DNA of 64,000 bases from Pyropia yezoensis (lineage: Eukaryota; Rhodophyta; Bangiophyceae; Bangiales; Bangiaceae): NCBI GenBank assembly GCA_009829735.1, contig CM020619.1, positions 28,918,063-28,982,062 of the forward strand, in the 5' to 3' direction. The position numbers and the translations under genes are program-made. Below the pieces are notes generated by a model, which saw only the letters and a program-made list of their open reading frames with translations, was not told the DNA's origin and searched no databases. Shown here piece after piece: positions 1 through 64,000 of this stretch. Numbering within the stretch: position 1 is the stretch's first letter; every line of letters starts with the position of its first letter.

Positions 1-318
1 CCTAAGTTTGGGATAGTTAGCTTAGTAGTAAATCCAACTTGGATTTGAGGGTTTTCTGCATTTATCGTCTTGAATTTTCGTGTGGCCCGGTGGGCAGGTG
101 CTCGGGTGGGAGATTCTAAGCCGTGAGATTCTGAAGGGACCCTGGCGGGATAAGGGGAGGGACAGCGGGGCTCGGCCCTGCGTCCCCGTCCCGACCAAGA
201 AACTGTTGGACCACACACCATCTTCTTGTTTGTCAGTGGGGGGATTGCCCCACGACAGGGACAGAGTGTGTGCGACTTGCACTTCTTCCGGTTCCCCCAA
301 CACGGGAGGCAGCCCTTG
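1..318 (+). repeat. Truncated F1-family LTR fragment
   Basis: This stretch is nearly identical to the reverse complement of the three complete F1 LTRs at 34644-35110, 39192-39658 and 46358-46824. It begins about 100 bases into the LTR because the window starts there. Similarity is clear to about 318 and then decays; a weaker match may run another 40 bases. No gag or pol follows, so it is a solo LTR or the remnant of an element lying to the left. It is in sense orientation on the + strand. Confidence 0.85.
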
Positions 319-975
319 TATTGCAGTTCTCCCAATTTTGTCCCATGTGGACAAGAGCAAGAGCATGATGGTGCATTTACAGTAATTTTGAAAATGAATT
401 ATGTGAACAGTAGCCTGCTATATTGCCTCATTTTTTTACAACATGCACGAGAAACAAGGCAAAAATGGTGACAGTTGCCCGTAAAACCAGGACATGGCGA
501 ACACCTGTCTCATTTGATCCTCTAAGAGCAGGCACAAGTCTCGCTTGATCCTCCGCAAGCCCAACAGGCGACGTGACTTGACGGTAATCGACGTCAACCG
601 AAGGGAGTCAGGACGCTCTTGTTTGCGCCATGATGACACATCTGCCGGAAACGAATGAGAACGCCTGTCGGACACAGGTGATCCAGGGCGAGGCCTGCCT
701 GTTTGGGACTCGGCACGTCCTTTTTTGCCGTAAACGGCCCGCCAGGCCGGAAAAATCCTCTGCAACGCATTCTCGACGGACTGGCCGGTGCAACTGTGGC
801 CTGCCTTGGCCGCGAGCAGCGCCCACCGCAGCATGTCCGCCCTCTCACCCTGTGCGGACTGGCTTGAACCCCTTTTTTCGCGTCCTCTCAACTGTTACCC
901 CCAGTGCGACGCTGTTCCCCGGCTCGCGACACCGTCTTCTCTCTTCGGGCGTGCTTCACGCCGGACGTGGGAAGC
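319..975. other. No supported gene; 5' flank of transposase relic
   Basis: The first 150 bases are AT-richer than the rest of the window. Open frames here have no recognisable motif and lie on both strands. I looked for terminal inverted repeats of the downstream transposase relic and did not find a convincing pair. Confidence 0.5.
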
Positions 976-1995
976 ATGAAGAGCGAGGAAACGCGACATC
1001 ACCTGGTCCGGATGGTGCTGCACGACAATGTCCCTGTTGCCCGGGCAGCGCAGAGCTTGGGCATGTCACGTCGGTCTGCTTCGCGCTTCCTCAAGTACTA
1101 CGAAGAGACGGGGGGTTCTGTGCACTACGACCCGGCCATGTGGAATCGGCACGCTGACAACGAAATGGACGATGCGGCTGTGAAGGAGGCTGTGCTGTCA
1201 GCTGTCGAGGAGCACCCCGAGCTGTTCTTGGATGAGATGGCAACGGCTGTCGCGCACGTGGAGCGGATGGTGGCGGGCGGCCTGGGCGTCTCAGTTGCAT
1301 CGGTATGCCGTGTACTCGCGCACAATGGGTACACGCGGAAGGTCATTGAGAAGGCATTTTACTCCCGAAATGAGCGGCAGCGCGCTGACTGGGTTGCGGC
1401 ACAATGGGAAATCCCGTTGCGCTGCCGTGTATACGTGGATGAGGCCCACCGGACGGGGCGCGCGGCCGAGAGGCGTTGGGCTTGGTCGCAGCGCGGTGAG
1501 CGGGCAGAGTGCTAAGTCGCATCCTCTGCTGGGGTGCGGACGAGCTTCTTTGCTGCCATGGCACATGATTCCATGCTGGACTGGATGGTCACTCGACCTC
1601 CTCCAGGCCAGTCGTCCGTTGACTTTTTATTGTCTATTGTGAACAGATTGTTGCCCTACATGGACGCTCGCGACCCGGAGAAAGCTTGGGTAGACCAGCC
1701 TGACCGATGTGTGTTGGTCCTGGACAACGCACGTGTCCATGACGCCGTCGCGTTGAGCATTCTCCGTGAGGCGGGTGTTTTTGTCTTGTTGCTTCCTTCT
1801 TACTCGCCTGACTTTAACCCTATCGAGGACGTTTTCAGTGTGGGGAGTTCATGGCTGAGGCGCTGGTCCTCACCGGCACAGTACAACGCGTGGCCTATGC
1901 TGACCGTTGATACCATGCTTAGCCACGTGAGGGAGGACATGTGCTCTGGCTTTGTGCGCGCTGCGGTGCGCCGATACCTCCTGTACGTTTCTTGA
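976..1995 (+). pseudogene. Tc1/mariner (IS630-like) DDE transposase relic with an in-frame stop
   Basis: Transposase that would cut and join DNA ends of a mariner-type element. The ATG at 976 opens an N-terminal helix-turn-helix region (VARAAQSLGMSRRSASRFL). The catalytic triad can be seen in order: VDEAH near 1435, LVLDNARVHDA near 1720, and SPDFNPIE near 1810, the last being the classic DDE_3 signature. The frame is the same before and after, but a TAA at 1513-1515 interrupts it between the first and second Asp. This makes it a pseudogene unless the stop is suppressed or spliced out. The second half continues from 1516 to a stop at 1995. The total of about 339 codons matches the usual family length of about 340. 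No flanking inverted repeats were recognised, so element ends are unknown. Confidence 0.8.
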
Positions 1996-3632
1996 ATAAA
2001 CGCCGGCCTGCACCGCAGCCTCCTTCACCCTGTCATCAAGCTGGCCGCCCGTGCGGTCCGGCCAGTACGGACAGCCTCCACCCACCGTCGCTCACGCGAG
2101 ACATCACCACGGTGGACCGAGCAAAGGACGACAAAAGACCCACATTGACACCCATCAATCCCCCCCCAAATGCAACACAACCTCCGCCTCACAAAGGGCC
2201 ACGACCGGGACACCTACCGAGCGCACTACAACCCCCCCCAAACCACCGCCGCTAATGGGCAAAACCCTACCGAACGCGATACACCTCCGATACAATTGAC
2301 ACGAGCCAGAGAACCACCGCCGCCGTCGCATGCCCGGCAGTCAGGACTCACGCATAAAGCCGCGTGCCACAAACAAGAGCGAGAACCTCCAGTAGACGAA
2401 GGAACCGCAAAACAAGGCCCATGCCTACCAAGAGCACCCCCCCACGACAACCCCCCACTCCACAACCCCCCCCCTACCAAAACCCCATCCCTACCACAAC
2501 AAGAAGCGAAAGGCCACGACAGGCCACCGCCGCACCGCACCAGACTCCTAGCACCCCCCCCCCCCACCGCCTCCGCCGCTCATCACCAGCGTACTTAGCC
2601 TACGGCCCCGCCGATACACCTATCCCGAGCCAGCCCACCGCCGCCGCCGTCACACGCACTACTGAGGATGCAGCGCCACTGCTACGGGGTGAGGCGGGAG
2701 AGTAGGCGCGCACCCAACGCCGACGAGGCCAACCCCCCCCCCACGACAACAAAACGGCAAAAATGAAACACTCGCAGCAGCAATCCAGGCGCGCAACACC
2801 CCCCCCCCCTAACGTTGCCGCCGCTCAGCCAGAACCGGGGTGCTAGGGCGGGGGTGTCGGCGTACAAAAAACCGCCTAGCCCCACCAAAACCAACCCTAA
2901 GCAAAAAAAAAAACAATACCACGGCGAGTCACCGCCCCATCACGCCACGTGCGCAGAACCTCCCCCCCGCATCGCCGCTGCCACCTGGCCGATCCGAGGG
3001 TGGAGGGCGGGCCGGCGCGCAGAACCCCGCCGTAGCTCAACACAGCCCCCCCCCGGCACACGAAAAACAGCGAGACCATGACCAGCCACTGCCTCACCAC
3101 GCAAAGCACCTCCTCCCCCCCCGTTCTCACCGCCGCTGCCGCTCAGTCAAGCCCGAGATAGTTGCGGGGGGTGTGCGCGGACAAAACGCTGCCCTGGCCG
3201 AATACCCCGCCCCCCCCGGCCACATAAAGACCGCTACGGCACCACGAGCCACCGCCACTCCAGGCCACACGGCCAGCAGCCCCGCACACCCACCGTCACC
3301 ACAGTTCACGCAGGCTCGGGGTGGAGGGCGGGCGGGCGCGGACAAATCCCCGCCGTGGCCCAACACAGCCTTCCCCCCACCACACAAAGAACAGCGAGAC
3401 CAGGACTAGCCATCGCCCTACCACACCATGCACCCAGCACTCCCCCCGCCCACCGCCGCCGCTGCCGAGCGTCGCCCCATACATCCGATGACACCGCCGA
3501 CACATCCAGCACTACGCGGGCCCGCTTCCGACCACTCGCGCCCTCCCTCCCCGCCCCGCCAGAGGCGCCCCAGCCGCGAGCCGACGCAGCTGCCCCCATC
3601 GCCCGTGCCGGGCACACGGCCACCCGCTCCAC
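1996..3632. repeat. C-rich degenerate tandem repeat region
   Basis: This stretch is full of runs of 6-11 C interspersed with CCGCCGCTGCC-like blocks and CACAAAGAACAGCGAGACC-like blocks. From about 2800 onward a degenerate period of about 160 bp is visible: a block starting GTGGAGGGCGGG with a GCGCGG core near 3000 recurs near 3320, with a half-unit near 3160. Open frames on both strands are by-products of the low-complexity composition. It ends abruptly at the F3 LTR. Confidence 0.65.
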
Positions 3633-3994
3633 TGTAGCAATATGGTTGTCCGTATTGTGACCCTAATATCAGGGGGGCTACTTCTAACTCTTAACTTTCA
3701 ATTTGAGAGCCCGAACTGGTCACGGTATCTATAAGTTACGTATGACCAGAGGGACTTGCATCTTGGGGTGGAGGGTAGTTAGTAGTATCTCCGAGGGTTT
3801 ATAACGAGGGGGCCGGTGGCGAATCCACCGCCGGCCAAGGAGAACAACAAACCCCTCCCATTTGGGCTCCCATCTTGGTCCCGTGGCTTGCGCTCCAAGG
3901 ACAGCAACCTTGGCCTCCCGGTGACGTCGGTGCCGATCCCCCTTGGTGAGTGTTCCCTGAGAGTGGACGTGCGACGGATTCCTATTGTGCTACA
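3633..3994 (+). repeat. F3 5' LTR
   Basis: A 362-bp segment bounded by TGTAGCA and TGCTACA, a perfect 7-bp terminal inverted repeat with TG...CA ends. It is followed after one base by a primer binding site, which fixes the right border. The second LTR is not in the window, so the left border rests on the inverted repeat and the sharp change from C-rich repeat. Confidence 0.75.
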
Positions 3995-3995
3995 T

Positions 3996-4014
3996 TGGTG
4001 GAGCAGCAGGGGAC
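3996..4014 (+). other. Primer binding site of F3
   Basis: TGGTGGAGCAGCAGGGGAC begins 1 nt after the 5' LTR. The leading TGG is complementary to a tRNA CCA end. The same 19 bases occur at the same place in F1 element 34644-39658. I could not assign the tRNA. Confidence 0.75.
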
Positions 4015-4219
4015 GGGTTTCCGTCACCCTTGTGGTGACGCCGTCTTCGGCCCTGGCACACGGATAGGGATCCGGTCCTTTTCTTGTACTCGTGGTGTTG
4101 CGACCTGATCGATTGTGTTGAGCTTTTACCTGTGACTGTGACCTACTGTTACTCTCCCCAATCTACCCCCTCGCTCTCTTATTCGTGGTGATCGTTGCGT
4201 CGGTTGACTAATTGTGACT
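4015..4219 (+). other. F3 5' leader
   Basis: Untranslated leader between primer binding site and gag. It includes a perfect hairpin with arms GTCACC/GGTGAC at 4022-4038. No other feature was recognised. Confidence 0.5.
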
Positions 4220-6403
4220 ATGTCTACCCAAGAGACGGGGAACGTTCAAGATGACGGATCGGCGTCTACGCCGACTCCGGAGGTGACTACGGGAACCGGG
4301 ATCGGGAACCCGATCGATAACATTGAGACGCCAATGCTTTCTGGTGCCGGATCGACGTTTGGCACGGCTCGGACGGCAGGAGGCGGGGGCCCGCCTCAAC
4401 TGTCGTCGACCGACCTCACTCCGCCGCCTCCTTCACCAGGGGATTCCCTGATGGCATCATTGGCCCGCATCGAGGCCCGGTTTTCCGGGCTCGACGCCCG
4501 TCAAGATCGGACGGAGGACGCAATGGCAGTGTTGATGTCAACACGGCACACGACGGGACCCCGTCGTGTTCCTCCCACACCGGTACGGTTCGAACCGGCC
4601 GGACTACTTTCGGAGTCCACCAGGGTCAATCCCGGTGTTGCTACTCCTGGACAACCCCCGGACACAATGGGGTATGGGTCCGACTCGTCGGCAGAGTTGG
4701 AACGGAGTCACACGGAGCGATACGCTCGGAGTCCCCGAAGCGGACTCCGCGGACACGACCCGGCCGATACGTACGCCGGGGGAGAGTCGGTTAATGGGGG
4801 AGGGGGTACCCTCTCGCAGTACCCCCACGACGAAGGAGGCCAGGCAACTCGGGTTCCCGAGGTGCCGACGCCTGAAGTACCATCTTCAGTGGTGGAAGCT
4901 ATGACCGCGCAGGTAACTGCGAGCCTACTGAAGCGGATGGAGTCCGATGAGTTCGCTCATCAACTGGCTAAGCGACTGGATATCCAGGACGCTGACACGG
5001 AGATCGCCAACGAGGTCTTCCGGTCGGTTCTTACTCCGGAACGTTATCGTTTGGAGGACCGCTCTACCACCGTATCGGAATCGATGCGTAATACGTCGCA
5101 TCGGGCGATCCGCTCTATGCAGACCCTTATGAAGGGAGTCCCTATGTTCGGGGGGCCTAACGGACGCCCGTTGGCAGTCATCGGCTTCTTGACTAGCTTC
5201 AAGGCAGCCGCAGACAAGGCGCTCGTTAACGAGGGGCTGGCCCTGGAGATCCTCCCGTTCTTTGTTGATGAACGGGTGCGAGGTATTCTTCGCCAGGCAT
5301 CCCCGATGCCGGGAATGAGGGTCGCGGCCACCCCCATGGATTACCGTGGGATATTGAAGGAGCTGCTGAGCAGCTACCTCAGTGAGGACAAGTGCGAGGA
5401 CCACTATCGGGCCCTTCGCACTGCCACCGCCCAGAGCTGGGAGGATGAGGAGATGTTTGGACGCCGGATCCAAGAGCTCGACTACGAGCTGGGGAAGCTC
5501 CTCGGAGAAGGCGAGCTACGGGCCATCCTGTTCGCAGGAGTACCCAACTACGTGCGGATATGCGCACGGGGCGCCAACACGGCACGGACGAACTTCAGTC
5601 GACTGATGCATATGTGCAAGTCCCTAGGGGACGCCTACCGGGTTCTACACCCGGAGTGTGCCTTGGCCCCGAAGCCCAAGGGTGAGGGAGGCAAGCCCAG
5701 TCTTACCCCGGTACCGAGGCAAGAGAAGGTGGAACGTAAGGCCGCACCAGTACTGGTGGCAACCGAACATACCCCTATTGGTGAGGATGACCCTCTAGTC
5801 GACCAACAGGGCCACCTGCTGCTACCGGCGACGCCGGTGATTGATGAACATGGTACGGTAGCGTACATCGCCCCGGCTGGAACCCAGTTCCAGGTCAACG
5901 AAGGAACGGGACGGCGCGTCCCGTATGTGCGGACTACGGGGTACTCCCCGGTGACGGGTAACCCTCACCAACCCTTGCCAACATGGGCGGTGCGCACGGA
6001 GGCACCTCCGCAGATTGCGGGCCGACCCAACCGGTTGGGGGAGTCCATGTTCCGGTTGACTCAAGGACCCAAGGCCTACCAGGGAGCAGGCACTCGGGCG
6101 CCCGAGGGAGGCAACCGTAGCTACGGGGCTACCCCGATGCGAACTCAAGGGGGGACCGGCACGTCCGGGTGTATGTTGTGTGGGGATCCCCAGCACTGGG
6201 TGATTTCCTGCCCACTCATCCCCGAGGAGTCCCGGCGGGCAGCGGCGCAACGCAAGGCATCCACCGGGGGGTATCCCGCCCGAGCACCCGGACCCGCACC
6301 GGATAGGCAGCCAGCTCCAGGGGGAGTACTGGCCGTCGAGGGGGCACCTCCTCAGCCGGATGTCCCGGCGGACAGCACCCTACCAAGGTCGGGAAACGAG
6401 TAA
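4220..6403 (+). CDS. gag: F3 Gag, 727 aa
   Basis: Structural protein that would form the virus-like particle and bind element RNA. The chosen start is the first ATG of the frame (MSTQETGN), 226 bases after the LTR. The N-terminal 240 residues are Pro/Gly/Ser-rich and probably disordered. Residues of about 290-480 resemble a retrotransposon gag (capsid) region, with aromatic and leucine-rich helices. A single CCHC zinc knuckle (CMLCGDPQHWVISC) lies near residues 651-664. The protein ends in SGNE; the codons for G and N form part of the frameshift heptamer, and pol follows in the -1 frame. It is longer than the other Gags here (about 350 aa visible in F2). The frame is intact. Confidence 0.85.
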   Translation: MSTQETGNVQDDGSASTPTPEVTTGTGIGNPIDNIETPMLSGAGSTFGTARTAGGGGPPQLSSTDLTPPPPSPGDSLMASLARIEARFSGLDARQDRTEDAMAVLMSTRHTTGPRRVPPTPVRFEPAGLLSESTRVNPGVATPGQPPDTMGYGSDSSAELERSHTERYARSPRSGLRGHDPADTYAGGESVNGGGGTLSQYPHDEGGQATRVPEVPTPEVPSSVVEAMTAQVTASLLKRMESDEFAHQLAKRLDIQDADTEIANEVFRSVLTPERYRLEDRSTTVSESMRNTSHRAIRSMQTLMKGVPMFGGPNGRPLAVIGFLTSFKAAADKALVNEGLALEILPFFVDERVRGILRQASPMPGMRVAATPMDYRGILKELLSSYLSEDKCEDHYRALRTATAQSWEDEEMFGRRIQELDYELGKLLGEGELRAILFAGVPNYVRICARGANTARTNFSRLMHMCKSLGDAYRVLHPECALAPKPKGEGGKPSLTPVPRQEKVERKAAPVLVATEHTPIGEDDPLVDQQGHLLLPATPVIDEHGTVAYIAPAGTQFQVNEGTGRRVPYVRTTGYSPVTGNPHQPLPTWAVRTEAPPQIAGRPNRLGESMFRLTQGPKAYQGAGTRAPEGGNRSYGATPMRTQGGTGTSGCMLCGDPQHWVISCPLIPEESRRAAAQRKASTGGYPARAPGPAPDRQPAPGGVLAVEGAPPQPDVPADSTLPRSGNE

Positions 6404-6453
6404 GAGGAAGGATGACCGGGGGGCGCTGGGGTTACCCAAGCAAGCCACCCCGG
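6391..6453 (+). promoter_or_regulatory. -1 ribosomal frameshift signal, F3 gag/pol
   Basis: GGGAAAC at 6391-6397 lies in the gag frame as G-GGA-AAC, two codons before the TAA, and pol is open in the -1 frame from the last base of the heptamer. A perfect 6-bp stem (CCGGGG 6416-6421 with CCCCGG 6448-6453) lies downstream. Its 18-nt spacer is longer than the usual 5-9 nt, so its role is less certain than in F1 and F4. Confidence 0.7.
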
Positions 6454-9400
6454 AGTACCGCGGGGAAAGCCCCACGGAGAGCGCGGTTGAGCCGACGCCG
6501 CATCAACCCCCGGGTACACCTTCCGGCCCCGACGACACGGCGTCAGGGGATTGATGACCAACCTCTAAGGTTGGGAGGAGAGGACGGGAAGCCCCGTCAC
6601 GTTGAACCAGACAAGGGCCCTGTTCAGGATGCCCGAGCTACACCGGATATCGGTGTAGGACATGTGTTGTTTACCTTGGAGAACTTCAAGGTATCAGCCA
6701 CACTGGGGGTTGACCCTCAGTCGACACGATCGTACTACCCTGTACTGGATACAGGGGCTGGACCCAACCTTATCCGGAAGGATACCCTCCCGGACAAGTG
6801 GCTTCCACGAGTCAGAGTGACTCGGGGACCCACCATCAAGGACGCGAATGGTCGACTCATTCGTACGACCGCAGCGATGTCGCTGCGGGTTACCATCGGG
6901 GATCTTACCACGGAAGATGACTTCCTGGTATGTGAAACGCTATCGGTGCCCTGCATACTGGGGTGCACCTTCATCAACGTTCACGTTGATGCAATCCGGC
7001 CAGGCCGGAGGACCGTCGAGCTTCAAGAAGCCGACGGGACGAAGCGAGGACACACGGCTATCGTCAGGGATCTGACGCTACAAGGAAGCCACGTTAACGT
7101 GGCTGAGGTGTACGCAAGCGTCGAGCCGAAGACACTTCGATTGGCCAAGCGAACTCGCTTTGAGCCGTTGTCAGAGACAGTCCTCCCGGTTAACTGCGAC
7201 CTCGCAGGCATCTGCAGAGTCCTGTCCAACCTACGGACGTACAAGCGCCATGGGTTGACCATGGCCAACGGTCTCATAGACCTCCCAGCAGGAGGGTCGT
7301 CCCTCCTAGTGATGGCGAACTATCGCCGTAAGGCAGTCACCCTCCCGAAGGGAACTATCCTCGGGATTGCCGAACTCTACGAAGGAGATATCCTTACCCC
7401 TGATAAGGAAGGTCAAGTGGAACCACTTGAAGTACTGGCGGTCGCCGAGACCACCGAGCGACAGCAACCCGATGACGGGAAGCCTAACCCATCGGCGGCT
7501 CCGGCGGACCTGCCGCCAAAGGACCAAGAGGCCTTGAAGGCACTGGCCGAGGCTGACCTCGACCACCTTCACCCTTCGGTAGCCGAAGGGGTACGACGGA
7601 TGCTAAGAAAGCATGACGTTATGTGGACAGGCGGGGCCTTGGGGACCATTGGGGCAACCCAACATCGTATAGACCTGGTACCAGGCGCACGACCCGCCCG
7701 CTCACAACCGCACCGAGCGGGACCTATGCAACGAGAGATCGTCGATGAAGAAGTGAAGAGGATGAGTGAAGCTAAGGTGATCCGACCTTCGATGTCGGAA
7801 TGGGGTGCCCCAGTCGTTATTGTGCCGAAGAAGGATCAAACCCCTCGGTTTTGCATCGATTATCGACGCCTCAACTTGGTTACCAAGAAGGACTCATACC
7901 CTTTACCAAGGATGGATGAATGCATCGACTCCCTGGGGGAGGCTACGGTGTTTACCACCATCGACTGCAATGCCGGATACTGGCAGATCCCGGTGGCGGA
8001 CGAGGATATCCCCAAGACGGCATTCGTCTGTCACAGTGGAGTGTACGAGTTCCTAAGGATGCCCTTCGGATTGTCCAATGCCCCCGCTACATTCCAGCGG
8101 GCTATCGACATTATACTGTCGGGGTGAAGTGGCGTAACTGCCTAGTGTACCTCGATGACGTCATCGTCTTCTCGCGTAACATGGATGACCATGTACAACA
8201 TGTTGACGAGGTACTCACCCTCTTGAGGAACGCCGGGGTAACCCTGCGTCTGAAGAAGTGCGCCTTCTTCCAACAGACGGTCGAGTATCTGGGCCACCAG
8301 ATAACCCCTGGTAAACTAGGGGTACTCGAAGCCAATACCCGGGCACTCCGGGATGCCCGGTTCCCTAACACCCAGACGCAGCTCAAGAGCTTCCTGGGAA
8401 TGTGCAATGTATACCGACGGTTCGTCAAGGACTTCGCTCGGATAGCTAAACCGTTAACGGTTCTTACGAGCAGTACCTTACCCAAGGTACTCCAACCCCC
8501 TTCGCCTAGCGAAGAGGAGGCATTCGAGTCGCTGAAGCGAGCCCTACTAGCCCCACCCGTCCTTGCGTTACCGCATAGACGGGGTACCTTCGTCATCGAT
8601 GTCGATGCGTGTGATACACAAGTGGGATGCACCCTGTTACAGGGAGAGACGTTGATAGGTACCGACAACGTTATCCCGGACCTACGTCCGGTAGGGTACT
8701 TCAGCCGGACACTCAACCCGGCTGAGCGGAACTATAGTGCCACCGAGCGTGAATGCCTCGGAGTTATATGGGCAGTGCAACTGCTCCGTCCATACCTGGA
8801 GGGCTCCAGGTTCATCGTGAGGTCCGACCACGAACCCCTACGATGGCTCCTCAACCTTGGTGACAAGGATTCCGATAGCCATGGGAGGCTAGCCCGATGG
8901 AGGCTGAAGATGGCCGAGCACGACTACCGCACGGTGTATAAGGCTGGGTCAACCCACCACCTCGGAGACGCTTTGTCTCGACTCGACACCCCGAGCGGGG
9001 ATACCCGCCCGGTGGACAAGGACATCCCGGTGGTACCGGTGTGCATGGTGGGTAATGCTACCCAGGGTATGGCTGACCATACCATGGCACACCTTGCGTG
9101 CCCATTGACCCTCGCGGACTTCCGCGAGGCACAGGCCAACGACGATGACTGTAGACGTCATCGCGCTAACCTCCTGGCCGGTACGGCCGGCATCTTCTCC
9201 GAGAACGAAGACGGACTCATATACCGGCGGGCACCCGCCGATGGACGACATCAAGTCGTGGTCCCCGTGTCCTTACGGCAAGCCTTCATGGAACGAGAAC
9301 ACGAGAACCCCACAGCCGGACACCCGGGGGGTTCACGTATGTTCGCAGCAATGCGAAGGTTCTTCTACTGGCCAGCAATGGCCGTCGACGTGGTCGACCA

Positions 9401-10577
9401 CGTAAGGGGATGCCACCCCTGTGCGCGTAACCGCATGAGTCTACATAGGCAGGCGTCTGCCATGAAGCTATTCCCACCCGATGGGCCCAACGAGCAAGTC
9501 GCTATCGACATACTCGGGCCACTTCCGGTAACGGAAGAAGGGAACAGGTACATCCTGGTCATGTCTGACCGCTTCACTAAGCTGTCAAGAGCGGCAGCCA
9601 TCCCGAATGATACGGCATACACGATCATGAACGCAGTGGTTGACCACTGGATCAGTGCATACGGAGTCATGAAGCAACTCCTCTCCGATAACGGAGCAAA
9701 CCTTACGTCGGCATTCTGCACTAAGGTCCTGGGCATGTTCGGTATCGAACCACGTCGGGCATCCGACTACCACCCGCACTCCAACGGGCAGGTGGAGCGG
9801 TTCAACCGCACCATCGTAAAGATGCTACAGTGCTACGTGGCCGAGCACACGAACACTTGGGACAGGCTTCTGTCCGTACTCACCCTGGCATACAATGCCA
9901 GACCACATCGGAGCACAAACATTGCTCCGCTGGAGTGGGTCATGCCACTAGGCGTCGGTAACCTGACGCTGCCACCCGGCAGGTGCACTCGGTATGATAC
10001 ACCGAAGGGCCGACCCGCCGAACGCATCCACCTAGCTTGGTTGGCCAAGCTATCGTGGATGATTCCTAAGCTCAAGGGTGCCCTTGACAGAACACAACTT
10101 CGATACAAGAAGAACTTCGACGCCCGACTACGGGTGCGCAACGCAACCCTGGTAACAGGTGACTGGGTCTATATCAGACACCAGAAGTTCCGAGGGAACA
10201 AGCTTATGCAACCGGTCAAGGCACCGTACCAGATCCTCCACAGAGATGACCACTCTGTTATCTTACACTCCGATACGGAGATTCAACGCATCAGCATGAA
10301 TGATGTCACACCTGCTCCGATGCCGGAACAGCCTCAGCCGGTACCGGCTGGGTTGCTACATGAAGCTCTTACAACCCACCGGTCAGATGACCTGGTGGGA
10401 CCGGATGGGATTCCATACCAAGTAGAGAGCGTGGTCGGACACACCGACCCGGACCTACCAGGACCCTGGTACGTCAAGGTTATGTGGGTCGGATACGACT
10501 CACCCACCTGGGAACAGGCGGCAAATATACCCCGCCAACTCCTCATGCCGTACATGAGGCGACGACGCCTACTGTAA
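6397..10577 (+). pseudogene. pol: F3 Pol (PR-RT-RH-IN-chromodomain) with one frameshift
   Basis: Polyprotein that would mature Gag, copy RNA to cDNA and integrate it. Protease shows DTGA near 6750. RT shows the FCIDYRRLN block near 7850 and YLDD near 8147. RNase H shows TERECLGVIWA near 8740. Integrase has an H-x-H/C-x-x-C region near 9300-9420, catalytic IDILGP near 9500, SDNG near 9690 and GQVERFN near 9790. The C-terminus (about 10420-10577) is chromodomain-like with WYVKVMWVGY and TWE. The reading frame changes at 8121-8127: the other families read ILSG then x-x-W, which needs one more G in the run ending at 8126. A 1-nt deletion just before the catalytic YLDD thus separates RT palm from the rest. 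It could be a real mutation or a homopolymer assembly error. Confidence 0.85.
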
Positions 10578-10626
10578 CAACCCAACCGACACCGACTTCG
10601 GCTGTTGGGGGGTGAGGCTTATACCT

Positions 10627-10775
10627 ACTAAGTAGGGTGTGACATGGTTACGGCAGACTTAGGTTTCTAAGTCAAATCAGACTTAGGTTTCTAAGTCGAA
10701 CCAAGCTTAGGTAACTAAGTAGAGCTAAGCTTAGGTAACTAAGTAAAAACCTGAACCTTAATAAGTTAACTTAAA
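10627..10775. repeat. Array of short palindromes between convergent F3 ORFs
   Basis: Four tandem units of about 25 bp carry hairpins: GACTTAG-GTTT-CTAAGTC twice and CTTAG-GTAA-CTAAG twice. They are preceded by CCTACT-A-AGTAGG and followed by AAGTTAACTT. They sit 50-200 bases past the pol stop and before the antisense ORF, in an AT-rich island. Termination or 3'-end formation for converging transcripts is an inference. Confidence 0.7.
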
Positions 10776-11057
10776 GGTAAAGGCTAACTCCGATAATATC
10801 GAAGTAACTAGGGAGCTTACACGGGAGGATGACCTCCCCAAGCCAAGACACAAAGTGAGGGAGGATAACCTCCCCAAGCATGAACCAACCGGAAGAAGTT
10901 GGGCGGGAGACAAGGCACCACTGAGCCAGAAGGGGTACTCCCCAGGGCAGCAAACAGAGGCAAGCAATGCCCCCAGCAGGGGATGAGTTTATACTCACTA
11001 CTACCCGGCTACCATAAGGGCCACCGGGTCCCTCTCCCGTGCAAACAATAACACTCC
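10776..11057. other. F3 spacer between palindromes and antisense ORF
   Basis: Contains a loose repeat of GGGAGGATGACCTCCCCAAGC-like blocks around 10825-10880. No gene seen. Confidence 0.4.
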
Positions 11058-12573
11058 TCAGTGGGTAGACCCACTGCCCGAGGGAGGCCACTCACGCGTA
11101 AGCGCGTATACCTCCGTGCTCCACCGGTCGGCAATCTCACGACGGTCAATCGCCCGAGTTACCTCGGTGCAAAGCTGGACGAGGGTGCTGCGGCCAGCCT
11201 CCACGTCCTCCAGAGCTTTCTGGAGGCGGTCCAGCACGCCACCGAAGCAACGCGCTGACCCAACCAGCGCAGCACCTGGGGGGATATCCCCCCAGCTAAC
11301 AGAGAGACCCCCACGCATTGCGCGGGTAACAAGGGCGTCAACGTCTTCATACCAGAGACGGGGACCCCCGTCATGTAGGACAGGGGCGGGAGGTGACACT
11401 GGCGCAGCCAGAGGAGCCACAGGAGCCGACACGGCTACCACCGGAGCCGGTGGCACCTGATACGAGGCCCGGTAGGACCCTACCGAAGGGGCTCCACCGT
11501 AACCACGGCGGTACTCCGCCCGACGACGGGACACCTCACGCTCCCCACCCACAGAGCCCCACTCTCGGGGACGACGGCCAACCGCCGCCGGCATCGGGTT
11601 ACCGAACCACGGAGCAAGGACCTGAAGAGGGTCATGGATAACCATGGGAATACCCAGGTCAGCAACAGCCTCGGTGGATGCCCACCCATGGCAACTGGGC
11701 TCACCCGGCTGAGTACGCCGGACACGCAACGAGGACGAGGCAAGGGGGAAGCCCCAGCCTGCGGATCCCGGTACGGGGGAAGGTCCAACACCCCAGCCCA
11801 GTTCACGGCATCGTGAACAGCCAGCAGGGCCTCGAACTCCCGGGCCAACCCGGTCTTGGCGGCCATCAGATCCACGCCCAACTGCGCGATGTGCCGACGG
11901 ACACCCGTCGGGAGATGAAACAGACGACCCTGCCGGCGGACGGACAGCAAAAAGGATGAAGCCTGCCCGAGGGTAACCTCAAGGGTGAAGGTACCCTGCA
12001 ACGGGTGGACCGGTCGCGAGGCCAACACACTCCCGAAGTAGCGAAAGCAGGAGCCGGTGTCAAACCGGAAAGCAGGGGCGGGTTCCCACCCCTCCTGCCA
12101 TAGCGGCGGGCGCACGGGAGTGTATACCGGAGCACGACCGTTGCCGGTCTGCAACGCACACGTTATATCCGTGCGGAACGCATCCGCCATGACACCATGG
12201 TTACGTCGCCAACTCGACGCCGACTTCAACCCCGCCATGGGCGGGTAGGGAGCCGTCAACGACAGATACGGGGGTACCCCCGGGTAGTAGTCAAAGTCGG
12301 GATAACCGACCGGTACGGCTCACCGTCTCCCCAAACGCAACCGGCTCCGCCGCCGCCGCAATCCCCCGAGCACTAGCCGGGTAGTCAATCTCCCGCGGCA
12401 ACGCGGGGGCAATAAAGTCGCAGACCCCGAAGTTGGGGTCGAGGTAGACCTCACCCCGTCCACCCGGGTGCGCCAGAGCTGCGCATGCCGGTCGTCCGGC
12501 TGACTCAGGATCCAATGATGTTCCACCCGGACCGCGTTCGGCTGGTTGACCAGCCGCACCAACTCCCGCTCCC
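11058..12573 (-). pseudogene. F3 antisense ORF (broken), convergent with pol
   Basis: Opposite-strand ORF between pol and the missing 3' LTR. It is open in three pieces: 12573-12291, about 12320-11480 in a second frame, and 11729-11058 back in the first, so at least two frame changes are needed. The middle piece carries the block RQGRLFHLP followed by an amphipathic stretch ending VNWAGV, which aligns with the F1 (RRGMLWHLP) and F4 (HRGYLWHLP) antisense proteins. The last piece carries a helical C-terminal domain (GG..., VLDRL, VTRA...DRW) that resembles the C-terminal domain of the F2 protein. The N-terminus is lost in the gap. Function unknown; it is not a shadow of pol because it lies wholly downstream of it. 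Confidence 0.65.
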
Positions 12574-13073
12574 NNNNNNNNNNNNNNNNNNNNNNNNNNN
12601 NNNNNNNNNNNNNNNNNNNNNNNNNNNNNNNNNNNNNNNNNNNNNNNNNNNNNNNNNNNNNNNNNNNNNNNNNNNNNNNNNNNNNNNNNNNNNNNNNNNN
12701 NNNNNNNNNNNNNNNNNNNNNNNNNNNNNNNNNNNNNNNNNNNNNNNNNNNNNNNNNNNNNNNNNNNNNNNNNNNNNNNNNNNNNNNNNNNNNNNNNNNN
12801 NNNNNNNNNNNNNNNNNNNNNNNNNNNNNNNNNNNNNNNNNNNNNNNNNNNNNNNNNNNNNNNNNNNNNNNNNNNNNNNNNNNNNNNNNNNNNNNNNNNN
12901 NNNNNNNNNNNNNNNNNNNNNNNNNNNNNNNNNNNNNNNNNNNNNNNNNNNNNNNNNNNNNNNNNNNNNNNNNNNNNNNNNNNNNNNNNNNNNNNNNNNN
13001 NNNNNNNNNNNNNNNNNNNNNNNNNNNNNNNNNNNNNNNNNNNNNNNNNNNNNNNNNNNNNNNNNNNNNNNNN
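12574..13073. other. Assembly gap of exactly 500 N
   Basis: Fixed-length run of N. The true distance, and the adjacency of F3 and F2 here, are unknown. It hides the F3 3' LTR and the F2 5' LTR, if they exist. Confidence 0.99.
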
Positions 13074-13089
13074 TGCCAGAGGCACCGCT

Positions 13090-13311
13090 ATGACTGGTTC
13101 TACGGGTCTTCCTGAGACTTCGACTCCTGGGACCGGCCAAGCTTTTCCTCCCCTTGCGTCCTATGGGGCGGGGAGCTCCAAGACCGGTGACCGGAGCAGC
13201 CGTAGGCGTCGGCGTCGTCGCCGCCGCTCTAGCACCAGCGAGACCAGTTCCTCCAGCTCTGAGGAGGGATATGACTGGGATGCATCTCCCGGTCCTACCG
13301 GCGCAGGCTAG
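13090..13311 (+). pseudogene. F2 Gag N-terminal piece, 73 aa
   Basis: Short ORF from an ATG 17 bases after the gap, with a run of nine Arg followed by Ser/Glu-rich sequence. It stops at TAG 13309-13311, in the same frame as the gag ORF at 13420; a further TGA lies between. It probably represents the Gag N-terminus separated by mutation, or an upstream ORF. Confidence 0.45.
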
Positions 13312-13419
13312 TCGAGTTCGACTTCCCTGCCCACCAAGTGGGAGATGCCACCCTGAACAAGGTCACGTATTGGGGGTAACTACAGGCTGGAGAACCAAGA
13401 CCAAGGTTACACCCGGAAG

Positions 13420-14469
13420 ATGGCCAAGAAGATGGCATCCCTGAACCGGCGAATGCAGCCGAGCTTTGGGGGACATCCTAAGTTTTCCGGGAAGAGACCG
13501 GCGCTTATCTTTGCCTTCCTGCGCCGGTTTGTCAAGGCATGCAATGACAACGATGTGTCCGAGGGCAAGGCTCTCTATCTCCTGGTTAACTTCATGACCG
13601 GAGAAGCGGAACAGCGGTTTGCACAGGTTCTACCAGACTCTGCCGGGCACATTGTTGGACGTACCGTCGCGAGTTATCCGGAGGCGGTCAACTGGCTCCT
13701 GTCCAACTACGCAGACGCGGACTCCCTGCGTAAGGCAGTCGGTAGGCTGAACCGGGCAACCATGGAGAGACAAGAGACTCCAGAGGCGTTCGCCCGTCGT
13801 GTCCGGGAGATGAGCGATGCTTGTGGCAACGTTTACCCTGAGGACAGGCTCAAGATGATCTCCTCGGAGGGGCTTCCTGAATATCTTCAAGTGGATGCGG
13901 AGAACTACAACCAGGAACATCAAGAACATACCTTCCAGCAGTTGATGGCCTATACCCAGGGCAAGCACCGGCAAGCCAAGGCCCTCCAGGCTCCTATGGT
14001 ATCAACCCCCAAGCCGTTGTCGCGAGTTCGTCCCGGACCCGACAAGTATAAGGGAGGTGATAACCCTGTACCGGTACTCGCAGTTGGCGAGGCCTCACCC
14101 ATGGAGTCAAGGGACAAGTGGGGCGGCTTCGTTTCTAAGGAGCAACCTTCCCTGGTCGCCCCCAAGCAGATCAGGAACCAGCGGTTCCGGTCTTGCTGGC
14201 TGTGCCAGAAGGAGGATCATATGTCCTACCAGTGCCCGACCATTCCCGAGGATCTCCAGGAGAAACTCAAGCGTCAAGGACTGGTGTTTGCAAAGGCGGT
14301 CAACTGGGCTGACCGGCGGGCACCCTCCAAGATGGACAAGGCACAGGTACATGCCATCCGAGTGGCAACCTTACAGAGCATCACGGAGGCTCTGGCAAGG
14401 GAAGCCCCTACGGACTTTGACCTGGAGACCGAAACCTCTAAGGACTCCTCGGAGCCCGGAAACGAGTAG
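13420..14469 (+). CDS. gag: F2 Gag, at least 349 aa
   Basis: Capsid/nucleocapsid protein. The ATG at 13420 (MAKKMASLNRRM) is the first in the open frame; the natural start may be further left. A gag/capsid-like block (FAFLRRFVKACNDNDVSEG) at residues of about 30-50 matches the F1 Gag (FEFLRRFTKACDDNAISEG). A CCHC knuckle (CWLCQKEDHMSYQC) lies at about residue 259. An acidic tail ends PGNE, the codons of which overlap the frameshift heptamer. Pol follows in the -1 frame with no nearby ATG, so Pol is expected only as a Gag-Pol fusion. Confidence 0.8.
   Translation: MAKKMASLNRRMQPSFGGHPKFSGKRPALIFAFLRRFVKACNDNDVSEGKALYLLVNFMTGEAEQRFAQVLPDSAGHIVGRTVASYPEAVNWLLSNYADADSLRKAVGRLNRATMERQETPEAFARRVREMSDACGNVYPEDRLKMISSEGLPEYLQVDAENYNQEHQEHTFQQLMAYTQGKHRQAKALQAPMVSTPKPLSRVRPGPDKYKGGDNPVPVLAVGEASPMESRDKWGGFVSKEQPSLVAPKQIRNQRFRSCWLCQKEDHMSYQCPTIPEDLQEKLKRQGLVFAKAVNWADRRAPSKMDKAQVHAIRVATLQSITEALAREAPTDFDLETETSKDSSEPGNE
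14457..14463 (+). promoter_or_regulatory. Probable -1 frameshift site, F2 (variant heptamer)
   Basis: C-GGA-AAC in the gag frame, two codons before TAG. The first base breaks the strict X-XXY-YYZ rule, but position and frame match the GGGAAAC sites of F1, F3 and F4. The -1 frame is open from 14442 through pol, and the first in-frame ATG is at 14653. No clear downstream stem was found. Confidence 0.5.
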
Positions 14470-17400
14470 GGCAGGCGCTCTCCCCAAGTGTCTTCCCGAA
14501 TCTCCAACGGCAGGGTACTTCTACCTGTTCTCCCCTTGCGTGCCGGGAGAAAGGACGGCAGTTACCTGCTCAACCGGTAGCCGCCTGGACACCCTGTTTG
14601 TTCAAGGGGACCTTGCTCGTCCTGCGTAAGGAAAACCTCAAGATTAATGCTCGTATGCGTGTGGGGGATAGCCTCCCCCAAGCTGTTACGCCGGTGGTCG
14701 ACACGGGAGCCGGACCAAGCGTCATCACTGAGAACCTGTTACCTCCGGGCTGGCGTCGACATGCCTGGAGAGCGCCTACCAAGACCCGGATTGTAGACGC
14801 ATCAGGTCAAACCTTACGACCGCTTGGCCGTCTTCCCGTCGCCATCTATGTCAACAATGAACCAATGCTTTTTCCCTTTCTAGTAGTCAAGACCTTATCA
14901 GTCCCCCTCATCCTAGGCTGGGACTTCCAGAAGCAGCATGTCAAGAGCATCCTACCCGGAGAAGGAAAGGTGCAGTTCAACCATGGGTTTGTGTCACCAG
15001 TGCTGGAGCACCTGGACACCAAGGTTCGTGTGGCCCAGAACCAGAAGGAACGCATCCCACCCTCTACCTTGACCCTCATCAAACCGGTGCTCCTACCTCC
15101 TCGCTCGGAGACCAAGGTTCAAGTCACGACCCGGACTGCAGGTCAATGCCTGATCTACGGACGCAAGGAATTTCTGGCGAAACACCGATTATACCTAGCC
15201 CATGGACATCACAAGAAGGTGGAGCGGCACACCCCGTTCTCGGTGCTGATCGTCAACGTGAGCCGGAAGCCAATAACCCTCGCCAAGGGCACTCGAGTTG
15301 GTACAGCAGAGCCTTACCGGGGGTCCGCCCGCGCTATGAGCAAGGAAGACCTCTTGAACCTGCAACAAGAGCTGGCATCCAACTTGACGGCCTTAGACGT
15401 ATCTCCGGAACAAGAGCAGGCTGGCCGTACTACTCCGAAGCCCGAACAAGCACCGCCCGGGATGCCGAAGGTCAACCAAGAAAACGTCCCTCCCGACTTG
15501 AAGGAGGCACTGGAGAAGCTTCTCCAGGAATATCGGCACCTGTGGTCCGGAGAGCTGGGCAAGATGGACGCCACCCTACACCGGATTCAACTCAAGCCAG
15601 ATGCCAAACCAGTGCACATGCACCCATACCGGGCTGGACCTCATCGCCGGGATGAGATTGAGAAGCAGGTTAACAAGATGCTCAAGATGGATGTTATCGA
15701 GCCGTCTGATGGCGAGTGGGCTTTCCCGGTGGTAGTCGTCCCGAAACCTGGCGGTCACTTCCGTTTCTGCGTTGACTACAGACGCCTGAACGAGATGACA
15801 GTCAAGGATGTATACCCGATACCCCGGATGGATGATTGCCTCGACTTTCTTGGTGATGCCACCCTCTTCTCGACGCTGGATTGTAATGCCGGTTACTGGC
15901 AGATCCCTCTGGCTGACGAGGACAAGGACAAGACAACCTTCACGTGCCACATGGGACTGTTCCGATGCAAGCGTCTCCCTTTTGGTCTCACTAATGCTCC
16001 GGCAACCTTCCAGAGAGCCATCGACATCATCCTGTCGGGGCTAAGGTGGAGAACATGTTTGGTCTACCTGGACGACATCATTGTTTTCTCCAAGACCCCA
16101 GCGGAACACCTGGAGCACCTTCGAGAGGTCCTGGCCCTCCTGTCCAAGGCTGGAGTTACCCTCAAGGCCGAGAAGTGCCACCTGTTTGAGACTGAGGTGG
16201 AGTACCTGGGGCACGTGCTGAGTCCGGGGGAGCTCCGAGTCAACGAGAAGAACATCAAGGCCCTCCGGCATGCACGGCAACCTAAAACCCAGACGGAACT
16301 CAAGAGCTTCCTGGGTATGTGCAACGTCTACCGCCGGTTCGTACGAGACTACGCTCTGATTGCCCGGCCCTTGACCAAGCTTACTAGCAAGAAGCTTCCA
16401 GCACAACTCCCGGTGTTCGACGAGAAGCAGACAGCAGCCTTCGAAGAGCTCAAGAAGCGCCTGACCACCACTCCAGTACTGGCGTTACCCAAGCGGGAGG
16501 GCCAGTTTGTTCTGGAGACTGATGCCTGTGGCGTCCAGGTGGGGTGCTCACTACTCCAGCAGCAACCTGATGGGCACTTCCTCCCGATAGGCTACTACAG
16601 TCGCGTCTTGACTCCAGCCGAGAAGAACTATTCCACGACCGAGCGCGAGTGCTTGGCGGTCGTCTGGGCTTGCTTCCTGTTACGTCCATATCTTGAAGGA
16701 CAAGAGTTCCTCATCCGGACGGACCACGCCAGTCTAAGGTGGCTGCTATGCATGGACAGCAGTCAAGGAAGGGTCGCCCGGTGGCGCCTACGCCTTTCGG
16801 AGTTCAAGTACAAGGTGTGCACCAGAGCAGGGAGGGAGCACCACTGCGCCGACACCATGTCCCGGCTGGAGACTCCTGCAGCCGATACCGGTCCTATCCC
16901 GGAGGAAATACCTTGCTTCATCCTCCCGAATGTCGGACGTGGCTGGCACGCTCCCCTGTACGAGACACCTGACGCTCATCAACCGGTAACCATTCACCGG
17001 ATGCTGGAGGCACAATTGACGGACCCTCAATGCTTGGAGCTTCGCCACCAAATGGACCTGAACCGGAACAGTCGCTTCTCCGAGTCTACAGACGGACTCC
17101 TGGTACGGGTGTCACCCTTCGATGGGGCAACTCAAGTCTACGTACCCCGGAGCCTACGGACTGACATCCTACGCCTGGAGCACTCGTCTCCCCAGGCCGG
17201 ACATCCTGGTATCAATCGGATGTATGCTTCCATGAGACGACATTATTACTGGGAAACCATGGCCAGTGACGTCCATAAGTGCCTGGAGGCTTGTATTTCT
17301 TGTGCAAGGAACCGGTTGTCCCAGAGGAAGAAGACTTCTAAGCTACGCCTATTCCCTGCGGCGGAGCCCTTTGCAAGCTTAAGCATGGACATCCTGGGGC

Positions 17401-18557
17401 CCCTACCTGAGACCTCCAGTGGCAACATATACCTGCTCATCATTTGTGACCGGTTCTCCAAGTTCACTCGAGCAATCCCGTTGAGAACCATCACGGCTCT
17501 GGATGTCACGTCGGCCTTCTGCGAGTACTGGATAGCTGCCTACGGCCCTCCAGACTCCGTCTTAACCGACAACGGTCCCCAGTTTGCATCCCTGTTCTTC
17601 CAAGGAGTCTGTGACCTGATGGGCATCAAGAACTTGTACACCACGACGTACCACCCTCAAACGAACGGCCAGGTGGAACGATTCAACCGGACCCTAGTGG
17701 ACATGCTACGGCACTACGTGGAGGAGCACCAAGAAGACTGGGACGAGCTCCTGGCTGTCCTCACTCTAGCCTACAACTCCCGAGTTCACCGGACAACGGG
17801 AGTCGCTCCACTCGACTTTGTCACCCCAAGGCGGCTGACCAACTTCTCCCTGGAAAGAATACCAGACGGTCTCCAGCCTGCACTGAAGTCAGGTCCCAAG
17901 GCAAAGGATGAGTTCCTGGAACAACTAAAGCTCCTGCTCCCAAGAGTCAAGGAGTCAATTTCAAAGACCCAGGAGCGATACAAGCGGGACTATGACAAGG
18001 GTGTCCGGGAAAAGAACAAGGAACTGGGTGGTGGCGACTGGGTTTTTGTGGACAACCATAGCAAGACCCGGGGGAAGCTGGACTCTAAGACGGATGGACC
18101 TTATGAGATTCTCAATACGGATGGCTGGACCTTCCTTCTAGACGTGGATGGCTCTCCGTACCGGGTGAGCAGCGACCATGTCACCCGAGCTCCACCACCA
18201 AGCCAACGGGACTTGACCCGGCGTAAGCGGACTGCGATACCCTGGCTATCCCAAGAAGAAGGTCGGGAATTTGTCTACGTCAAGTTTGTCGACCATGCCT
18301 GGAGAGATGGACGCCTGTACCTGCGAGTACGCTGGTTCGGTTTCAACCCGGCAGATGATACATGGGAACCCTCAAACCGGCTACCCATCGCGGACGTCTG
18401 TGCCTACACGCGACGGAACGGGATTGAGGGCACTCCCGTGGCCAGAGCCGGCAAGATTCTGGAGTCGGACACGGAGGAGGACCAAGAGGACGGGGCCACC
18501 CAAGACCCTCGGGACGAGACGAGCTCACCCGCAACGGATGCGGAACAAGAGGATTGA
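14463..18557 (+). CDS. pol: F2 Pol, about 1364 aa, intact
   Basis: Complete Ty3-type polyprotein read by -1 frameshift. Protease DTGA is at about residue 80, RT has FCVDYRRLN then YLDD at about 535-538, and RNase H has TERECLAVVWA. The integrase zinc region is HSSPQAGHPG...CISC, and its catalytic residues sit in MDILGP, TDNGPQF and GQVERFN. A chromodomain-like end has LYLRVRWFGF and DDTWEP, followed by an acidic tail (DTEEDQEDG). No stop or frameshift was seen, so this copy may be active. It converges with the antisense ORF 145 bases downstream. Confidence 0.9.
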   Translation, partial: RVGQALSPSVFPNLQRQGTSTCSPLACREKGRQLPAQPVAAWTPCLFKGTLLVLRKENLKINARMRVGDSLPQAVTPVVDTGAGPSVITENLLPPGWRRHAWRAPTKTRIVDASGQTLRPLGRLPVAIYVNNEPMLFPFLVVKTLSVPLILGWDFQKQHVKSILPGEGKVQFNHGFVSPVLEHLDTKVRVAQNQKERIPPSTLTLIKPVLLPPRSETKVQVTTRTAGQCLIYGRKEFLAKHRLYLAHGHHKKVERHTPFSVLIVNVSRKPITLAKGTRVGTAEPYRGSARAMSKEDLLNLQQELASNLTALDVSPEQEQAGRTTPKPEQAPPGMPKVNQENVPPDLKEALEKLLQEYRHLWSGELGKMDATLHRIQLKPDAKPVHMHPYRAGPHRRDEIEKQVNKMLKMDVIEPSDGEWAFPVVVVPKPGGHFRFCVDYRRLNEMTVKDVYPIPRMDDCLDFLGDATLFSTLDCNAGYWQIPLADEDKDKTTFTCHMGLFRCKRLPFGLTNAPATFQRAIDIILSGLRWRTCLVYLDDIIVFSKTPAEHLEHLREVLALLSKAGVTLKAEKCHLFETEVEYLGHVLSPGELRVNEKNIKALRHARQPKTQTELKSFLGMCNVYRRFVRDYALIARPLTKLTSKKLPAQLPVFDEKQTAAFEELKKRLTTTPVLALPKREGQFVLETDACGVQVGCSLLQQQPDGHFLPIGYYSRVLTPAEKNYSTTERECLAVVWACFLLRPYLEGQEFLIRTDHASLRWLLCMDSSQGRVARWRLRLSEFKYKVCTRAGREHHCADTMSRLETPAADTGPIPEEIPCFILPNVGRGWHAPLYETPDAHQPVTIHRMLEAQLTDPQCLELRHQMDLNRNSRFSESTDGLLVRVSPFDGATQVYVPRSLRTDILRLEHSSPQAGHPGINRMYASMRRHYYWETMASDVHKCLEACISCARNRLSQRKKTSKLRLFPAAEPFASLSMDILGPLPETSSGNIYLLIICDRFSKFTRAIPLRTITALDVTSAFCEYWIAAYGPPDSVLTDNGPQFASLFFQGVCDLMGIKNLYTTTYHPQTNGQVERFNRTLVDMLRHYVEEHQEDWDELLAVLTLAYNSRVHRTTGVAPLDFVTPRRLTNFSLERIPDGLQPALKSGPKAKDEFLEQLKLLLPRVKESISKTQERYKRDYDKGVREKNKELGGGDWVFVDNHSKTRGKLDSKTDGPYEILNTDGWTFLLDVDGSPYRVSSDHVTRAPPPSQRDLTRRKRTAIPWLSQEEGREFVYVKFVDHAWRDGRLYLRVRWFGFNPADDTWEPSNRLPIADVCAYTRRNGIEGTPVARAGKILESDTEEDQEDGATQDPRDETSSPATDAEQED

Positions 18558-18702
18558 GAAGAAGGGAACGGGTATATCAAGGAGAACACGCAATGCAAGC
18601 ATGGAACAATCAAGGAAAACAAGCACCCGCTCGAGCAACCCTTCTCTCCGCCTCTTCCCTCCTCGCTTCTCCCAAGACCCTCACCCTCCTTGCCTCCAAC
18701 TA

Positions 18703-20820
18703 CTACTCCCGGCGCGGACGCTGAGCCGCGGGAGTGTCCTCCGGCGCTGCCTCCGCGGCACGACGGGAACCGGAGGAAGACGGGATGACGTAGTGCGGTG
18801 GACGCGGCGCATCCCGGTATGACGCCATCGGAGTAGTACCAGTAGTTGCCGGTGGCTCCCGCTCATCCAGATATGTCCGTCGGCGCCGCTGGAAGCCCGT
18901 GAAGGTCTCTGACCACTGCTGGGCCAAGCCATGCCGCGTCAAAGTCGCCAGAAGTTCGCCAACCACCGGGCTGTTCGACATCTGACCGCTGTCCGCGCAA
19001 GCAAACACCCGGTCGACCACGTCGTTCAAGACACTGGCGTAAGTGCCCAGCACCAGAGAAGACCCGACGCCTTCAACCTGCACCGGAAGACGACCCAGCT
19101 GGTCTTCAATCATACCGACGTCGTACTGGTCGCATGTTGGACCACCTTGGTTCAGGTACCAGTCAGGCACCCGGAAGCGGGTAAGGCGCAGAGTCGGCGC
19201 CGGAATCTCGAACCGGCCCGAGGATGACACTACCGGACGGTCCACAACGGCCCCCGAGACCGGAGTGCCCAACTCCAGCGGAGGCACAGCGCCGCCGGCG
19301 TTGGAAGAAGGCGTCCGGGGTAGAGCGGCCGGAGTAATCGGCGACCGCACGGCCACTCCCAGACTCGCCGCAGACAAGCGCGGTGCCGGAGGAGCTTGAA
19401 GTACTGGCACAGCCGGAACAGGGCGCGGACGTGCCGGTGACGGTTCAGGCGAGGCGACCGGGGCGACAGGGGCAACAAGAGGAAGCGGAGCCGCCGCAGA
19501 CGCCCGACCGACCGCCGCGGCCCATCCCGACTCCTGCACCGGCGGCCCAACTGGCAGAAGATCAAGGGCGGCCGGAGCAGGAAAGCTACCTAGCTGCGGC
19601 CACGCCGGAAGCGGCGTCGCCAGCTGCACCTTGGCCGGAGAGGACTGGTAGACCACCTGCGCCCAACCGAAGCCATCCCGACGCGGGCGGTTCTGGTCGG
19701 CAATCGCGTTCAAGAAGTTCCGGTCATGCACCGGCACCAGACGCCGGAAGTCGATCATCGCCTGGAAGAGCTCCTTGTACTCCTCGTCCTGGCTGCACAG
19801 GAAGTCGACGGTCAACTTGTCGACAATCCAGACCATCAGGAGGTCAGGGAGAAACCAAAGCCGGTTGGACACCAAGACCTCATGAAGCCAGTGGTTGGCC
19901 GCCAAGACTGTCATCTCGGACGTGTACATCATGTACGGGATTGAGTGGAAGAAGCCCTTGATTGACGCCTGAGTCAAGGCGTCCAAGAAGTACCAGGTGC
20001 AAGGGATGCTGGAAGGAGCAAACCCGACCGGGATCTCGACTTCCTGCTGCTGCGGGATGACCTTGGGGTAGTATGCCGCCCGGTTAGCCTTGTCCAGCTT
20101 CCAGAACTCCTGGTGGTTGCAGCTTACAAGGAAGTCACGCTGACGCCCGCGTCGCTCACCCTGCTCCCGTGCCGGCGACAACCTGGAGTATTTCCGGGTC
20201 AAGAAAGGCGGCTCCAGAGCGACCATGCTCGGACGGGGGTCGCAGTTCAAGCTTCCCGACCCCTTGAGCGCCTCGTCCCAGACCTTGAGCGCCCGGTGGG
20301 CGTACCCTTCCTCCTCCGGCCACCGGAGAACGGACGCGGACACGCGACGCTCGGTCAAGGGTAGATCCAGTACCAGCGCGAAGGGGAGATCCTCCAGACG
20401 AGCAACCCAAGAGGAACCCGAGAAGCTCTGGGAGCGGTCTTGTGCCAGGCGCATCTGGTCCGCCGTATGAAGACGTGCCTTGTCCATCTCGGTCAAGACC
20501 CCGCGCTGGAGTTCCTTGCGCCAGAGGTCCAAGCAATCCTGCTGGCACTGGGCCGCGCCGGCGTTGCCGACCACCGTGGAGTAACGCCGGGCCGCCAGAG
20601 GGTCCTGCCCAAGAAGCATCTCCGGGAGACTCTCCGGGGGGGCCTCGACCGGGTGCATCGCGGAAGCCGGGGGAACTCGATCCGTCCCCGCCGTGGCGAC
20701 CGGCGCCGGCACCGACATCCGAGGAACCGGAGGCAGGAGAGGGGCACGACGACCCGAGCTCTCCTCCGCAATACTCGCCGCCGGAACCACGGGCCCAGCT
20801 TGGATCTCGGAACTGGACAT
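18703..20820 (-). CDS. F2 antisense ORF, 705 aa, unknown function
   Basis: Long intact ORF on the opposite strand to F2 gag-pol, between pol and the 3' LTR. The ATG at 20820 (MSSSEIQAGP) is chosen because it is shared with the right copy, where it opens a 706-aa ORF. The N-terminal 100 residues are low-complexity; a folded-looking core of about 150-400 includes YYPKVIPQQQEVEIPVGF, HWLHEVLVSNRLWFLPDLLM and a following helix. An Ala/Pro linker of about 420-540 follows, then a second domain near 560-680 and a basic end (RPRRE). No transmembrane segment, signal peptide, zinc finger or enzyme motif was recognised. Core blocks align with the F1 and F4 antisense proteins. The start lies 345 bases inside the LTR. 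Confidence 0.85.
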   Translation of the reverse strand: MSSSEIQAGPVVPAASIAEESSGRRAPLLPPVPRMSVPAPVATAGTDRVPPASAMHPVEAPPESLPEMLLGQDPLAARRYSTVVGNAGAAQCQQDCLDLWRKELQRGVLTEMDKARLHTADQMRLAQDRSQSFSGSSWVARLEDLPFALVLDLPLTERRVSASVLRWPEEEGYAHRALKVWDEALKGSGSLNCDPRPSMVALEPPFLTRKYSRLSPAREQGERRGRQRDFLVSCNHQEFWKLDKANRAAYYPKVIPQQQEVEIPVGFAPSSIPCTWYFLDALTQASIKGFFHSIPYMMYTSEMTVLAANHWLHEVLVSNRLWFLPDLLMVWIVDKLTVDFLCSQDEEYKELFQAMIDFRRLVPVHDRNFLNAIADQNRPRRDGFGWAQVVYQSSPAKVQLATPLPAWPQLGSFPAPAALDLLPVGPPVQESGWAAAVGRASAAAPLPLVAPVAPVASPEPSPARPRPVPAVPVLQAPPAPRLSAASLGVAVRSPITPAALPRTPSSNAGGAVPPLELGTPVSGAVVDRPVVSSSGRFEIPAPTLRLTRFRVPDWYLNQGGPTCDQYDVGMIEDQLGRLPVQVEGVGSSLVLGTYASVLNDVVDRVFACADSGQMSNSPVVGELLATLTRHGLAQQWSETFTGFQRRRRTYLDEREPPATTGTTPMASYRDAPRPPHYVIPSSSGSRRAAEAAPEDTPAAQRPRRE

Positions 20821-21149
20821 ACCGTCCAGACTCCGGGGAACGAGAGGGCCAAGGTGAAGGAGCGGAGGGGGGGGGCAGGATCGGGGCAGGTGATCGTGAC
20901 CGGGTGAAGACGCTCGACCTCGGCACCGGTGTGGACGTGCTCGAGGCTGTGCACGGTGGCACCTGGTTCGGCCCGAGGACGTGCCGGACTAGGGAGGGAG
21001 CTATGTAGCATCCCTGGCCCCGACTTGGCGCCGACCCGGGACTGCAACCAGAGGGCACCAGGTGCCAGAACACGCCCGCCGTGTGGCGATGGTTGGCGGC
21101 CGTGGCCCGTGCCCGGCACTGGGATGCGGTGGACTACGCTATCCACACG

Positions 21150-21164
21150 CGAGAGGGGGATTTC
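21150..21164 (+). other. Polypurine tract of F2 left
   Basis: GAGAGGGGGATTTC-like purine tract immediately before the LTR start TGATGT, placed where plus-strand priming is expected. Confidence 0.55.
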
Positions 21165-21575
21165 TGATGTGTTTTTGCATATTTGTGAGGGACTTGATTT
21201 GAGAGAATTTGAGTGTGAGATTAGTGAGTGGGAATAGAATTAGTAGTGATAGTGGCCCCCGACCTGACGAGGTTAGACTCGGGTCGGGGCCACTCGGGGT
21301 TATGGGGGGGCTACCGGGCCAACGTGCCGGGGTTCCCCCAGATGCACGTTAAGAGGGACAGCGAGGCGCCCTCGGCCCGCGCCCTCAGGGAAAAAGACAA
21401 CTGCGCGCTTGCTTTCCTCTTCCCCGTGTGCACTACCGTGCGTATCTGTTTGCCCTGCAAGCAGGCACGTGAGGCAACAGGCATACCATTCTCGTAGTTC
21501 CCCTTTCTGCGTTACCTGTCCCTTTCCCCCGAGGGATATTGACACGTGTTTGAGAGGATCGAGTTTTATACCACA
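21165..21575 (+). repeat. F2 3' LTR (left copy)
   Basis: About 411 bp, TGATGT to CCACA, matching 28134-28540 in reverse. The outer border is where F1 gag sequence starts. The inner border rests on the polypurine tract. Only one LTR per F2 copy is visible. Confidence 0.65.
21564..21570 (-). promoter_or_regulatory. TATA-like box on the antisense strand at the outer edge of the F2 LTR
   Basis: TATAAAA reads leftward on the minus strand, toward the antisense ORF that starts at 20820. The same motif is at 28136-28142 on the + strand in the right copy, again pointing at its antisense ORF. Promoter function is inferred. Confidence 0.4.
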
Positions 21576-21837
21576 GGACCATCGGTGTTGGAACTGCAAC
21601 TCCGATGGTCACTGGGCATATGATTGCCCCAAGTTGAGTAAACGCATCCAACAACTTGTTAGGAATGCGAGTAAAAAGTCGGCTACGAACGAAGTACGTT
21701 CACGCCGCGAGGGTGGGTCTCGACCGGTCGTTGCGGTCGTCACACCCTCGGCGGAGGAGGCGGACACGTCGTCCTCGGACTCGTCGTCTTCCTCCCCGCC
21801 CTCAGATTCGGACGCCAAGTCGGCGGGAAACGAATGA
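21576..21837 (+). pseudogene. gag: F1 gag 3' fragment (zinc knuckle)
   Basis: Last 86 codons of Gag, with the knuckle CWNCNSDGHWAYDC and a Ser/Asp-rich tail ending AGNE. The upstream part is replaced by the F2 LTR. The intact counterpart is on the minus strand near 53200-53470. Confidence 0.85.
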
Positions 21838-21870
21838 CCGTTGGGGCTGGTCGTCCGAAGCTCACAACGG
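21825..21870 (+). promoter_or_regulatory. -1 ribosomal frameshift signal, F1 gag/pol
   Basis: Canonical G-GGA-AAC at 21825-21831, in frame two codons before the gag TGA. After a 6-nt spacer, CCGTTG (21838-21843) can pair with CAACGG (21865-21870) across a 21-nt loop. The same signal is at 53167-53212 in copy E. An ATG overlaps the stop as ATGA at 21834-21837 in the pol frame, so reinitiation is an alternative. Confidence 0.75.
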
Positions 21871-24800
21871 CAGCCTCGGCCAAGTGGGCCAGGAGGACGA
21901 ACCAACCGTGCCGGATACTGCGGCGACCTAAGGGAGTCCGCCCACCTCGGGTAGGACTCCCCAAGAACGTAAACCCACGTCGGGTCATCGCGGTGCTGAC
22001 GGGTGAGAACTTCCAGGTGGCTGGACGGGTGCAACTTGCCCCCGGCCGTGCATGCTGTACCCGTATCGTACTTGATACCGGGTCAGGAGCCTCCTTGATA
22101 CGCAAGTCGCTATTACCAAAGGAGGTGAAGCTCCAACGCTGGAGGTCCAAAGCTGACCATATGATTGACATCAATGGTGGGGTACTTCCCATCGTTGGTG
22201 CCGTGACCCTACCAACTAGGTTGGGGACCCATGAGGTCGACGTGACCTATGGCGTAGTTGAGAATATATCGGTACCCCTGCTTCTGGGTACCCCTTATGT
22301 TGTTACACAAGTGCCTTTGATTTGTGGCCCTGAGTACTGGGTCAAGTTGATGAATGGGGAGACTATCCCCATCCTTGGTAAGGGAAAGTCTGTGGCTCCT
22401 GTGACAGTCTCACAGTCGAAGCCTGTTTGCTCTGTGAGGGAAGGGTTTACTGCTACCCTGCGTCTAGCCCGTAAAGTCACGTTGCCCCCCAACTTGGTGG
22501 CGCACGTTGATGTTGTAACTGATTTTACGGGGAACGGGTTGGTGCACCCTCACCCCCGTCTTGCTCGCAAGCACCGAGTGCATGTTGCCCTTGGCACGAT
22601 GGACTCCAAAGCCGGAGTCCCGTGGAGGATCCAGGTGATGAACCTGAGCCCGACGCCCAAGTACTTCAAGTCGGGAGCCAAGTTCGGCTATATCGACCAA
22701 CACGAGGGACCGGTAGTAGCGGTCACCCTCAACGCGGGCGCAAGTAGCGTCCCGAGGTCCGGAAAGGAGAAGCATCAAGCCAAGTCGGCCGCCTCTCCTC
22801 GACCCCATGTGAACATGGAGGGTGTCCCCCCCAGGTTGAGGGTTCAAGTTGAACGCCTCTTGGACCAATCTCACAAGTTGTGGGATGGTCAATTGGGACT
22901 CATGAGAGCCACCCAACACCGGATCGAGTTGAAACCCGGTGCACCCCCTATACGCCAACAACCGTATAGGGGAGGACCTCGTTCAAGGGCCCTCGTTAAG
23001 GAGCAAGTTGCTCGCATGGAGGCCCTCGATGTGATCGAGGCCAGCAACGCCGAGTGGGCGAGTCCGGTGGTTATCGTCCCCAAAGTTGATGGGACCCCCC
23101 GGTTTTGTATCGACTACCGTAAGCTCAACGAGAGCACGGTGAAGGACAGTTATCCCCTACCTAGGATGGATGACTGTCTGGACTCTCTGGGGGAGGCAAA
23201 CGTGTTCTCTACCCTGGACTGTAACGCGGGGTACTGGCAAATTCCCATTGCCCCGGAGGACAGGCATAAAACTACCTTTACCTGTCACTGTGGTACCTAC
23301 CAGTGCAAGCGTCTACCGTTTGGTCTGTGTAACGCGCCGGCAACTTTCCAGCGCGCTATGGACATGATTCTGGCCGGAGTACGGTGGCAGATCTGTCTTG
23401 TGTACCTAGACGATATCATTGTGTTCTCCCGAAGTCCGGAGGAACACATTGGCCATCTTGGCCAGGTGTTCAAGCTACTTGCTGACGCCGGTGTGTCACT
23501 GAAGGCGAGTAAGTGCCACCTCTTTACTCAAGAGGTGGAGTACTTGGGACATGTTGTCCATCCGGGGCGTCTCAGTGTTAACGAGAAGAACTTGAGGGCC
23601 ATTCGTAAGGCTCAGTACCCCCGGACCCAGACCCAGATGAGGAGCTTCCTCGGGATGTGTAACGTGTACCGACGTTTCACCAAGGGCTTCGACAAGGTGG
23701 CGAAGCCGTTGAATGAGCTAGTGAGCTCAACGCTACCGAAGAACCTGCCTCCCCCAAGTCGGGTGGAGCAGGAATCCTTTGAGACTCTTCGGGACCTTCT
23801 GCTGAAGCCCCCCATCTTGGCTATTCCCAGGTTGGGAGGCCACTACATCCTGGATGTGGACGCTAGCTACGACCAACTTGGTTGTGTGTTGCTTCAGCAG
23901 CAGCCGGACAAGGAGTACTTGCCGGTGGGATACTTTAGTAAGGGGCTGAACTCGGCCGAGAAGAACGACGGAGTCACCGAGTTGGAAAGACTCGCAGTGG
24001 TGTGGGCGGTGACGTCACTTCGTCACTACCTGGAGGGTGAGAAGTTCCTCATCCGCTGTGACCACCGCGCGTTGCACTTCATCTTTAAGACGGACTGTAC
24101 GAACACTCGTCTCAACCGGTGGAGGGTGCGACTGGCACCCTTCAACTTTGACATTGAATACCGACCTGGCAGGCAACATGCCCTTGCCGACGGCCTCTCT
24201 CGGGTACCTACCGAGGGGCTGGACACTAACCCAGTCGATGAGGACATCCCCATCGTGGGGGTAGTCACGCGCTCGGGTCAGGCGTTGAACCCCGAGGCGC
24301 CAGGGAACAAGAAGTACTTGCCCCTGTCCCTGGACGAGGTGGTGAAGGCCCAGGCCGAGGATCCCTTCTGCAAGTCGCAGAGGGATATACTGGATACAGT
24401 GGTAGAGACGCGTTTCTTTCTGGGAGACGATGGCCTCCTCATGAGGAGGGGGGTATTCCAGGGGACCGAACAACTTGTCGTCCCCGCATCCCTCAAGGAC
24501 AGTATCCTTGAGAGGGAGCACAACGCTCCCACGGGTGGACACCTGGGGTCTAGTAAACTGTGCCAGACCCTGAGGACCAGGTACTACTGGCGGTCCATGG
24601 TGGTAGACATCTACAGTTGGGTGGCTGCCTGCACAAGTTGTGCACAGAATCGTCTGATGGAACGGCGGCCTACTACGGCTATACTATTGTTCCCGGCCAA
24701 GGAGCCCTTCGCCGCGTTGGCGATGGACATCCTTGGGCCACTGCCCGTGACCGAGGAGGGCAACCAGTACCTCCTGGTCATCTGTGACCGCTTCACGAAA

Positions 24801-25817
24801 CTTACGCGAGCGATCCCACTGGCAGAGATCACGGCCATGTCGGTCGTGTCAGCCTTCCTAGATCACTGGGTTGCCGCGTATGGCATCCCAGATAGTACAC
24901 TATCGGACAATGGACCGCAATTTGCGTCTGTACTGTTTCAGGGAGTGCTGGATATGTTGGGGGTTAAGGCAAACTATGCCACCCCCTACCACCCACAAAC
25001 TAATGGGCAGGTGGAGCGCTTCAACAAAACTATTGTTAGGCAGCTGCGCCACTATGTGAGTGAGCACGTGAAGACGTGGGACCAATACATTTCTATCCTT
25101 ACTACTGCCTACAATTCGCAGGTTCACTCATCTACAGGGGAAGTACCCCTCGCTTTTGTGACCCCCCGTCGCGTGCGGTCTATTGCCGTGCGGCGGTCGC
25201 TCCGAACTAGGGAGGATGCTGGCAGTACGCCTACTCCTACTGAGAGTAAGGCGGAGTTCGCCGCTAGGCTTGAAAACCTCATCCCTAAAGTCAGGGCTGA
25301 GATGGACAAAGCACAAAAGCGCTACAAGCGTACCTTTGACAAAAAGGTGCGCAATGCTAAACATGTCCCCGAGCAGGGTGACTGGGTGCTGGTACACTCG
25401 CACACCCCAACTGGGGGTAAGCTGGTATTCCAGACGAAGGGACCGTACCAGGTCCTTCGTACTGATGGGCGGCGCTTCACCATCGAAAGTGACGATGGGG
25501 TCCGCACAGTGAACGGACAGGACGTGTTCAAAGTTGCACCACCGCCTGCAGGCGACCCAGCTTGGGCGCGTGCTTTGGAAGCGTGGCGCCTCCCCTCACT
25601 GCCTGCGGCCAAACAGGGCCCGCAGGAGTACGTGTTCGATAAGTTCATCGACCACGGATGGGATGAGGATACTAACCGCCTCATGTTGAGGGTGCGTTGG
25701 TTTGGCTACAAAGCCAAGGATGATACGTGGGAGTATGTGGAGGACCTTCCCGCTGAGAAGGTCCGGGCGTACTGTGCCCGGAATGAGATAGACCCTAACA
25801 GCCCTCCCTCAACGTGA
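21831..25817 (+). CDS. pol: F1 Pol (copy B), about 1328 aa
   Basis: Ty3-type polyprotein, intact. Counting from the overlapping ATG at 21834: protease DTGS is at residues 81-84, RT has FCIDYRKLN near 430 and YLDD at 524-527. RNase H follows, with TELERLAVVWA where related copies read TELEGLAVVWA. The integrase zinc region is HNAPTGGHLG...CTSC; its catalytic Asp965 (MDILGP), Asp1025 (SDNGPQF) and Glu1060 (GQVERFN) have the DDE spacing. The chromodomain-like end has YVFDKFIDHGW, LRVRWFGY and DDTWEYVEDLP. It was probably expressed by -1 frameshift from gag. The upstream half of gag is gone here. Confidence 0.9.
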   Translation, partial: RMTVGAGRPKLTTAASAKWARRTNQPCRILRRPKGVRPPRVGLPKNVNPRRVIAVLTGENFQVAGRVQLAPGRACCTRIVLDTGSGASLIRKSLLPKEVKLQRWRSKADHMIDINGGVLPIVGAVTLPTRLGTHEVDVTYGVVENISVPLLLGTPYVVTQVPLICGPEYWVKLMNGETIPILGKGKSVAPVTVSQSKPVCSVREGFTATLRLARKVTLPPNLVAHVDVVTDFTGNGLVHPHPRLARKHRVHVALGTMDSKAGVPWRIQVMNLSPTPKYFKSGAKFGYIDQHEGPVVAVTLNAGASSVPRSGKEKHQAKSAASPRPHVNMEGVPPRLRVQVERLLDQSHKLWDGQLGLMRATQHRIELKPGAPPIRQQPYRGGPRSRALVKEQVARMEALDVIEASNAEWASPVVIVPKVDGTPRFCIDYRKLNESTVKDSYPLPRMDDCLDSLGEANVFSTLDCNAGYWQIPIAPEDRHKTTFTCHCGTYQCKRLPFGLCNAPATFQRAMDMILAGVRWQICLVYLDDIIVFSRSPEEHIGHLGQVFKLLADAGVSLKASKCHLFTQEVEYLGHVVHPGRLSVNEKNLRAIRKAQYPRTQTQMRSFLGMCNVYRRFTKGFDKVAKPLNELVSSTLPKNLPPPSRVEQESFETLRDLLLKPPILAIPRLGGHYILDVDASYDQLGCVLLQQQPDKEYLPVGYFSKGLNSAEKNDGVTELERLAVVWAVTSLRHYLEGEKFLIRCDHRALHFIFKTDCTNTRLNRWRVRLAPFNFDIEYRPGRQHALADGLSRVPTEGLDTNPVDEDIPIVGVVTRSGQALNPEAPGNKKYLPLSLDEVVKAQAEDPFCKSQRDILDTVVETRFFLGDDGLLMRRGVFQGTEQLVVPASLKDSILEREHNAPTGGHLGSSKLCQTLRTRYYWRSMVVDIYSWVAACTSCAQNRLMERRPTTAILLFPAKEPFAALAMDILGPLPVTEEGNQYLLVICDRFTKLTRAIPLAEITAMSVVSAFLDHWVAAYGIPDSTLSDNGPQFASVLFQGVLDMLGVKANYATPYHPQTNGQVERFNKTIVRQLRHYVSEHVKTWDQYISILTTAYNSQVHSSTGEVPLAFVTPRRVRSIAVRRSLRTREDAGSTPTPTESKAEFAARLENLIPKVRAEMDKAQKRYKRTFDKKVRNAKHVPEQGDWVLVHSHTPTGGKLVFQTKGPYQVLRTDGRRFTIESDDGVRTVNGQDVFKVAPPPAGDPAWARALEAWRLPSLPAAKQGPQEYVFDKFIDHGWDEDTNRLMLRVRWFGYKAKDDTWEYVEDLPAEKVRAYCARNEIDPNSPPST

Positions 25818-25928
25818 GGGAAGGCCGAGCAACAGTGCCAAGAGAGTGCTTCAAGTCGAAGTGGTACGCAGAGTGGCTTTTAACTACAGCCCTAACCCTC
25901 ACACTCTCACAACAAAGGCAGCTACCAA

Positions 25929-27872
25929 CTAGGCACGCATGCTAGACTCTCCCACTCCACGGCCCTCGCCCTCACGTGGAGGCGAGCGGCGAGACCCACG
26001 CCGATAACGGTCTCCACTTGTTGGAGGGGGCGGCGGCTCCAAGTCGGAACCGTCGCGTCCCTCACGGTCGCGCAAGTGGCGCCGACCGTGGCCACTCTTC
26101 TGCCTGGTCTTGCGCGCAAGTTTGCGACGCAGACGCTGGACAGACTCCGTCTCCGACGGGGTAGAGGACTCCGAAACGGAGTAAGACAACTCGTCTTCCG
26201 ATACGGAAGGAGAGCGCCGCGAGTGTCGGCGACGACGGCGAGGAGGCGAGTATGCCCGGCTCGCGCGACGTTTGCCACGCCCAAGTGGGGCTGGCTGGGG
26301 CATAATAGCCCCAATGCGAGCCAACTCGGCTGTCATAAACTCCGCCACCGACTCGCAACTCGCGGTCGCCACTGCAGTACGAACGCGCTCCTCAAGTTGA
26401 GGAGTCTCGGAACTCTGTAGGGTTGCGGTCGACGCGGCCAACCAGGAAATGGTGCGCACCAACGTGGTGATCATCATCTCTGAGGTTAGAGGCGTGGGCG
26501 GCAACACCAACTTGGGGTATACCGTCAGGAGGGTGGCCCCCAAGTTGGGGGACACCGGGGTGGAAGACTCCACGGCCACGCTGATCGGGATGTTCCCGTG
26601 AGGTTGGAAAGGAACAGGAGGAAGCGGAGGGGCCCGCCGAGGTGGCGGTACCCGGGTGTAACTGCGACCCCGACTTGGGGCCCCCGCAGTGGGTTGAGTC
26701 ATATGGTCATCATAGGACGGCACGGCCATAACTATGGGCTTGTCCGGGGGTGGCGCAGTGTGGCGATCCACCCCCGGGGCATACGGGTAGTCCCCGATGC
26801 CCAACCCCTCTCGTAGGACCACACGGCCGTCGTGAAGTTCACGAGCGACCCACACGAACTGGCGAAGTGCGCCATCGTCCTTGGGCCCACGAGTGGGGCG
26901 GCGCAACTTGTGCTCAATGCTCTCCCACTCGATAAACTTATGGAGCCGGAGCATCTCCTCAAGTAGAGTGAGTTGTCCTGATGAGCACCCCTCAGCAACT
27001 AGCTGAGGGGTGAGCTGTTCCAAACCTTGGAGGAGCCGGAGGGGGAGATGCCAGAGCATCCCTCGCCGCTGAACACAGGACACCCAGGTCGACATGACCT
27101 CGAGGAGCCACTGGGTGGCCAACATGGCCCACACCAGGTGATCAGGGGCAGCCGTCAACATGACGGAGCCGAAGTGGTCAAGCAACCGTGGCAACAACGC
27201 CGGGAACCCGTAGGGGACCTCAACTTGAGGCCACCACTCGGGCTTCTTCGGATAGTACTGATCCTTACTGGCAGCAGACTGTTGAGGAAACTCAAGTTGA
27301 GCCGAGGTCACCAAGTAGGGACCTCGCCGGAAGTCTTTCTCCATCCGCACATCAAAGTGATGAGTGTGCGGGTCGGCCTCGTGGAGGTACGGTGGGCGAG
27401 TTGCCACAGCGTCCCACGTGAAGGTCGGCAAGTCGCCGGGACCCGGGATAGTTCCCCCGCGGTCCACCATGGCCTTGGCACGCTGAACGTCCTCAACCTC
27501 CTCATCGTCCAGGAAGGCAAACTGGTCCGTCCTGAAGCCGGCAGGGAACCCGACCCTACGGGGATACTTCTCCCGTAGGCGGTCCCATACCCGGCCCATC
27601 GCTGCGCCAAGTCGGCCACAGCAAAGAACAGTCAGCCCCTCCTCATAGAGAGGCCAAGCGGGGTAAAACCACCGCCCCAAGGCCTCACGCGGGACAACTT
27701 GTCCCACCTCCGGGGGAGACCCCGCCGTCAACCCAAAGCCGGGTGACGCGGGAGTCCCGTCCCCCGGAGCGATCGCGGAGCCCCCGCCGGAAGTCCCGGC
27801 GGGTGCTGCCCCGTAGGAGGTGTCCTCCATGCGCTCGTCAAGAGAGTCCGTCTCCACTCCCGGAGTCGCCAT
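25929..27872 (-). CDS. F1 antisense ORF (copy B), 647 aa, unknown function
   Basis: Intact ORF convergent with pol, 112 bases apart. The ATG at 27872 (MATPGVETDS) is in a good context and directly follows a perfect palindrome; the frame stays open 57 codons upstream without ATG. The protein has a Gly/Pro-rich start and a core with PEWWPQVEVPYGFP, LATQWLLEVMSTWV, RRGMLWHLPLRLLQG and LREGLGIGDYPYAPGV. A Pro-rich linker and a helical segment (LVRTISWLAAS...EFMTAELARIGA) follow. The C-terminal 100 residues are very rich in Arg/Ser with RRRRHSRRS-type repeats. It is almost identical in copies D and E. No known fold recognised; nucleic-acid binding by the R/S tail is an inference. Confidence 0.85.
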   Translation of the reverse strand: MATPGVETDSLDERMEDTSYGAAPAGTSGGGSAIAPGDGTPASPGFGLTAGSPPEVGQVVPREALGRWFYPAWPLYEEGLTVLCCGRLGAAMGRVWDRLREKYPRRVGFPAGFRTDQFAFLDDEEVEDVQRAKAMVDRGGTIPGPGDLPTFTWDAVATRPPYLHEADPHTHHFDVRMEKDFRRGPYLVTSAQLEFPQQSAASKDQYYPKKPEWWPQVEVPYGFPALLPRLLDHFGSVMLTAAPDHLVWAMLATQWLLEVMSTWVSCVQRRGMLWHLPLRLLQGLEQLTPQLVAEGCSSGQLTLLEEMLRLHKFIEWESIEHKLRRPTRGPKDDGALRQFVWVARELHDGRVVLREGLGIGDYPYAPGVDRHTAPPPDKPIVMAVPSYDDHMTQPTAGAPSRGRSYTRVPPPRRAPPLPPVPFQPHGNIPISVAVESSTPVSPNLGATLLTVYPKLVLPPTPLTSEMMITTLVRTISWLAASTATLQSSETPQLEERVRTAVATASCESVAEFMTAELARIGAIMPQPAPLGRGKRRASRAYSPPRRRRRHSRRSPSVSEDELSYSVSESSTPSETESVQRLRRKLARKTRQKSGHGRRHLRDREGRDGSDLEPPPPPTSGDRYRRGSRRSPPREGEGRGVGESSMRA

Positions 27873-28133
27873 GGCTCTCCCCAAGTTGGGGAGAGACGCT
27901 CTGGCTATCGCAGCACGAGACCCGCCTCGAGTTGAGGGGGACTCGGATCGTGGGTATACGGGTGGCCTCCGCAGCGTGGGGCGGCCCAGTGGAAGGTGAA
28001 GGAAAGGTGGTGGTGATGGTGAAGTGTGAACTGAGGAGAGCAAGCTGCCGAGTGGGCAAGCTTGAGGAGAGGGGCGGTCAACGTGACCGCCTCCACATCC
28101 GTGTTACGTACTCGATGGGGGACAGCAAGTCGC

Positions 28134-28540
28134 GGTATAAAACTCGATCCTCTCAGACACGTGTCAATATCCCTCGGGGGAAAGGGACAGGTAACACAGA
28201 AAGGGGAACTACGAGAATGGTATGCCTGTTGCCTCACGTGCCTGCTCGCAGAGCAAACGGATACGCACGGTAGTGCACACGGGGAAGAGGAAAGCAAACG
28301 CGCAGTTGTCTTTTTCCTGAGGGCGCGGGCCAAGGGCGCCTCGCTGTCCCTCTTAACGTGCATCTGGGGGAGCCTCGGCACGTTGGCCAGGTAGCCCCCC
28401 CATAACCCCGAGTGGCCCCGACCCGAGTCTAACCTCGTCAGGTCGGGGGCCACTATCACTACTAATTCTATTCCCACTCACTAATCTCACACTCAAATTC
28501 TCTCAAATGAAGTCCCTCACAAGTATGCAAAAACCCATCA
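28134..28540 (-). repeat. F2 3' LTR (right copy)
   Basis: About 407 bp, the reverse complement of 21165-21575 with a few changes; it lacks the outermost 3 or so bases of the left copy. The TATAAAA motif of the edge is at 28136-28142 (+). Confidence 0.65.
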
Positions 28541-28885
28541 GCAATCCCTCTCTCACGTGTGGATAGCGTAGTCCACCGCATCCCAGTGCCGGGCACGGGC
28601 CACGGCCGCCAACCATCACCACACGGCGGGCGTGTTCTGGCACCTGGTGCCCTCTGGTTGTAGTCCCGGGTCGGCGCCAAGTCGGGGCCAGGGATGCTAC
28701 ATAGCTCCCTCCCTAGTCCGGCACGTCCTCGGGCCGAACCAGGTGCCACCGTGCACAGCCTCGAGCGCGTCCACACCGGTGCCGAGGTCGAGCGTCTTCA
28801 CCCTGGTCACGATCACCTGCTCCGGTTCTCTGCCCCCCTTCTCGCCTTCACCTTGGCCCTCTCGTTCCCCCGGAGTCTGGACGTC

Positions 28886-31006
28886 ATGTCCAGTTCCGAG
28901 ATCCAAGCTGGGCCCGTGGTTCCGGCGGCGAGTGTTGCGGAGGAGAACTCGGGTAGTCGCGCCCCTCTCCTGCCTCCGGTTCCTTGGGTGTCGATGTCGG
29001 CGCCGGTCGCCACGGCGGGGACGGATCGGGTTCCCCCGGCTTCTGTGATGCACCCGGTCGAGACCCCCCCGGTGGGTCTCCCGGAGATGCTTCTTGCGCA
29101 GGACCCTCTGGCGGCCCGGCGTTACTCCACGGTGGTCGGCAACGCCGGCGCGGCCCAGTGCCAGCAGGATTGCTTGGACCTCTGGCGCAAGGAACTCCAG
29201 CGCGGGGTCCTGACCGAGATGGATAAGGCTCGTCTTCACACGGCGGACCAGATGCGCCTGGCACAAGACCGCTCCCAGAGCTTCTCGGGTTCCTCTTGGG
29301 TTGCTCGTCTGGAGGATCCCCCCTTCGCGCTGGTGCTGGATCTACCCATGACCGAGCGTCGCGTGTCCGCGTCCGTTCTCCGGTGGCCGGAGGAGGAAGG
29401 GTACGTCCACCGGGCGCTCAAGGTCTGGGACGAGGCGCTCAAGGGGTCGGGGAGCCTGAACTGCGACCCCCGTCCGAGCATGGTCGCTCTGGAGCCGCCT
29501 TTCCTGACCCGGAAGTACTCCACGTTGTCACCGGCACGGGAGCAAGGCGAGCGACGCGGCCGTCAGCGTGACTTCCTCGTGAGCTGCAACCATCAGGAGT
29601 TCTGGAAGCTGGATAAGGCTAACCGGGCGGCGTACTACCCCAAGGTCATCCCGCAGCAGCAGGAAGTCGAGATCCCGGTCGGGTTTGCTCCTTCCAGCAT
29701 TTCTTTCACCTGGTACTTCTTGGACGCCTTGACTCAGGCATCGATCAGGGGCTTCTTCCACTCGATCCCGTACATGATGTACACGTCCGAAATGACAGTC
29801 TTGGCGGCCAACCACTGGCTTCACGAGGTCTTGGTGTTCAACCGGCTTTGGTTTCTCCCTGACCTCCTGATGGTCTGGATTGTCGACAAGTTGACCGTCG
29901 ACTTCCTGTGCAGCCAGGACGAAGAGTACAAGGGGCTCTTCCAGGCGATGATTGACTTCCGGCGTCTGGTGCCGGTGCATGACCGGAACTTCTTGAACGC
30001 GATTGCCGACCAGAACCGCCCGCGTCGGGATGGCTTCGGTTGGGCGCAGGTGGTCTACCAGTCTTCTCCGGCCAAGGTGCAGCTGGCGACGCCGCTTCCG
30101 GCGTGGCCGCAGCTAGGTAGCTTTCCTGCCCCGGCCGCCCTTGATCTTCTGCCAGTTGGGCCGCCGGTGCAGGAGTCGGGATGGGCCGCGGCGGTCGGTC
30201 AGGCGTCTGCGGCGGCTCCGCTTCCTCCTGTTGCACCTGTCGCCCCGGTGGCCTCGCCTGAACCGTCGCCGGCGCGTTCACGCCCTCTTCCGGCTGTGCC
30301 GGTACTTCAAGCTCCTCCGGCACCGCGCCTGTCTGCGGCGAGTCTGGGGGTGACCGTGCGGTCGCCTACCACTCCGGCCGCTCCGCCTCGGACGCCTTCT
30401 TCCAACGCCGGCGGCGCTGTGCCTCCGCTGGAGTTGGGTACTCCGGTTTCGGGGGCCGTTGTGGACCGTCCGGTGGTGTCATCCTCGGGGCGGTTCGAGG
30501 TCCCGGCGCCGACTCTGCGCCTTACCCGCTTCCGGGTGCCTGACTGGTACCTGATCCAAGGTGGTCCGACATGCGACCAGTACGGCGTCGGTATGATTCA
30601 AGACCAGCTGGGTCATCTTCCGGTGCAGGTTGAGGGCGTCGGGTCTTCCCTGGTGCTGGGCACTTACGCCAGCGTCTTGAACAACGTGGTTGACCGGGTG
30701 TTTGCTTGCGCGGACAGCGGCCAGATGTCGAACAGCCCGGTGGTTGGCGAACTTCTGGCGACCTTGACGCGGCATGGCTTGGCCCAGCAGTGGTCAGAAA
30801 CCTTCACTGGCTTCCAGGGGCGCCGACGGGCATATCTGGATGAGCGGGAGCCCCCGGCAACTACCGGTACTACTCCGATGGCGTCATACCGGGATGCACC
30901 GCGTCCACCGCACTACGTCATCCCGTCTTCCTCCGGTTCCCGTCGTGCCGCGGAGGCAGCGCTGGAGGACACTCCCGCGGCTCAGCGTCCGCGCCGGGAG
31001 AAGTAG
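28886..31006 (+). CDS. F2 antisense ORF (right copy), 706 aa
   Basis: Near-identical to the protein at 18703-20820 (most differences are single residues; one extra C-terminal Lys). The ATG at 28886 is the shared start, 346 bases inside the LTR. The frame is also open from an ATG at 28694, but that extension is not in frame in the left copy. It stays intact although the pol partner has lost its 5' end. Core blocks EVEIPVGF and NRLWFLPDLLM are present. Confidence 0.85.
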   Translation: MSSSEIQAGPVVPAASVAEENSGSRAPLLPPVPWVSMSAPVATAGTDRVPPASVMHPVETPPVGLPEMLLAQDPLAARRYSTVVGNAGAAQCQQDCLDLWRKELQRGVLTEMDKARLHTADQMRLAQDRSQSFSGSSWVARLEDPPFALVLDLPMTERRVSASVLRWPEEEGYVHRALKVWDEALKGSGSLNCDPRPSMVALEPPFLTRKYSTLSPAREQGERRGRQRDFLVSCNHQEFWKLDKANRAAYYPKVIPQQQEVEIPVGFAPSSISFTWYFLDALTQASIRGFFHSIPYMMYTSEMTVLAANHWLHEVLVFNRLWFLPDLLMVWIVDKLTVDFLCSQDEEYKGLFQAMIDFRRLVPVHDRNFLNAIADQNRPRRDGFGWAQVVYQSSPAKVQLATPLPAWPQLGSFPAPAALDLLPVGPPVQESGWAAAVGQASAAAPLPPVAPVAPVASPEPSPARSRPLPAVPVLQAPPAPRLSAASLGVTVRSPTTPAAPPRTPSSNAGGAVPPLELGTPVSGAVVDRPVVSSSGRFEVPAPTLRLTRFRVPDWYLIQGGPTCDQYGVGMIQDQLGHLPVQVEGVGSSLVLGTYASVLNNVVDRVFACADSGQMSNSPVVGELLATLTRHGLAQQWSETFTGFQGRRRAYLDEREPPATTGTTPMASYRDAPRPPHYVIPSSSGSRRAAEAALEDTPAAQRPRREK

Positions 31007-31148
31007 TTGGAGGCAAGGAGGGTGAGGGTCTTGGGAGAAGCGAGGAGGGAAGAGGCGGAGAGAAGGGTTGCCCGAGCGGGTGCTTGTTTTCCTTAATTGT
31101 TCCATGCTTGTATTGCGTGTTCTCCTTGATATACCCGTTCCCTCCTTC

Positions 31149-34100
31149 TCAATCCTCTTGTTCCGCATCCGTTGCGGATGAACTCGGCTCGTCCCGAGGG
31201 TCTTGTTTGGCCCCATCCTCTTGGTCCTCCTCCGAGTCCGACTCCAGAATCTTGCCGGCTCTGGCCACTGGAGTGCCCTCTATCCCGTTCCGTCGCGTGT
31301 AGGCACAGACATCCGCGATGGGTAGCCGGTTTGAGGGTTCCCAGGTATCATCTGCCGGGTTAAAACCGAACCAGCGTACTCGCAGGTACAGGCGTCCGTC
31401 TCTCCAGGCATGGTCCACAAACTTGACGTAGACATATTCCCGACCTTCTTCTTGGGATAGCCAGGGTACTGCGGCCCGCTTGCGCCGGGTCAAGTCCCGT
31501 TGGCTTGGCGGTGGAGCTCGGGTGACATGGTCGCTGCTCACGCGGTACGGGGAGCCATCCACGTCTAGTAGAAAGGTCCAACCGTCCGTATTCAGGATCT
31601 CATAAGGTCGATCCGTCTTCGAGTCCAGCTTCCCCCGGGTCTTGCTATGGTTGTCCACAAAAACCCAGTCGCCACCACCCAGTTCCTTGTTCTTTTCCCG
31701 AACGCCCTTGTCATAGCCCCGCTTGTATCGCTCGTGGGTCTTCGAGATTGACTCCTTGACTCTTGGGAGCAGGAGTTCCAGTTGTTCCAGGAACTCATCC
31801 TTTGCCTTGGGACCCGACTTTAGTGCAGGCTGGAGACCGTCTGGTATTCTTTCCAGGGAGAAGTTGGTCAGCCGCCTTGGGGTGACAAAGTCGAGTGGAG
31901 CGACTCCCGTTGTCCGGTGAACTCGGGAGTTGTAGGCTAGAGTGAGGACAGCCAGGAGCTCGTCCCAGTCTTCTTGGTGCTCCTCCACGTAGTGCCGTAG
32001 CATGTCTACTAGGGTCCGGTTGAATCGTTCCACCTGGCCGTTCGTTTGAGGGTGGTACGTCGTAGTGTACAGGTTCTTGATGCCCATCAGGTCACAGACT
32101 CCTTGGAAGAACAGGGATGCAAACTGGGGACCGTTGTCGGTTAAGACGGAGTCTGGAGGGCCGTAGGCAGCTATCCAGTACTCGCAGAAGGCTGACGTGA
32201 CATCCAGAGCCGTGATGGTCCTCAGCGGGATTGCTCGAGTGAACTTGGAGAACCGGTCACATATGATGAGCAGGTATATGTTGCCACTGGATGTTTCAGG
32301 TAGGGGCCCCAGGATGTCCATGCTTAAGCTTGCAAAGGGCTCCGCCGCAGGGAATAGGCGTAGCTTAGAAGTCTTCTTCCTCTGGGACAACCGGTTCCTT
32401 GCACACGAAACACAAGCCTCCAGGCACTTATGGACGTCACTGGCCATGGTTTCCCAGTAATAGTGTCGTCTCATGGAAGCATCCATCCGATTGATACCAG
32501 GATGTCCGGCCTGGGGAGACGAGTGGTCCAGGCGTAGGATGTCAGCTCGTAGGCCCCGGGGTACGTAGACTTGAGTGGCCCCATCGAAGGGTGACACCCG
32601 TACTAGGAGTCCGTCCGTAGACTCGGAGAAACGACTGTTCCGGTTCAGGTCCATTTGGTGGCGAAGCTCCAAGCATTGAGGATCCGTCAGTTGTGCCTCC
32701 AGCATCCGGTGAATGGTCACCGGTTGATGAGCTTCAGGTGTCTCATACAGGGGAGCGTGCCAGCCACGTCCGACATTCGGGAGGATGAAGCAAGGTATTT
32801 CCTCCGGGATAGGACCGGTATCGGCTGCAGGAGTCTCCAGCCGGGACATGGTGTCGGCGCAGTGGTGCTCCCTCCCTGCTCTGGTGCACACCTTGTACTT
32901 GAACTCCGAAAGGCGTAGGCGCCATCGGGCGACCCTTCCTTGACTGCTGTCCATACATAGCAGCCACCTTAGGCTGGCGTGGTCCGTCCGGATGAGGAAC
33001 TCTTGTCCTTCAAGATATGGCCGTAACAGGAAGCAAGCCCAGACGACTGCCAAGCACTCGCGCTCGGTCGTGGAATAGTTCTTCTCAGCTGGAGTCAAGA
33101 CGCGACTGTAGTAGCCTATCGGGAGAAAGTGCCCATCAGGTTGCTGCTGGAGTAGTGAGCACCCCACCTGGACGCCACAGGCATCAGTCTCCAGAACAAA
33201 CTGGCCCTCCCGCTTGGGTAACGCCAGTACTGGAGTGGTGGTCAGGCGCTTCTTGAGCTCTTCGAAGGGCGCGGTCTGCTTCTCGTCGAACACCGGGAGT
33301 TGTGCGGGAAGCTTCTTGCTGGTCAGCTTGGTCAGTGGCCGGGCAATCAGAGCATAGTCCCGTACAAACCGGCGATAGACGTTGCACATACCCAGGAAGC
33401 TCTTGAGTTCCGTCTGGGTTTTGGGTTGCCGTGCATGCCGGAGGGCCTTGATGTTCTTCTCATTGACTCGGAGCTCCCCCGGACTCAGCACATGCCCCAG
33501 ATACTTCACCTCAGTCTCAAACAGGTGGCACTTCTCGGCCTTGAGGGTAACTCCAGCCCTGGACAGGAGGGCCAGGACCTCCCGAAGGTGCTCCAGGTGT
33601 TCCGCTGGGGTCTTGGAGAAAACGATAATGTCATCCAGGTAGACCAAACATGTTCTCCACCTTAGCCCGGACAGGATGATGTCGATGGCTCTTTGGAAGG
33701 TCGCCGGAGCATTGGTGAGACCAAAAGGAAGACGCTTGCACCGGAATAGTCCCAGGTGGCACGTGAAGGTGGTCTTGTCCTTGTCCTCGTCAGCCAGAGG
33801 GATCTGCCAGTAACCGGCATTACAATCCAGCGTCGAGAAGAGGGTGGCATCACCAAGAAAGTCGAGGCAATCATCCATCCGGGGTATCGGGTATACGTCC
33901 TTGACTGTCATCTCGTTCAGGCGCCGGTAGTCAACGCAGAAACGGAAGTGACCGCCGGTTTTCGGGACGACTACCACCGGGAAAGCCCACTCGCCATCAG
34001 ACGGCTCGATAACATCCATCTTGAGCATCTTGTTAACCTGCTTCTCAATCTCATCCCGGCGATGAGGTCCAGCCCGATATGGTTGCATGTGCACTGGTTT

Positions 34101-34643
34101 AGCTTCCGGCTTGAGTTGAATCCGGTGTAGAGTGGCGTCCATCTTGCCCAGCTCTCCCGACCACAGGTGCCGATATTCCTGGAGAAGCATCTCCAGCGCC
34201 TCCTTCAAGTCGGGAGGGACATTTTCTTGCTTGACCTTCGGCATCCCGGGTGGTGCTTGTTCGGGTTTCGGAGTAGCGCTGCCAGCCTGCTCTTGCTTCA
34301 AAGGTACGTCTAAGGCCGTCAAGTTGGATGCCAGTTCTTGTTGCAGGTTCAGGAGGTCTTCCTTGCTCATAGCACAGGCGGATCCCCGGTAAGGCTCTGC
34401 TGTACCAACTCGGGTGCCCTTGGCGAGGGTTATTGGCTTCCGGCTCACGTTGACGATTAGCACCGAGAACGGGGTGTGCCTTTCTACCTTCTTGTGATGT
34501 CCGTGGGCCAAGTATAACCGGTGTTTCGCCAGAAATTCCTTACGTCCGTAGATCAGGCATTGACCTGCAATCCGGGTCGTTACTTGAACCCTGGTTTCCG
34601 AGCGAGGAGGTAGGAGCACCGGTTTGAAGAGAGTCAAGGTAGA
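31149..34643 (-). pseudogene. pol: F2 Pol (right copy), 5'-truncated
   Basis: About 1165 codons matching F2-left Pol from the linker after protease to the chromodomain and acidic tail. RT YLDD, RNase H, integrase DDE motifs and chromodomain are all in frame. The protease is absent because the F1 LTR replaces everything upstream at 34643. Without Gag, protease and a start, it cannot serve as an autonomous Pol. Confidence 0.85.
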
Positions 34644-35110
34644 TGTGGCAAAAACCACTAGCACACACGGCACCCAAGTTGGGGCGGTGTGCTAGGGCTG
34701 CCTCCCGTGTCGGGGGAACCGGAAGAAGTGCAAGTCGCACACACTCTGTCCCTGTTGTGGGGCAAACCCCCCACGGACAAACAAGAGGATGGTGTGTGGT
34801 CCAACAGTTTCTTGGTCGGGACGGGGACGCAGGGCCAAGCCCCGCTGTCCCTCCCCTTATCCCCCCCGGGTCCACTCAGAATCTCGCCTCTCAGAATCTC
34901 CCACCCCAGCACCTGCCCACCGGGCCACACGAAAATTCAAGACGATAAATGCAGAAAACCCTCAAATCCAAGTTGGATTTACTACTAAGCTAACTATCCC
35001 AAACTTAGGGAATATGGACCCAAATGCAGGGGGAGGAACGGATCAGGCTAGTGGCCTGCCGCCCCTTGCATGGCACGTGTTGCCCCCCTACCTGGGGGTC
35101 AATACTGCCA
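34644..35110 (-). repeat. F1-D 3' LTR (467 bp)
   Basis: On + it runs TGTGGCAA to ACTGCCA; in element sense TGGCAG...GCCACA. It contains a 17-bp perfect palindrome at 34964-34980 centred on CAAGTTG. Confidence 0.9.
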
Positions 35111-35127
35111 CACTCCCCTCTCCTCAG
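35111..35127 (-). other. Polypurine tract of F1-D
   Basis: In element sense CTGAGGAGAGGGGAGTG directly precedes the LTR start TGGCAG. The same tract is at 46825-46841 in copy E. Confidence 0.8.
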
Positions 35128-35231
35128 TTCCGACCGACCCGGTCGGCCCTGTGAGGGGGTGCGTAAACGCACGTCTCGGCGTTGGGGGCGCGACTTGCAG
35201 TCCCCCATCGAGTACGTAACACGGATGTGGA

Positions 35232-35250
35232 GGCGGTCACGTTGACCGCC
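35232..35250. repeat. Perfect palindrome in the leader of the F1 antisense ORF
   Basis: GGCGGTCA-CGT-TGACCGCC, 8-bp arms, about 200 bases upstream of the antisense ATG. It is present in copies B and E too. It may be a dimer binding site or a hairpin. Confidence 0.6.
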
Positions 35251-35450
35251 CCTCTCCTCAAGCTTGCCCACTCGGCAGCTTGCTCTCCTCAGTTCACACT
35301 TCACCATCACCACCACCTTTCCTTCACCTTCCACTGGGCCGCCCCACGCTGCGGAGGCCACCCGTATACCCACGATCCGAGTCCCCCTCAACTCGAGGCG
35401 GGTCTCGTGCTGCGATAGCCAGAGCGTCTCTCCCCAACTTGGGGAGAGCC

Positions 35451-37394
35451 ATGGCGACTCCGGGAGTGGAGACGGACTCTCTTGACGAGCGCATGGAGGA
35501 CACCTCCTACGGGGCAGCACCCGCCGGGACTTCCGGCGGGGGCTCCGCGATCGCTCCGGGGGACGGGACTCCCGCGTCACCCGGCTTTGGGTTGACGGCG
35601 GGGTCTCCCCCGGAGGCGGGACAAGTTGTCCCGCGTGAGGCCTTGGGGCGGTGGTTTTACCCCGCTTGGCCTCTCTATGAGGAGGGGCTGACTGTTCTTC
35701 GCTGTGGCCGACTTGGCGCAGCGATGGGCCGGGTATGGGACCGCCTACGGGAGAAGTATCCCCGTAGGGTCGGGTTCCCTGCCGGCTTCAGGACGGACCA
35801 GTTTGCCTTCCTGGACGATGAGGAGGTTGAGGACGTTCAGCGTGCCAAGGCCATGGTGGACCGCGGGGGAACTATCCCGGGTCCCGGCGACTTGCCGACC
35901 TTCACGTGGGACGCTGTGGCAACTCGCCCACCGTACCTCCACGAGGCCGACCCGCACACTCATCACTTTGATGTGCGGATGGAGAAAGACTTCCGGCGAG
36001 GTCCCTACTTGGTGACCTCGGCTCAACTTGAGTTTCCTCAACAGTCTGCTGCCAGTAAGGATCAGTACTATCCGAAGAAGCCCGAGTGGTGGCCTCAAGT
36101 TGAGGTCCCCTACGGGTTCCCGGCGTTGCTGCCACGGTTGCTTGACCACTTCGGCTCCGTCATGTTGACGGCTGCCCCTGATCACCTGGTGTGGGCCATG
36201 TTGGCCACCCAGTGGCTCCTCGAGGTCATGTCGACCTGGGTGTCCTGTGTTCAGCGGCGAGGGATGCTCTGGCATCTCCCCCTCCGGCTCCTCCAAGGTT
36301 TGGAACAGCTCACCCCTCAGCTAGTTGCTGAGGGGTGCTCATCAGGACAACTCACTCTACTTGAGGAGATGCTCCGGCTCCATAAGTTTATCGAGTGGGA
36401 GAGCATTGAGCACAAGTTGCGCCGCCCCACTCGTGGGCCCAAGGACGATGGCGCACTTCGCCAGTTCGTGTGGGTCGCTCGTGAACTTCACGACGGCCGT
36501 GTGGTCCTACGAGAGGGGTTGGGCATCGGGGACTACCCGTATGCCCCGGGGGTGGATCGCCACACTGCGCCACCCCCGGACAAGCCCATAGTTATGGCCG
36601 TGCCGTCCTATGATGACCATATGACTCAACCCACTGCGGGGGCCCCAAGTCGGGGTCGCAGTTACACCCGGGTACCGCCACCTCGGCGGGCCCCTCCGCT
36701 TCCTCCTGTTCCTTTCCAACCTCACGGGAACATCCCGATCAGCGTGGCCGTGGAGTCTTCCACCCCGGTGTCCCCCAACTTGGGGGCCACCCTCCTGACG
36801 GTATACCCCAAGTTGGTGTTGCCGCCCACGCCTCTAACCTCAGAGATGATGATCACCACGTTGGTGCGCACCATTTCCTGGTTGGCCGCGTCGACCGCAA
36901 CCCTACAGAGTTCCGAGACTCCTCAACTTGAGGAGCGCGTTCGTACTGCAGTGGCGACCGCGAGTTGCGAGTCGGTGGCGGAGTTTATGACAGCCGAGTT
37001 GGCTCGCATTGGGGCTATTATGCCCCAGCCAGCCCCACTTGGGCGTGGCAAACGTCGCGCGAGCCGGGCATACTCGCCTCCTCGCCGTCGTCGCCGACAC
37101 TCGCGGCGCTCTCCTTCCGTATCGGAAGACGAGTTGTCTTACTCCGTTTCGGAGTCCTCTACCCCGTCGGAGACGGAGTCTGTCCAGCGTCTGCGTCGCA
37201 AACTTGCGCGCAAGACCAGGCGGAAGAGTGGCCACGGTCGGCGCCACTTGTGCGACCGTGAGGGGCGCGACGGTTCCGACTTGGAGCCGCCGCCCCCTCC
37301 AACAAGTGGAGACCGTTATCGGCGTGGGTCTCGCCGCTCGCCTCCACGTGAGGGCGAGGGCCGTGGAGTGGGAGAGTCTAGCATGCGTGCCTAG
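35451..37394 (+). CDS. F1 antisense ORF (copy D), 647 aa
   Basis: Intact and almost identical to copies B and E, although this element has lost most of gag and pol. The ATG at 35451 is preceded by a perfect palindrome (35428-35448) and lies 341 bases inside the LTR. Domain order is as in copy B: Gly/Pro-rich N-terminus, WHLP-containing core, Pro-rich linker, helical segment and Arg/Ser-rich tail. The tail region of the gene (37114-37176) contains four hairpins in a row. Confidence 0.85.
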   Translation: MATPGVETDSLDERMEDTSYGAAPAGTSGGGSAIAPGDGTPASPGFGLTAGSPPEAGQVVPREALGRWFYPAWPLYEEGLTVLRCGRLGAAMGRVWDRLREKYPRRVGFPAGFRTDQFAFLDDEEVEDVQRAKAMVDRGGTIPGPGDLPTFTWDAVATRPPYLHEADPHTHHFDVRMEKDFRRGPYLVTSAQLEFPQQSAASKDQYYPKKPEWWPQVEVPYGFPALLPRLLDHFGSVMLTAAPDHLVWAMLATQWLLEVMSTWVSCVQRRGMLWHLPLRLLQGLEQLTPQLVAEGCSSGQLTLLEEMLRLHKFIEWESIEHKLRRPTRGPKDDGALRQFVWVARELHDGRVVLREGLGIGDYPYAPGVDRHTAPPPDKPIVMAVPSYDDHMTQPTAGAPSRGRSYTRVPPPRRAPPLPPVPFQPHGNIPISVAVESSTPVSPNLGATLLTVYPKLVLPPTPLTSEMMITTLVRTISWLAASTATLQSSETPQLEERVRTAVATASCESVAEFMTAELARIGAIMPQPAPLGRGKRRASRAYSPPRRRRRHSRRSPSVSEDELSYSVSESSTPSETESVQRLRRKLARKTRRKSGHGRRHLCDREGRDGSDLEPPPPPTSGDRYRRGSRRSPPREGEGRGVGESSMRA

Positions 37395-37505
37395 TTGGTA
37401 GCTGCCTTTGTTGTGAGAGTGTGAGGGTTAGGGCTGTAGTTAAAAGCCACTCTGCGTACCACTTCGACTTGAAGCACTCTCTTGGCACTGTTGCTCGGCC
37501 TTCCC

Positions 37506-38501
37506 TCACGTTGAGGGAGGGCTGTTAGGGTCTATCTCATTCCGGGCACAGTACGCCCGGACCTTCTCAGCGGGAAGGTCCTCCACATACTCCCACGTAT
37601 CATCCTTGGCTTTGTAGCCAAACCAACGCACCCTCAACATGAGGCGGTTAGTATCCTCATCCCATCCGTGGTCGATGAACTTATCGAACACGTACTCCTG
37701 CGGGCCCTGTTTGGCCGCAGGCAGTGAGGGGAGGCGCCACGCTTCCAAAGCACGCGCCCAAGCTGGGTCGCCTGCAGGCGGTGGTGCAACTTTGAACACG
37801 TCCTGTCCGTTCACTGTGCGGACCCCATCGTCACTTTCGATGGTGAAGCGCCGCCCATCAGTACGAAGGACCTGGTACGGTCCCTTCGTCTGGAATACCA
37901 GCTTACCCCCAGTTGGGGTGTGCGAGTGTACCAGCACCCAGTCACCCTGCTCGGGGACATGTTTAGCATTGCGCACCTTTTTGTCAAAGGTACGCTTGTA
38001 GCGCTTTTGTGCTTTGTCCATCTCAGCCCTGACTTTAGGGATGAGGTTTTCAAGCCTAGCGGCGAACTCCGCCTTACTCTCAGTAGGAGTAGGCGTACTG
38101 CCAGCATCCTCCCTAGTTGGGAGCGACCGCCGCACGGCAATAGACCGCACGCGACGGGGGGTCACAAAAGCGAGGGGTACTTCCCCGGTAGATGAGTGAA
38201 CCTGCGAATTGTAGGCAGTGGTAAGAATAGAAATGTACTGGTCCCACGTTTTCACATGCTCACTCACATAGTGGCGCAGCTGCCTAACAATAGTTTTGTT
38301 GAAGCGCTCCTTGACGAGGGCCCTTGAACGGGGCCCTCCCCTATACGGTTGTTGGCGTATAGGGGGTGCACCGGGTTTCAACTCGATCCGGTGTTGGGTG
38401 GCTCTCATGAGTCCCAATTGACCATCCCACAACTTGTGATATTGGTCCAAGAGGCGTTCAACTTGAACCCTCAACCTGGTTGGAACACCCTCCATGTTCA
38501 C
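37506..38501 (-). pseudogene. F1-D Pol remnant joined by in-frame deletion
   Basis: An open 331-codon frame joins the region just before RT (LKPGAPPIRQQPYRGGP) to the integrase C-terminus (RFNKTIVRQLRHYVSEH) and chromodomain. Compared with copy B, 2013 bp are missing between two GGAGC pentamers (23000-23004 and 25013-25017), exactly 671 codons, so the frame is kept. RT catalytic core, RNase H and the integrase active site are gone. Similarity to F1 pol extends leftward in the protein to about 38640, then stops. It cannot encode enzymes, but a small protein carrying the chromodomain is possible. Confidence 0.85.
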
Positions 38502-38640
38502 ATGGGGACGAGGAGAGGCGGCCGACTTGGCTTGGTGCTTCTCCTTTCCGGACCTCGGGTCGCTACTCGCGCCCGCGTTGAGGGTGGCCGCTACTACCGG
38601 TCCCTCATGTTGGTCGATATAGCCGAACTTGGCTCCCGAT

Positions 38641-38883
38641 CAAAGATACTTTCTTTGAGGGTGGCGGGGGTAGCAACTTGCTACGACCCCTGTCACAGGC
38701 TCGAGCCCATCACCGACGAGTGAAGGTCCGCCGTCCTCCACCCGCCTAGTTGGCGACGGCTCTATGCCGAAGTTGAATCCAACCCGAGTGGATCTCGCGG
38801 GGACAGTCCTCTCACCTTGGGACGTTCCCTTTGAGTGTACCACCCGGTGGCCGAAGTGCGAACCACCGGTCCGAGGAAGACCC
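38641..38883 (-). other. F1-D internal segment of unclear origin
   Basis: Between the pol remnant and the gag start this sequence does not obviously match copies B or E. A short frame (38843-38640) has no recognised motif. It may be diverged gag/protease sequence. Confidence 0.35.
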
Positions 38884-39072
38884 TCAGGGTGAACACCCGA
38901 CTGGGTCGGGGTGGCATACCGCCCGCACCGATACCCACGGCCCTGCTGCCTGGAGTGCCTCTAGCACCTCCGCGACCCCACGTACACCCTGTGTCTGGCC
39001 AGTATTCAAAGGCGCCGGGGTAAAGTCGTCACCGGAGAGTTTCCCGAACGTCGGGAGGTCCGATCCAGCCAT
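38884..39072 (-). pseudogene. F1-D Gag N-terminal remnant, 62 aa
   Basis: ATG at 39072 (MAGSDLPTFGK), about 100 bases after the primer binding site, is where a Gag should start. It ends at a stop after 62 codons. It gives the only view of an F1 Gag N-terminus, because copies B and E are cut before it. Confidence 0.5.
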
Positions 39073-39139
39073 GTTGGCTAACGATCCACACGACTCAGTC
39101 CAAGACCACCGTTTTTCTGAGACAGAGGGCCCCCTACAC

Positions 39140-39169
39140 CCGGGTGCACCCGGAGGTAAAGTTTACCTC
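39140..39169. repeat. Two adjoining palindromes in the F1-D leader
   Basis: CCGGGTGCACCCGG (39140-39153) and GAGGTAAA-G-TTTACCTC (39153-39169) lie just downstream of the primer binding site in element sense, a place used by many retroelements for RNA structure. Role inferred. Confidence 0.5.
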
Positions 39170-39170
39170 T

Positions 39171-39189
39171 GTCCCCTGCTGCTCCACCA
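39171..39189 (-). other. Primer binding site of F1-D
   Basis: In element sense TGGTGGAGCAGCAGGGGAC, 2 nt after the 5' LTR, identical to the F3 site at 3996-4014. Confidence 0.8.
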
Positions 39190-39191
39190 AA

Positions 39192-39658
39192 TGTGGCAAA
39201 AACCACAAGCACACACGGCACCCAAGTTGGGGCGGTGTGCTAGGGCTGCCTCCCGTGTCGGGGGAACCGGAAGAAGTGCAAGTCGCACACACTCTGTCCC
39301 TGTTGTGGGGCAAACCCCCCACGGACAAACAAGAGGATGGTGTGTGGTCCAACAGTTTCTTGGTCGGGACGGGGACGCAGGGCCAAGCCCCGCTGTCCCT
39401 CCCCTTATCCCCCCAGGGTCCACTCAGAATCTCGCCACTCAGAATCTCCCACCCCAGCACCTGCCCACCGGGCCACACGAAAATTCAAGACGATAAATGC
39501 AGAAAACCCTCAAATCCAAGTTGGATTTACTACTAAGCTAACTATCCCAAACTTAGGGAATATGGACCCAAATGCAGGGGGAGGAACGGATCAGGCTAGT
39601 GGCCTGCCGCCCCTTGCATGGCACGTGTTGCCCCCCTACCTGGGGGTCAATACTGCCA
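39192..39658 (-). repeat. F1-D 5' LTR (467 bp)
   Basis: Same length and ends as the LTRs at 34644 and 46358. Its outer edge interrupts the gene at 39659-40980. Confidence 0.9.
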
Positions 39659-40980
39659 CTGTGTAGACGTCGGATGCGCACTTGGCGTTCAAAAAGATCT
39701 CGCGGTGGGTAGGGCGCAAGAGCTTCTGCATGGAGATGAAGTCCAGCGTCAATCACAAAGGTGCAGCGCTAGAGGAGTTCGAGAAGGTTCAATGCAAGAG
39801 TCAATGAGCCGCCGTAGACAGCACCCCTGGTGTTGGCTCGGAGAGCAAGCGGGACAAGAACAAACCAGACGAAGAGAAAGCAAGCACAACTTACCTTGAT
39901 TGCCTTGGCTGCGATGCGATCCTGCGCATGCTGCTCATCACTGATCTCCTTCTCGCTCAAGGCTGACGCCGGCGCGGCTGACACGGCAGCTGCGGCTGCC
40001 TCACGCGCGGCCACCAGCTCCGTCACCATCGTCGTCGTTGCGCTCTGCGCCGCCGTCACTTTCTCAGCCAACACCGCAAAGTTGTTCGTCTTGGCCATCT
40101 CGGAGGACACCAACGAAGACACGTGGTCAACCGTTGTCTGCATCTTCGCCATCTTGGTGTCGAGGGCCTTGAAGCCGGTAAGCGACGCAATCCCTAACGC
40201 CTCGATGGTGGTGATTGGCTGCCGGGCGCAACCCCCGGCGCCACCGCCTCGACCGGGTGCATGCGAGAGACGCCTCGGAGAGGGCGAGCGCGAGCGCCCT
40301 GCAGTACTAGGGCGGAGTGGAGCTGACAGATTGAGAGGCCCACCACCTTCCATCGGGCTCCGCAGCTGCGCCACCGCGCGCGACGGGGGCGGCGTGTATG
40401 GACGGGCGGGGGGCGCCGTGACCCCCGCAGGGGGCCCCGATGACGCAGCGCGCGGCGGACGGCCCCCGATGGGCTGGAAGACCAGGTTGTTCATAGGAGG
40501 GGAGGGGCGACGTAGCATAGACTCAGTGTCCATCGACGTCGGCGTGCCCGATAGTGTGGGCCGGAGGCGAGGGTCGAACGACGACCCGCTGGACTCAGCA
40601 GGCGCCACACCGCTGGAAGGAGAGCCACGCACCCTGGCACCACCTGACGCAGACGAATGGCCTGCAGTGGAGTTCCCCACGCGCGCGTTCATGTAGGCAG
40701 TGCCGCCGGAGATGACCTGCGCGCGGCCATGGTCCATAGCAAGACCATCTGGGGCAGAGCCTTGACCAAGGCCGCCCCACTCGTTGCGCGCAGATCCAGC
40801 GACTGTCCCGCCAGCAGAAAACGACAGGCCAGCCGCACCGTACTGGAGCGAGGCCATCGGCATCACCGCCGCGCTAGGCGCCGTAAAAAGGGGAGCAGAC
40901 GGCAAGCCAGCAGGGAAGTTGATGTGCGGAAGATTTCCAGCTGCCTCGTCTCCAGGAGTAGGCTGCTGACCAGGGGCCAT
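39659..40980 (-). CDS. Unknown coiled-coil protein gene, 3'-truncated, one intron
   Basis: ATG at 40980 (MAPGQQPTPGD) follows a pyrimidine-rich leader ending CCTCAGCC. Exon 1 (40980-39895, 362 codons) encodes a Pro/Ser/Gly-rich region followed near residues 270-360 by a heptad-rich helix (LDTKMAKMQTTVDHVSSLV...AAREAAAAAV) and DEQHAQDRIAAKAIK. It ends exactly at AAG|GTAAGT, a consensus donor. A likely acceptor (ATGCAG|AAG) gives exon 2 at 39725-39659, encoding KLLRPTHREIFLNAKCASDVYT, cut off by the F1 LTR. The intron would be 169 bp. An alternative acceptor lies near 39770. The function is unknown. It could be a host gene or an accessory gene of a DNA transposon with the transposase relic at 44846. 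Confidence 0.55.
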
Positions 40981-40999
40981 GGCTGAGGTGAGGAGAAGG

Positions 41000-42060
41000 G
41001 GGTACAAGGAGAGGAAAAGAAGGCAAGCGAAGAGGGCTGGTTGTCGGAGCAATGACGCAACGTGTGACGTGAGTGGGGTGTTGTGGGCCGACTCGAAGGG
41101 GTACTGTCTGGCCCCAGGCGCCCCTCTTATGCGTCCCGGAGAGCCCGAGTCACTGCTGGCACCCCTCCTTAGCATACCGTGCCGAGGGCTCATCGCCTAT
41201 GCGCAGAAACAGAAGGCAAGCGCCAGGCACGCCGAAAGAATCGTGCCACAGGACGTTGCTAGCGAGCCACGTGAAAAGGTAGCTCATCCGGCGCAAGACT
41301 GTTCCGCCCATTCGACAAACAAATGCGCCGAGCCGCATTGGATCTTTCAAAGAAAGCTCAGCGCAAGAACGCATGGTACACAATGTCAGATGTGAACGGC
41401 AAGCGCTAGGGTGCCACGATGCTGCCTACACCAACATAGGCAGCCGAGCATGGCGCAAAATCAAGAACGGCGCCCAAACATCTGAGGAGATCCGTCAAGA
41501 AGCAATAAAAGCAGGAAAGGCGTCGGCGGCTTAACATACCAGAGCCGCGCACTGCAAGGTCGACGGTGTCACTCATCTCCGGTAGGCACGTCTGCTCACC
41601 CAGCATCAGCGGTGTGACAAGAGACGCGTGGAGCGTGTTGGAGAAAGTATACCGGTATGGTGGCGGGGAGCGTCAGGACCCCCGTCCCGGCACACAGACA
41701 GCCCGGAGGGTACGGGATTCGCGACATGGCCGGGCACCGTGCGGGAGACAGCTAATGTGGTGGACGACCCAGGCGGCGCCCAGGCGAAGCACGCGCTCGC
41801 GAAGATCATCCATGATGGCTCTCTCCAAGACCCATGAGTGTGGACAGAGATGGTAAAAAGTAGCACTCACGATTCCTGAACAGTGTTCACCCAAGACCAA
41901 TCCCCCAAACAAAGTCTGCGCAGCAACACTCCTATGATCTGCGAAAGCTCTTTTCGCGTCTGTTTCAAGTCCGCTTTTCGATTTCTTAAGTATCACAAAG
42001 TGCTCTGCATAAATTGATTCAGTGCGCAAACAGACAGTCAGTCCGACACCGCGTCAGCAA
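41000..42060 (-). other. Possible additional exons; nothing firm
   Basis: On the minus strand there are donor-like GTATGT (near 41540) and GTGAGT (near 41870) sites and a pyrimidine-rich CTCCTCAG acceptor-like site near 41483, with short open stretches between. They could belong to a spliced gene upstream of 40980 but no motif supports a product. Confidence 0.25.
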
Positions 42061-42650
42061 CCAGTACGGTGACCGCCTCGGCCGTCACCCACAGCGCGGC
42101 CATCGCTTCAGCCACCCCCGGCACTGAAGTCACAGCCGTCAGGAACCCCACGGCGGTCATGACTGCCACGGCGATCACTACAGCCACGGCGGTCACATCC
42201 GCCACGGACATCGTGGCTGCCGCGGACGTCGTGCGCGCTGCCCCCCCGCACCCCCGTGACCACCACCATGACTGTGGCTGCCGCGGACGTCGTGGTTTCT
42301 TCCCCCCCCCCCTCCGTGACCGCCGCCATGACTGTGGCTACCGCGGAAGTCGTGGGTGCTGCCATGACTGTGGCAGCCGCGGACGTCGTGGATGCTGCCC
42401 CCCCCCCCACCGTGACCGCCGCCATGCCTGTGGCCACCGCCAAGGCCGTCACCGTTGCAACGGTTGTCACTACTCCGCCACCTCTATCGCGACTGCCACG
42501 GAGGTGGGTACAGGGGTCGGCACCGCCACGGCCGTCGTGGCTGCCCCGGCGGTAAGGCCCGCACGTCGTCACCGCCGCCACTGCCCTCACAGCCGCAACG
42601 GCCAGCACAGCCGCCATGGTCACGGTCGTCAGCACCTTCGCGGTCGACAC
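42060..42650. repeat. GC-rich minisatellite
   Basis: Short blocks such as GCCACGGCGGTCAC and units of about 55-60 bp (GACCGCCGCCATGACTGTGG followed by CCGCGGACGTCGTGG and a C-run) recur at least four times. The open frames here (Ala/Thr/Val or Arg/Gly/His-rich) follow from the repeat. Confidence 0.7.
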
Positions 42651-42849
42651 CGGCCCTCGGCCGTCGCTGCCGCACGGTCTTCAAGGGCGCCACGGTCGGC
42701 GGATCGTTCCGCTGCCGCTTGAGGTGGTGCCAGCGCTCATGGCGCTCCAGCTGGTCGCGGTGCATGAACGGGCACAGCAGAAGGAGAGCCAGTGGGGCGT
42801 TGCCGAACCGTGGGCGGAGCACAGGTGGCGGACATAAACACGGGGGGCA

Positions 42850-42871
42850 GGGGGGGGGGGGGGGGGGGGGG
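42850..42871. repeat. Run of 22 G
   Basis: Uninterrupted G homopolymer, preceded by another G6. It could form a quadruplex and is prone to length error in assembly. Confidence 0.95.
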
Positions 42872-43214
42872 TAGCGTGTGCAGAAGATCGTAGAGCGGAA
42901 GGTTGAGGGTGCGCGCGGTTGGAAGACCGGTGACACGCCATGGAGACATGCCACGGATATGTGAGATAGCAAGAAGTAGAAAAAATACTGTGGGCGTCAG
43001 GCGGAGCGTCCGAGAAGCGACTGCCGGCGAGGTCCACCCGCGCCCAGGGCTGCACGCACCTGACGCACCGCCAAGGGCGGAATAGGCGCACCTGAGCTGG
43101 GAGAGGCGGATTTCGTTGAGTCGGCTGGGGGGGCTGGGCGAGTGGGGGGAAGGTAGGGGAGTGGTAGCGGTCCGCAGGGGAGGTGCGCGCAGAGCGACGA
43201 CGGCCGCTCGACGT

Positions 43215-43430
43215 CCACTACGCGAAGGCGATGGCCACCGTCAAGGCCGTGGCTATCGCTTCGGCGGTACCCGCCGCCACGGCCGTCAACGCCGCCACGG
43301 CCGTCGCGGCCGCGGTGGTGGTCAGCGCTGGCACCGCCGGCCCGCCTGCTTCGGCGGCCAGCACGGCGGTCGCCAGAGCAACGGCCAACGTGGCTGCCCC
43401 GGCGGCAGTTCCCGGTCGCCACTGGCAAGA
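43215..43430. repeat. GCC/ACGGCCGTC-rich degenerate repeat
   Basis: Blocks of GCCACGGCCGTCAACGCC type similar to 42060-42650. No gene supported. Confidence 0.5.
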
Positions 43431-44845
43431 CACCATGAGGGCTGCAGCGGAAAGGACCTGCGCCCACGCCATGGCCGCAGCGGCCGAGGACGCTTCGGCA
43501 GTCGTGCACCACTTCCACAAGGAACGGCAGACCAACTCCGGTCTCGCGGGGAAACTCGCCAATAAGCCCTCCGAATACGAGTCATTTACCGATGTAAACC
43601 CCGGAAGCCGGTAAAACATTCTCGTTTTGCCATGTCGAGTCGCTCTGCTGTTCAGCAGAACGAAGGTGCAGTGGAAACAATCCGTCGCGAGTTATCCTTC
43701 ATAAATTGGCAGCAGCCACTCGCCTTCCCGGAAAGTGGACCCCAACCGGGAAGTGGGCGTTGATTCTCTGTTCAGTTTGTTTTCGTTGGCGCCGACCGCA
43801 GGTCCATGCGTGATACCTTCGCACGCGCGCCACCTGGGACGTCGCAGTGCAGGAGGACCTCGTTCACGCATGAGCACGTCCCTTCCAGACTGCGCTGTAC
43901 TTTTGTCCGTGCTTGGGAGGGCTCGGGCGAGGTTTTTCATCACACAACCACCCACCGGACGACACCTGCTTCCCTCTTGAGGTTGCAGACGTGCCTGCCG
44001 TGCTCCACGTGGGCTGCACCACCAGACGCGGTGGCACTTCTCGCCAGTGCCGCGGCTGACTGGCGCACGCCTGGATGTGCTTTTGCTATCTTGAGGGGGT
44101 ACTCCTGGTACGTTGAGGTGGGCAATGCTGACTGTTTCCTATCCTGCTACCCAGAACAGCACTCGTTGCAGCATTATGGCGCAAGCAGCTGCAGATCGTC
44201 CGGGAGGGGGGAGCAGCACCTGGGCAGCACAACTGATGAAAGCTGTTGCTGTGCTACCTACTTCGCTGGGTGTGCTTTGCGCGTGTGTCTCTCTGTGCGT
44301 GGTTTTTTGAATTCGGCGTGGCACATTGACAGGGCACCCGCACGGGGCCTTGCGCTGACGGGAAGGACGGCGTCCAGAGCGGGCTTGGAACCGCTTGCGG
44401 GGCGGCAGACAGGCCGTTAGCAGATCATTTTCCGATGGCCCTGCAGGCGCACTGGCCTGTGCCATGGCAGCTCCTACCCGGCGGACAGAGCGGTAAGCTG
44501 GTCACTGGTAGCCCATTTGGAGGGGGCGTGGCCAGCGCGGTGGCCGTAGCGGTCAGATTCTGTTCTGTGCGGGCTGCCCACGAGGGGCCCAGGATGCTCC
44601 TTTGGATGGGGCACCCTGTGTCTGGCCGTATGGGGAGCAACACGCACGTTTGTGTGGTTGGGCCCGTACTGACGGTGCAGCCGTCCGGCTGCTATGCAAG
44701 AGCGGCAGCCGTCGCTTGCCTCGTTCCCTACCAGGATACCTGTACCACTCTTCCCTGCCCAGCCCGCTTCCCTGTGCTCTGTGCTCTCGTGCGCCTGTGC
44801 TCTTGAACCTCTCTCTCCGCCACCTTCCCTCCCCTCGCGTCAAAG
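43431..44845. other. No supported gene
   Basis: Mixed-composition DNA with short unrelated frames. The last 100 bases are pyrimidine-rich and could be the leader of the transposase relic. Confidence 0.4.
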
Positions 44846-46357
44846 ATGGCCCCCGCTGGTACTTCTTCGTTGCTTTCCTGCTGGTACTGCCCCCGCTTGT
44901 TCGATGCCCCGGCACAGCGCAGCCGCCAGATGGCGACCGCTCACCCCGACGAGAGCATGCTGATCCCCCCGACTCGCGCCGGCGACGGACGCGCGCGGGA
45001 CACAGCCCGTGCCCCGCCAGACCCCCATCAATGCACTGTGCCTGGTCCGTCGCACGTCGCTGTGGCTGGCAACGGTCATGATTGGATCCTACCATTGTTC
45101 AGTGACACGGAGGAGGACGCTGGGCCGCTCGACGAGCTTTCTGAAGAGGCTCGTGGGCCGGGTTGAAACCACGATGATGATGGCATGGAGCGTGGCGCTC
45201 TAGCGGCTCCTGAGCCGCCGTCGGGCGTGCTGATCGGAAGCATCTCGGCGCGCATCCGAGAATACTACGCTGGCAAGCCGGAAGCAGGCCGCGCCATTCC
45301 GTGTGAGTCAGACGCTCACGCGCTGCTGCCGTCAGACTTTGACACGCCTGAGTTCCAGGCCATTCTGCGGCACGTCGTCACCGCGGGCGGGACGGGCTTG
45401 TCCCAAGCCGACCAGGAGAAGCTCGGCGCTCTGCTACTCATGCTGGAGGAGTCATATAACCTCCCCCATGATCAGCGTCAGATTGCGAGGCGCTTCCCCA
45501 AGCCGCAGTCGCTCGTAACGTCTGTCTGTCGCGAGCAGCGCCGCGTCATGGCGGCCCGCCACTGGATGGAGGTGGGCATCGATATTGCCGGGGTGACGTA
45601 CAAATTTTACTTTCGTGACCTGCTGCGGACGGCGCTGGACTCTCTCCGCGGGGCGGACAAGATCGTCCTCGTTGGCGCGGCGCTGGACCCGGGCGAGGAC
45701 GGTGTAGCCCGTCGCTCACACACTTTTGACTCCGACATTTTTCTCCGTGAGCAGGCGGACGTTACGCGGCTGCACGGGGACGCCGCTCGAGTGTTGGGTG
45801 TGCAGGTCCACGCGGACGAAGCTGTCGTTCCTGGAACCGCGCAAACTACGTGTACCCTGTGCGGGCCCTGGTCATCAACAACCGCGACGGGGGCGGCTCG
45901 TGGGAGACCGTGGGGCTGATCCCCCACATCTACAAGGTTGTCGGGGACGTCAAGAACGCACGAGCTCGCCTCGCCGTCAGCGACGGGCGGAATGACCTTT
46001 TGCAGCGCTGCCTGGCCGTGCTGCTGCGCGACTTTATCGAGGCGAGTGAAAATGGAGTGACTGTCGCGCTCCGCACGCAGGGGAAGGTCCCCTTTGTTCC
46101 CCGAGTGGTCGGCCTCGTCGTCGACCAGGTCGGGGAGCGCGCGATGCTGGGGTTGATGGGCAGCATGTCGCAGTTTAATTGCTCGCATTGCCTGGTGCGG
46201 CGCGGCGCGTCGTGTCTGACAGGCTGCCCTACACCGGCAGAGAGGCCTGTTGTCTCCACGCTGGAGGCGCAGCTAGCCGCTGCGCTTGCCCGCGAGTCAG
46301 ATGGGCGACCCCGCACGCGTCGAGAGCTTTCCCGCACAATGAGTGCCCTTCCATTCG
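44846..46357 (+). pseudogene. Plavaka/CACTA-like transposase relic, cut by F1 LTR
   Basis: Frame from ATG 44846 (MAPAGTSS) runs through an acidic stretch (SDTEEDAG) to a TGA at 45164-45166, then continues in the same frame from ATG 45185 to about 45840. There a frame change is needed to reach the segment at 45850-46357. After the change come YPVRALVINN, a helix LLQRCLAVLLRDFIEA, VTVALRTQGKVPFVPRVVGLVVDQ and a C-x-x-C (CSHC). This order resembles the Plavaka-type or En/Spm-like transposase core (Y-P-V-Y-L strand, long helix, then P-x-x-x-x-x-x-D and a Cys pair). The 3' half is missing because the F1-E LTR begins at 46358. The identification rests on motif memory only. Confidence 0.5.
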
Positions 46358-46824
46358 TGTGGCAAAAACCACATGCACACACGGCACCCAAGTTGGGGCG
46401 GTGTGCTAGGGCTGCCTCCCGTGTCGGGGGAACCGGAAGAAGTGCAAGTCGCACACACTCTGTCCCTGTTGTGGGGCAAACCCCCCACGGACAAACAAGA
46501 GGATGGTGTGTGGTCCAACAGTTTCTTGGTCGGGACGGGGACGCAGGGCCAAGCCCCGCTGTCCCTCCCCTTATCCCCCCCGGGTCCACTCAGAATCTCG
46601 CCACTCAGAATCTCCCACCCCAGCACCTGCCCACCGGGCCACACGAAAATTCAAGACGATAAATGCAGAAAACCCTCAAATCCAAGTTGGATTTACTACT
46701 AAGCTAACTATCCCAAACTTAGGGAATATGGACCCAAATGCAGGGGGAGGAACGGATCAGGCTAGTGGCCTGCCGCCCCTTGCATGGCACGTGTTGCCCC
46801 CCTACCTGGGGGTCAATACTGCCA
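46358..46824 (-). repeat. F1-E 3' LTR (467 bp)
   Basis: Identical to the F1-D 5' LTR at all but about two positions by eye. Confidence 0.9.
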
Positions 46825-46841
46825 CACTCCCCTCTCCTCAG
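46825..46841 (-). other. Polypurine tract of F1-E
   Basis: Same sequence and place as at 35111-35127. Confidence 0.8.
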
Positions 46842-47164
46842 TTCCGACCGACCCGGTCGGCCCTGTGAGGGGGTGCGTAAACGCACGTCTCGGCGTTGGG
46901 GGCGCGACTTGCTGTCCCCCATCGAGTACGTAACACGGATGTGGAGGCGGTCACGTTGACCGCCCCTCTCCTCAAGCTTGCCCACTCGGCAGCTTGCTCT
47001 CCTCAGTTCACACTTCACCATCACCACCACCTTTCCTTCACCTTCCACTGGGCCGCCCCACGCTGCGGAGGCCACCCGTATACCCACGATCCGAGTCCCC
47101 CTCAACTCGAGGCGGGTCTCGTGCTGCGATAGCCAGAGCGTCTCTCCCCAACTTGGGGAGAGCC

Positions 47165-49108
47165 ATGGCGACTCCGGGAGTGGAGACGGACTCTCTTGAC
47201 GAGCGCATGGAGGACACCTCCTACGGGGCAGCACCCGCCGGGACTTCCGGCGGGGGCTCCGCGATCGCTCCGGGGGACGGGACTCCCGCGTCACCCGGCT
47301 TTGGGTTGACGGCGGGGTCTCCCCCGGAGGTGGGACAAGTTGTCCCGCGTGAGGCCTTGGGGCGGTGGTTTTACCCCGCTTGGCCTCTCTATGAGGAGGG
47401 GCTGACTGTTCTTCGCTGTGGCCGACTTGGCGCAGCGATGGGCCGGGTATGGGACCGCCTACGGGAGAAGTATCCCCGTAGGGTCGGGTTCCCTGCCGGC
47501 TTCAGGACGGACCAGTTTGCCTTTCTGGACGATGAGGAGGTTGAGGACGTTCAGCGTGCCAAGGCCATGGTGGACCGCGGGGGAACTATCCCGGGTCCCG
47601 GCGACTTGCCGACCTTCACGTGGGACGCTGTGGCAACTCGCCCACCGTACCTCCACGAGGCCGACCCGCACACTCATCACTTTGATGTGCGGATGGAGAA
47701 AGACTTCCGGCGAGGTCCCTACTTGGTGACCTCGGCTCAACTTGAGTTTCCTCAACAGTCTGCTGCCAGTAAGGATCAGTACTATCCGAAGAAGCCCGAG
47801 TGGTGGCCTCAAGTTGAGGTCCCCTACGGGTTCCCGGCGTTGTTGCCACGGTTGCTTGACCACTTCGGCTCCGTCATGTTGACGGCTGCCCCTGATCACC
47901 TGGTGTGGGCCATGTTGGCCACCCAGTGGCTCCTCGAGGTCATGTCGACCTGGGTGTCCTGTGTTCAGCGGCGAGGGATGCTCTGGCATCTCCCCCTCCG
48001 GCTCCTCCAAGGTTTGGAACAGCTCACCCCTCAGCTAGTTGCTGAGGGGTGCTCATCAGGACAACTCACTCTACTTGAGGAGATGCTCCGGCTCCATAAG
48101 TTTATCGAGTGGGAGAGCATTGAGCACAAGTTGCGCCGCCCCACTCGTGGGCCCAAGGACGATGGCGCACTTCGCCAGTTCGTGTGGGTCGCTCGTGAAC
48201 TTCACGACGGCCGTGTGGTCCTACGAGAGGGGTTGGGCATCGGGGACTACCCGTATGCCCCGGGGGTGGATCGCCACACTGCGCCACCCCCGGACAAGCC
48301 CATAGTTATGGCCGTGCCGTCCTATGATGACCATATGACTCAACCCACTGCGGGGGCCCCAAGTCGGGGTCGCAGTTACACCCGGGTACCGCCACCTCTG
48401 CGGGCCCCTCCGCTTCCTCCTGTTCCTTTCCAACCTCACGGGAACATCCCGATCAGCGTGGCCGTGGAGTCTTCCACCCCGGTGTCCCCCAACTTGGGGG
48501 CCACCCTCCTGACGGTATACCCCAAGTTGGTGTTGCCGCCCACGCCTCTAACCTCAGAGATGATGATCACCACGTTGGTGCGCACCATTTCCTGGTTGGC
48601 CGCGTCGACCGCAACCCTACAGAGTTCCGAGACTCCTCAACTTGAGGAGCGCGTTCGTACTGCAGTGGCGACCGCGAGTTGCGAGTCGGTGGCGGAGTTT
48701 ATGACAGCCGAGTTGGCTCGCATTGGGGCTATTATACCCCAGCCAGCCCCACTTGGGCGTGGCAAACGTCGCGCGAGCCGGGCATGCTCGCCTCCTCGCC
48801 GTCGTCGCCGACACTCGCGGCGCTCTCCTTCCGTATCGGAAGACGAGTTGTCTTACTCCGTTTCGGAGTCCTCTACCCCGTCGGAGACGGAGTCTGTCCA
48901 GCGTCTGCGTCGCAAACTTGCGCGCAAGACCAGGCAGAAGAGTGGCCACGGTCGGCGCCACTTGCGCGACCGTGAGGGACGCGACGGTTCCGACTTGGAG
49001 CCGCCGCCCCCTCCAACAAGTGGAGACCGTTATCGGCGTGGGTCTCGCCGCTCGCCTCCACGTGAGGGCGAGGGCCGTGGAGTGGGAGAGTCTAGAATGC
49101 GTGCCTAG
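47165..49108 (+). CDS. F1 antisense ORF (copy E), 647 aa
   Basis: Intact; differs from copies B and D by a handful of residues (for example RVPPPLR versus RVPPPRR, and SRACSPP versus SRAYSPP). ATG at 47165, 341 bases inside the LTR, directly after the start-codon palindrome. It converges with pol with 111 bases between stops. Domain order as in copy B. Confidence 0.85.
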   Translation: MATPGVETDSLDERMEDTSYGAAPAGTSGGGSAIAPGDGTPASPGFGLTAGSPPEVGQVVPREALGRWFYPAWPLYEEGLTVLRCGRLGAAMGRVWDRLREKYPRRVGFPAGFRTDQFAFLDDEEVEDVQRAKAMVDRGGTIPGPGDLPTFTWDAVATRPPYLHEADPHTHHFDVRMEKDFRRGPYLVTSAQLEFPQQSAASKDQYYPKKPEWWPQVEVPYGFPALLPRLLDHFGSVMLTAAPDHLVWAMLATQWLLEVMSTWVSCVQRRGMLWHLPLRLLQGLEQLTPQLVAEGCSSGQLTLLEEMLRLHKFIEWESIEHKLRRPTRGPKDDGALRQFVWVARELHDGRVVLREGLGIGDYPYAPGVDRHTAPPPDKPIVMAVPSYDDHMTQPTAGAPSRGRSYTRVPPPLRAPPLPPVPFQPHGNIPISVAVESSTPVSPNLGATLLTVYPKLVLPPTPLTSEMMITTLVRTISWLAASTATLQSSETPQLEERVRTAVATASCESVAEFMTAELARIGAIIPQPAPLGRGKRRASRACSPPRRRRRHSRRSPSVSEDELSYSVSESSTPSETESVQRLRRKLARKTRQKSGHGRRHLRDREGRDGSDLEPPPPPTSGDRYRRGSRRSPPREGEGRGVGESRMRA

Positions 49109-49219
49109 TTGGTAGCTGCCTTTGTTGTGAGAGTGTGAGGGTTAGGGCTGTAGTTAAAAGCCACTCTGCGTACCACTTCGACTTGAAGCACTCTCTTGGC
49201 ACTGTTGCTCGGCCTTCCC

Positions 49220-52200
49220 TCACGTTGAGGGAGGGCTGTTAGGGTCTATCTCATTCCGGGCACAGTACGCCCGGACCTTCTCAGCGGGAAGGTCCTCCAC
49301 ATACTCCCACGTATCATCCTTGGCTTTGTAGCCAAACCAACGCACCCTCAACATGAGGCGGTTAGTATCCTCATCCCATCCGTGGTCGATGAACTTATCG
49401 AACACGTACTCCTGCGGGCCCTGTTTGGCCGCAGGCAGTGAGGGGAGGCGCCACGCTTCCAAAGCACGCGCCCAAGCTGGGTCGCCTGCAGGCGGTGGTG
49501 CAACTTTGAACACGTCCTGTCCGTTCACTGTGCGGACCCCATCGTCACTTTCGATGGTGAAGCGCCGCCCATCAGTACGAAGGACCTGGTACGGTCCCTT
49601 CGTCTGGAATACCAGCTTACCCCCAGTTGGGGTGTGCGAGTGTACCAGCACCCAGTCACCCTGCTCGGGGACATGTTTAGCATTGCGCACCTTTTTGTCA
49701 AAGGTACGCTTGTAGCGCTTTTGTGCTTTGTCCATCTCAGCCCTGACTTTAGGGATGAGGTTTTCAAGCCTAGCGGCGAACTCCGCCTTACTCTCAGTAG
49801 GAGTAGGCGTACTGCCAGCATCCTCCCTAGTTCGGAGCGACCGCCGCACGGCAATAGACCGCACGCGACGGGGGGTCACAAAAGCGAGGGGTACTTCCCC
49901 TGTAGATGAGTGAACCTGCGAATTGTAGGCAGTAGTAAGGATAGAAATGTACTGGTCCCACGTTTTCACGTGCTCACTCACATAGTGGCGCAGCTGCCTA
50001 ACAATAGTTTTGTTGAAGCGCTCCACCTGCCCATTAGTTTGTGGGTGGTAGGGGGTGGCATAGTTTGCCTTAACCCCCAACATATCCAGCACTCCCTGAA
50101 ACAGTACAGACGCAAATTGCGGTCCATTGTCCGATAGTGTACTATCTGGGATGCCATACGCGGCAACCCAGTGATCTAGGAAGGCTGACACGACCGACAT
50201 GGCCGTGATCTCTGCCAGTGGGATCGCTCGCGTAAGTTTCGTGAAGCGGTCACAGATGACCAGGAGGTACTGGTTGCCCTCCTCGGTCACGGGCAGTGGC
50301 CCAAGGATGTCCATCGCCAACGCGGCGAAGGGCTCCTTGGCCGGGAACAATAGTATAGCCGTAGTAGGCCGCCGTTCCATCAGACGATTCTGTGCACAAC
50401 TTGTGCAGGCAGCCACCCAACTGTAGATGTCTACCACCATGGACCGCCAGTAGTACCTGGTCCTCAGGGTCTGGCACAGTTTACTAGACCCCAGGTGTCC
50501 ACCCGTGGGAGCGTTGTGCTCCCTCTCAAGGACACTGTCCTTGAGGGATGCGGGGACGACAAGTTGTTCGGTCCCCTGGAATACCCCCCTCCTCATGAGG
50601 AGGCCATCGTCTCCCAGAAAGAAACGCGTCTCTACCACTGTATCCAGTATATCCCTCTGCGACTTGCAGAAGGGATCCTCGGCCTGGGCCTTCACCACCT
50701 CGTCCAGGGACAGGGGCAAGTACTTCTTGTTCCCTGGCGCCTCGGGGTTCAACGCCTGACCCGAGCGCGTGACTACCCCCACGATGGGGATGTCCTCATC
50801 GACTGGGTTAGTGTCCAGCCCCTCGGTAGGTACCCGAGAGAGGCCGTCGGCAAGGGCATGTTGCCTGCCAGGTCGGTATTCAATGTCAAAGTTGAAGGGT
50901 GCCAGTCGCACCCTCCACCGGTTGAGACGAGTGTTCGTACAGTCCGTCTTAAAGATGAACTGCAACGCGCGGTGGTCACAGCGGATGAGGAACTTCTCAC
51001 CCTCCAGGTAGTGACGAAGTGACGTCACCGCCCACACCACTGCGAGTCCTTCCAACTCGGTGACTCCGTCGTTCTTCTCGGCCGAGTTCAGCCCCTTACT
51101 AAAGTATCCCACCGGCAAGTACTCCTTGTCCGGCTGCTGCTGAAGCAACACACAACCAAGTTGGTCGTAGCTAGCGTCCTCATCCAGGATGTAGTGGCCT
51201 CCCAACCTGGGAATAGCCAAGATGGGGGGCTTCAGCAGAAGGTCCCGAAGAGTCTCAAAGGATTCCTGCTCCACCCGACTTCGGGGAGGCAGGTTCTTCG
51301 GTAGCGTTGAGCTCACTAGCTCATTCAACGGCTTCGCCACCTTGGCGAAGCCCTTGGTGAAACGTCGGTACACGTTGCACATCCCGAGGAAGCTCCTCAT
51401 CTGGGTCTGGGTCCGGGGGTACTGAGCCTTACGAATGGCCCTCAAGTTCTTCTCGTTAACACTGAGACGCCCCGGATGGACAACATGTCCCAAGTACTCC
51501 ACCTCTTGAGTAAAGAGGTGGCACTTACTCGCCTTCAGTGACACACCGGCGTCAGCAAGTAGCTTGAACACCTGGCCAAGATGGCCAATGTGTTCCTCCG
51601 GACTTCGGGAGAACACAATGATATCGTCTAGGTACACAAGACAGATCTGCCACCGTACTCCGGCCAGAATCATGTCCATAGCGCGCTGGAAAGTTGCCGG
51701 CGCGTTACACAGACCAAACGGTAGACGCTTGCACTGGTAGGTACCACAGTGACAGGTAAAGGTAGTTTTATGCCTGTCCTCCGGGGCAATGGGAATTTGC
51801 CAGTACCCCGCGTTACAGTCCAGGGTAGAGAACACGTTTGCCTCCCCCAGAGAGTCCAGACAGTCATCCATCCTAGGTAGGGGATAACTGTCCTTCACCG
51901 TGCTCTCGTTGAGCTTACGGTAGTCGATACAAAACCGGGGGGTCCCATCAACTTTGGGGACGATAACCACCGGACTCGCCCACTCGGCGTTGCTGGCCTC
52001 GATCACATCGAGGGCCTCCATGCGAGCAACTTGCTCCTTAACGAGGGCCCTTGAACGAGGTCCTCCCCTATACGGTTGTTGGCGTATAGGGGGTGCACCG
52101 GGCTTCAACTCGATCCGGTGTTGGGTGGCTCTCATGAGTCCCAATTGACCATCCCACAACTTGTGATATTGGTCCAAGAGGCGTTCAACTTGAACCCTCA

Positions 52201-53206
52201 ACCTGGGGGGGACACCCTCCATGTTCACATGGGGTCGAGGAGAGGCGGCCGACTTGGCTTGATGCTTCTCCTTTCCGGACTTCGGGTCGCTACTTGCGCC
52301 CGCGTTGAGGGTGACCGCTACTACCGGTCCCTCGTGTTGGTCGATATAGCCGAACTTGGCTCCCGACTTGAAGTACTTGGGCGTCGGGCTCAGGTTCATC
52401 ACCTGGATCCTCCACGGGACTCCGGCTTTGGAGTCCATCGTGCCAAGGGCAACATGCACTCGGTGCTTGCGAGCAAGACGGGGGTGAGGGTGCACCAACC
52501 CGTTCCCCGTAAAATCAGTTACAACATCAACGTGCGCCACCAAGTTGGGGGGCAACGTGACTTTACGGGCTAGACGCAGGGTAGCAGTAAACCCTTCCCT
52601 CACAGAGCAAACAGGCTTCGACTGTGAGACTGTCACAGGAGCCACAGACTTTCCCTTACCAAGGATGGGGATAGTCTCCCCATTCATCAACTTTACCCAG
52701 TACTCAGGGCCACAAATCAAAGGCACTTGTGTAACAACATAAGGGGTACCCAGAAGCAGGGGTACCGATATATTCTCAACTACGCCATAGGTCACGTCGA
52801 CCTCATGGGTCCCCAACCTAGTTGGTAGGGTCACGGCACCAACGATGGGAAGTACCCCACCATTGATGTCAATCATATGGTCAGCTTTGGACCTCCAGCG
52901 TTGGAGCTTCACCTCCTTTGGTAATAGCGACTTGCGTATCAAGGAGGCTCCTGACCCGGTATCAAGTACGATACGGGTACAGCATGCACGGCCGGGGGCA
53001 AGTTGCACCCGTCCAGCCACCTGGAAGTTCTCACCCGTCAGCACCGCGATGACCCGACGTGGGTTTACGTTCTTGGGGAGTCCTACCCGAGGTGGGCGGA
53101 CTCCCTTAGGTCGCCGCAGTATCCGGCACGGTTGGTTCGTCCTCCTGGCCCACTTGGCCGAGGCTGCCGTTGTGAGCTTCGGACGACCAGCCCCAACGGT
53201 CATTCG
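49220..53206 (-). CDS. pol: F1 Pol (copy E), about 1328 aa
   Basis: Intact frame with the same motifs as copy B (DTGS, YLDD, TELEGLAVVWA, HHCC, DDE, chromodomain). It has the usual Gly in the RNase H block where copy B has Arg, and DEDASYDQLG where copy B has DVDASYDQLG; the second change adds an acidic residue in RNase H next to a conserved Asp. It is reached by -1 frameshift from gag at 53206-53212. This looks the most likely source of F1 enzymes in the window. Confidence 0.9.
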   Translation of the reverse strand, partial: RMTVGAGRPKLTTAASAKWARRTNQPCRILRRPKGVRPPRVGLPKNVNPRRVIAVLTGENFQVAGRVQLAPGRACCTRIVLDTGSGASLIRKSLLPKEVKLQRWRSKADHMIDINGGVLPIVGAVTLPTRLGTHEVDVTYGVVENISVPLLLGTPYVVTQVPLICGPEYWVKLMNGETIPILGKGKSVAPVTVSQSKPVCSVREGFTATLRLARKVTLPPNLVAHVDVVTDFTGNGLVHPHPRLARKHRVHVALGTMDSKAGVPWRIQVMNLSPTPKYFKSGAKFGYIDQHEGPVVAVTLNAGASSDPKSGKEKHQAKSAASPRPHVNMEGVPPRLRVQVERLLDQYHKLWDGQLGLMRATQHRIELKPGAPPIRQQPYRGGPRSRALVKEQVARMEALDVIEASNAEWASPVVIVPKVDGTPRFCIDYRKLNESTVKDSYPLPRMDDCLDSLGEANVFSTLDCNAGYWQIPIAPEDRHKTTFTCHCGTYQCKRLPFGLCNAPATFQRAMDMILAGVRWQICLVYLDDIIVFSRSPEEHIGHLGQVFKLLADAGVSLKASKCHLFTQEVEYLGHVVHPGRLSVNEKNLRAIRKAQYPRTQTQMRSFLGMCNVYRRFTKGFAKVAKPLNELVSSTLPKNLPPRSRVEQESFETLRDLLLKPPILAIPRLGGHYILDEDASYDQLGCVLLQQQPDKEYLPVGYFSKGLNSAEKNDGVTELEGLAVVWAVTSLRHYLEGEKFLIRCDHRALQFIFKTDCTNTRLNRWRVRLAPFNFDIEYRPGRQHALADGLSRVPTEGLDTNPVDEDIPIVGVVTRSGQALNPEAPGNKKYLPLSLDEVVKAQAEDPFCKSQRDILDTVVETRFFLGDDGLLMRRGVFQGTEQLVVPASLKDSVLEREHNAPTGGHLGSSKLCQTLRTRYYWRSMVVDIYSWVAACTSCAQNRLMERRPTTAILLFPAKEPFAALAMDILGPLPVTEEGNQYLLVICDRFTKLTRAIPLAEITAMSVVSAFLDHWVAAYGIPDSTLSDNGPQFASVLFQGVLDMLGVKANYATPYHPQTNGQVERFNKTIVRQLRHYVSEHVKTWDQYISILTTAYNSQVHSSTGEVPLAFVTPRRVRSIAVRRSLRTREDAGSTPTPTESKAEFAARLENLIPKVRAEMDKAQKRYKRTFDKKVRNAKHVPEQGDWVLVHSHTPTGGKLVFQTKGPYQVLRTDGRRFTIESDDGVRTVNGQDVFKVAPPPAGDPAWARALEAWRLPSLPAAKQGPQEYVFDKFIDHGWDEDTNRLMLRVRWFGYKAKDDTWEYVEDLPAEKVRAYCARNEIDPNSPPST

Positions 53207-53212
53207 TTTCCC
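53167..53212 (-). promoter_or_regulatory. -1 ribosomal frameshift signal, F1 copy E
   Basis: GGGAAAC on the minus strand at 53212-53206, 6-nt spacer, then CCGTTG (53199-53194) pairing with CAACGG (53172-53167). It is identical to copy B. Confidence 0.75.
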
Positions 53213-54460
53213 GCCGACTTGGCGTCCGAATCTGAGGGCGGGGAGGAAGACGACGAGTCCGAGGACGACGTGTCCGCCTCCTCCGCCGAGGGTGTGACGA
53301 CCGCAACGACCGGTCGAGACCCACCCTCGCGGCGTGAACGTACTTCGTTCGTAGCCGACTTTTTACTCGCATTCCTAACAAGTTGTTGGATGCGTTTACT
53401 CAACTTGGGGCAATCATATGCCCAGTGACCATCGGAGTTGCAGTTCCAACACCGATGGTCCGTTCCGGGAGGGGTCTTCCCAACTGGGGAAGACGAAGGG
53501 ATACCCTGGGAAGTTCCCACGGCAGCTACCACCCTCTCCTTGCGGATTCGGCGTGCCTCTCTCAACTCTCTGGCCTGGCGCGCCTCCTCCCGTTCCTTGG
53601 CCAACTCGGCCTGACGCTCCTGGCGTTGTTCTTCCCGCAACTTGCGGTAGGCCTCGCCTCTGCCATAGGCGAACCTGGCCAACTCGGCCAGGGTCGCCCG
53701 GGCAGTGTTATGCTCCCGGGTCTCCATCCGGACTGACCAATGGAGTCCCTCCACAAACCGACTCTTCACCACAGCTTGTGGATGAAGAAACCCACAAAGA
53801 TTGTTGAGCTTACGGACTCGCTCCGCAAAGGACAACTCGTCCTCCGCCTCTTCCTGATGGGCTTGCGTAAACTCCTCGACTTGAGAAGCCAACGCTGCCT
53901 CATCAACCATGGCTCTCAACAACCAGTTGACGAGCTCCAAATAGGACGTCGACTCCCCAGCGCCTCCACTTGAGGAGCTGGGCATGACGGACATAAGTTC
54001 TGTCCGTAGGTCGCCCTTCGTAAACCCCTGTAGCATGTAAAAAGCCATGCCTTCACTTATGGCATTGTCGTCACAGGCTTTTGTGAAACGACGTAGGAAC
54101 TCAAAGACACGGAGGGGGGGAGTTCCGTCCCACTCCGCTTTGTGCCCCAAATGAATGAAGTGCATTCTTCTTGGCACGGCCCATGGCTCGGGCCTGGTCA
54201 GGACCATACGCCACCGACTTGTTGTGGAGGGCGTAGGTCTCACAGTCAAAGATCCTCTGGTAGACCGGGTTGGCTACCTGGATCTTGGGCGGCACCTCAC
54301 GTTGAGGGAACAGCCGCTGTGGCACTGGGGTAAGTTCACTCTCAGTGCCTGTAGTCCGGCGCGGCGCGCTTGGTGTAGCCGCCGGCGTTTCCGGGGGAAC
54401 TCCCCCGTGAAGGGCGTACGCCCCACCGAGTATGGGTGTGGCTCCCTCGTTGGGAGTCAC
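53200..54460 (-). pseudogene. gag: F1 Gag (copy E), incomplete and frameshifted
   Basis: From the gap the frame reads ...FDCETYALHNKSVAYGPDQA to about 54145, then another frame continues with HKAEWDG, FEFLRRFTKACDDNAISEG, a charged coiled-coil-like stretch (EEQRQERQAELAKEREEARQ) and the knuckle CWNCNSDGHWAYDC, ending AGNE. The F2 Gag has FGGHPKF at the junction, which suggests two bases were lost, or one gained, in the G-run of TTTGGGGCAC near 54148. The part after the junction spans about 310 residues. The N-terminus lies in the gap. Confidence 0.75.
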
Positions 54461-54960
54461 NNNNNNNNNNNNNNNNNNNNNNNNNNNNNNNNNNNNNNNN
54501 NNNNNNNNNNNNNNNNNNNNNNNNNNNNNNNNNNNNNNNNNNNNNNNNNNNNNNNNNNNNNNNNNNNNNNNNNNNNNNNNNNNNNNNNNNNNNNNNNNNN
54601 NNNNNNNNNNNNNNNNNNNNNNNNNNNNNNNNNNNNNNNNNNNNNNNNNNNNNNNNNNNNNNNNNNNNNNNNNNNNNNNNNNNNNNNNNNNNNNNNNNNN
54701 NNNNNNNNNNNNNNNNNNNNNNNNNNNNNNNNNNNNNNNNNNNNNNNNNNNNNNNNNNNNNNNNNNNNNNNNNNNNNNNNNNNNNNNNNNNNNNNNNNNN
54801 NNNNNNNNNNNNNNNNNNNNNNNNNNNNNNNNNNNNNNNNNNNNNNNNNNNNNNNNNNNNNNNNNNNNNNNNNNNNNNNNNNNNNNNNNNNNNNNNNNNN
54901 NNNNNNNNNNNNNNNNNNNNNNNNNNNNNNNNNNNNNNNNNNNNNNNNNNNNNNNNNNNN
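54461..54960. other. Assembly gap of exactly 500 N
   Basis: Fixed-length N run; true size unknown. It hides the F1-E 5' LTR and Gag start and breaks the ORF that follows. Confidence 0.99.
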
Positions 54961-56733
54961 AACTGTGAAGCGGATGCGATTGTCGTCAAAAACGGCATCA
55001 ACATTCACGCTGTCGCAGAGCAAGACGGGGTTGGGTCTGCTGGCGACAATAACAGCGGCAACGGCAATGGCACACCGCCCGAGTCTCAGGATGGTGCGGG
55101 CATCCAGGTCACCAACGTGGAGGACTGGTGTGATGAGATTGCGCTGCGCGCCCGGGCGGCGGCCACCCGGCTGGTCGAGCCCGTCCATCCACGGCCTCTA
55201 CTGCTCGAGCGCAGCGGCACCCTGGCGGGCCCCGTCGACGACGCTGCGTGCGTGACGGACGGTGGGCAAAGCACGCCGGCCGGGGCGGGGGCGGACGCTT
55301 TGGCTGCACTCTGCACCCGTCCTACCCAAGCCGACAAGAGGCACCGCATTGACGGTGAACCCTTGGCGGATGACGAGGACGCGGGGGGGGCAAGGCCTTT
55401 AGGCAAGGCGCCCTCCGCCGACGATCATTTGGCGACGCAGCGCAAGGCGCGGCAGGAACCAGTCGGAGGAGCGGCGCACGAGATGCCAGAGGCGATGGCG
55501 GCGGCGCAAGAGATGGGGTGGTCGGACCAGCAAGCTGGGAAGGCCCAGTCCCGGGCCGCACTCACGTTCATTGGGCAAGGTGTTCCCCAGGATGGTGAGC
55601 CCGCGGCTGCCGACAGTGTCCCCTCCGTGAGCGACAACGCGGTAAACGCAACTGCCCGTGTGGTGCAATGTGCCATGGCGACGGCGAAGGCGATGGCCGA
55701 CCTCGTCGACCACCAGCAGGGCGCCGTGCCCGCCGACATGGACGAGATGGCCGACCAGGCGGGCACAGCGGCGGCCGCAGCCGGCCAGGCTGCCCGCGGC
55801 CTTGCAGCCTGTGCGACGACGCCGGCCCGGGGCACCGCTCGTCCGGCCGCAGAGGCGCCCGCGCCCGGTGACGCTGCCGTAAGCCGCACGACCAGCTCTG
55901 GAATGCGCAAGTGCGCCCGGTGCGGTTTAGCGGGTCACAACGTACGCACCTGTGACGCACAGCAAGATGTGGTCACGGAACACGCTGCGGTGGTCAAGGC
56001 CAGCTCTCCGACGGACGACAGACGGTGCGCCCCGCAAATTGGGCCACAAGGCCCCGACGTGCCGCAAGTGTCACTGCGCTGGGCACACGGCGCGCACCTG
56101 CCACGCGGTCCCCGTCGGGGGGACCGGAGTCTCAGCGTCGAGGCTGGCGACTCGCACACCATGGGCGAGTACAAGGTGTACACCTCGGTGCTACTCCCAC
56201 TGGCCCACGTTGGGGCGACGCGACCCCTGGCTGCGGCTCCACCCGGGGGAGAGCGCGTCACCAGCGTCGATAGTCATGGCGGTCGGGGCGGGCCGCCTAT
56301 GCCGCCGCGCAAGACGGTCGGGGACCCGGCGGTGGCCCAGACGCTGGGCCGCGCGCTCGAGTCACTGGCCACAGTGGCCACTCGCCACATGTACCTCATG
56401 AGGCTGGGCATTGAGTATGCTCTCCGGTCAGTGTACCATGCGAGTGCCTCCATGCAAGACTTCGTCGACACCATACCTCTGGCACTGGCAAGCGGCAGCC
56501 ACCCGCCCCTGTTCAGGTGGGTCGCGGCGGAAACCTCATGTCGCGTCGCAGCGGTGGCACAGCGGCCCGACGGCGATCTTGCTGGTTGCTGCCAGGCTCT
56601 CCCGGCAAAGCACCCCCGGGAGTCGGGCTTTGCCGGCGACGGGCTGGGCAGCGAGGCGTTTGCAACCGCATATTCCCGGTTCATGTCTACCATTCAAGAA
56701 GAGGCGCCGCTGCCCTGCAGCAAGAACCTGTGA
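54961..56733 (+). pseudogene. Unknown Ala-rich protein with CCHC zinc knuckles, frameshifted
   Basis: A frame open from the gap to 56733 (590 codons) has a knuckle CARCGLAGHNVRTC at 55912-55953. A second knuckle, CRKCHCAGHTARTC, is encoded at 56060-56101 but in another frame, so a frame change lies between about 55990 and 56050. Paired knuckles of the CxxCGxxGHxxxTC type occur in some DNA-transposon and Gag-like proteins. The upstream part (Ala/Asp-rich) and downstream part have no other motif. It might be the far half of the transposon that F1-E entered, but the gap prevents a test. Confidence 0.4.
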
Positions 56734-57030
56734 GGCCCGAGCGATATTTTTGCGCTCAAGACGGCGGCCATGACCATCTCAGTGCATGTGGCGCAACCGG
56801 CAAGAACGGCTGCGACGTGCCTTGCCAAGGTGATGGTGGATGACGCCCTGCAGGCGGTCGACTGTTACCGCACCCACCCTCGACCGTGCAGGCGCAGTCG
56901 TAGGCTGCCACCCCAGCGGGCGGCACTCAAGACCGTGAGCGTCGCGCCCTCCGCGGCAAGCTCACGCGGCTCATCGCCGACACGATGATGCGGGGTGCCG
57001 ATGAGGTCAAGGACGGCTCGTGGCCGGCGG
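56734..57030. other. No feature seen
   Basis: GC-rich sequence with no open frame of interest. Confidence 0.4.
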
Positions 57031-58085
57031 TGTAGCAGTACTCCCAAGCACCAACCCCGAGTCAGGGAAGGAAGAGGAGTATTGCCGATATCCCAACTTG
57101 GGACACCGGAAGCAAGCACCTCCACACAGCCGAACACGGAACTTGCGTGTGGTGAGCGGGTCCACTCACCAAGGCACGAACAAGATGTGTCGGAGCCAGA
57201 CGGTGTTTTCTTGCTTGGCCAGCCAAGGTGGGCCCTCCCCGCCTTGCTGTCCCTCCTTATCAACCCTCCTCACACGCTCACGCAACCCCTCAAAACACTC
57301 AGAAAATGAACCCTCAAACAAACCAATCATATCACTCCACATGCAAAGAACTCAAAGCGTAGAAATCCGTCTGGCTCCCGTGCAAAAATCCCAAGAAACA
57401 AATACCAGCAGCATTACCCTGCTCTAGTATGTCGGAAGTCCTAGTCGAATTTCCGTCCAGAAGTCAGAAGTTTCACCATCGTGGGTCGGGTGAATTTCGA
57501 CTTCCGGTCAGGTCCACTTGACCCGAATCTTCAAAGTATTGGTACCGAATTCCGGCCCAATCTCCCACATTTCCCCCTTCTCAAAAGTCCAGCCGTCCCG
57601 GTGGACGTCCAATCAGCGCGAGTCGCAGTGACCGGGAGAGGAGGATGCAATTCCCGAGTTGAGATGCAAAGTACGGTGCATCGCTGGCGTCTAGCGTGCA
57701 CCAGGGTTACGCCGGGGTTGCACTCGCGTCCGGCGGGGCCCTCCGGGAGAGGCAGTCCCTCTCCGTGGGGTGCGCTCTCTGCCCTGACACTGGGTAGAGG
57801 AGCCCCCTCCACGCGAAACAGGTGTGGGGGAAAGTCGTCCCCCACCTGGTCAGGGTGCTCCACGGGTGGACTCACGTGTGGGTGAGCCCCCTAATCTGGG
57901 TGTCGGCGTACCTCCGCCACACCCCCTGCTCCTCAACTGGAGGAGTAGGGCGTCGACGTTCTCACTCGGAACGTCGACCTGCACCTGCCCCTTCAGTTGG
58001 GGTACGGTTGCTCTCGGGGGGTCGGGTTGTGTCCCCCCCTTCAGCTCGATCCACCCCCAGCTGGCTCTCTGCGGGGTGTTCCTCA
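57031..58085 (-). repeat. Probable F4 3' LTR region, outer border uncertain
   Basis: The inner border is proposed at 58085, where + sequence ending TTCCTCA meets a pyrimidine tract (the polypurine tract of a minus-strand element). TGTAGCAGTAC at 57031 resembles the F3 LTR start TGTAGCAATA and could be the outer edge, which would give an unusually long LTR for this window; TG at 57430 is another option. A perfect TCCCAACTTGGGA palindrome lies near 57090. No second copy is present to settle it. Confidence 0.35.
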
Positions 58086-58106
58086 CTCCTTCCCCCCCTT
58101 TCTAGT
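58086..58106 (-). other. Candidate polypurine tract of F4
   Basis: On + a pyrimidine tract CTCCTTCCCCCCCTTTCT; in element sense AGAAAGGGGGGGAAGGAG, then TGAGGAA as LTR start. Confidence 0.5.
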
Positions 58107-58572
58107 CAGGGTTGAGGGGTGTGCGCACCCCGAGTTGGGGGTGTTGCACTCGGTCGCCGGCGGTGGGACTCGGCCGCCGGTGCGGGGTCTTCTCTCCCCT
58201 TCGTGTGTGCGGGCGGGTGTGTGCCTTCCCGCCGCTGCTCCCTCGCGTCGGCGGGTCTGTCTCTTCCCGCCGTGCGGTTGGTGTCGTTGGTTGGGGTGGT
58301 GTCTTCCCCCTTCCGCCCCTGTGTCGGGCGTCTTCGTTGTCGGTGGGGGCGTGGGTTGTGTTCCCCCCCCTTTGTCCTCGTTGGCGGGGTTGTGTCTTCC
58401 CCGCGCTGCCCCTTGTGTCGGGCTTCTTCGTTGTCGGTGGGGGGTGTGGGTCGTGTCCCCCCCCCTTGCTCTACCTCACCGAGTCGGTCAAGGTTGGTTG
58501 TCGTCGGAGGGGGAGCGGGTCGTGTCCCCCCCCGTGCTCAACCTCACCGAGTCGGTCAAGGTTGGTCGCGTG
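58107..58572. repeat. Degenerate tandem repeats in the F4 antisense leader
   Basis: A block CACCGAGTCGGTCAAGGTTGG occurs twice about 76 bp apart (near 58480 and 58545), and a unit with GTGTCGGGC, TTCTTCGTTGTCGGTGGGG and a C-run occurs twice about 95 bp apart (near 58320 and 58415). The frame is open without ATG, so it is treated as leader. Confidence 0.6.
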
Positions 58573-59988
58573 ATGGCGGGTGAGCCGAGTCGGCCTTTGT
58601 CCCCGTCTCCGACGTCTCTGTCGGACAAGCGACGGACGGGAGAGGAGGCCCTCGGGACTGAGGAGTCTCTCAGCCGGGGGTCGGCCATGGAGACGACTCG
58701 TCCCGGGCGAGGGTCGGAGGCGGCCGCCTCAGCCGTCCCCGCCCCATCACCTCCTACTGCCCCCTCGGCCGTGGTCCCACCGGGGGATGGGTCTTCCAAC
58801 CCGGTGGCGGAAGGGGATGTAACTCCCATCCCCCGCCTTCCTGAGTCACGGCTGCTACTCCCGCCGCGGCCCCGTCCTCCTATGGGGCCCCGAGCCTGGG
58901 CGCCTCCCAAGTCAGTCGGGGAGCTTCCCGACTGCAAGCTCAAGGATGTCTACTTGATCATCCCCGAGCCACGGCGGACCGACGTATGGTACCGCCGGAC
59001 TCGTCGGTACCCCAACCAGGTGACTCTACCTGATGGTGTGGTCTGCGACCTACCAGCGCTACTCTGCCTGGCGGACGCGCCTGAAGTCCAGGCGTTGTCA
59101 ACCTCCCTCGCCTTGGGGTCGGGCGACAAGGAGATCGACGACACCCACGCGGTTGTGTCTACCGAGTGGTGTGCCCTTCCCCGTCCCTACCTGGGCGGAG
59201 AGGACGCCCACGCCCAACACGGCGTGGTGCGAGAGGAGTTCCGACTCCGGGGCTCCTCGGGCTTCCTCATCCACGGGTCGCGGGTGGAGTTCACCCACGT
59301 ACCTCTGGAGGAGCGTGAGCACCAGTACCCTTTTCTCCCAGGGTGGTGGGAGACAGTGGAGGTACCTTGTGGGTTTCCGGCTCGGATCCCCCTCCTCGTT
59401 GCCTACTTTGGCTCCGTGCTACGCTCCAGCTCGGAGAGTAACCGGGTCTTCGCCTACCTCGCCACGCACTGGGTGGTCGTGGTGACTCGGGGCTGGTACT
59501 CCGATGTAGTCCATCGGGGTTACCTGTGGCACCTCCCACCGGCTCTGGTGGAGGGTATGGAAACCCTTGGCTTCCACTGGTTAGCCTTGGGCGCGGGGGA
59601 CCTGGCTCCGTTCCTCCTTAAGGGTATGGTCACCCTGCACAATCGACTCGATTGGGCGCAGCTGGAACCCTTCCTCCGCCGCAACAAGCGTCCAGAGCCG
59701 GTGTTGGAGAGTGAGCCACCCCGGGAGTTCGTCCATGTCACCCATACTCTGGTGCAGGGACAGCTGTTCTTGCGTGAGGGGTTGGGGGACTCTTCCCTTC
59801 CCTACGCAGAGGGGGTTACTCCCTCTACGTCGCCCCCTGGCTCTGGGTGGGCGACATCATCGGCGACGACTCGTCGTGGTGCTCATCGAGGAGCCCCTCG
59901 AAGCCGCGGGCGAGCTGTGCCGACGACTTCCCCGCGGGTCGCGACTCCCATTTATTGTCCGGATACCATCATCACTCTCGATGGTTAA
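58573..59988 (+). CDS. F4 antisense ORF, 471 aa, C-terminus replaced
   Basis: First ATG of the frame (MAGEPSRPLS). The core is strongly like F1: PGWWETVEVPCGFP, YLATHWVVVVTRGWY, HRGYLWHLPPALVEGME and LREGLGDSSLPYAEGV. After about residue 420 the sequence stops resembling F1, runs through an Arg/Ser/Thr-rich stretch and then reads backwards through the end of pol (59940-59988), so the Pro-rich linker's remainder, helical segment and R/S tail are missing. Function unknown. Confidence 0.75.
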   Translation: MAGEPSRPLSPSPTSLSDKRRTGEEALGTEESLSRGSAMETTRPGRGSEAAASAVPAPSPPTAPSAVVPPGDGSSNPVAEGDVTPIPRLPESRLLLPPRPRPPMGPRAWAPPKSVGELPDCKLKDVYLIIPEPRRTDVWYRRTRRYPNQVTLPDGVVCDLPALLCLADAPEVQALSTSLALGSGDKEIDDTHAVVSTEWCALPRPYLGGEDAHAQHGVVREEFRLRGSSGFLIHGSRVEFTHVPLEEREHQYPFLPGWWETVEVPCGFPARIPLLVAYFGSVLRSSSESNRVFAYLATHWVVVVTRGWYSDVVHRGYLWHLPPALVEGMETLGFHWLALGAGDLAPFLLKGMVTLHNRLDWAQLEPFLRRNKRPEPVLESEPPREFVHVTHTLVQGQLFLREGLGDSSLPYAEGVTPSTSPPGSGWATSSATTRRGAHRGAPRSRGRAVPTTSPRVATPIYCPDTIITLDG

Positions 59989-62900
59989 CCGACGTCCATC
60001 CGTTTTAAGGATGTGATATGGTCCCAGAGTCTTGAAGACCAATTTCCCTCCCTTATTGTCGTGGGAGTTAACATAAATCCAATCTCCAACTCGGAGCGGA
60101 TCGCGACGATGTCTGACTCGGACATCGAAGTACCTCTTGTAACGGGCTTGGGCCTTCTCCATAGTAGCCCGGACAAGGGGTATCATCTCCTCCAGTCTCT
60201 GGAGTAGGGAGGCTTTCGCCTGACTCGGTGTTTGAGTCGAAGTCTCACCCTCAGTCTGGGTGAGACGCTCCACAGCTACTGACGGAAGTCGTCGGGGGCA
60301 GACGAAGGCAAACGGTGCCTCTCCCGTACTACTGTGTACCTGGGAGTTGTATGCTGTCACGAGTAGTGACGCATAACGAGCCCATGTGACTACATGGTCA
60401 TGGACATAGTGACGCAACTGGCGCACTAGAGTCCTGTTGAATCGTTCCACCTGCCCATTAGTCTGGGGATGGTAAGGGGTGGCGAAGTTCGTCTGCACCC
60501 CCAACATCTTCATGACTCCCTGATACAGGACGGACGCAAACTGTGGTCCGTTATCCGAAAGGATAGAGTCGGGGATGCCATAACTGGCAACCCAGACGTC
60601 GAGTAACTCACTCAGAACGTCCACGGCTGTGATATCCTTGAGTGGGGATACCCGTGTGAGCTTAGTGAAGCGATCACACATCACTAGAAGGTACTCATAT
60701 CCTTCAGGTGTTCGTGGTAGTGGACCGAGTAAGTCCACTGCTATCGCTGCAAACGGCTCTGTTGCAGGAAAGAGTCTCATGGAAGAAGTCTGCCGGGACT
60801 CCATGAGTCTATTCTTTGCGCAAGTCGCGCATGCGGCTACATATCCGTACACATCAGCCACGAGTGATGGCCAATAGTACTTCTTACGTAGGGTCTGATA
60901 CATCCTCGTAGACCCTGGGTGTCCACCCAACGGTGAGGAGTGCTCCCGTTGGAGGATACTCTTGCGTAACTCCTTGGGGACGACGACTTGCTTGTCCCCC
61001 TGGGTATATCCCTTACGGCAGAGTATGCCGTTGTCATTCAGGAAGAACCGAGTCGGTTGAGCCTGGTCGAGCTCCTTCCTGAGTCGTCGACAAAGTTTGT
61101 CGCTCTCCTGTGCCTGGACAAACTCATCCAAAGACACGGGTAATAATTTGGCCATGCCAGGCATCCTCGGGTCGAGGACAGTTCCGGAGCGAGTGGTCAC
61201 TGCCACATGAGGGAGTTCCTCAGGGATAGGGGAAGTGTCTTTCCCATCCGTCGGTATGCGAGACAACGCGTCCGCAACCGCATGCTTCGGGCCTGGCCGA
61301 TATTCAACATCATAATCGAACTCAGCGAGGCAGAGTCGCCATCGATTGAGTCGGTTATTCGTACAGGCTGTAGTGGTGAGTATCCACTTCAAAGCCTTGT
61401 GGTCACATCGAATGAGGAACTTCCTTCCTTCGATGTATGGCCGTAGCATGGAGACTGCCCATACCACGCCAAGACCCTCTATCTCCGTCACAGAATAGTT
61501 CTTCTGTGCGGGTGAGAGTCCCTTACTGAAATAGCCAACGGGTAAATACTCCCCCGAAGGCTGTTGTTGGAGTAAGCAACAACCGAGTTGGTCGTAACTT
61601 GCGTCCACATCAACGATGTAGTGAGCCCCCGGTCTCGGGATCGCTAACACCGGTGGGTTGCAGAGGAGCTCTCGCAACCTATCAAACGCTTCTTGCTCCG
61701 GGGGTTTGGGAGCATCCAAGCGCTTGGGCATCTTGGAACTTACCAAGTGGTTCAACGGTGCAGACACTTTGGCATAGTTCGCCACAAAGCGTCTGTATAC
61801 GTTACACATACCCAGGAAGCTCCTGAGTTGTGTCTGCGTCTGGGGGAACTTCGCCCGACGGATGGCCATGAGGTTCTTCTCATTGACCAGAATGCGACCT
61901 GGCCGGACTATATGGCCGAGGTACTCCACCTCATTACTAAAGAGGTGACACTTCGTAGGTTTGAGTGTTACTCCTGCTTCACCCAACAGGGTAAACACTC
62001 TGTCCAAGTGGGACAAGTGTTCTTCGGCAGTCCCGGAGAACACAATGATATCGTCCAGATACACCAGGGCGATCTGCCACTTGACTCCGGCAAGTATCAA
62101 GTCAATAGCACGCTGGAAAGTCGCAGGTGCATTGCAAAGCCCAAAAGGGAGCCGTGTACACTGATAAACTCCACAGTGACACGTGAAGGTGGTCAAGTGT
62201 CTGTCCTCCTTGCGGATGGGTATCTGCCAGTACCCCGCGTTGCAGTCCAACGTGGAAAAGTACTGTGCCTCACCGAGTGAGTCAAGGCAATCGTCCATAC
62301 GGGGTAAGGGGTAACTATCCCTTACCGTCCGCTCGTTTAGCTTACGATAATCGATGCAGAACCGCATCGTGCCGTCTGACTTGGGCACCAAGACTATGGG
62401 ACTGGCCCACTCACTTGAGCAAGGCTCAATGACACCCATGTCTTGCATCCGTTGGACCTGCTCTCGGGTGAGTTCCCGTGAGTCTGGTCCCATACGGTAG
62501 GGACTCAGGCGAACTGGCCTAGCCCCTGGCTTCAACACGATTCTGTGTTCGGTGGCCTTGATGAGCCCAAGGTCACCATTCCACAACTTGTGATGCTTCT
62601 GGATTAACTCATCCAGTCGTCCATGTAAACACTCCGGGATGTTCTCCCGATGTACCGTCGGCGACTTAGCCGTCGATGAACTCGATTGGTCGGCAGAGCC
62701 TGCCATTCCAATATCCTCCCATTGCTGTTGAGTCACAGCAACGACATTCCCCTCAAAGGTAGAGATCGACGCAATCTTCATGCCTCCGGGGAGTCGTCGA
62801 GGTTCCTCCGACGTGTTGAGGACCTCCACCCACCAGGTTTGGTCATCCCCACAAGTCATGGGGCCCCAAGCAACTTGCACTTGGTGAGTATAATAGACTC

Positions 62901-63630
62901 GGTCCACGGGGGAAACAAGTCCATTCCCTCGAAACCGTGTGCGTACTCGCACAAAGGTCCTTGATCGGGGCGGGACTACCGTACCCTTACATACTCGTAC
63001 ATGGGTCGTAGAGCCTCCACCCTTGGGAGAGTTTTCCCTAGGTTGATGAGTCGTAGGGGAAACAGTCCTCCCTTTACGCAATATGGGGACAGTCTCTCCA
63101 TTACGCATTCGGATTATCCCTTCCGGTCCACAGACGGCCGGGACATGGAGGTCCAGATAGTCAGTTCCCAGGAGTACGGGGACTGACATATTGGAGACTA
63201 CTCCAAAGTTCACCTGCGTCTGGTAGAACCCAATGCAAACAGTCAATGCAATAGACCCAACAATGGGGAGGAGTCCCCCATTGACATCAAACATACGCCA
63301 CTCGGGTGAGCCGGCGGGGCTCACATCTGTCCCCTCTGGCAATAAGTCTTGCCTAATGAGAGAGGCAGCAGAGCCTGTGTCGACTATGACACGAGAGGTA
63401 AACTCATATCCATCCTGCAGCCAGAGTCGAGCTGCGACCTGGTAGTTACTCCCTACCAGCACTGACACAATCCGACTCGGGTCGTGTTTCTGAGGAGGGG
63501 CCTTGTCCCTAGGTCTCACCCCTCGAGGTCGAGTCAGGACCTTCACTCTCCCATGGGTCGGTGAGCGTGAAGCAACCCGCTTCATTACCGCTGGAGCCTT
63601 TGGGTCAGTCTTAGTCCCAGCGGCTAGGCG
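59857..63630 (-). pseudogene. pol: F4 Pol, C-terminally truncated (no chromodomain)
   Basis: An intact frame from the frameshift site carries protease DTGS (VIVDTGSAASLIRQDLL), RT with FCIDYRKLN and YLDD, and RNase H TEIEGLGVVWA. It also carries integrase HSSPLGGHPG...CATC with VDLLGP, SDNGPQF and GQVERFN, then the GDWIYVNSHD...GPYHILKTDGR segment. After IRTING near 59950 the frame enters Arg/Ser-rich sequence that is the reverse strand of the antisense ORF. F1 continues there with about 100 residues including the chromodomain. The catalytic parts look complete, but targeting by a chromodomain would be lost. Confidence 0.8.
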
Positions 63631-63636
63631 TTTCCC
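63588..63636 (-). promoter_or_regulatory. -1 ribosomal frameshift signal, F4 gag/pol
   Basis: G-GGA-AAC on the minus strand (63636-63630), in frame two codons before the gag TAG. After a 6-nt spacer, CCGCTGG (63623-63617) pairs perfectly with CCAGCGG (63594-63588) across a 22-nt loop. Spacing and loop size match F1 while the stem sequence differs. Confidence 0.75.
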
Positions 63637-64000
63637 TCATCCGACTCGGATGATGGAGTATCCTTGCCACTTGAGCTGGGGGAAGAGGTTTCCCCCTTCT
63701 CAAGCGTGGACTCATCCTCTGACTTAGGTTGAGTCATGGCCGTCACACGTGTGGTGTGTGGCCGGGTATCCGAATCAGTCCTCGGAATACCGAGCTTCCC
63801 AATACGAGCCAACAGGGCTCTCAAACGAACGTCCAGAGTGGGGCATTGGGCTGCCCAGTGTCCCGACTTGGAACACTGCCAACACGGCCGATCACTCATC
63901 GACGCCGATGGCCCCGCTTTTCCCTGTGACTTATCAGGGATGGCGGCCACCATACCTTCCGTCTCTCGAGTTGAGGACGAAGGTACTGCAGGGTACGTCC
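63624..64000 (-). CDS. gag: F4 Gag, C-terminal part
   Basis: Partial at the window edge. Knuckle CWQCSKSGHWAAQC near 63870, followed by a Ser/Glu-rich tail ending EGNA at TAG 63624. The frame stays open to the edge. Confidence 0.75.
   Translation of the reverse strand, partial: TYPAVPSSSTRETEGMVAAIPDKSQGKAGPSASMSDRPCWQCSKSGHWAAQCPTLDVRLRALLARIGKLGIPRTDSDTRPHTTRVTAMTQPKSEDESTLEKGETSSPSSSGKDTPSSESDEGNA

What the first reader, a model, noticed from the sequence alone, without database searches (positions are those of the whole stretch)
11058..59988. A conserved antisense ORF, tail-to-tail with pol, in four different Ty3/gypsy families
Every element with a visible pol 3' end has a long opposite-strand ORF between pol and the 3' LTR: F3 11058-12573, F2 18703-20820 and 28886-31006, F1 25929-27872, 35451-37394 and 47165-49108, F4 58573-59988. 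The proteins differ widely between families yet share aligned blocks: RRGMLWHLP (F1), HRGYLWHLP (F4), RQGRLFHLP (F3), SNRLWFLP (F2); QVEVPYGFP / TVEVPCGFP / EVEIPVGF; and LREGLG in F1 and F4. Antisense extra ORFs are known in some plant Tat-lineage elements, but I recognise no domain here. It would be an ancient accessory gene of this lineage with its own transcription direction.
Basis: partly seen in the sequence, partly recalled or inferred. Interest (0 to 1): 0.92.

Follow-up and report, generated by a model that had tools for sequence, protein, structure and literature searches.

The report
Conserved antisense gene in seaweed retrotransposons
Families of jumping genes in the genome of nori seaweed share an extra gene written backwards behind their enzyme gene; its sequence has been kept by natural selection, resembles no protein we could find, and may help the elements control themselves in the cell nucleus.

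Summary
Confirmed and extended. All seven elements seen at the pol end carry a long opposite-strand ORF tail-to-tail with pol, longer than in any of 500 dinucleotide shuffles for each family. The four families' proteins share one core (a profile without F3 finds F3 at 2.9e-10, best reversed control 0.013). Of fifteen integrase sites picked before reading downstream, ten have the gene, four of them in a new family, F5; one more, F6, with a Dam domain in pol, probably has it. The antisense protein is under purifying selection: F2 w 0.20, F5 0.21, F4 subfamilies 0.22-0.39. Relatives occur in Pyropia vietnamensis and Porphyra umbilicalis. No significant Pfam, PDB or fold match; the TRP28 domain of plant Retand antisense ORFs was not found. 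A gag-pol-deleted F1 derivative with the gene is repeated in the genome. Best reading: an old antisense-coded accessory protein, probably nuclear and regulatory. The gene is shown; transcription and function are not. The window's F3 and F4 copies are damaged.

The parts
11058..12573 (-). F3 antisense ORF remnant (frames 11480-12259 and 11058-11729; 5' end cut by N run 12574-13073)
   Evidence: core found by F1+F2+F4+F5 profile, E 2.9e-10
18703..20820 (-). F2a antisense ORF, 705 aa
   Evidence: w 0.203 against F2b; 63 of 63 scored genome copies open (best first, lower bound)
28886..31006 (+). F2b antisense ORF
25929..27872 (-). F1a antisense ORF, 647 aa
   Evidence: 64 of 68 scored genome copies open (best first, lower bound)
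35451..37394 (+). F1b antisense ORF, open, in a deletion-derivative element
47165..49108 (+). F1c antisense ORF
58573..59988 (+). F4 antisense ORF; C-terminal part lost by a deletion across the pol/antisense junction
   Evidence: full-length relative P0001, 655 aa
7920..10577 (+). F3 pol, 3' part (RT to integrase)
14598..18557 (+). F2a pol
31149..34673 (-). F2b pol; its similarity to F2a stops at 34643, where F1b begins
21834..25817 (+). F1a pol
49220..53203 (-). F1c pol
37506..38501 (-). F1b pol remnant, 331 aa open frame; deletion junction at 38306-38310
59857..63585 (-). F4 pol, C-terminus lost in the same deletion
34644..35111 (-). F1b 3' LTR (468 bp)
39192..39659 (-). F1b 5' LTR (468 bp); GTAGA at 34639-34643 and again 3 bases beyond 39659
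46358..46825 (-). F1c 3' LTR; 339 bases lie between it and the antisense ATG at 47165

Best explanation
Each of these Ty3/gypsy families carries an accessory gene on the opposite strand between pol and the 3' LTR. Shown: it is a protein-coding gene, kept by purifying selection in the families where this could be measured (F2, F4, F5), and homologous in at least five families (probably six) in the same place and orientation. By one predicted structure (F5) and by eye it has a low-complexity N-terminal part, a folded core of about 230 residues, a proline-rich or Arg/Ser-rich linker and a helical C-terminus. Inferred: it is transcribed from a promoter in or next to the 3' LTR, towards pol; the protein enters the nucleus and regulates the element's own transcription, RNA handling or integration, as proposed for the plant gene23/TRP28 proteins and for retroviral antisense proteins. 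It need not be linked to a working gag-pol, since a gag-pol-deleted derivative that holds the gene has multiplied.
For: Coding and selection: F2a/F2b 97 differences, 37 nonsynonymous and 60 synonymous where relocation predicts 67.0 and 27.9 (0 of 500 reach 60); codon positions 23/19/56 inside the ORF, 2/5/4 just upstream of the ATG; F5 w 0.212 at dS 1.13, pol 0.088; nine F4 between-subfamily pairs w 0.22-0.39. Ancestry; relatives in two other Bangiales. Fold: F5 model mean pLDDT 60.9, pTM 0.53; ten-residue blocks 73-94 over residues 21-210 and 75-80 over 231-250, with 62 and 50 between. Nuclear hint: basic clusters in F1 and F2 and an Arg/Ser-rich stretch in F1 and F6; highest 19-residue hydropathy 1.54 in five proteins tested, two of them partial. 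Derivative: 40 of 40 scored places carry the F1b deletion junction; comparing coordinates, 9 of the 40 lie at the expected distance from an antisense ORF listed, 8 of the 9 without a stop.
Against: No transcript, promoter or protein was seen. F1 gives no clean test: the two window pairs have w 0.69 and 1.7 on 6 differences each, and six pairs use loci chosen by protein score, which favours low dN; one close F4 pair (L029/L035, 32 differences) has w 1.13. The N-terminal 190 residues of F2 show no codon-position bias (10/6/8). Direct F2-F3 comparison fails (E 0.14) and F3-F5 (7.2e-4) is little better than the best reversed control (0.0024). No recognised domain or fold, so the nuclear role rests on composition and analogy. 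For F6, the C-terminal match does not beat shuffles (13 of 1000 reach it) nor does the F5 profile alone (21 of 1000).
Confidence: 0.55

Rival explanations
1. The region works as antisense RNA (or small-RNA source) that damps the element, and the reading frame is incidental.
For: Antisense transcripts with such roles are discussed for other elements (PMC7264820, section 8 read); orientation fits.
Against: Selection acts on the amino-acid frame: third-position bias and w about 0.2 in F2 and F5; similarity between families is seen in the protein frame.
Confidence: 0.08
2. The protein is structural or particle-associated (an extra capsid- or envelope-like protein) made from an antisense message.
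Against: By the notes such Z are not above noise for helical bundles (best row Sec61, 5.4). Foldseek has no hit at E <= 0.001 in PDB or BFVD. No sequence link to the three gag proteins of the same elements (15 of 15 hhalign comparisons E >= 0.07). No strongly hydrophobic segment.
Confidence: 0.15
3. It acts at integration or on host chromatin: a partner of the integrase/chromodomain that steers targeting or counters host silencing.
For: F1b holds the antisense gene and an open 331-aa frame from the integrase C-terminus and chromodomain region, and its deletion junction is repeated in the genome; basic tails.
Against: The derivative may be carried along by recent amplification; selection within it was not measured, nor was the 331-aa frame checked in other copies. 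F3 and the window F4 pol gave no Pfam chromodomain hit.
Confidence: 0.22
4. A captured host gene carried along with little function for the element.
For: No similarity to other known proteins was found.
Against: Present in five or six families in the same place and orientation, selected in those measured, trees without conflict with integrase. Three of the four P. vietnamensis hits are near-copies of each other (P0003, P0004, P0006), as expected of a repeat.
Confidence: 0.05

Closest known systems
[quoted passage not shown] TRP28, PF04195)
   Same: Same place, same orientation, present in most families of a lineage, function unknown, nuclear role proposed (PMC11963269, passages seen, some from the abstract; PMC7264820, passages and sections 7 and 8).
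   Different: No TRP28 domain found; host is a red alga; pol of F1, F2, F5 and F6 has a C-terminal chromodomain-like region, whereas Retand is non-chromovirus.
Antisense genes of HTLV-type retroviruses (APH-2 named in a PMC11963269 passage; HBZ recalled)
   Same: Coded on the opposite strand; HTLV has an antisense promoter in the 3' LTR (PMC7264820, section 8).
   Different: No sequence or Pfam relation found; splicing and promoter untested here.
Chromodomain Ty3/gypsy elements (chromoviruses)
   Same: RT, RNase H, integrase order with a chromodomain-like end in F1, F2, F5, F6.
   Different: Extra antisense gene; the searches listed no report of one in chromoviruses (titles and abstract starts seen; only the papers named here were opened).

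Membership tests
Plant Retand-type antisense aORF (TRP28) | ORF antisense to gag-pol, between pol and 3' LTR | tested here: met
   for seven elements; LTR placed for F1b and F1c only
Plant Retand-type antisense aORF (TRP28) | TRP28 domain PF04195 | tested here: not met
   not among families matched by the 20 members of A2 or the 20 of A3 at E <= 10 (HMMER filters apply); 0 matches in the whole genome (no plant positive control)
Plant Retand-type antisense aORF (TRP28) | carried by a non-chromovirus RT lineage | tested here: inconclusive
   Chromo hits in F1, F2, F5, F6 pol (E 2.6e-4 to 4.8e-4) lie below Pfam's cut-off; no RT tree with plant references was made
Ty3/gypsy (order of domains) | RT and RNase H upstream of integrase | tested here: met
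   F1, F2, F3, F4; for F5 and F6 only the part from integrase on was read
Chromovirus | chromodomain at pol C-terminus | tested here: inconclusive
   as above; no hit in F3 or in the deleted F4 copy
Env-like extra ORF | sense orientation and transmembrane segment | tested here: not met
   antisense; highest 19-residue hydropathy 1.54 in five proteins, two partial
HBZ-like antisense protein | bZIP domain (recalled) | tested here: not met
   no bZIP family among Pfam matches at E <= 10 (HMMER filters apply)

The most novel reading that the evidence does not exclude
A new protein family, unrelated to TRP28, arose once in the ancestor of red-algal chromodomain-type Ty3/gypsy elements and works as an antisense-coded nuclear regulator with its own promoter, independently repeating the arrangement of plant Retand elements and of HTLV-type viruses; gag-pol-deleted derivatives travel with it as their main intact gene, so the protein acts for the element lineage apart from gag-pol.
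Probability: 0.4. Interest if true: 0.75.

Novelty: new variant of a known kind. Interest (0 to 1): 0.64.

Why it matters
Whether the antisense ORFs of plant retrotransposons are genes with a purpose has stayed open; their function is called unknown in passages of PMC7264820 and PMC11963269. A protein without detected relation to them, in the same place and orientation in red algae and under measured protein-level selection in several families, suggests that an antisense accessory gene between pol and the 3' LTR is a repeatedly reached solution. It also gives a deeply diverged protein family on which function and structure can be tested.

Tried and rejected
Structure: the first AlphaFold2 job (F4, P0001) gave mean pLDDT 35.4 and was not searched. 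The F5 model gave no Foldseek match at E <= 0.001 in PDB or BFVD; the second look by VIA-align rested almost wholly on residues 354-432, so the confident core was barely tested and is not shown to be a new fold. Profile against PDB sequences: two weak HemK rows at E 0.23 and 0.24, rejected. F1 alone against PDB sequences: none.

A supposed new family at L061 proved to be a rearranged F1. A resemblance by eye of the FV.V...LREGLG block to the chromodomain was not pursued; Pfam Chromo is not among the matches. A bacterial-type promoter scan found nothing and says nothing here. My reading after that the F6 element has no such gene was reversed when 1.2 kb more was read.

Copy counts from the genome search are lower bounds, best first; open-frame fractions from them (F1 64 of 68, F2 63 of 63, F4 77 of 91, F3 136 of 147 rows; counted by eye) are biased upward and not used as a test of selection.
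Full report
Setting. The window is G000:C2:28918063-28982062 of a 107,475,971-base assembly in 11 contigs. Its three large contigs are 43,592,136, 34,331,705 and 29,385,039 bases, which match scaffolds S3, S2 and S1 (43.6, 34.3, 29.4 Mbp) of Pyropia yezoensis in PMC7423979 (passages seen). The paper says that 48.0% of that genome is repeats, LTR retrotransposons predominating. So the host is very probably the nori alga Neopyropia yezoensis; this is inference from contig lengths and from hits in sister species.

Observation. Seven elements of four families are seen at the pol end in the window and all seven have the opposite-strand ORF. Between pol stop and antisense stop lie 111 bases in F1a and 145 in F2a; in the window F4 copy the two frames overlap because a deletion removed both ends. 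F1 LTRs are 468 bp, and 339 bases lie between F1c's 3' LTR and the antisense ATG. No dinucleotide shuffle of the stretch behind pol had as long a stop-free run (0 of 500 in each of F1a, F2a, F3, F4).

Homology among families. BLAST: F1 and F4 36% over 288 aa (E about 1e-42); F2 against F1 or F4 23-26% (E about 4e-6 to 4e-7) in a small database. A profile of F4+F1 finds F2 at 2.4e-12 and F3 at 7e-6 among 938 six-frame ORFs of the window; best reversed control for that profile 0.048. Against this, profiles that include the basic or proline-rich ends also hit reversed low-complexity ORFs (F1 profile 9.8e-7, F1+F2+F4 profile 7e-4, F4 profile 0.014), so I count core matches only. Profile-profile comparison over F1-F5: nine of ten pairs E <= 7.2e-4 (weakest F3-F5, probability 26%), F2-F3 fails (0.14); the best of 20 reversed controls is 0.0024 and of 15 gag controls 0.074. 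A profile of F1+F2+F4+F5 finds F3 at 2.9e-10, best reversed control 0.013.

Test in other elements. From 150 integrase (rve) places listed I chose 15 for spread of score and mostly long frames, before reading what lay downstream of them (nine, six, the six after seeing the nine). This is not a random sample. Ten carry the gene antisense behind pol: L069, L072, L073, L077, L079 (F1), L070 (F2), and L065, L068, L075, L076 of a new family F5 (E 4.6e-22 to 4.3e-16 with the F1+F2+F4 profile); L069, L075 and L076 hold stops or shifts. Of the other five, L074 is Copia (RVT_2), L071 is an F5-like copy with F3 sequence within 600 bases of the pol frame, L066 is an F5-like copy without a match, L078 is unidentified. 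L067 is a further family, F6: no match in the first 3 kb, but with 1.2 kb more its antisense frame is at least 750 codons, and its core (a segment chosen after the match was seen) scores 19.5 bits with the five-family profile against a maximum of 5.4 in 1000 shuffles and -3.1 reversed. With the F5 profile alone it does not beat shuffles (21 of 1000 reach it), the C-terminal match fails (13 of 1000), and hhalign links it to F1 only (4.4e-4; four others 0.05 or worse). F6 is probable, not proven.

Selection. dN/dS (NG86) in the antisense frame: F2a/F2b 0.203 (pol of the same pair 0.103); F5 L065/L068 0.212 at dS 1.13 (pol C-terminus 0.088); F1/F4 0.51 at dS 1.74, where pol is saturated. F4: of 32 loci (L009-L040) 13 copies were used, mostly those with one full-length match, and 12 of their 78 pairs were computed; nine between subfamilies gave 0.22-0.39, three close pairs 0.40, 1.13 and 0.125. 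F1: eight pairs, 0.05-1.7; six use loci picked by protein score, which favours low dN, and the two window pairs have six differences each. Relocating each difference to a site of the same base and CpG state gave fewer synonymous changes than observed in all 500 trials for F2 and for eight of the nine F4 between-subfamily pairs (1 of 500 for the ninth). Substitution with period three starts at the ATG in F2: 23/19/56 inside, 2/5/4 in the stop-free stretch before it; it is seen in core (3/5/19), linker (6/7/20) and C-terminus (3/1/9) but not in the N-terminal 190 residues (10/6/8). One search lists no ORF of 200 aa or more on the pol strand inside the F1 and F2 antisense ORFs. So the constraint is on the antisense protein, about half as strict as on pol.

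Spread and age. F4's protein has nine relatives at 42-64% identity, five of them named (four Pyropia vietnamensis, one Porphyra umbilicalis) and two more hits at 91 and 98% (11 hits; only the 8000 candidates sharing most words were scored). F1 and F2 found one 97% entry each under the same cap. Trees of integrase and of the aORF core both join F1 with F4 and set F3 far out; F2 and F5 are unresolved in the aORF tree, and the tool warns that F3 and L067 meet as long branches. I take this as no conflict with joint descent, not as proof.

The protein. Pfam at E <= 10 gave only single weak hits over the 20 rows of A2 and 20 of A3, which share many sequences (DUF7639 0.023, CCD_aECM 0.11, Hamartin 2.3), and DUF6214 at 0.014 for one F3 frame; PDB sequences gave nothing credible. 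The F5 model has a confident, mostly helical core at about residues 18-250 with a terminal hairpin (231-247), a disordered linker and a less certain helical C-terminus. No fold match stands out; the fold is unknown, not shown to be new. LLPPxPR recurs in the N-terminal part of F2 and F4, and LLLPPRPRP is in F3. F1 and F6 have Arg/Ser-rich stretches, F2 an RRRR cluster.

Deletion derivative. F1b (34644-39659) has both LTRs, with GTAGA at one flank and again 3 bases beyond the other; compared with F1c it lacks gag and most of pol, and it keeps the antisense ORF and a 331-aa open pol remnant. Its junction, queried with about 100 bases on either side, is found at full length, 97-100% identical, in 40 of 40 scored places (2564 candidates). 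By coordinates, nine of the 40, F1b included, lie at the expected distance from an antisense ORF, eight of these without a stop; for the other 31 the ORF was not examined. Retention may be hitch-hiking on a recent burst.

Mechanism. Shown: a selected protein gene in antisense orientation, shared by the families of this lineage. Inferred: antisense promoter near the 3' LTR, nuclear protein, regulation of the element. For the analogy: maize Grande gene23 is transcribed antisense from a promoter upstream of it and its protein is nuclear (PMC7264820, sections 7 and 8 read), and 97% of Retand clusters code TRP28 antisense (PMC11963269, passages). Integration or chromatin targeting, and a particle protein, are the main rivals.

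Novelty. [quoted passage not shown] The protein family and the host lineage look new: searches for antisense ORFs in gypsy, red-algal, chromovirus, Porphyra and Pyropia retrotransposon papers listed no such report in the held library; most subscription papers are not in it.

Noticed in passing
L067 (G000:C1:34414001-34417000): A Ty3/gypsy pol of a related lineage (F6) runs past its chromodomain into a Dam match (PF05869, 2.7e-7, 30.8 bits, cut-off 28.1), a DNA adenine methylase-type domain that I recall from DIRS elements; seven rows share its score of 51.9 bits, four of them with a 1673-codon frame.
   Followed up: partly
34644-39659: F1b is one of at least 40 places with the same gag-pol deletion junction; nine of these are known to hold the antisense ORF, eight open.
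   Followed up: partly
45185-46357: F1c's 3' LTR abuts and seems to interrupt an ORF pair of another element or gene; only a weak Pfam hit (DUF1258, 0.0029).
   Followed up: no
904-1515: ORF with a helix-turn-helix (HTH_23, 1.8e-7), by recall like the start of a mariner/IS630-type transposase; an F1 LTR fragment lies at 1-316.
   Followed up: no
L042-L060: Several diverged F3 copies match the window copy's first frame through to its end; in L042, translated, the C-terminal part is open in another frame. Whether this is an old shared indel or a programmed shift was not settled.
   Followed up: partly
21576-28134: F1a lies without LTRs exactly between two oppositely oriented F2 elements, its ends matching F1c 46903 and 53461; origin of this arrangement unclear.
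   Followed up: no
12574-13073 and 54461-54960: Two 500-base runs of N (probably scaffold gaps) lie near where 5' LTRs of F2a and F1c would be expected.
   Followed up: no
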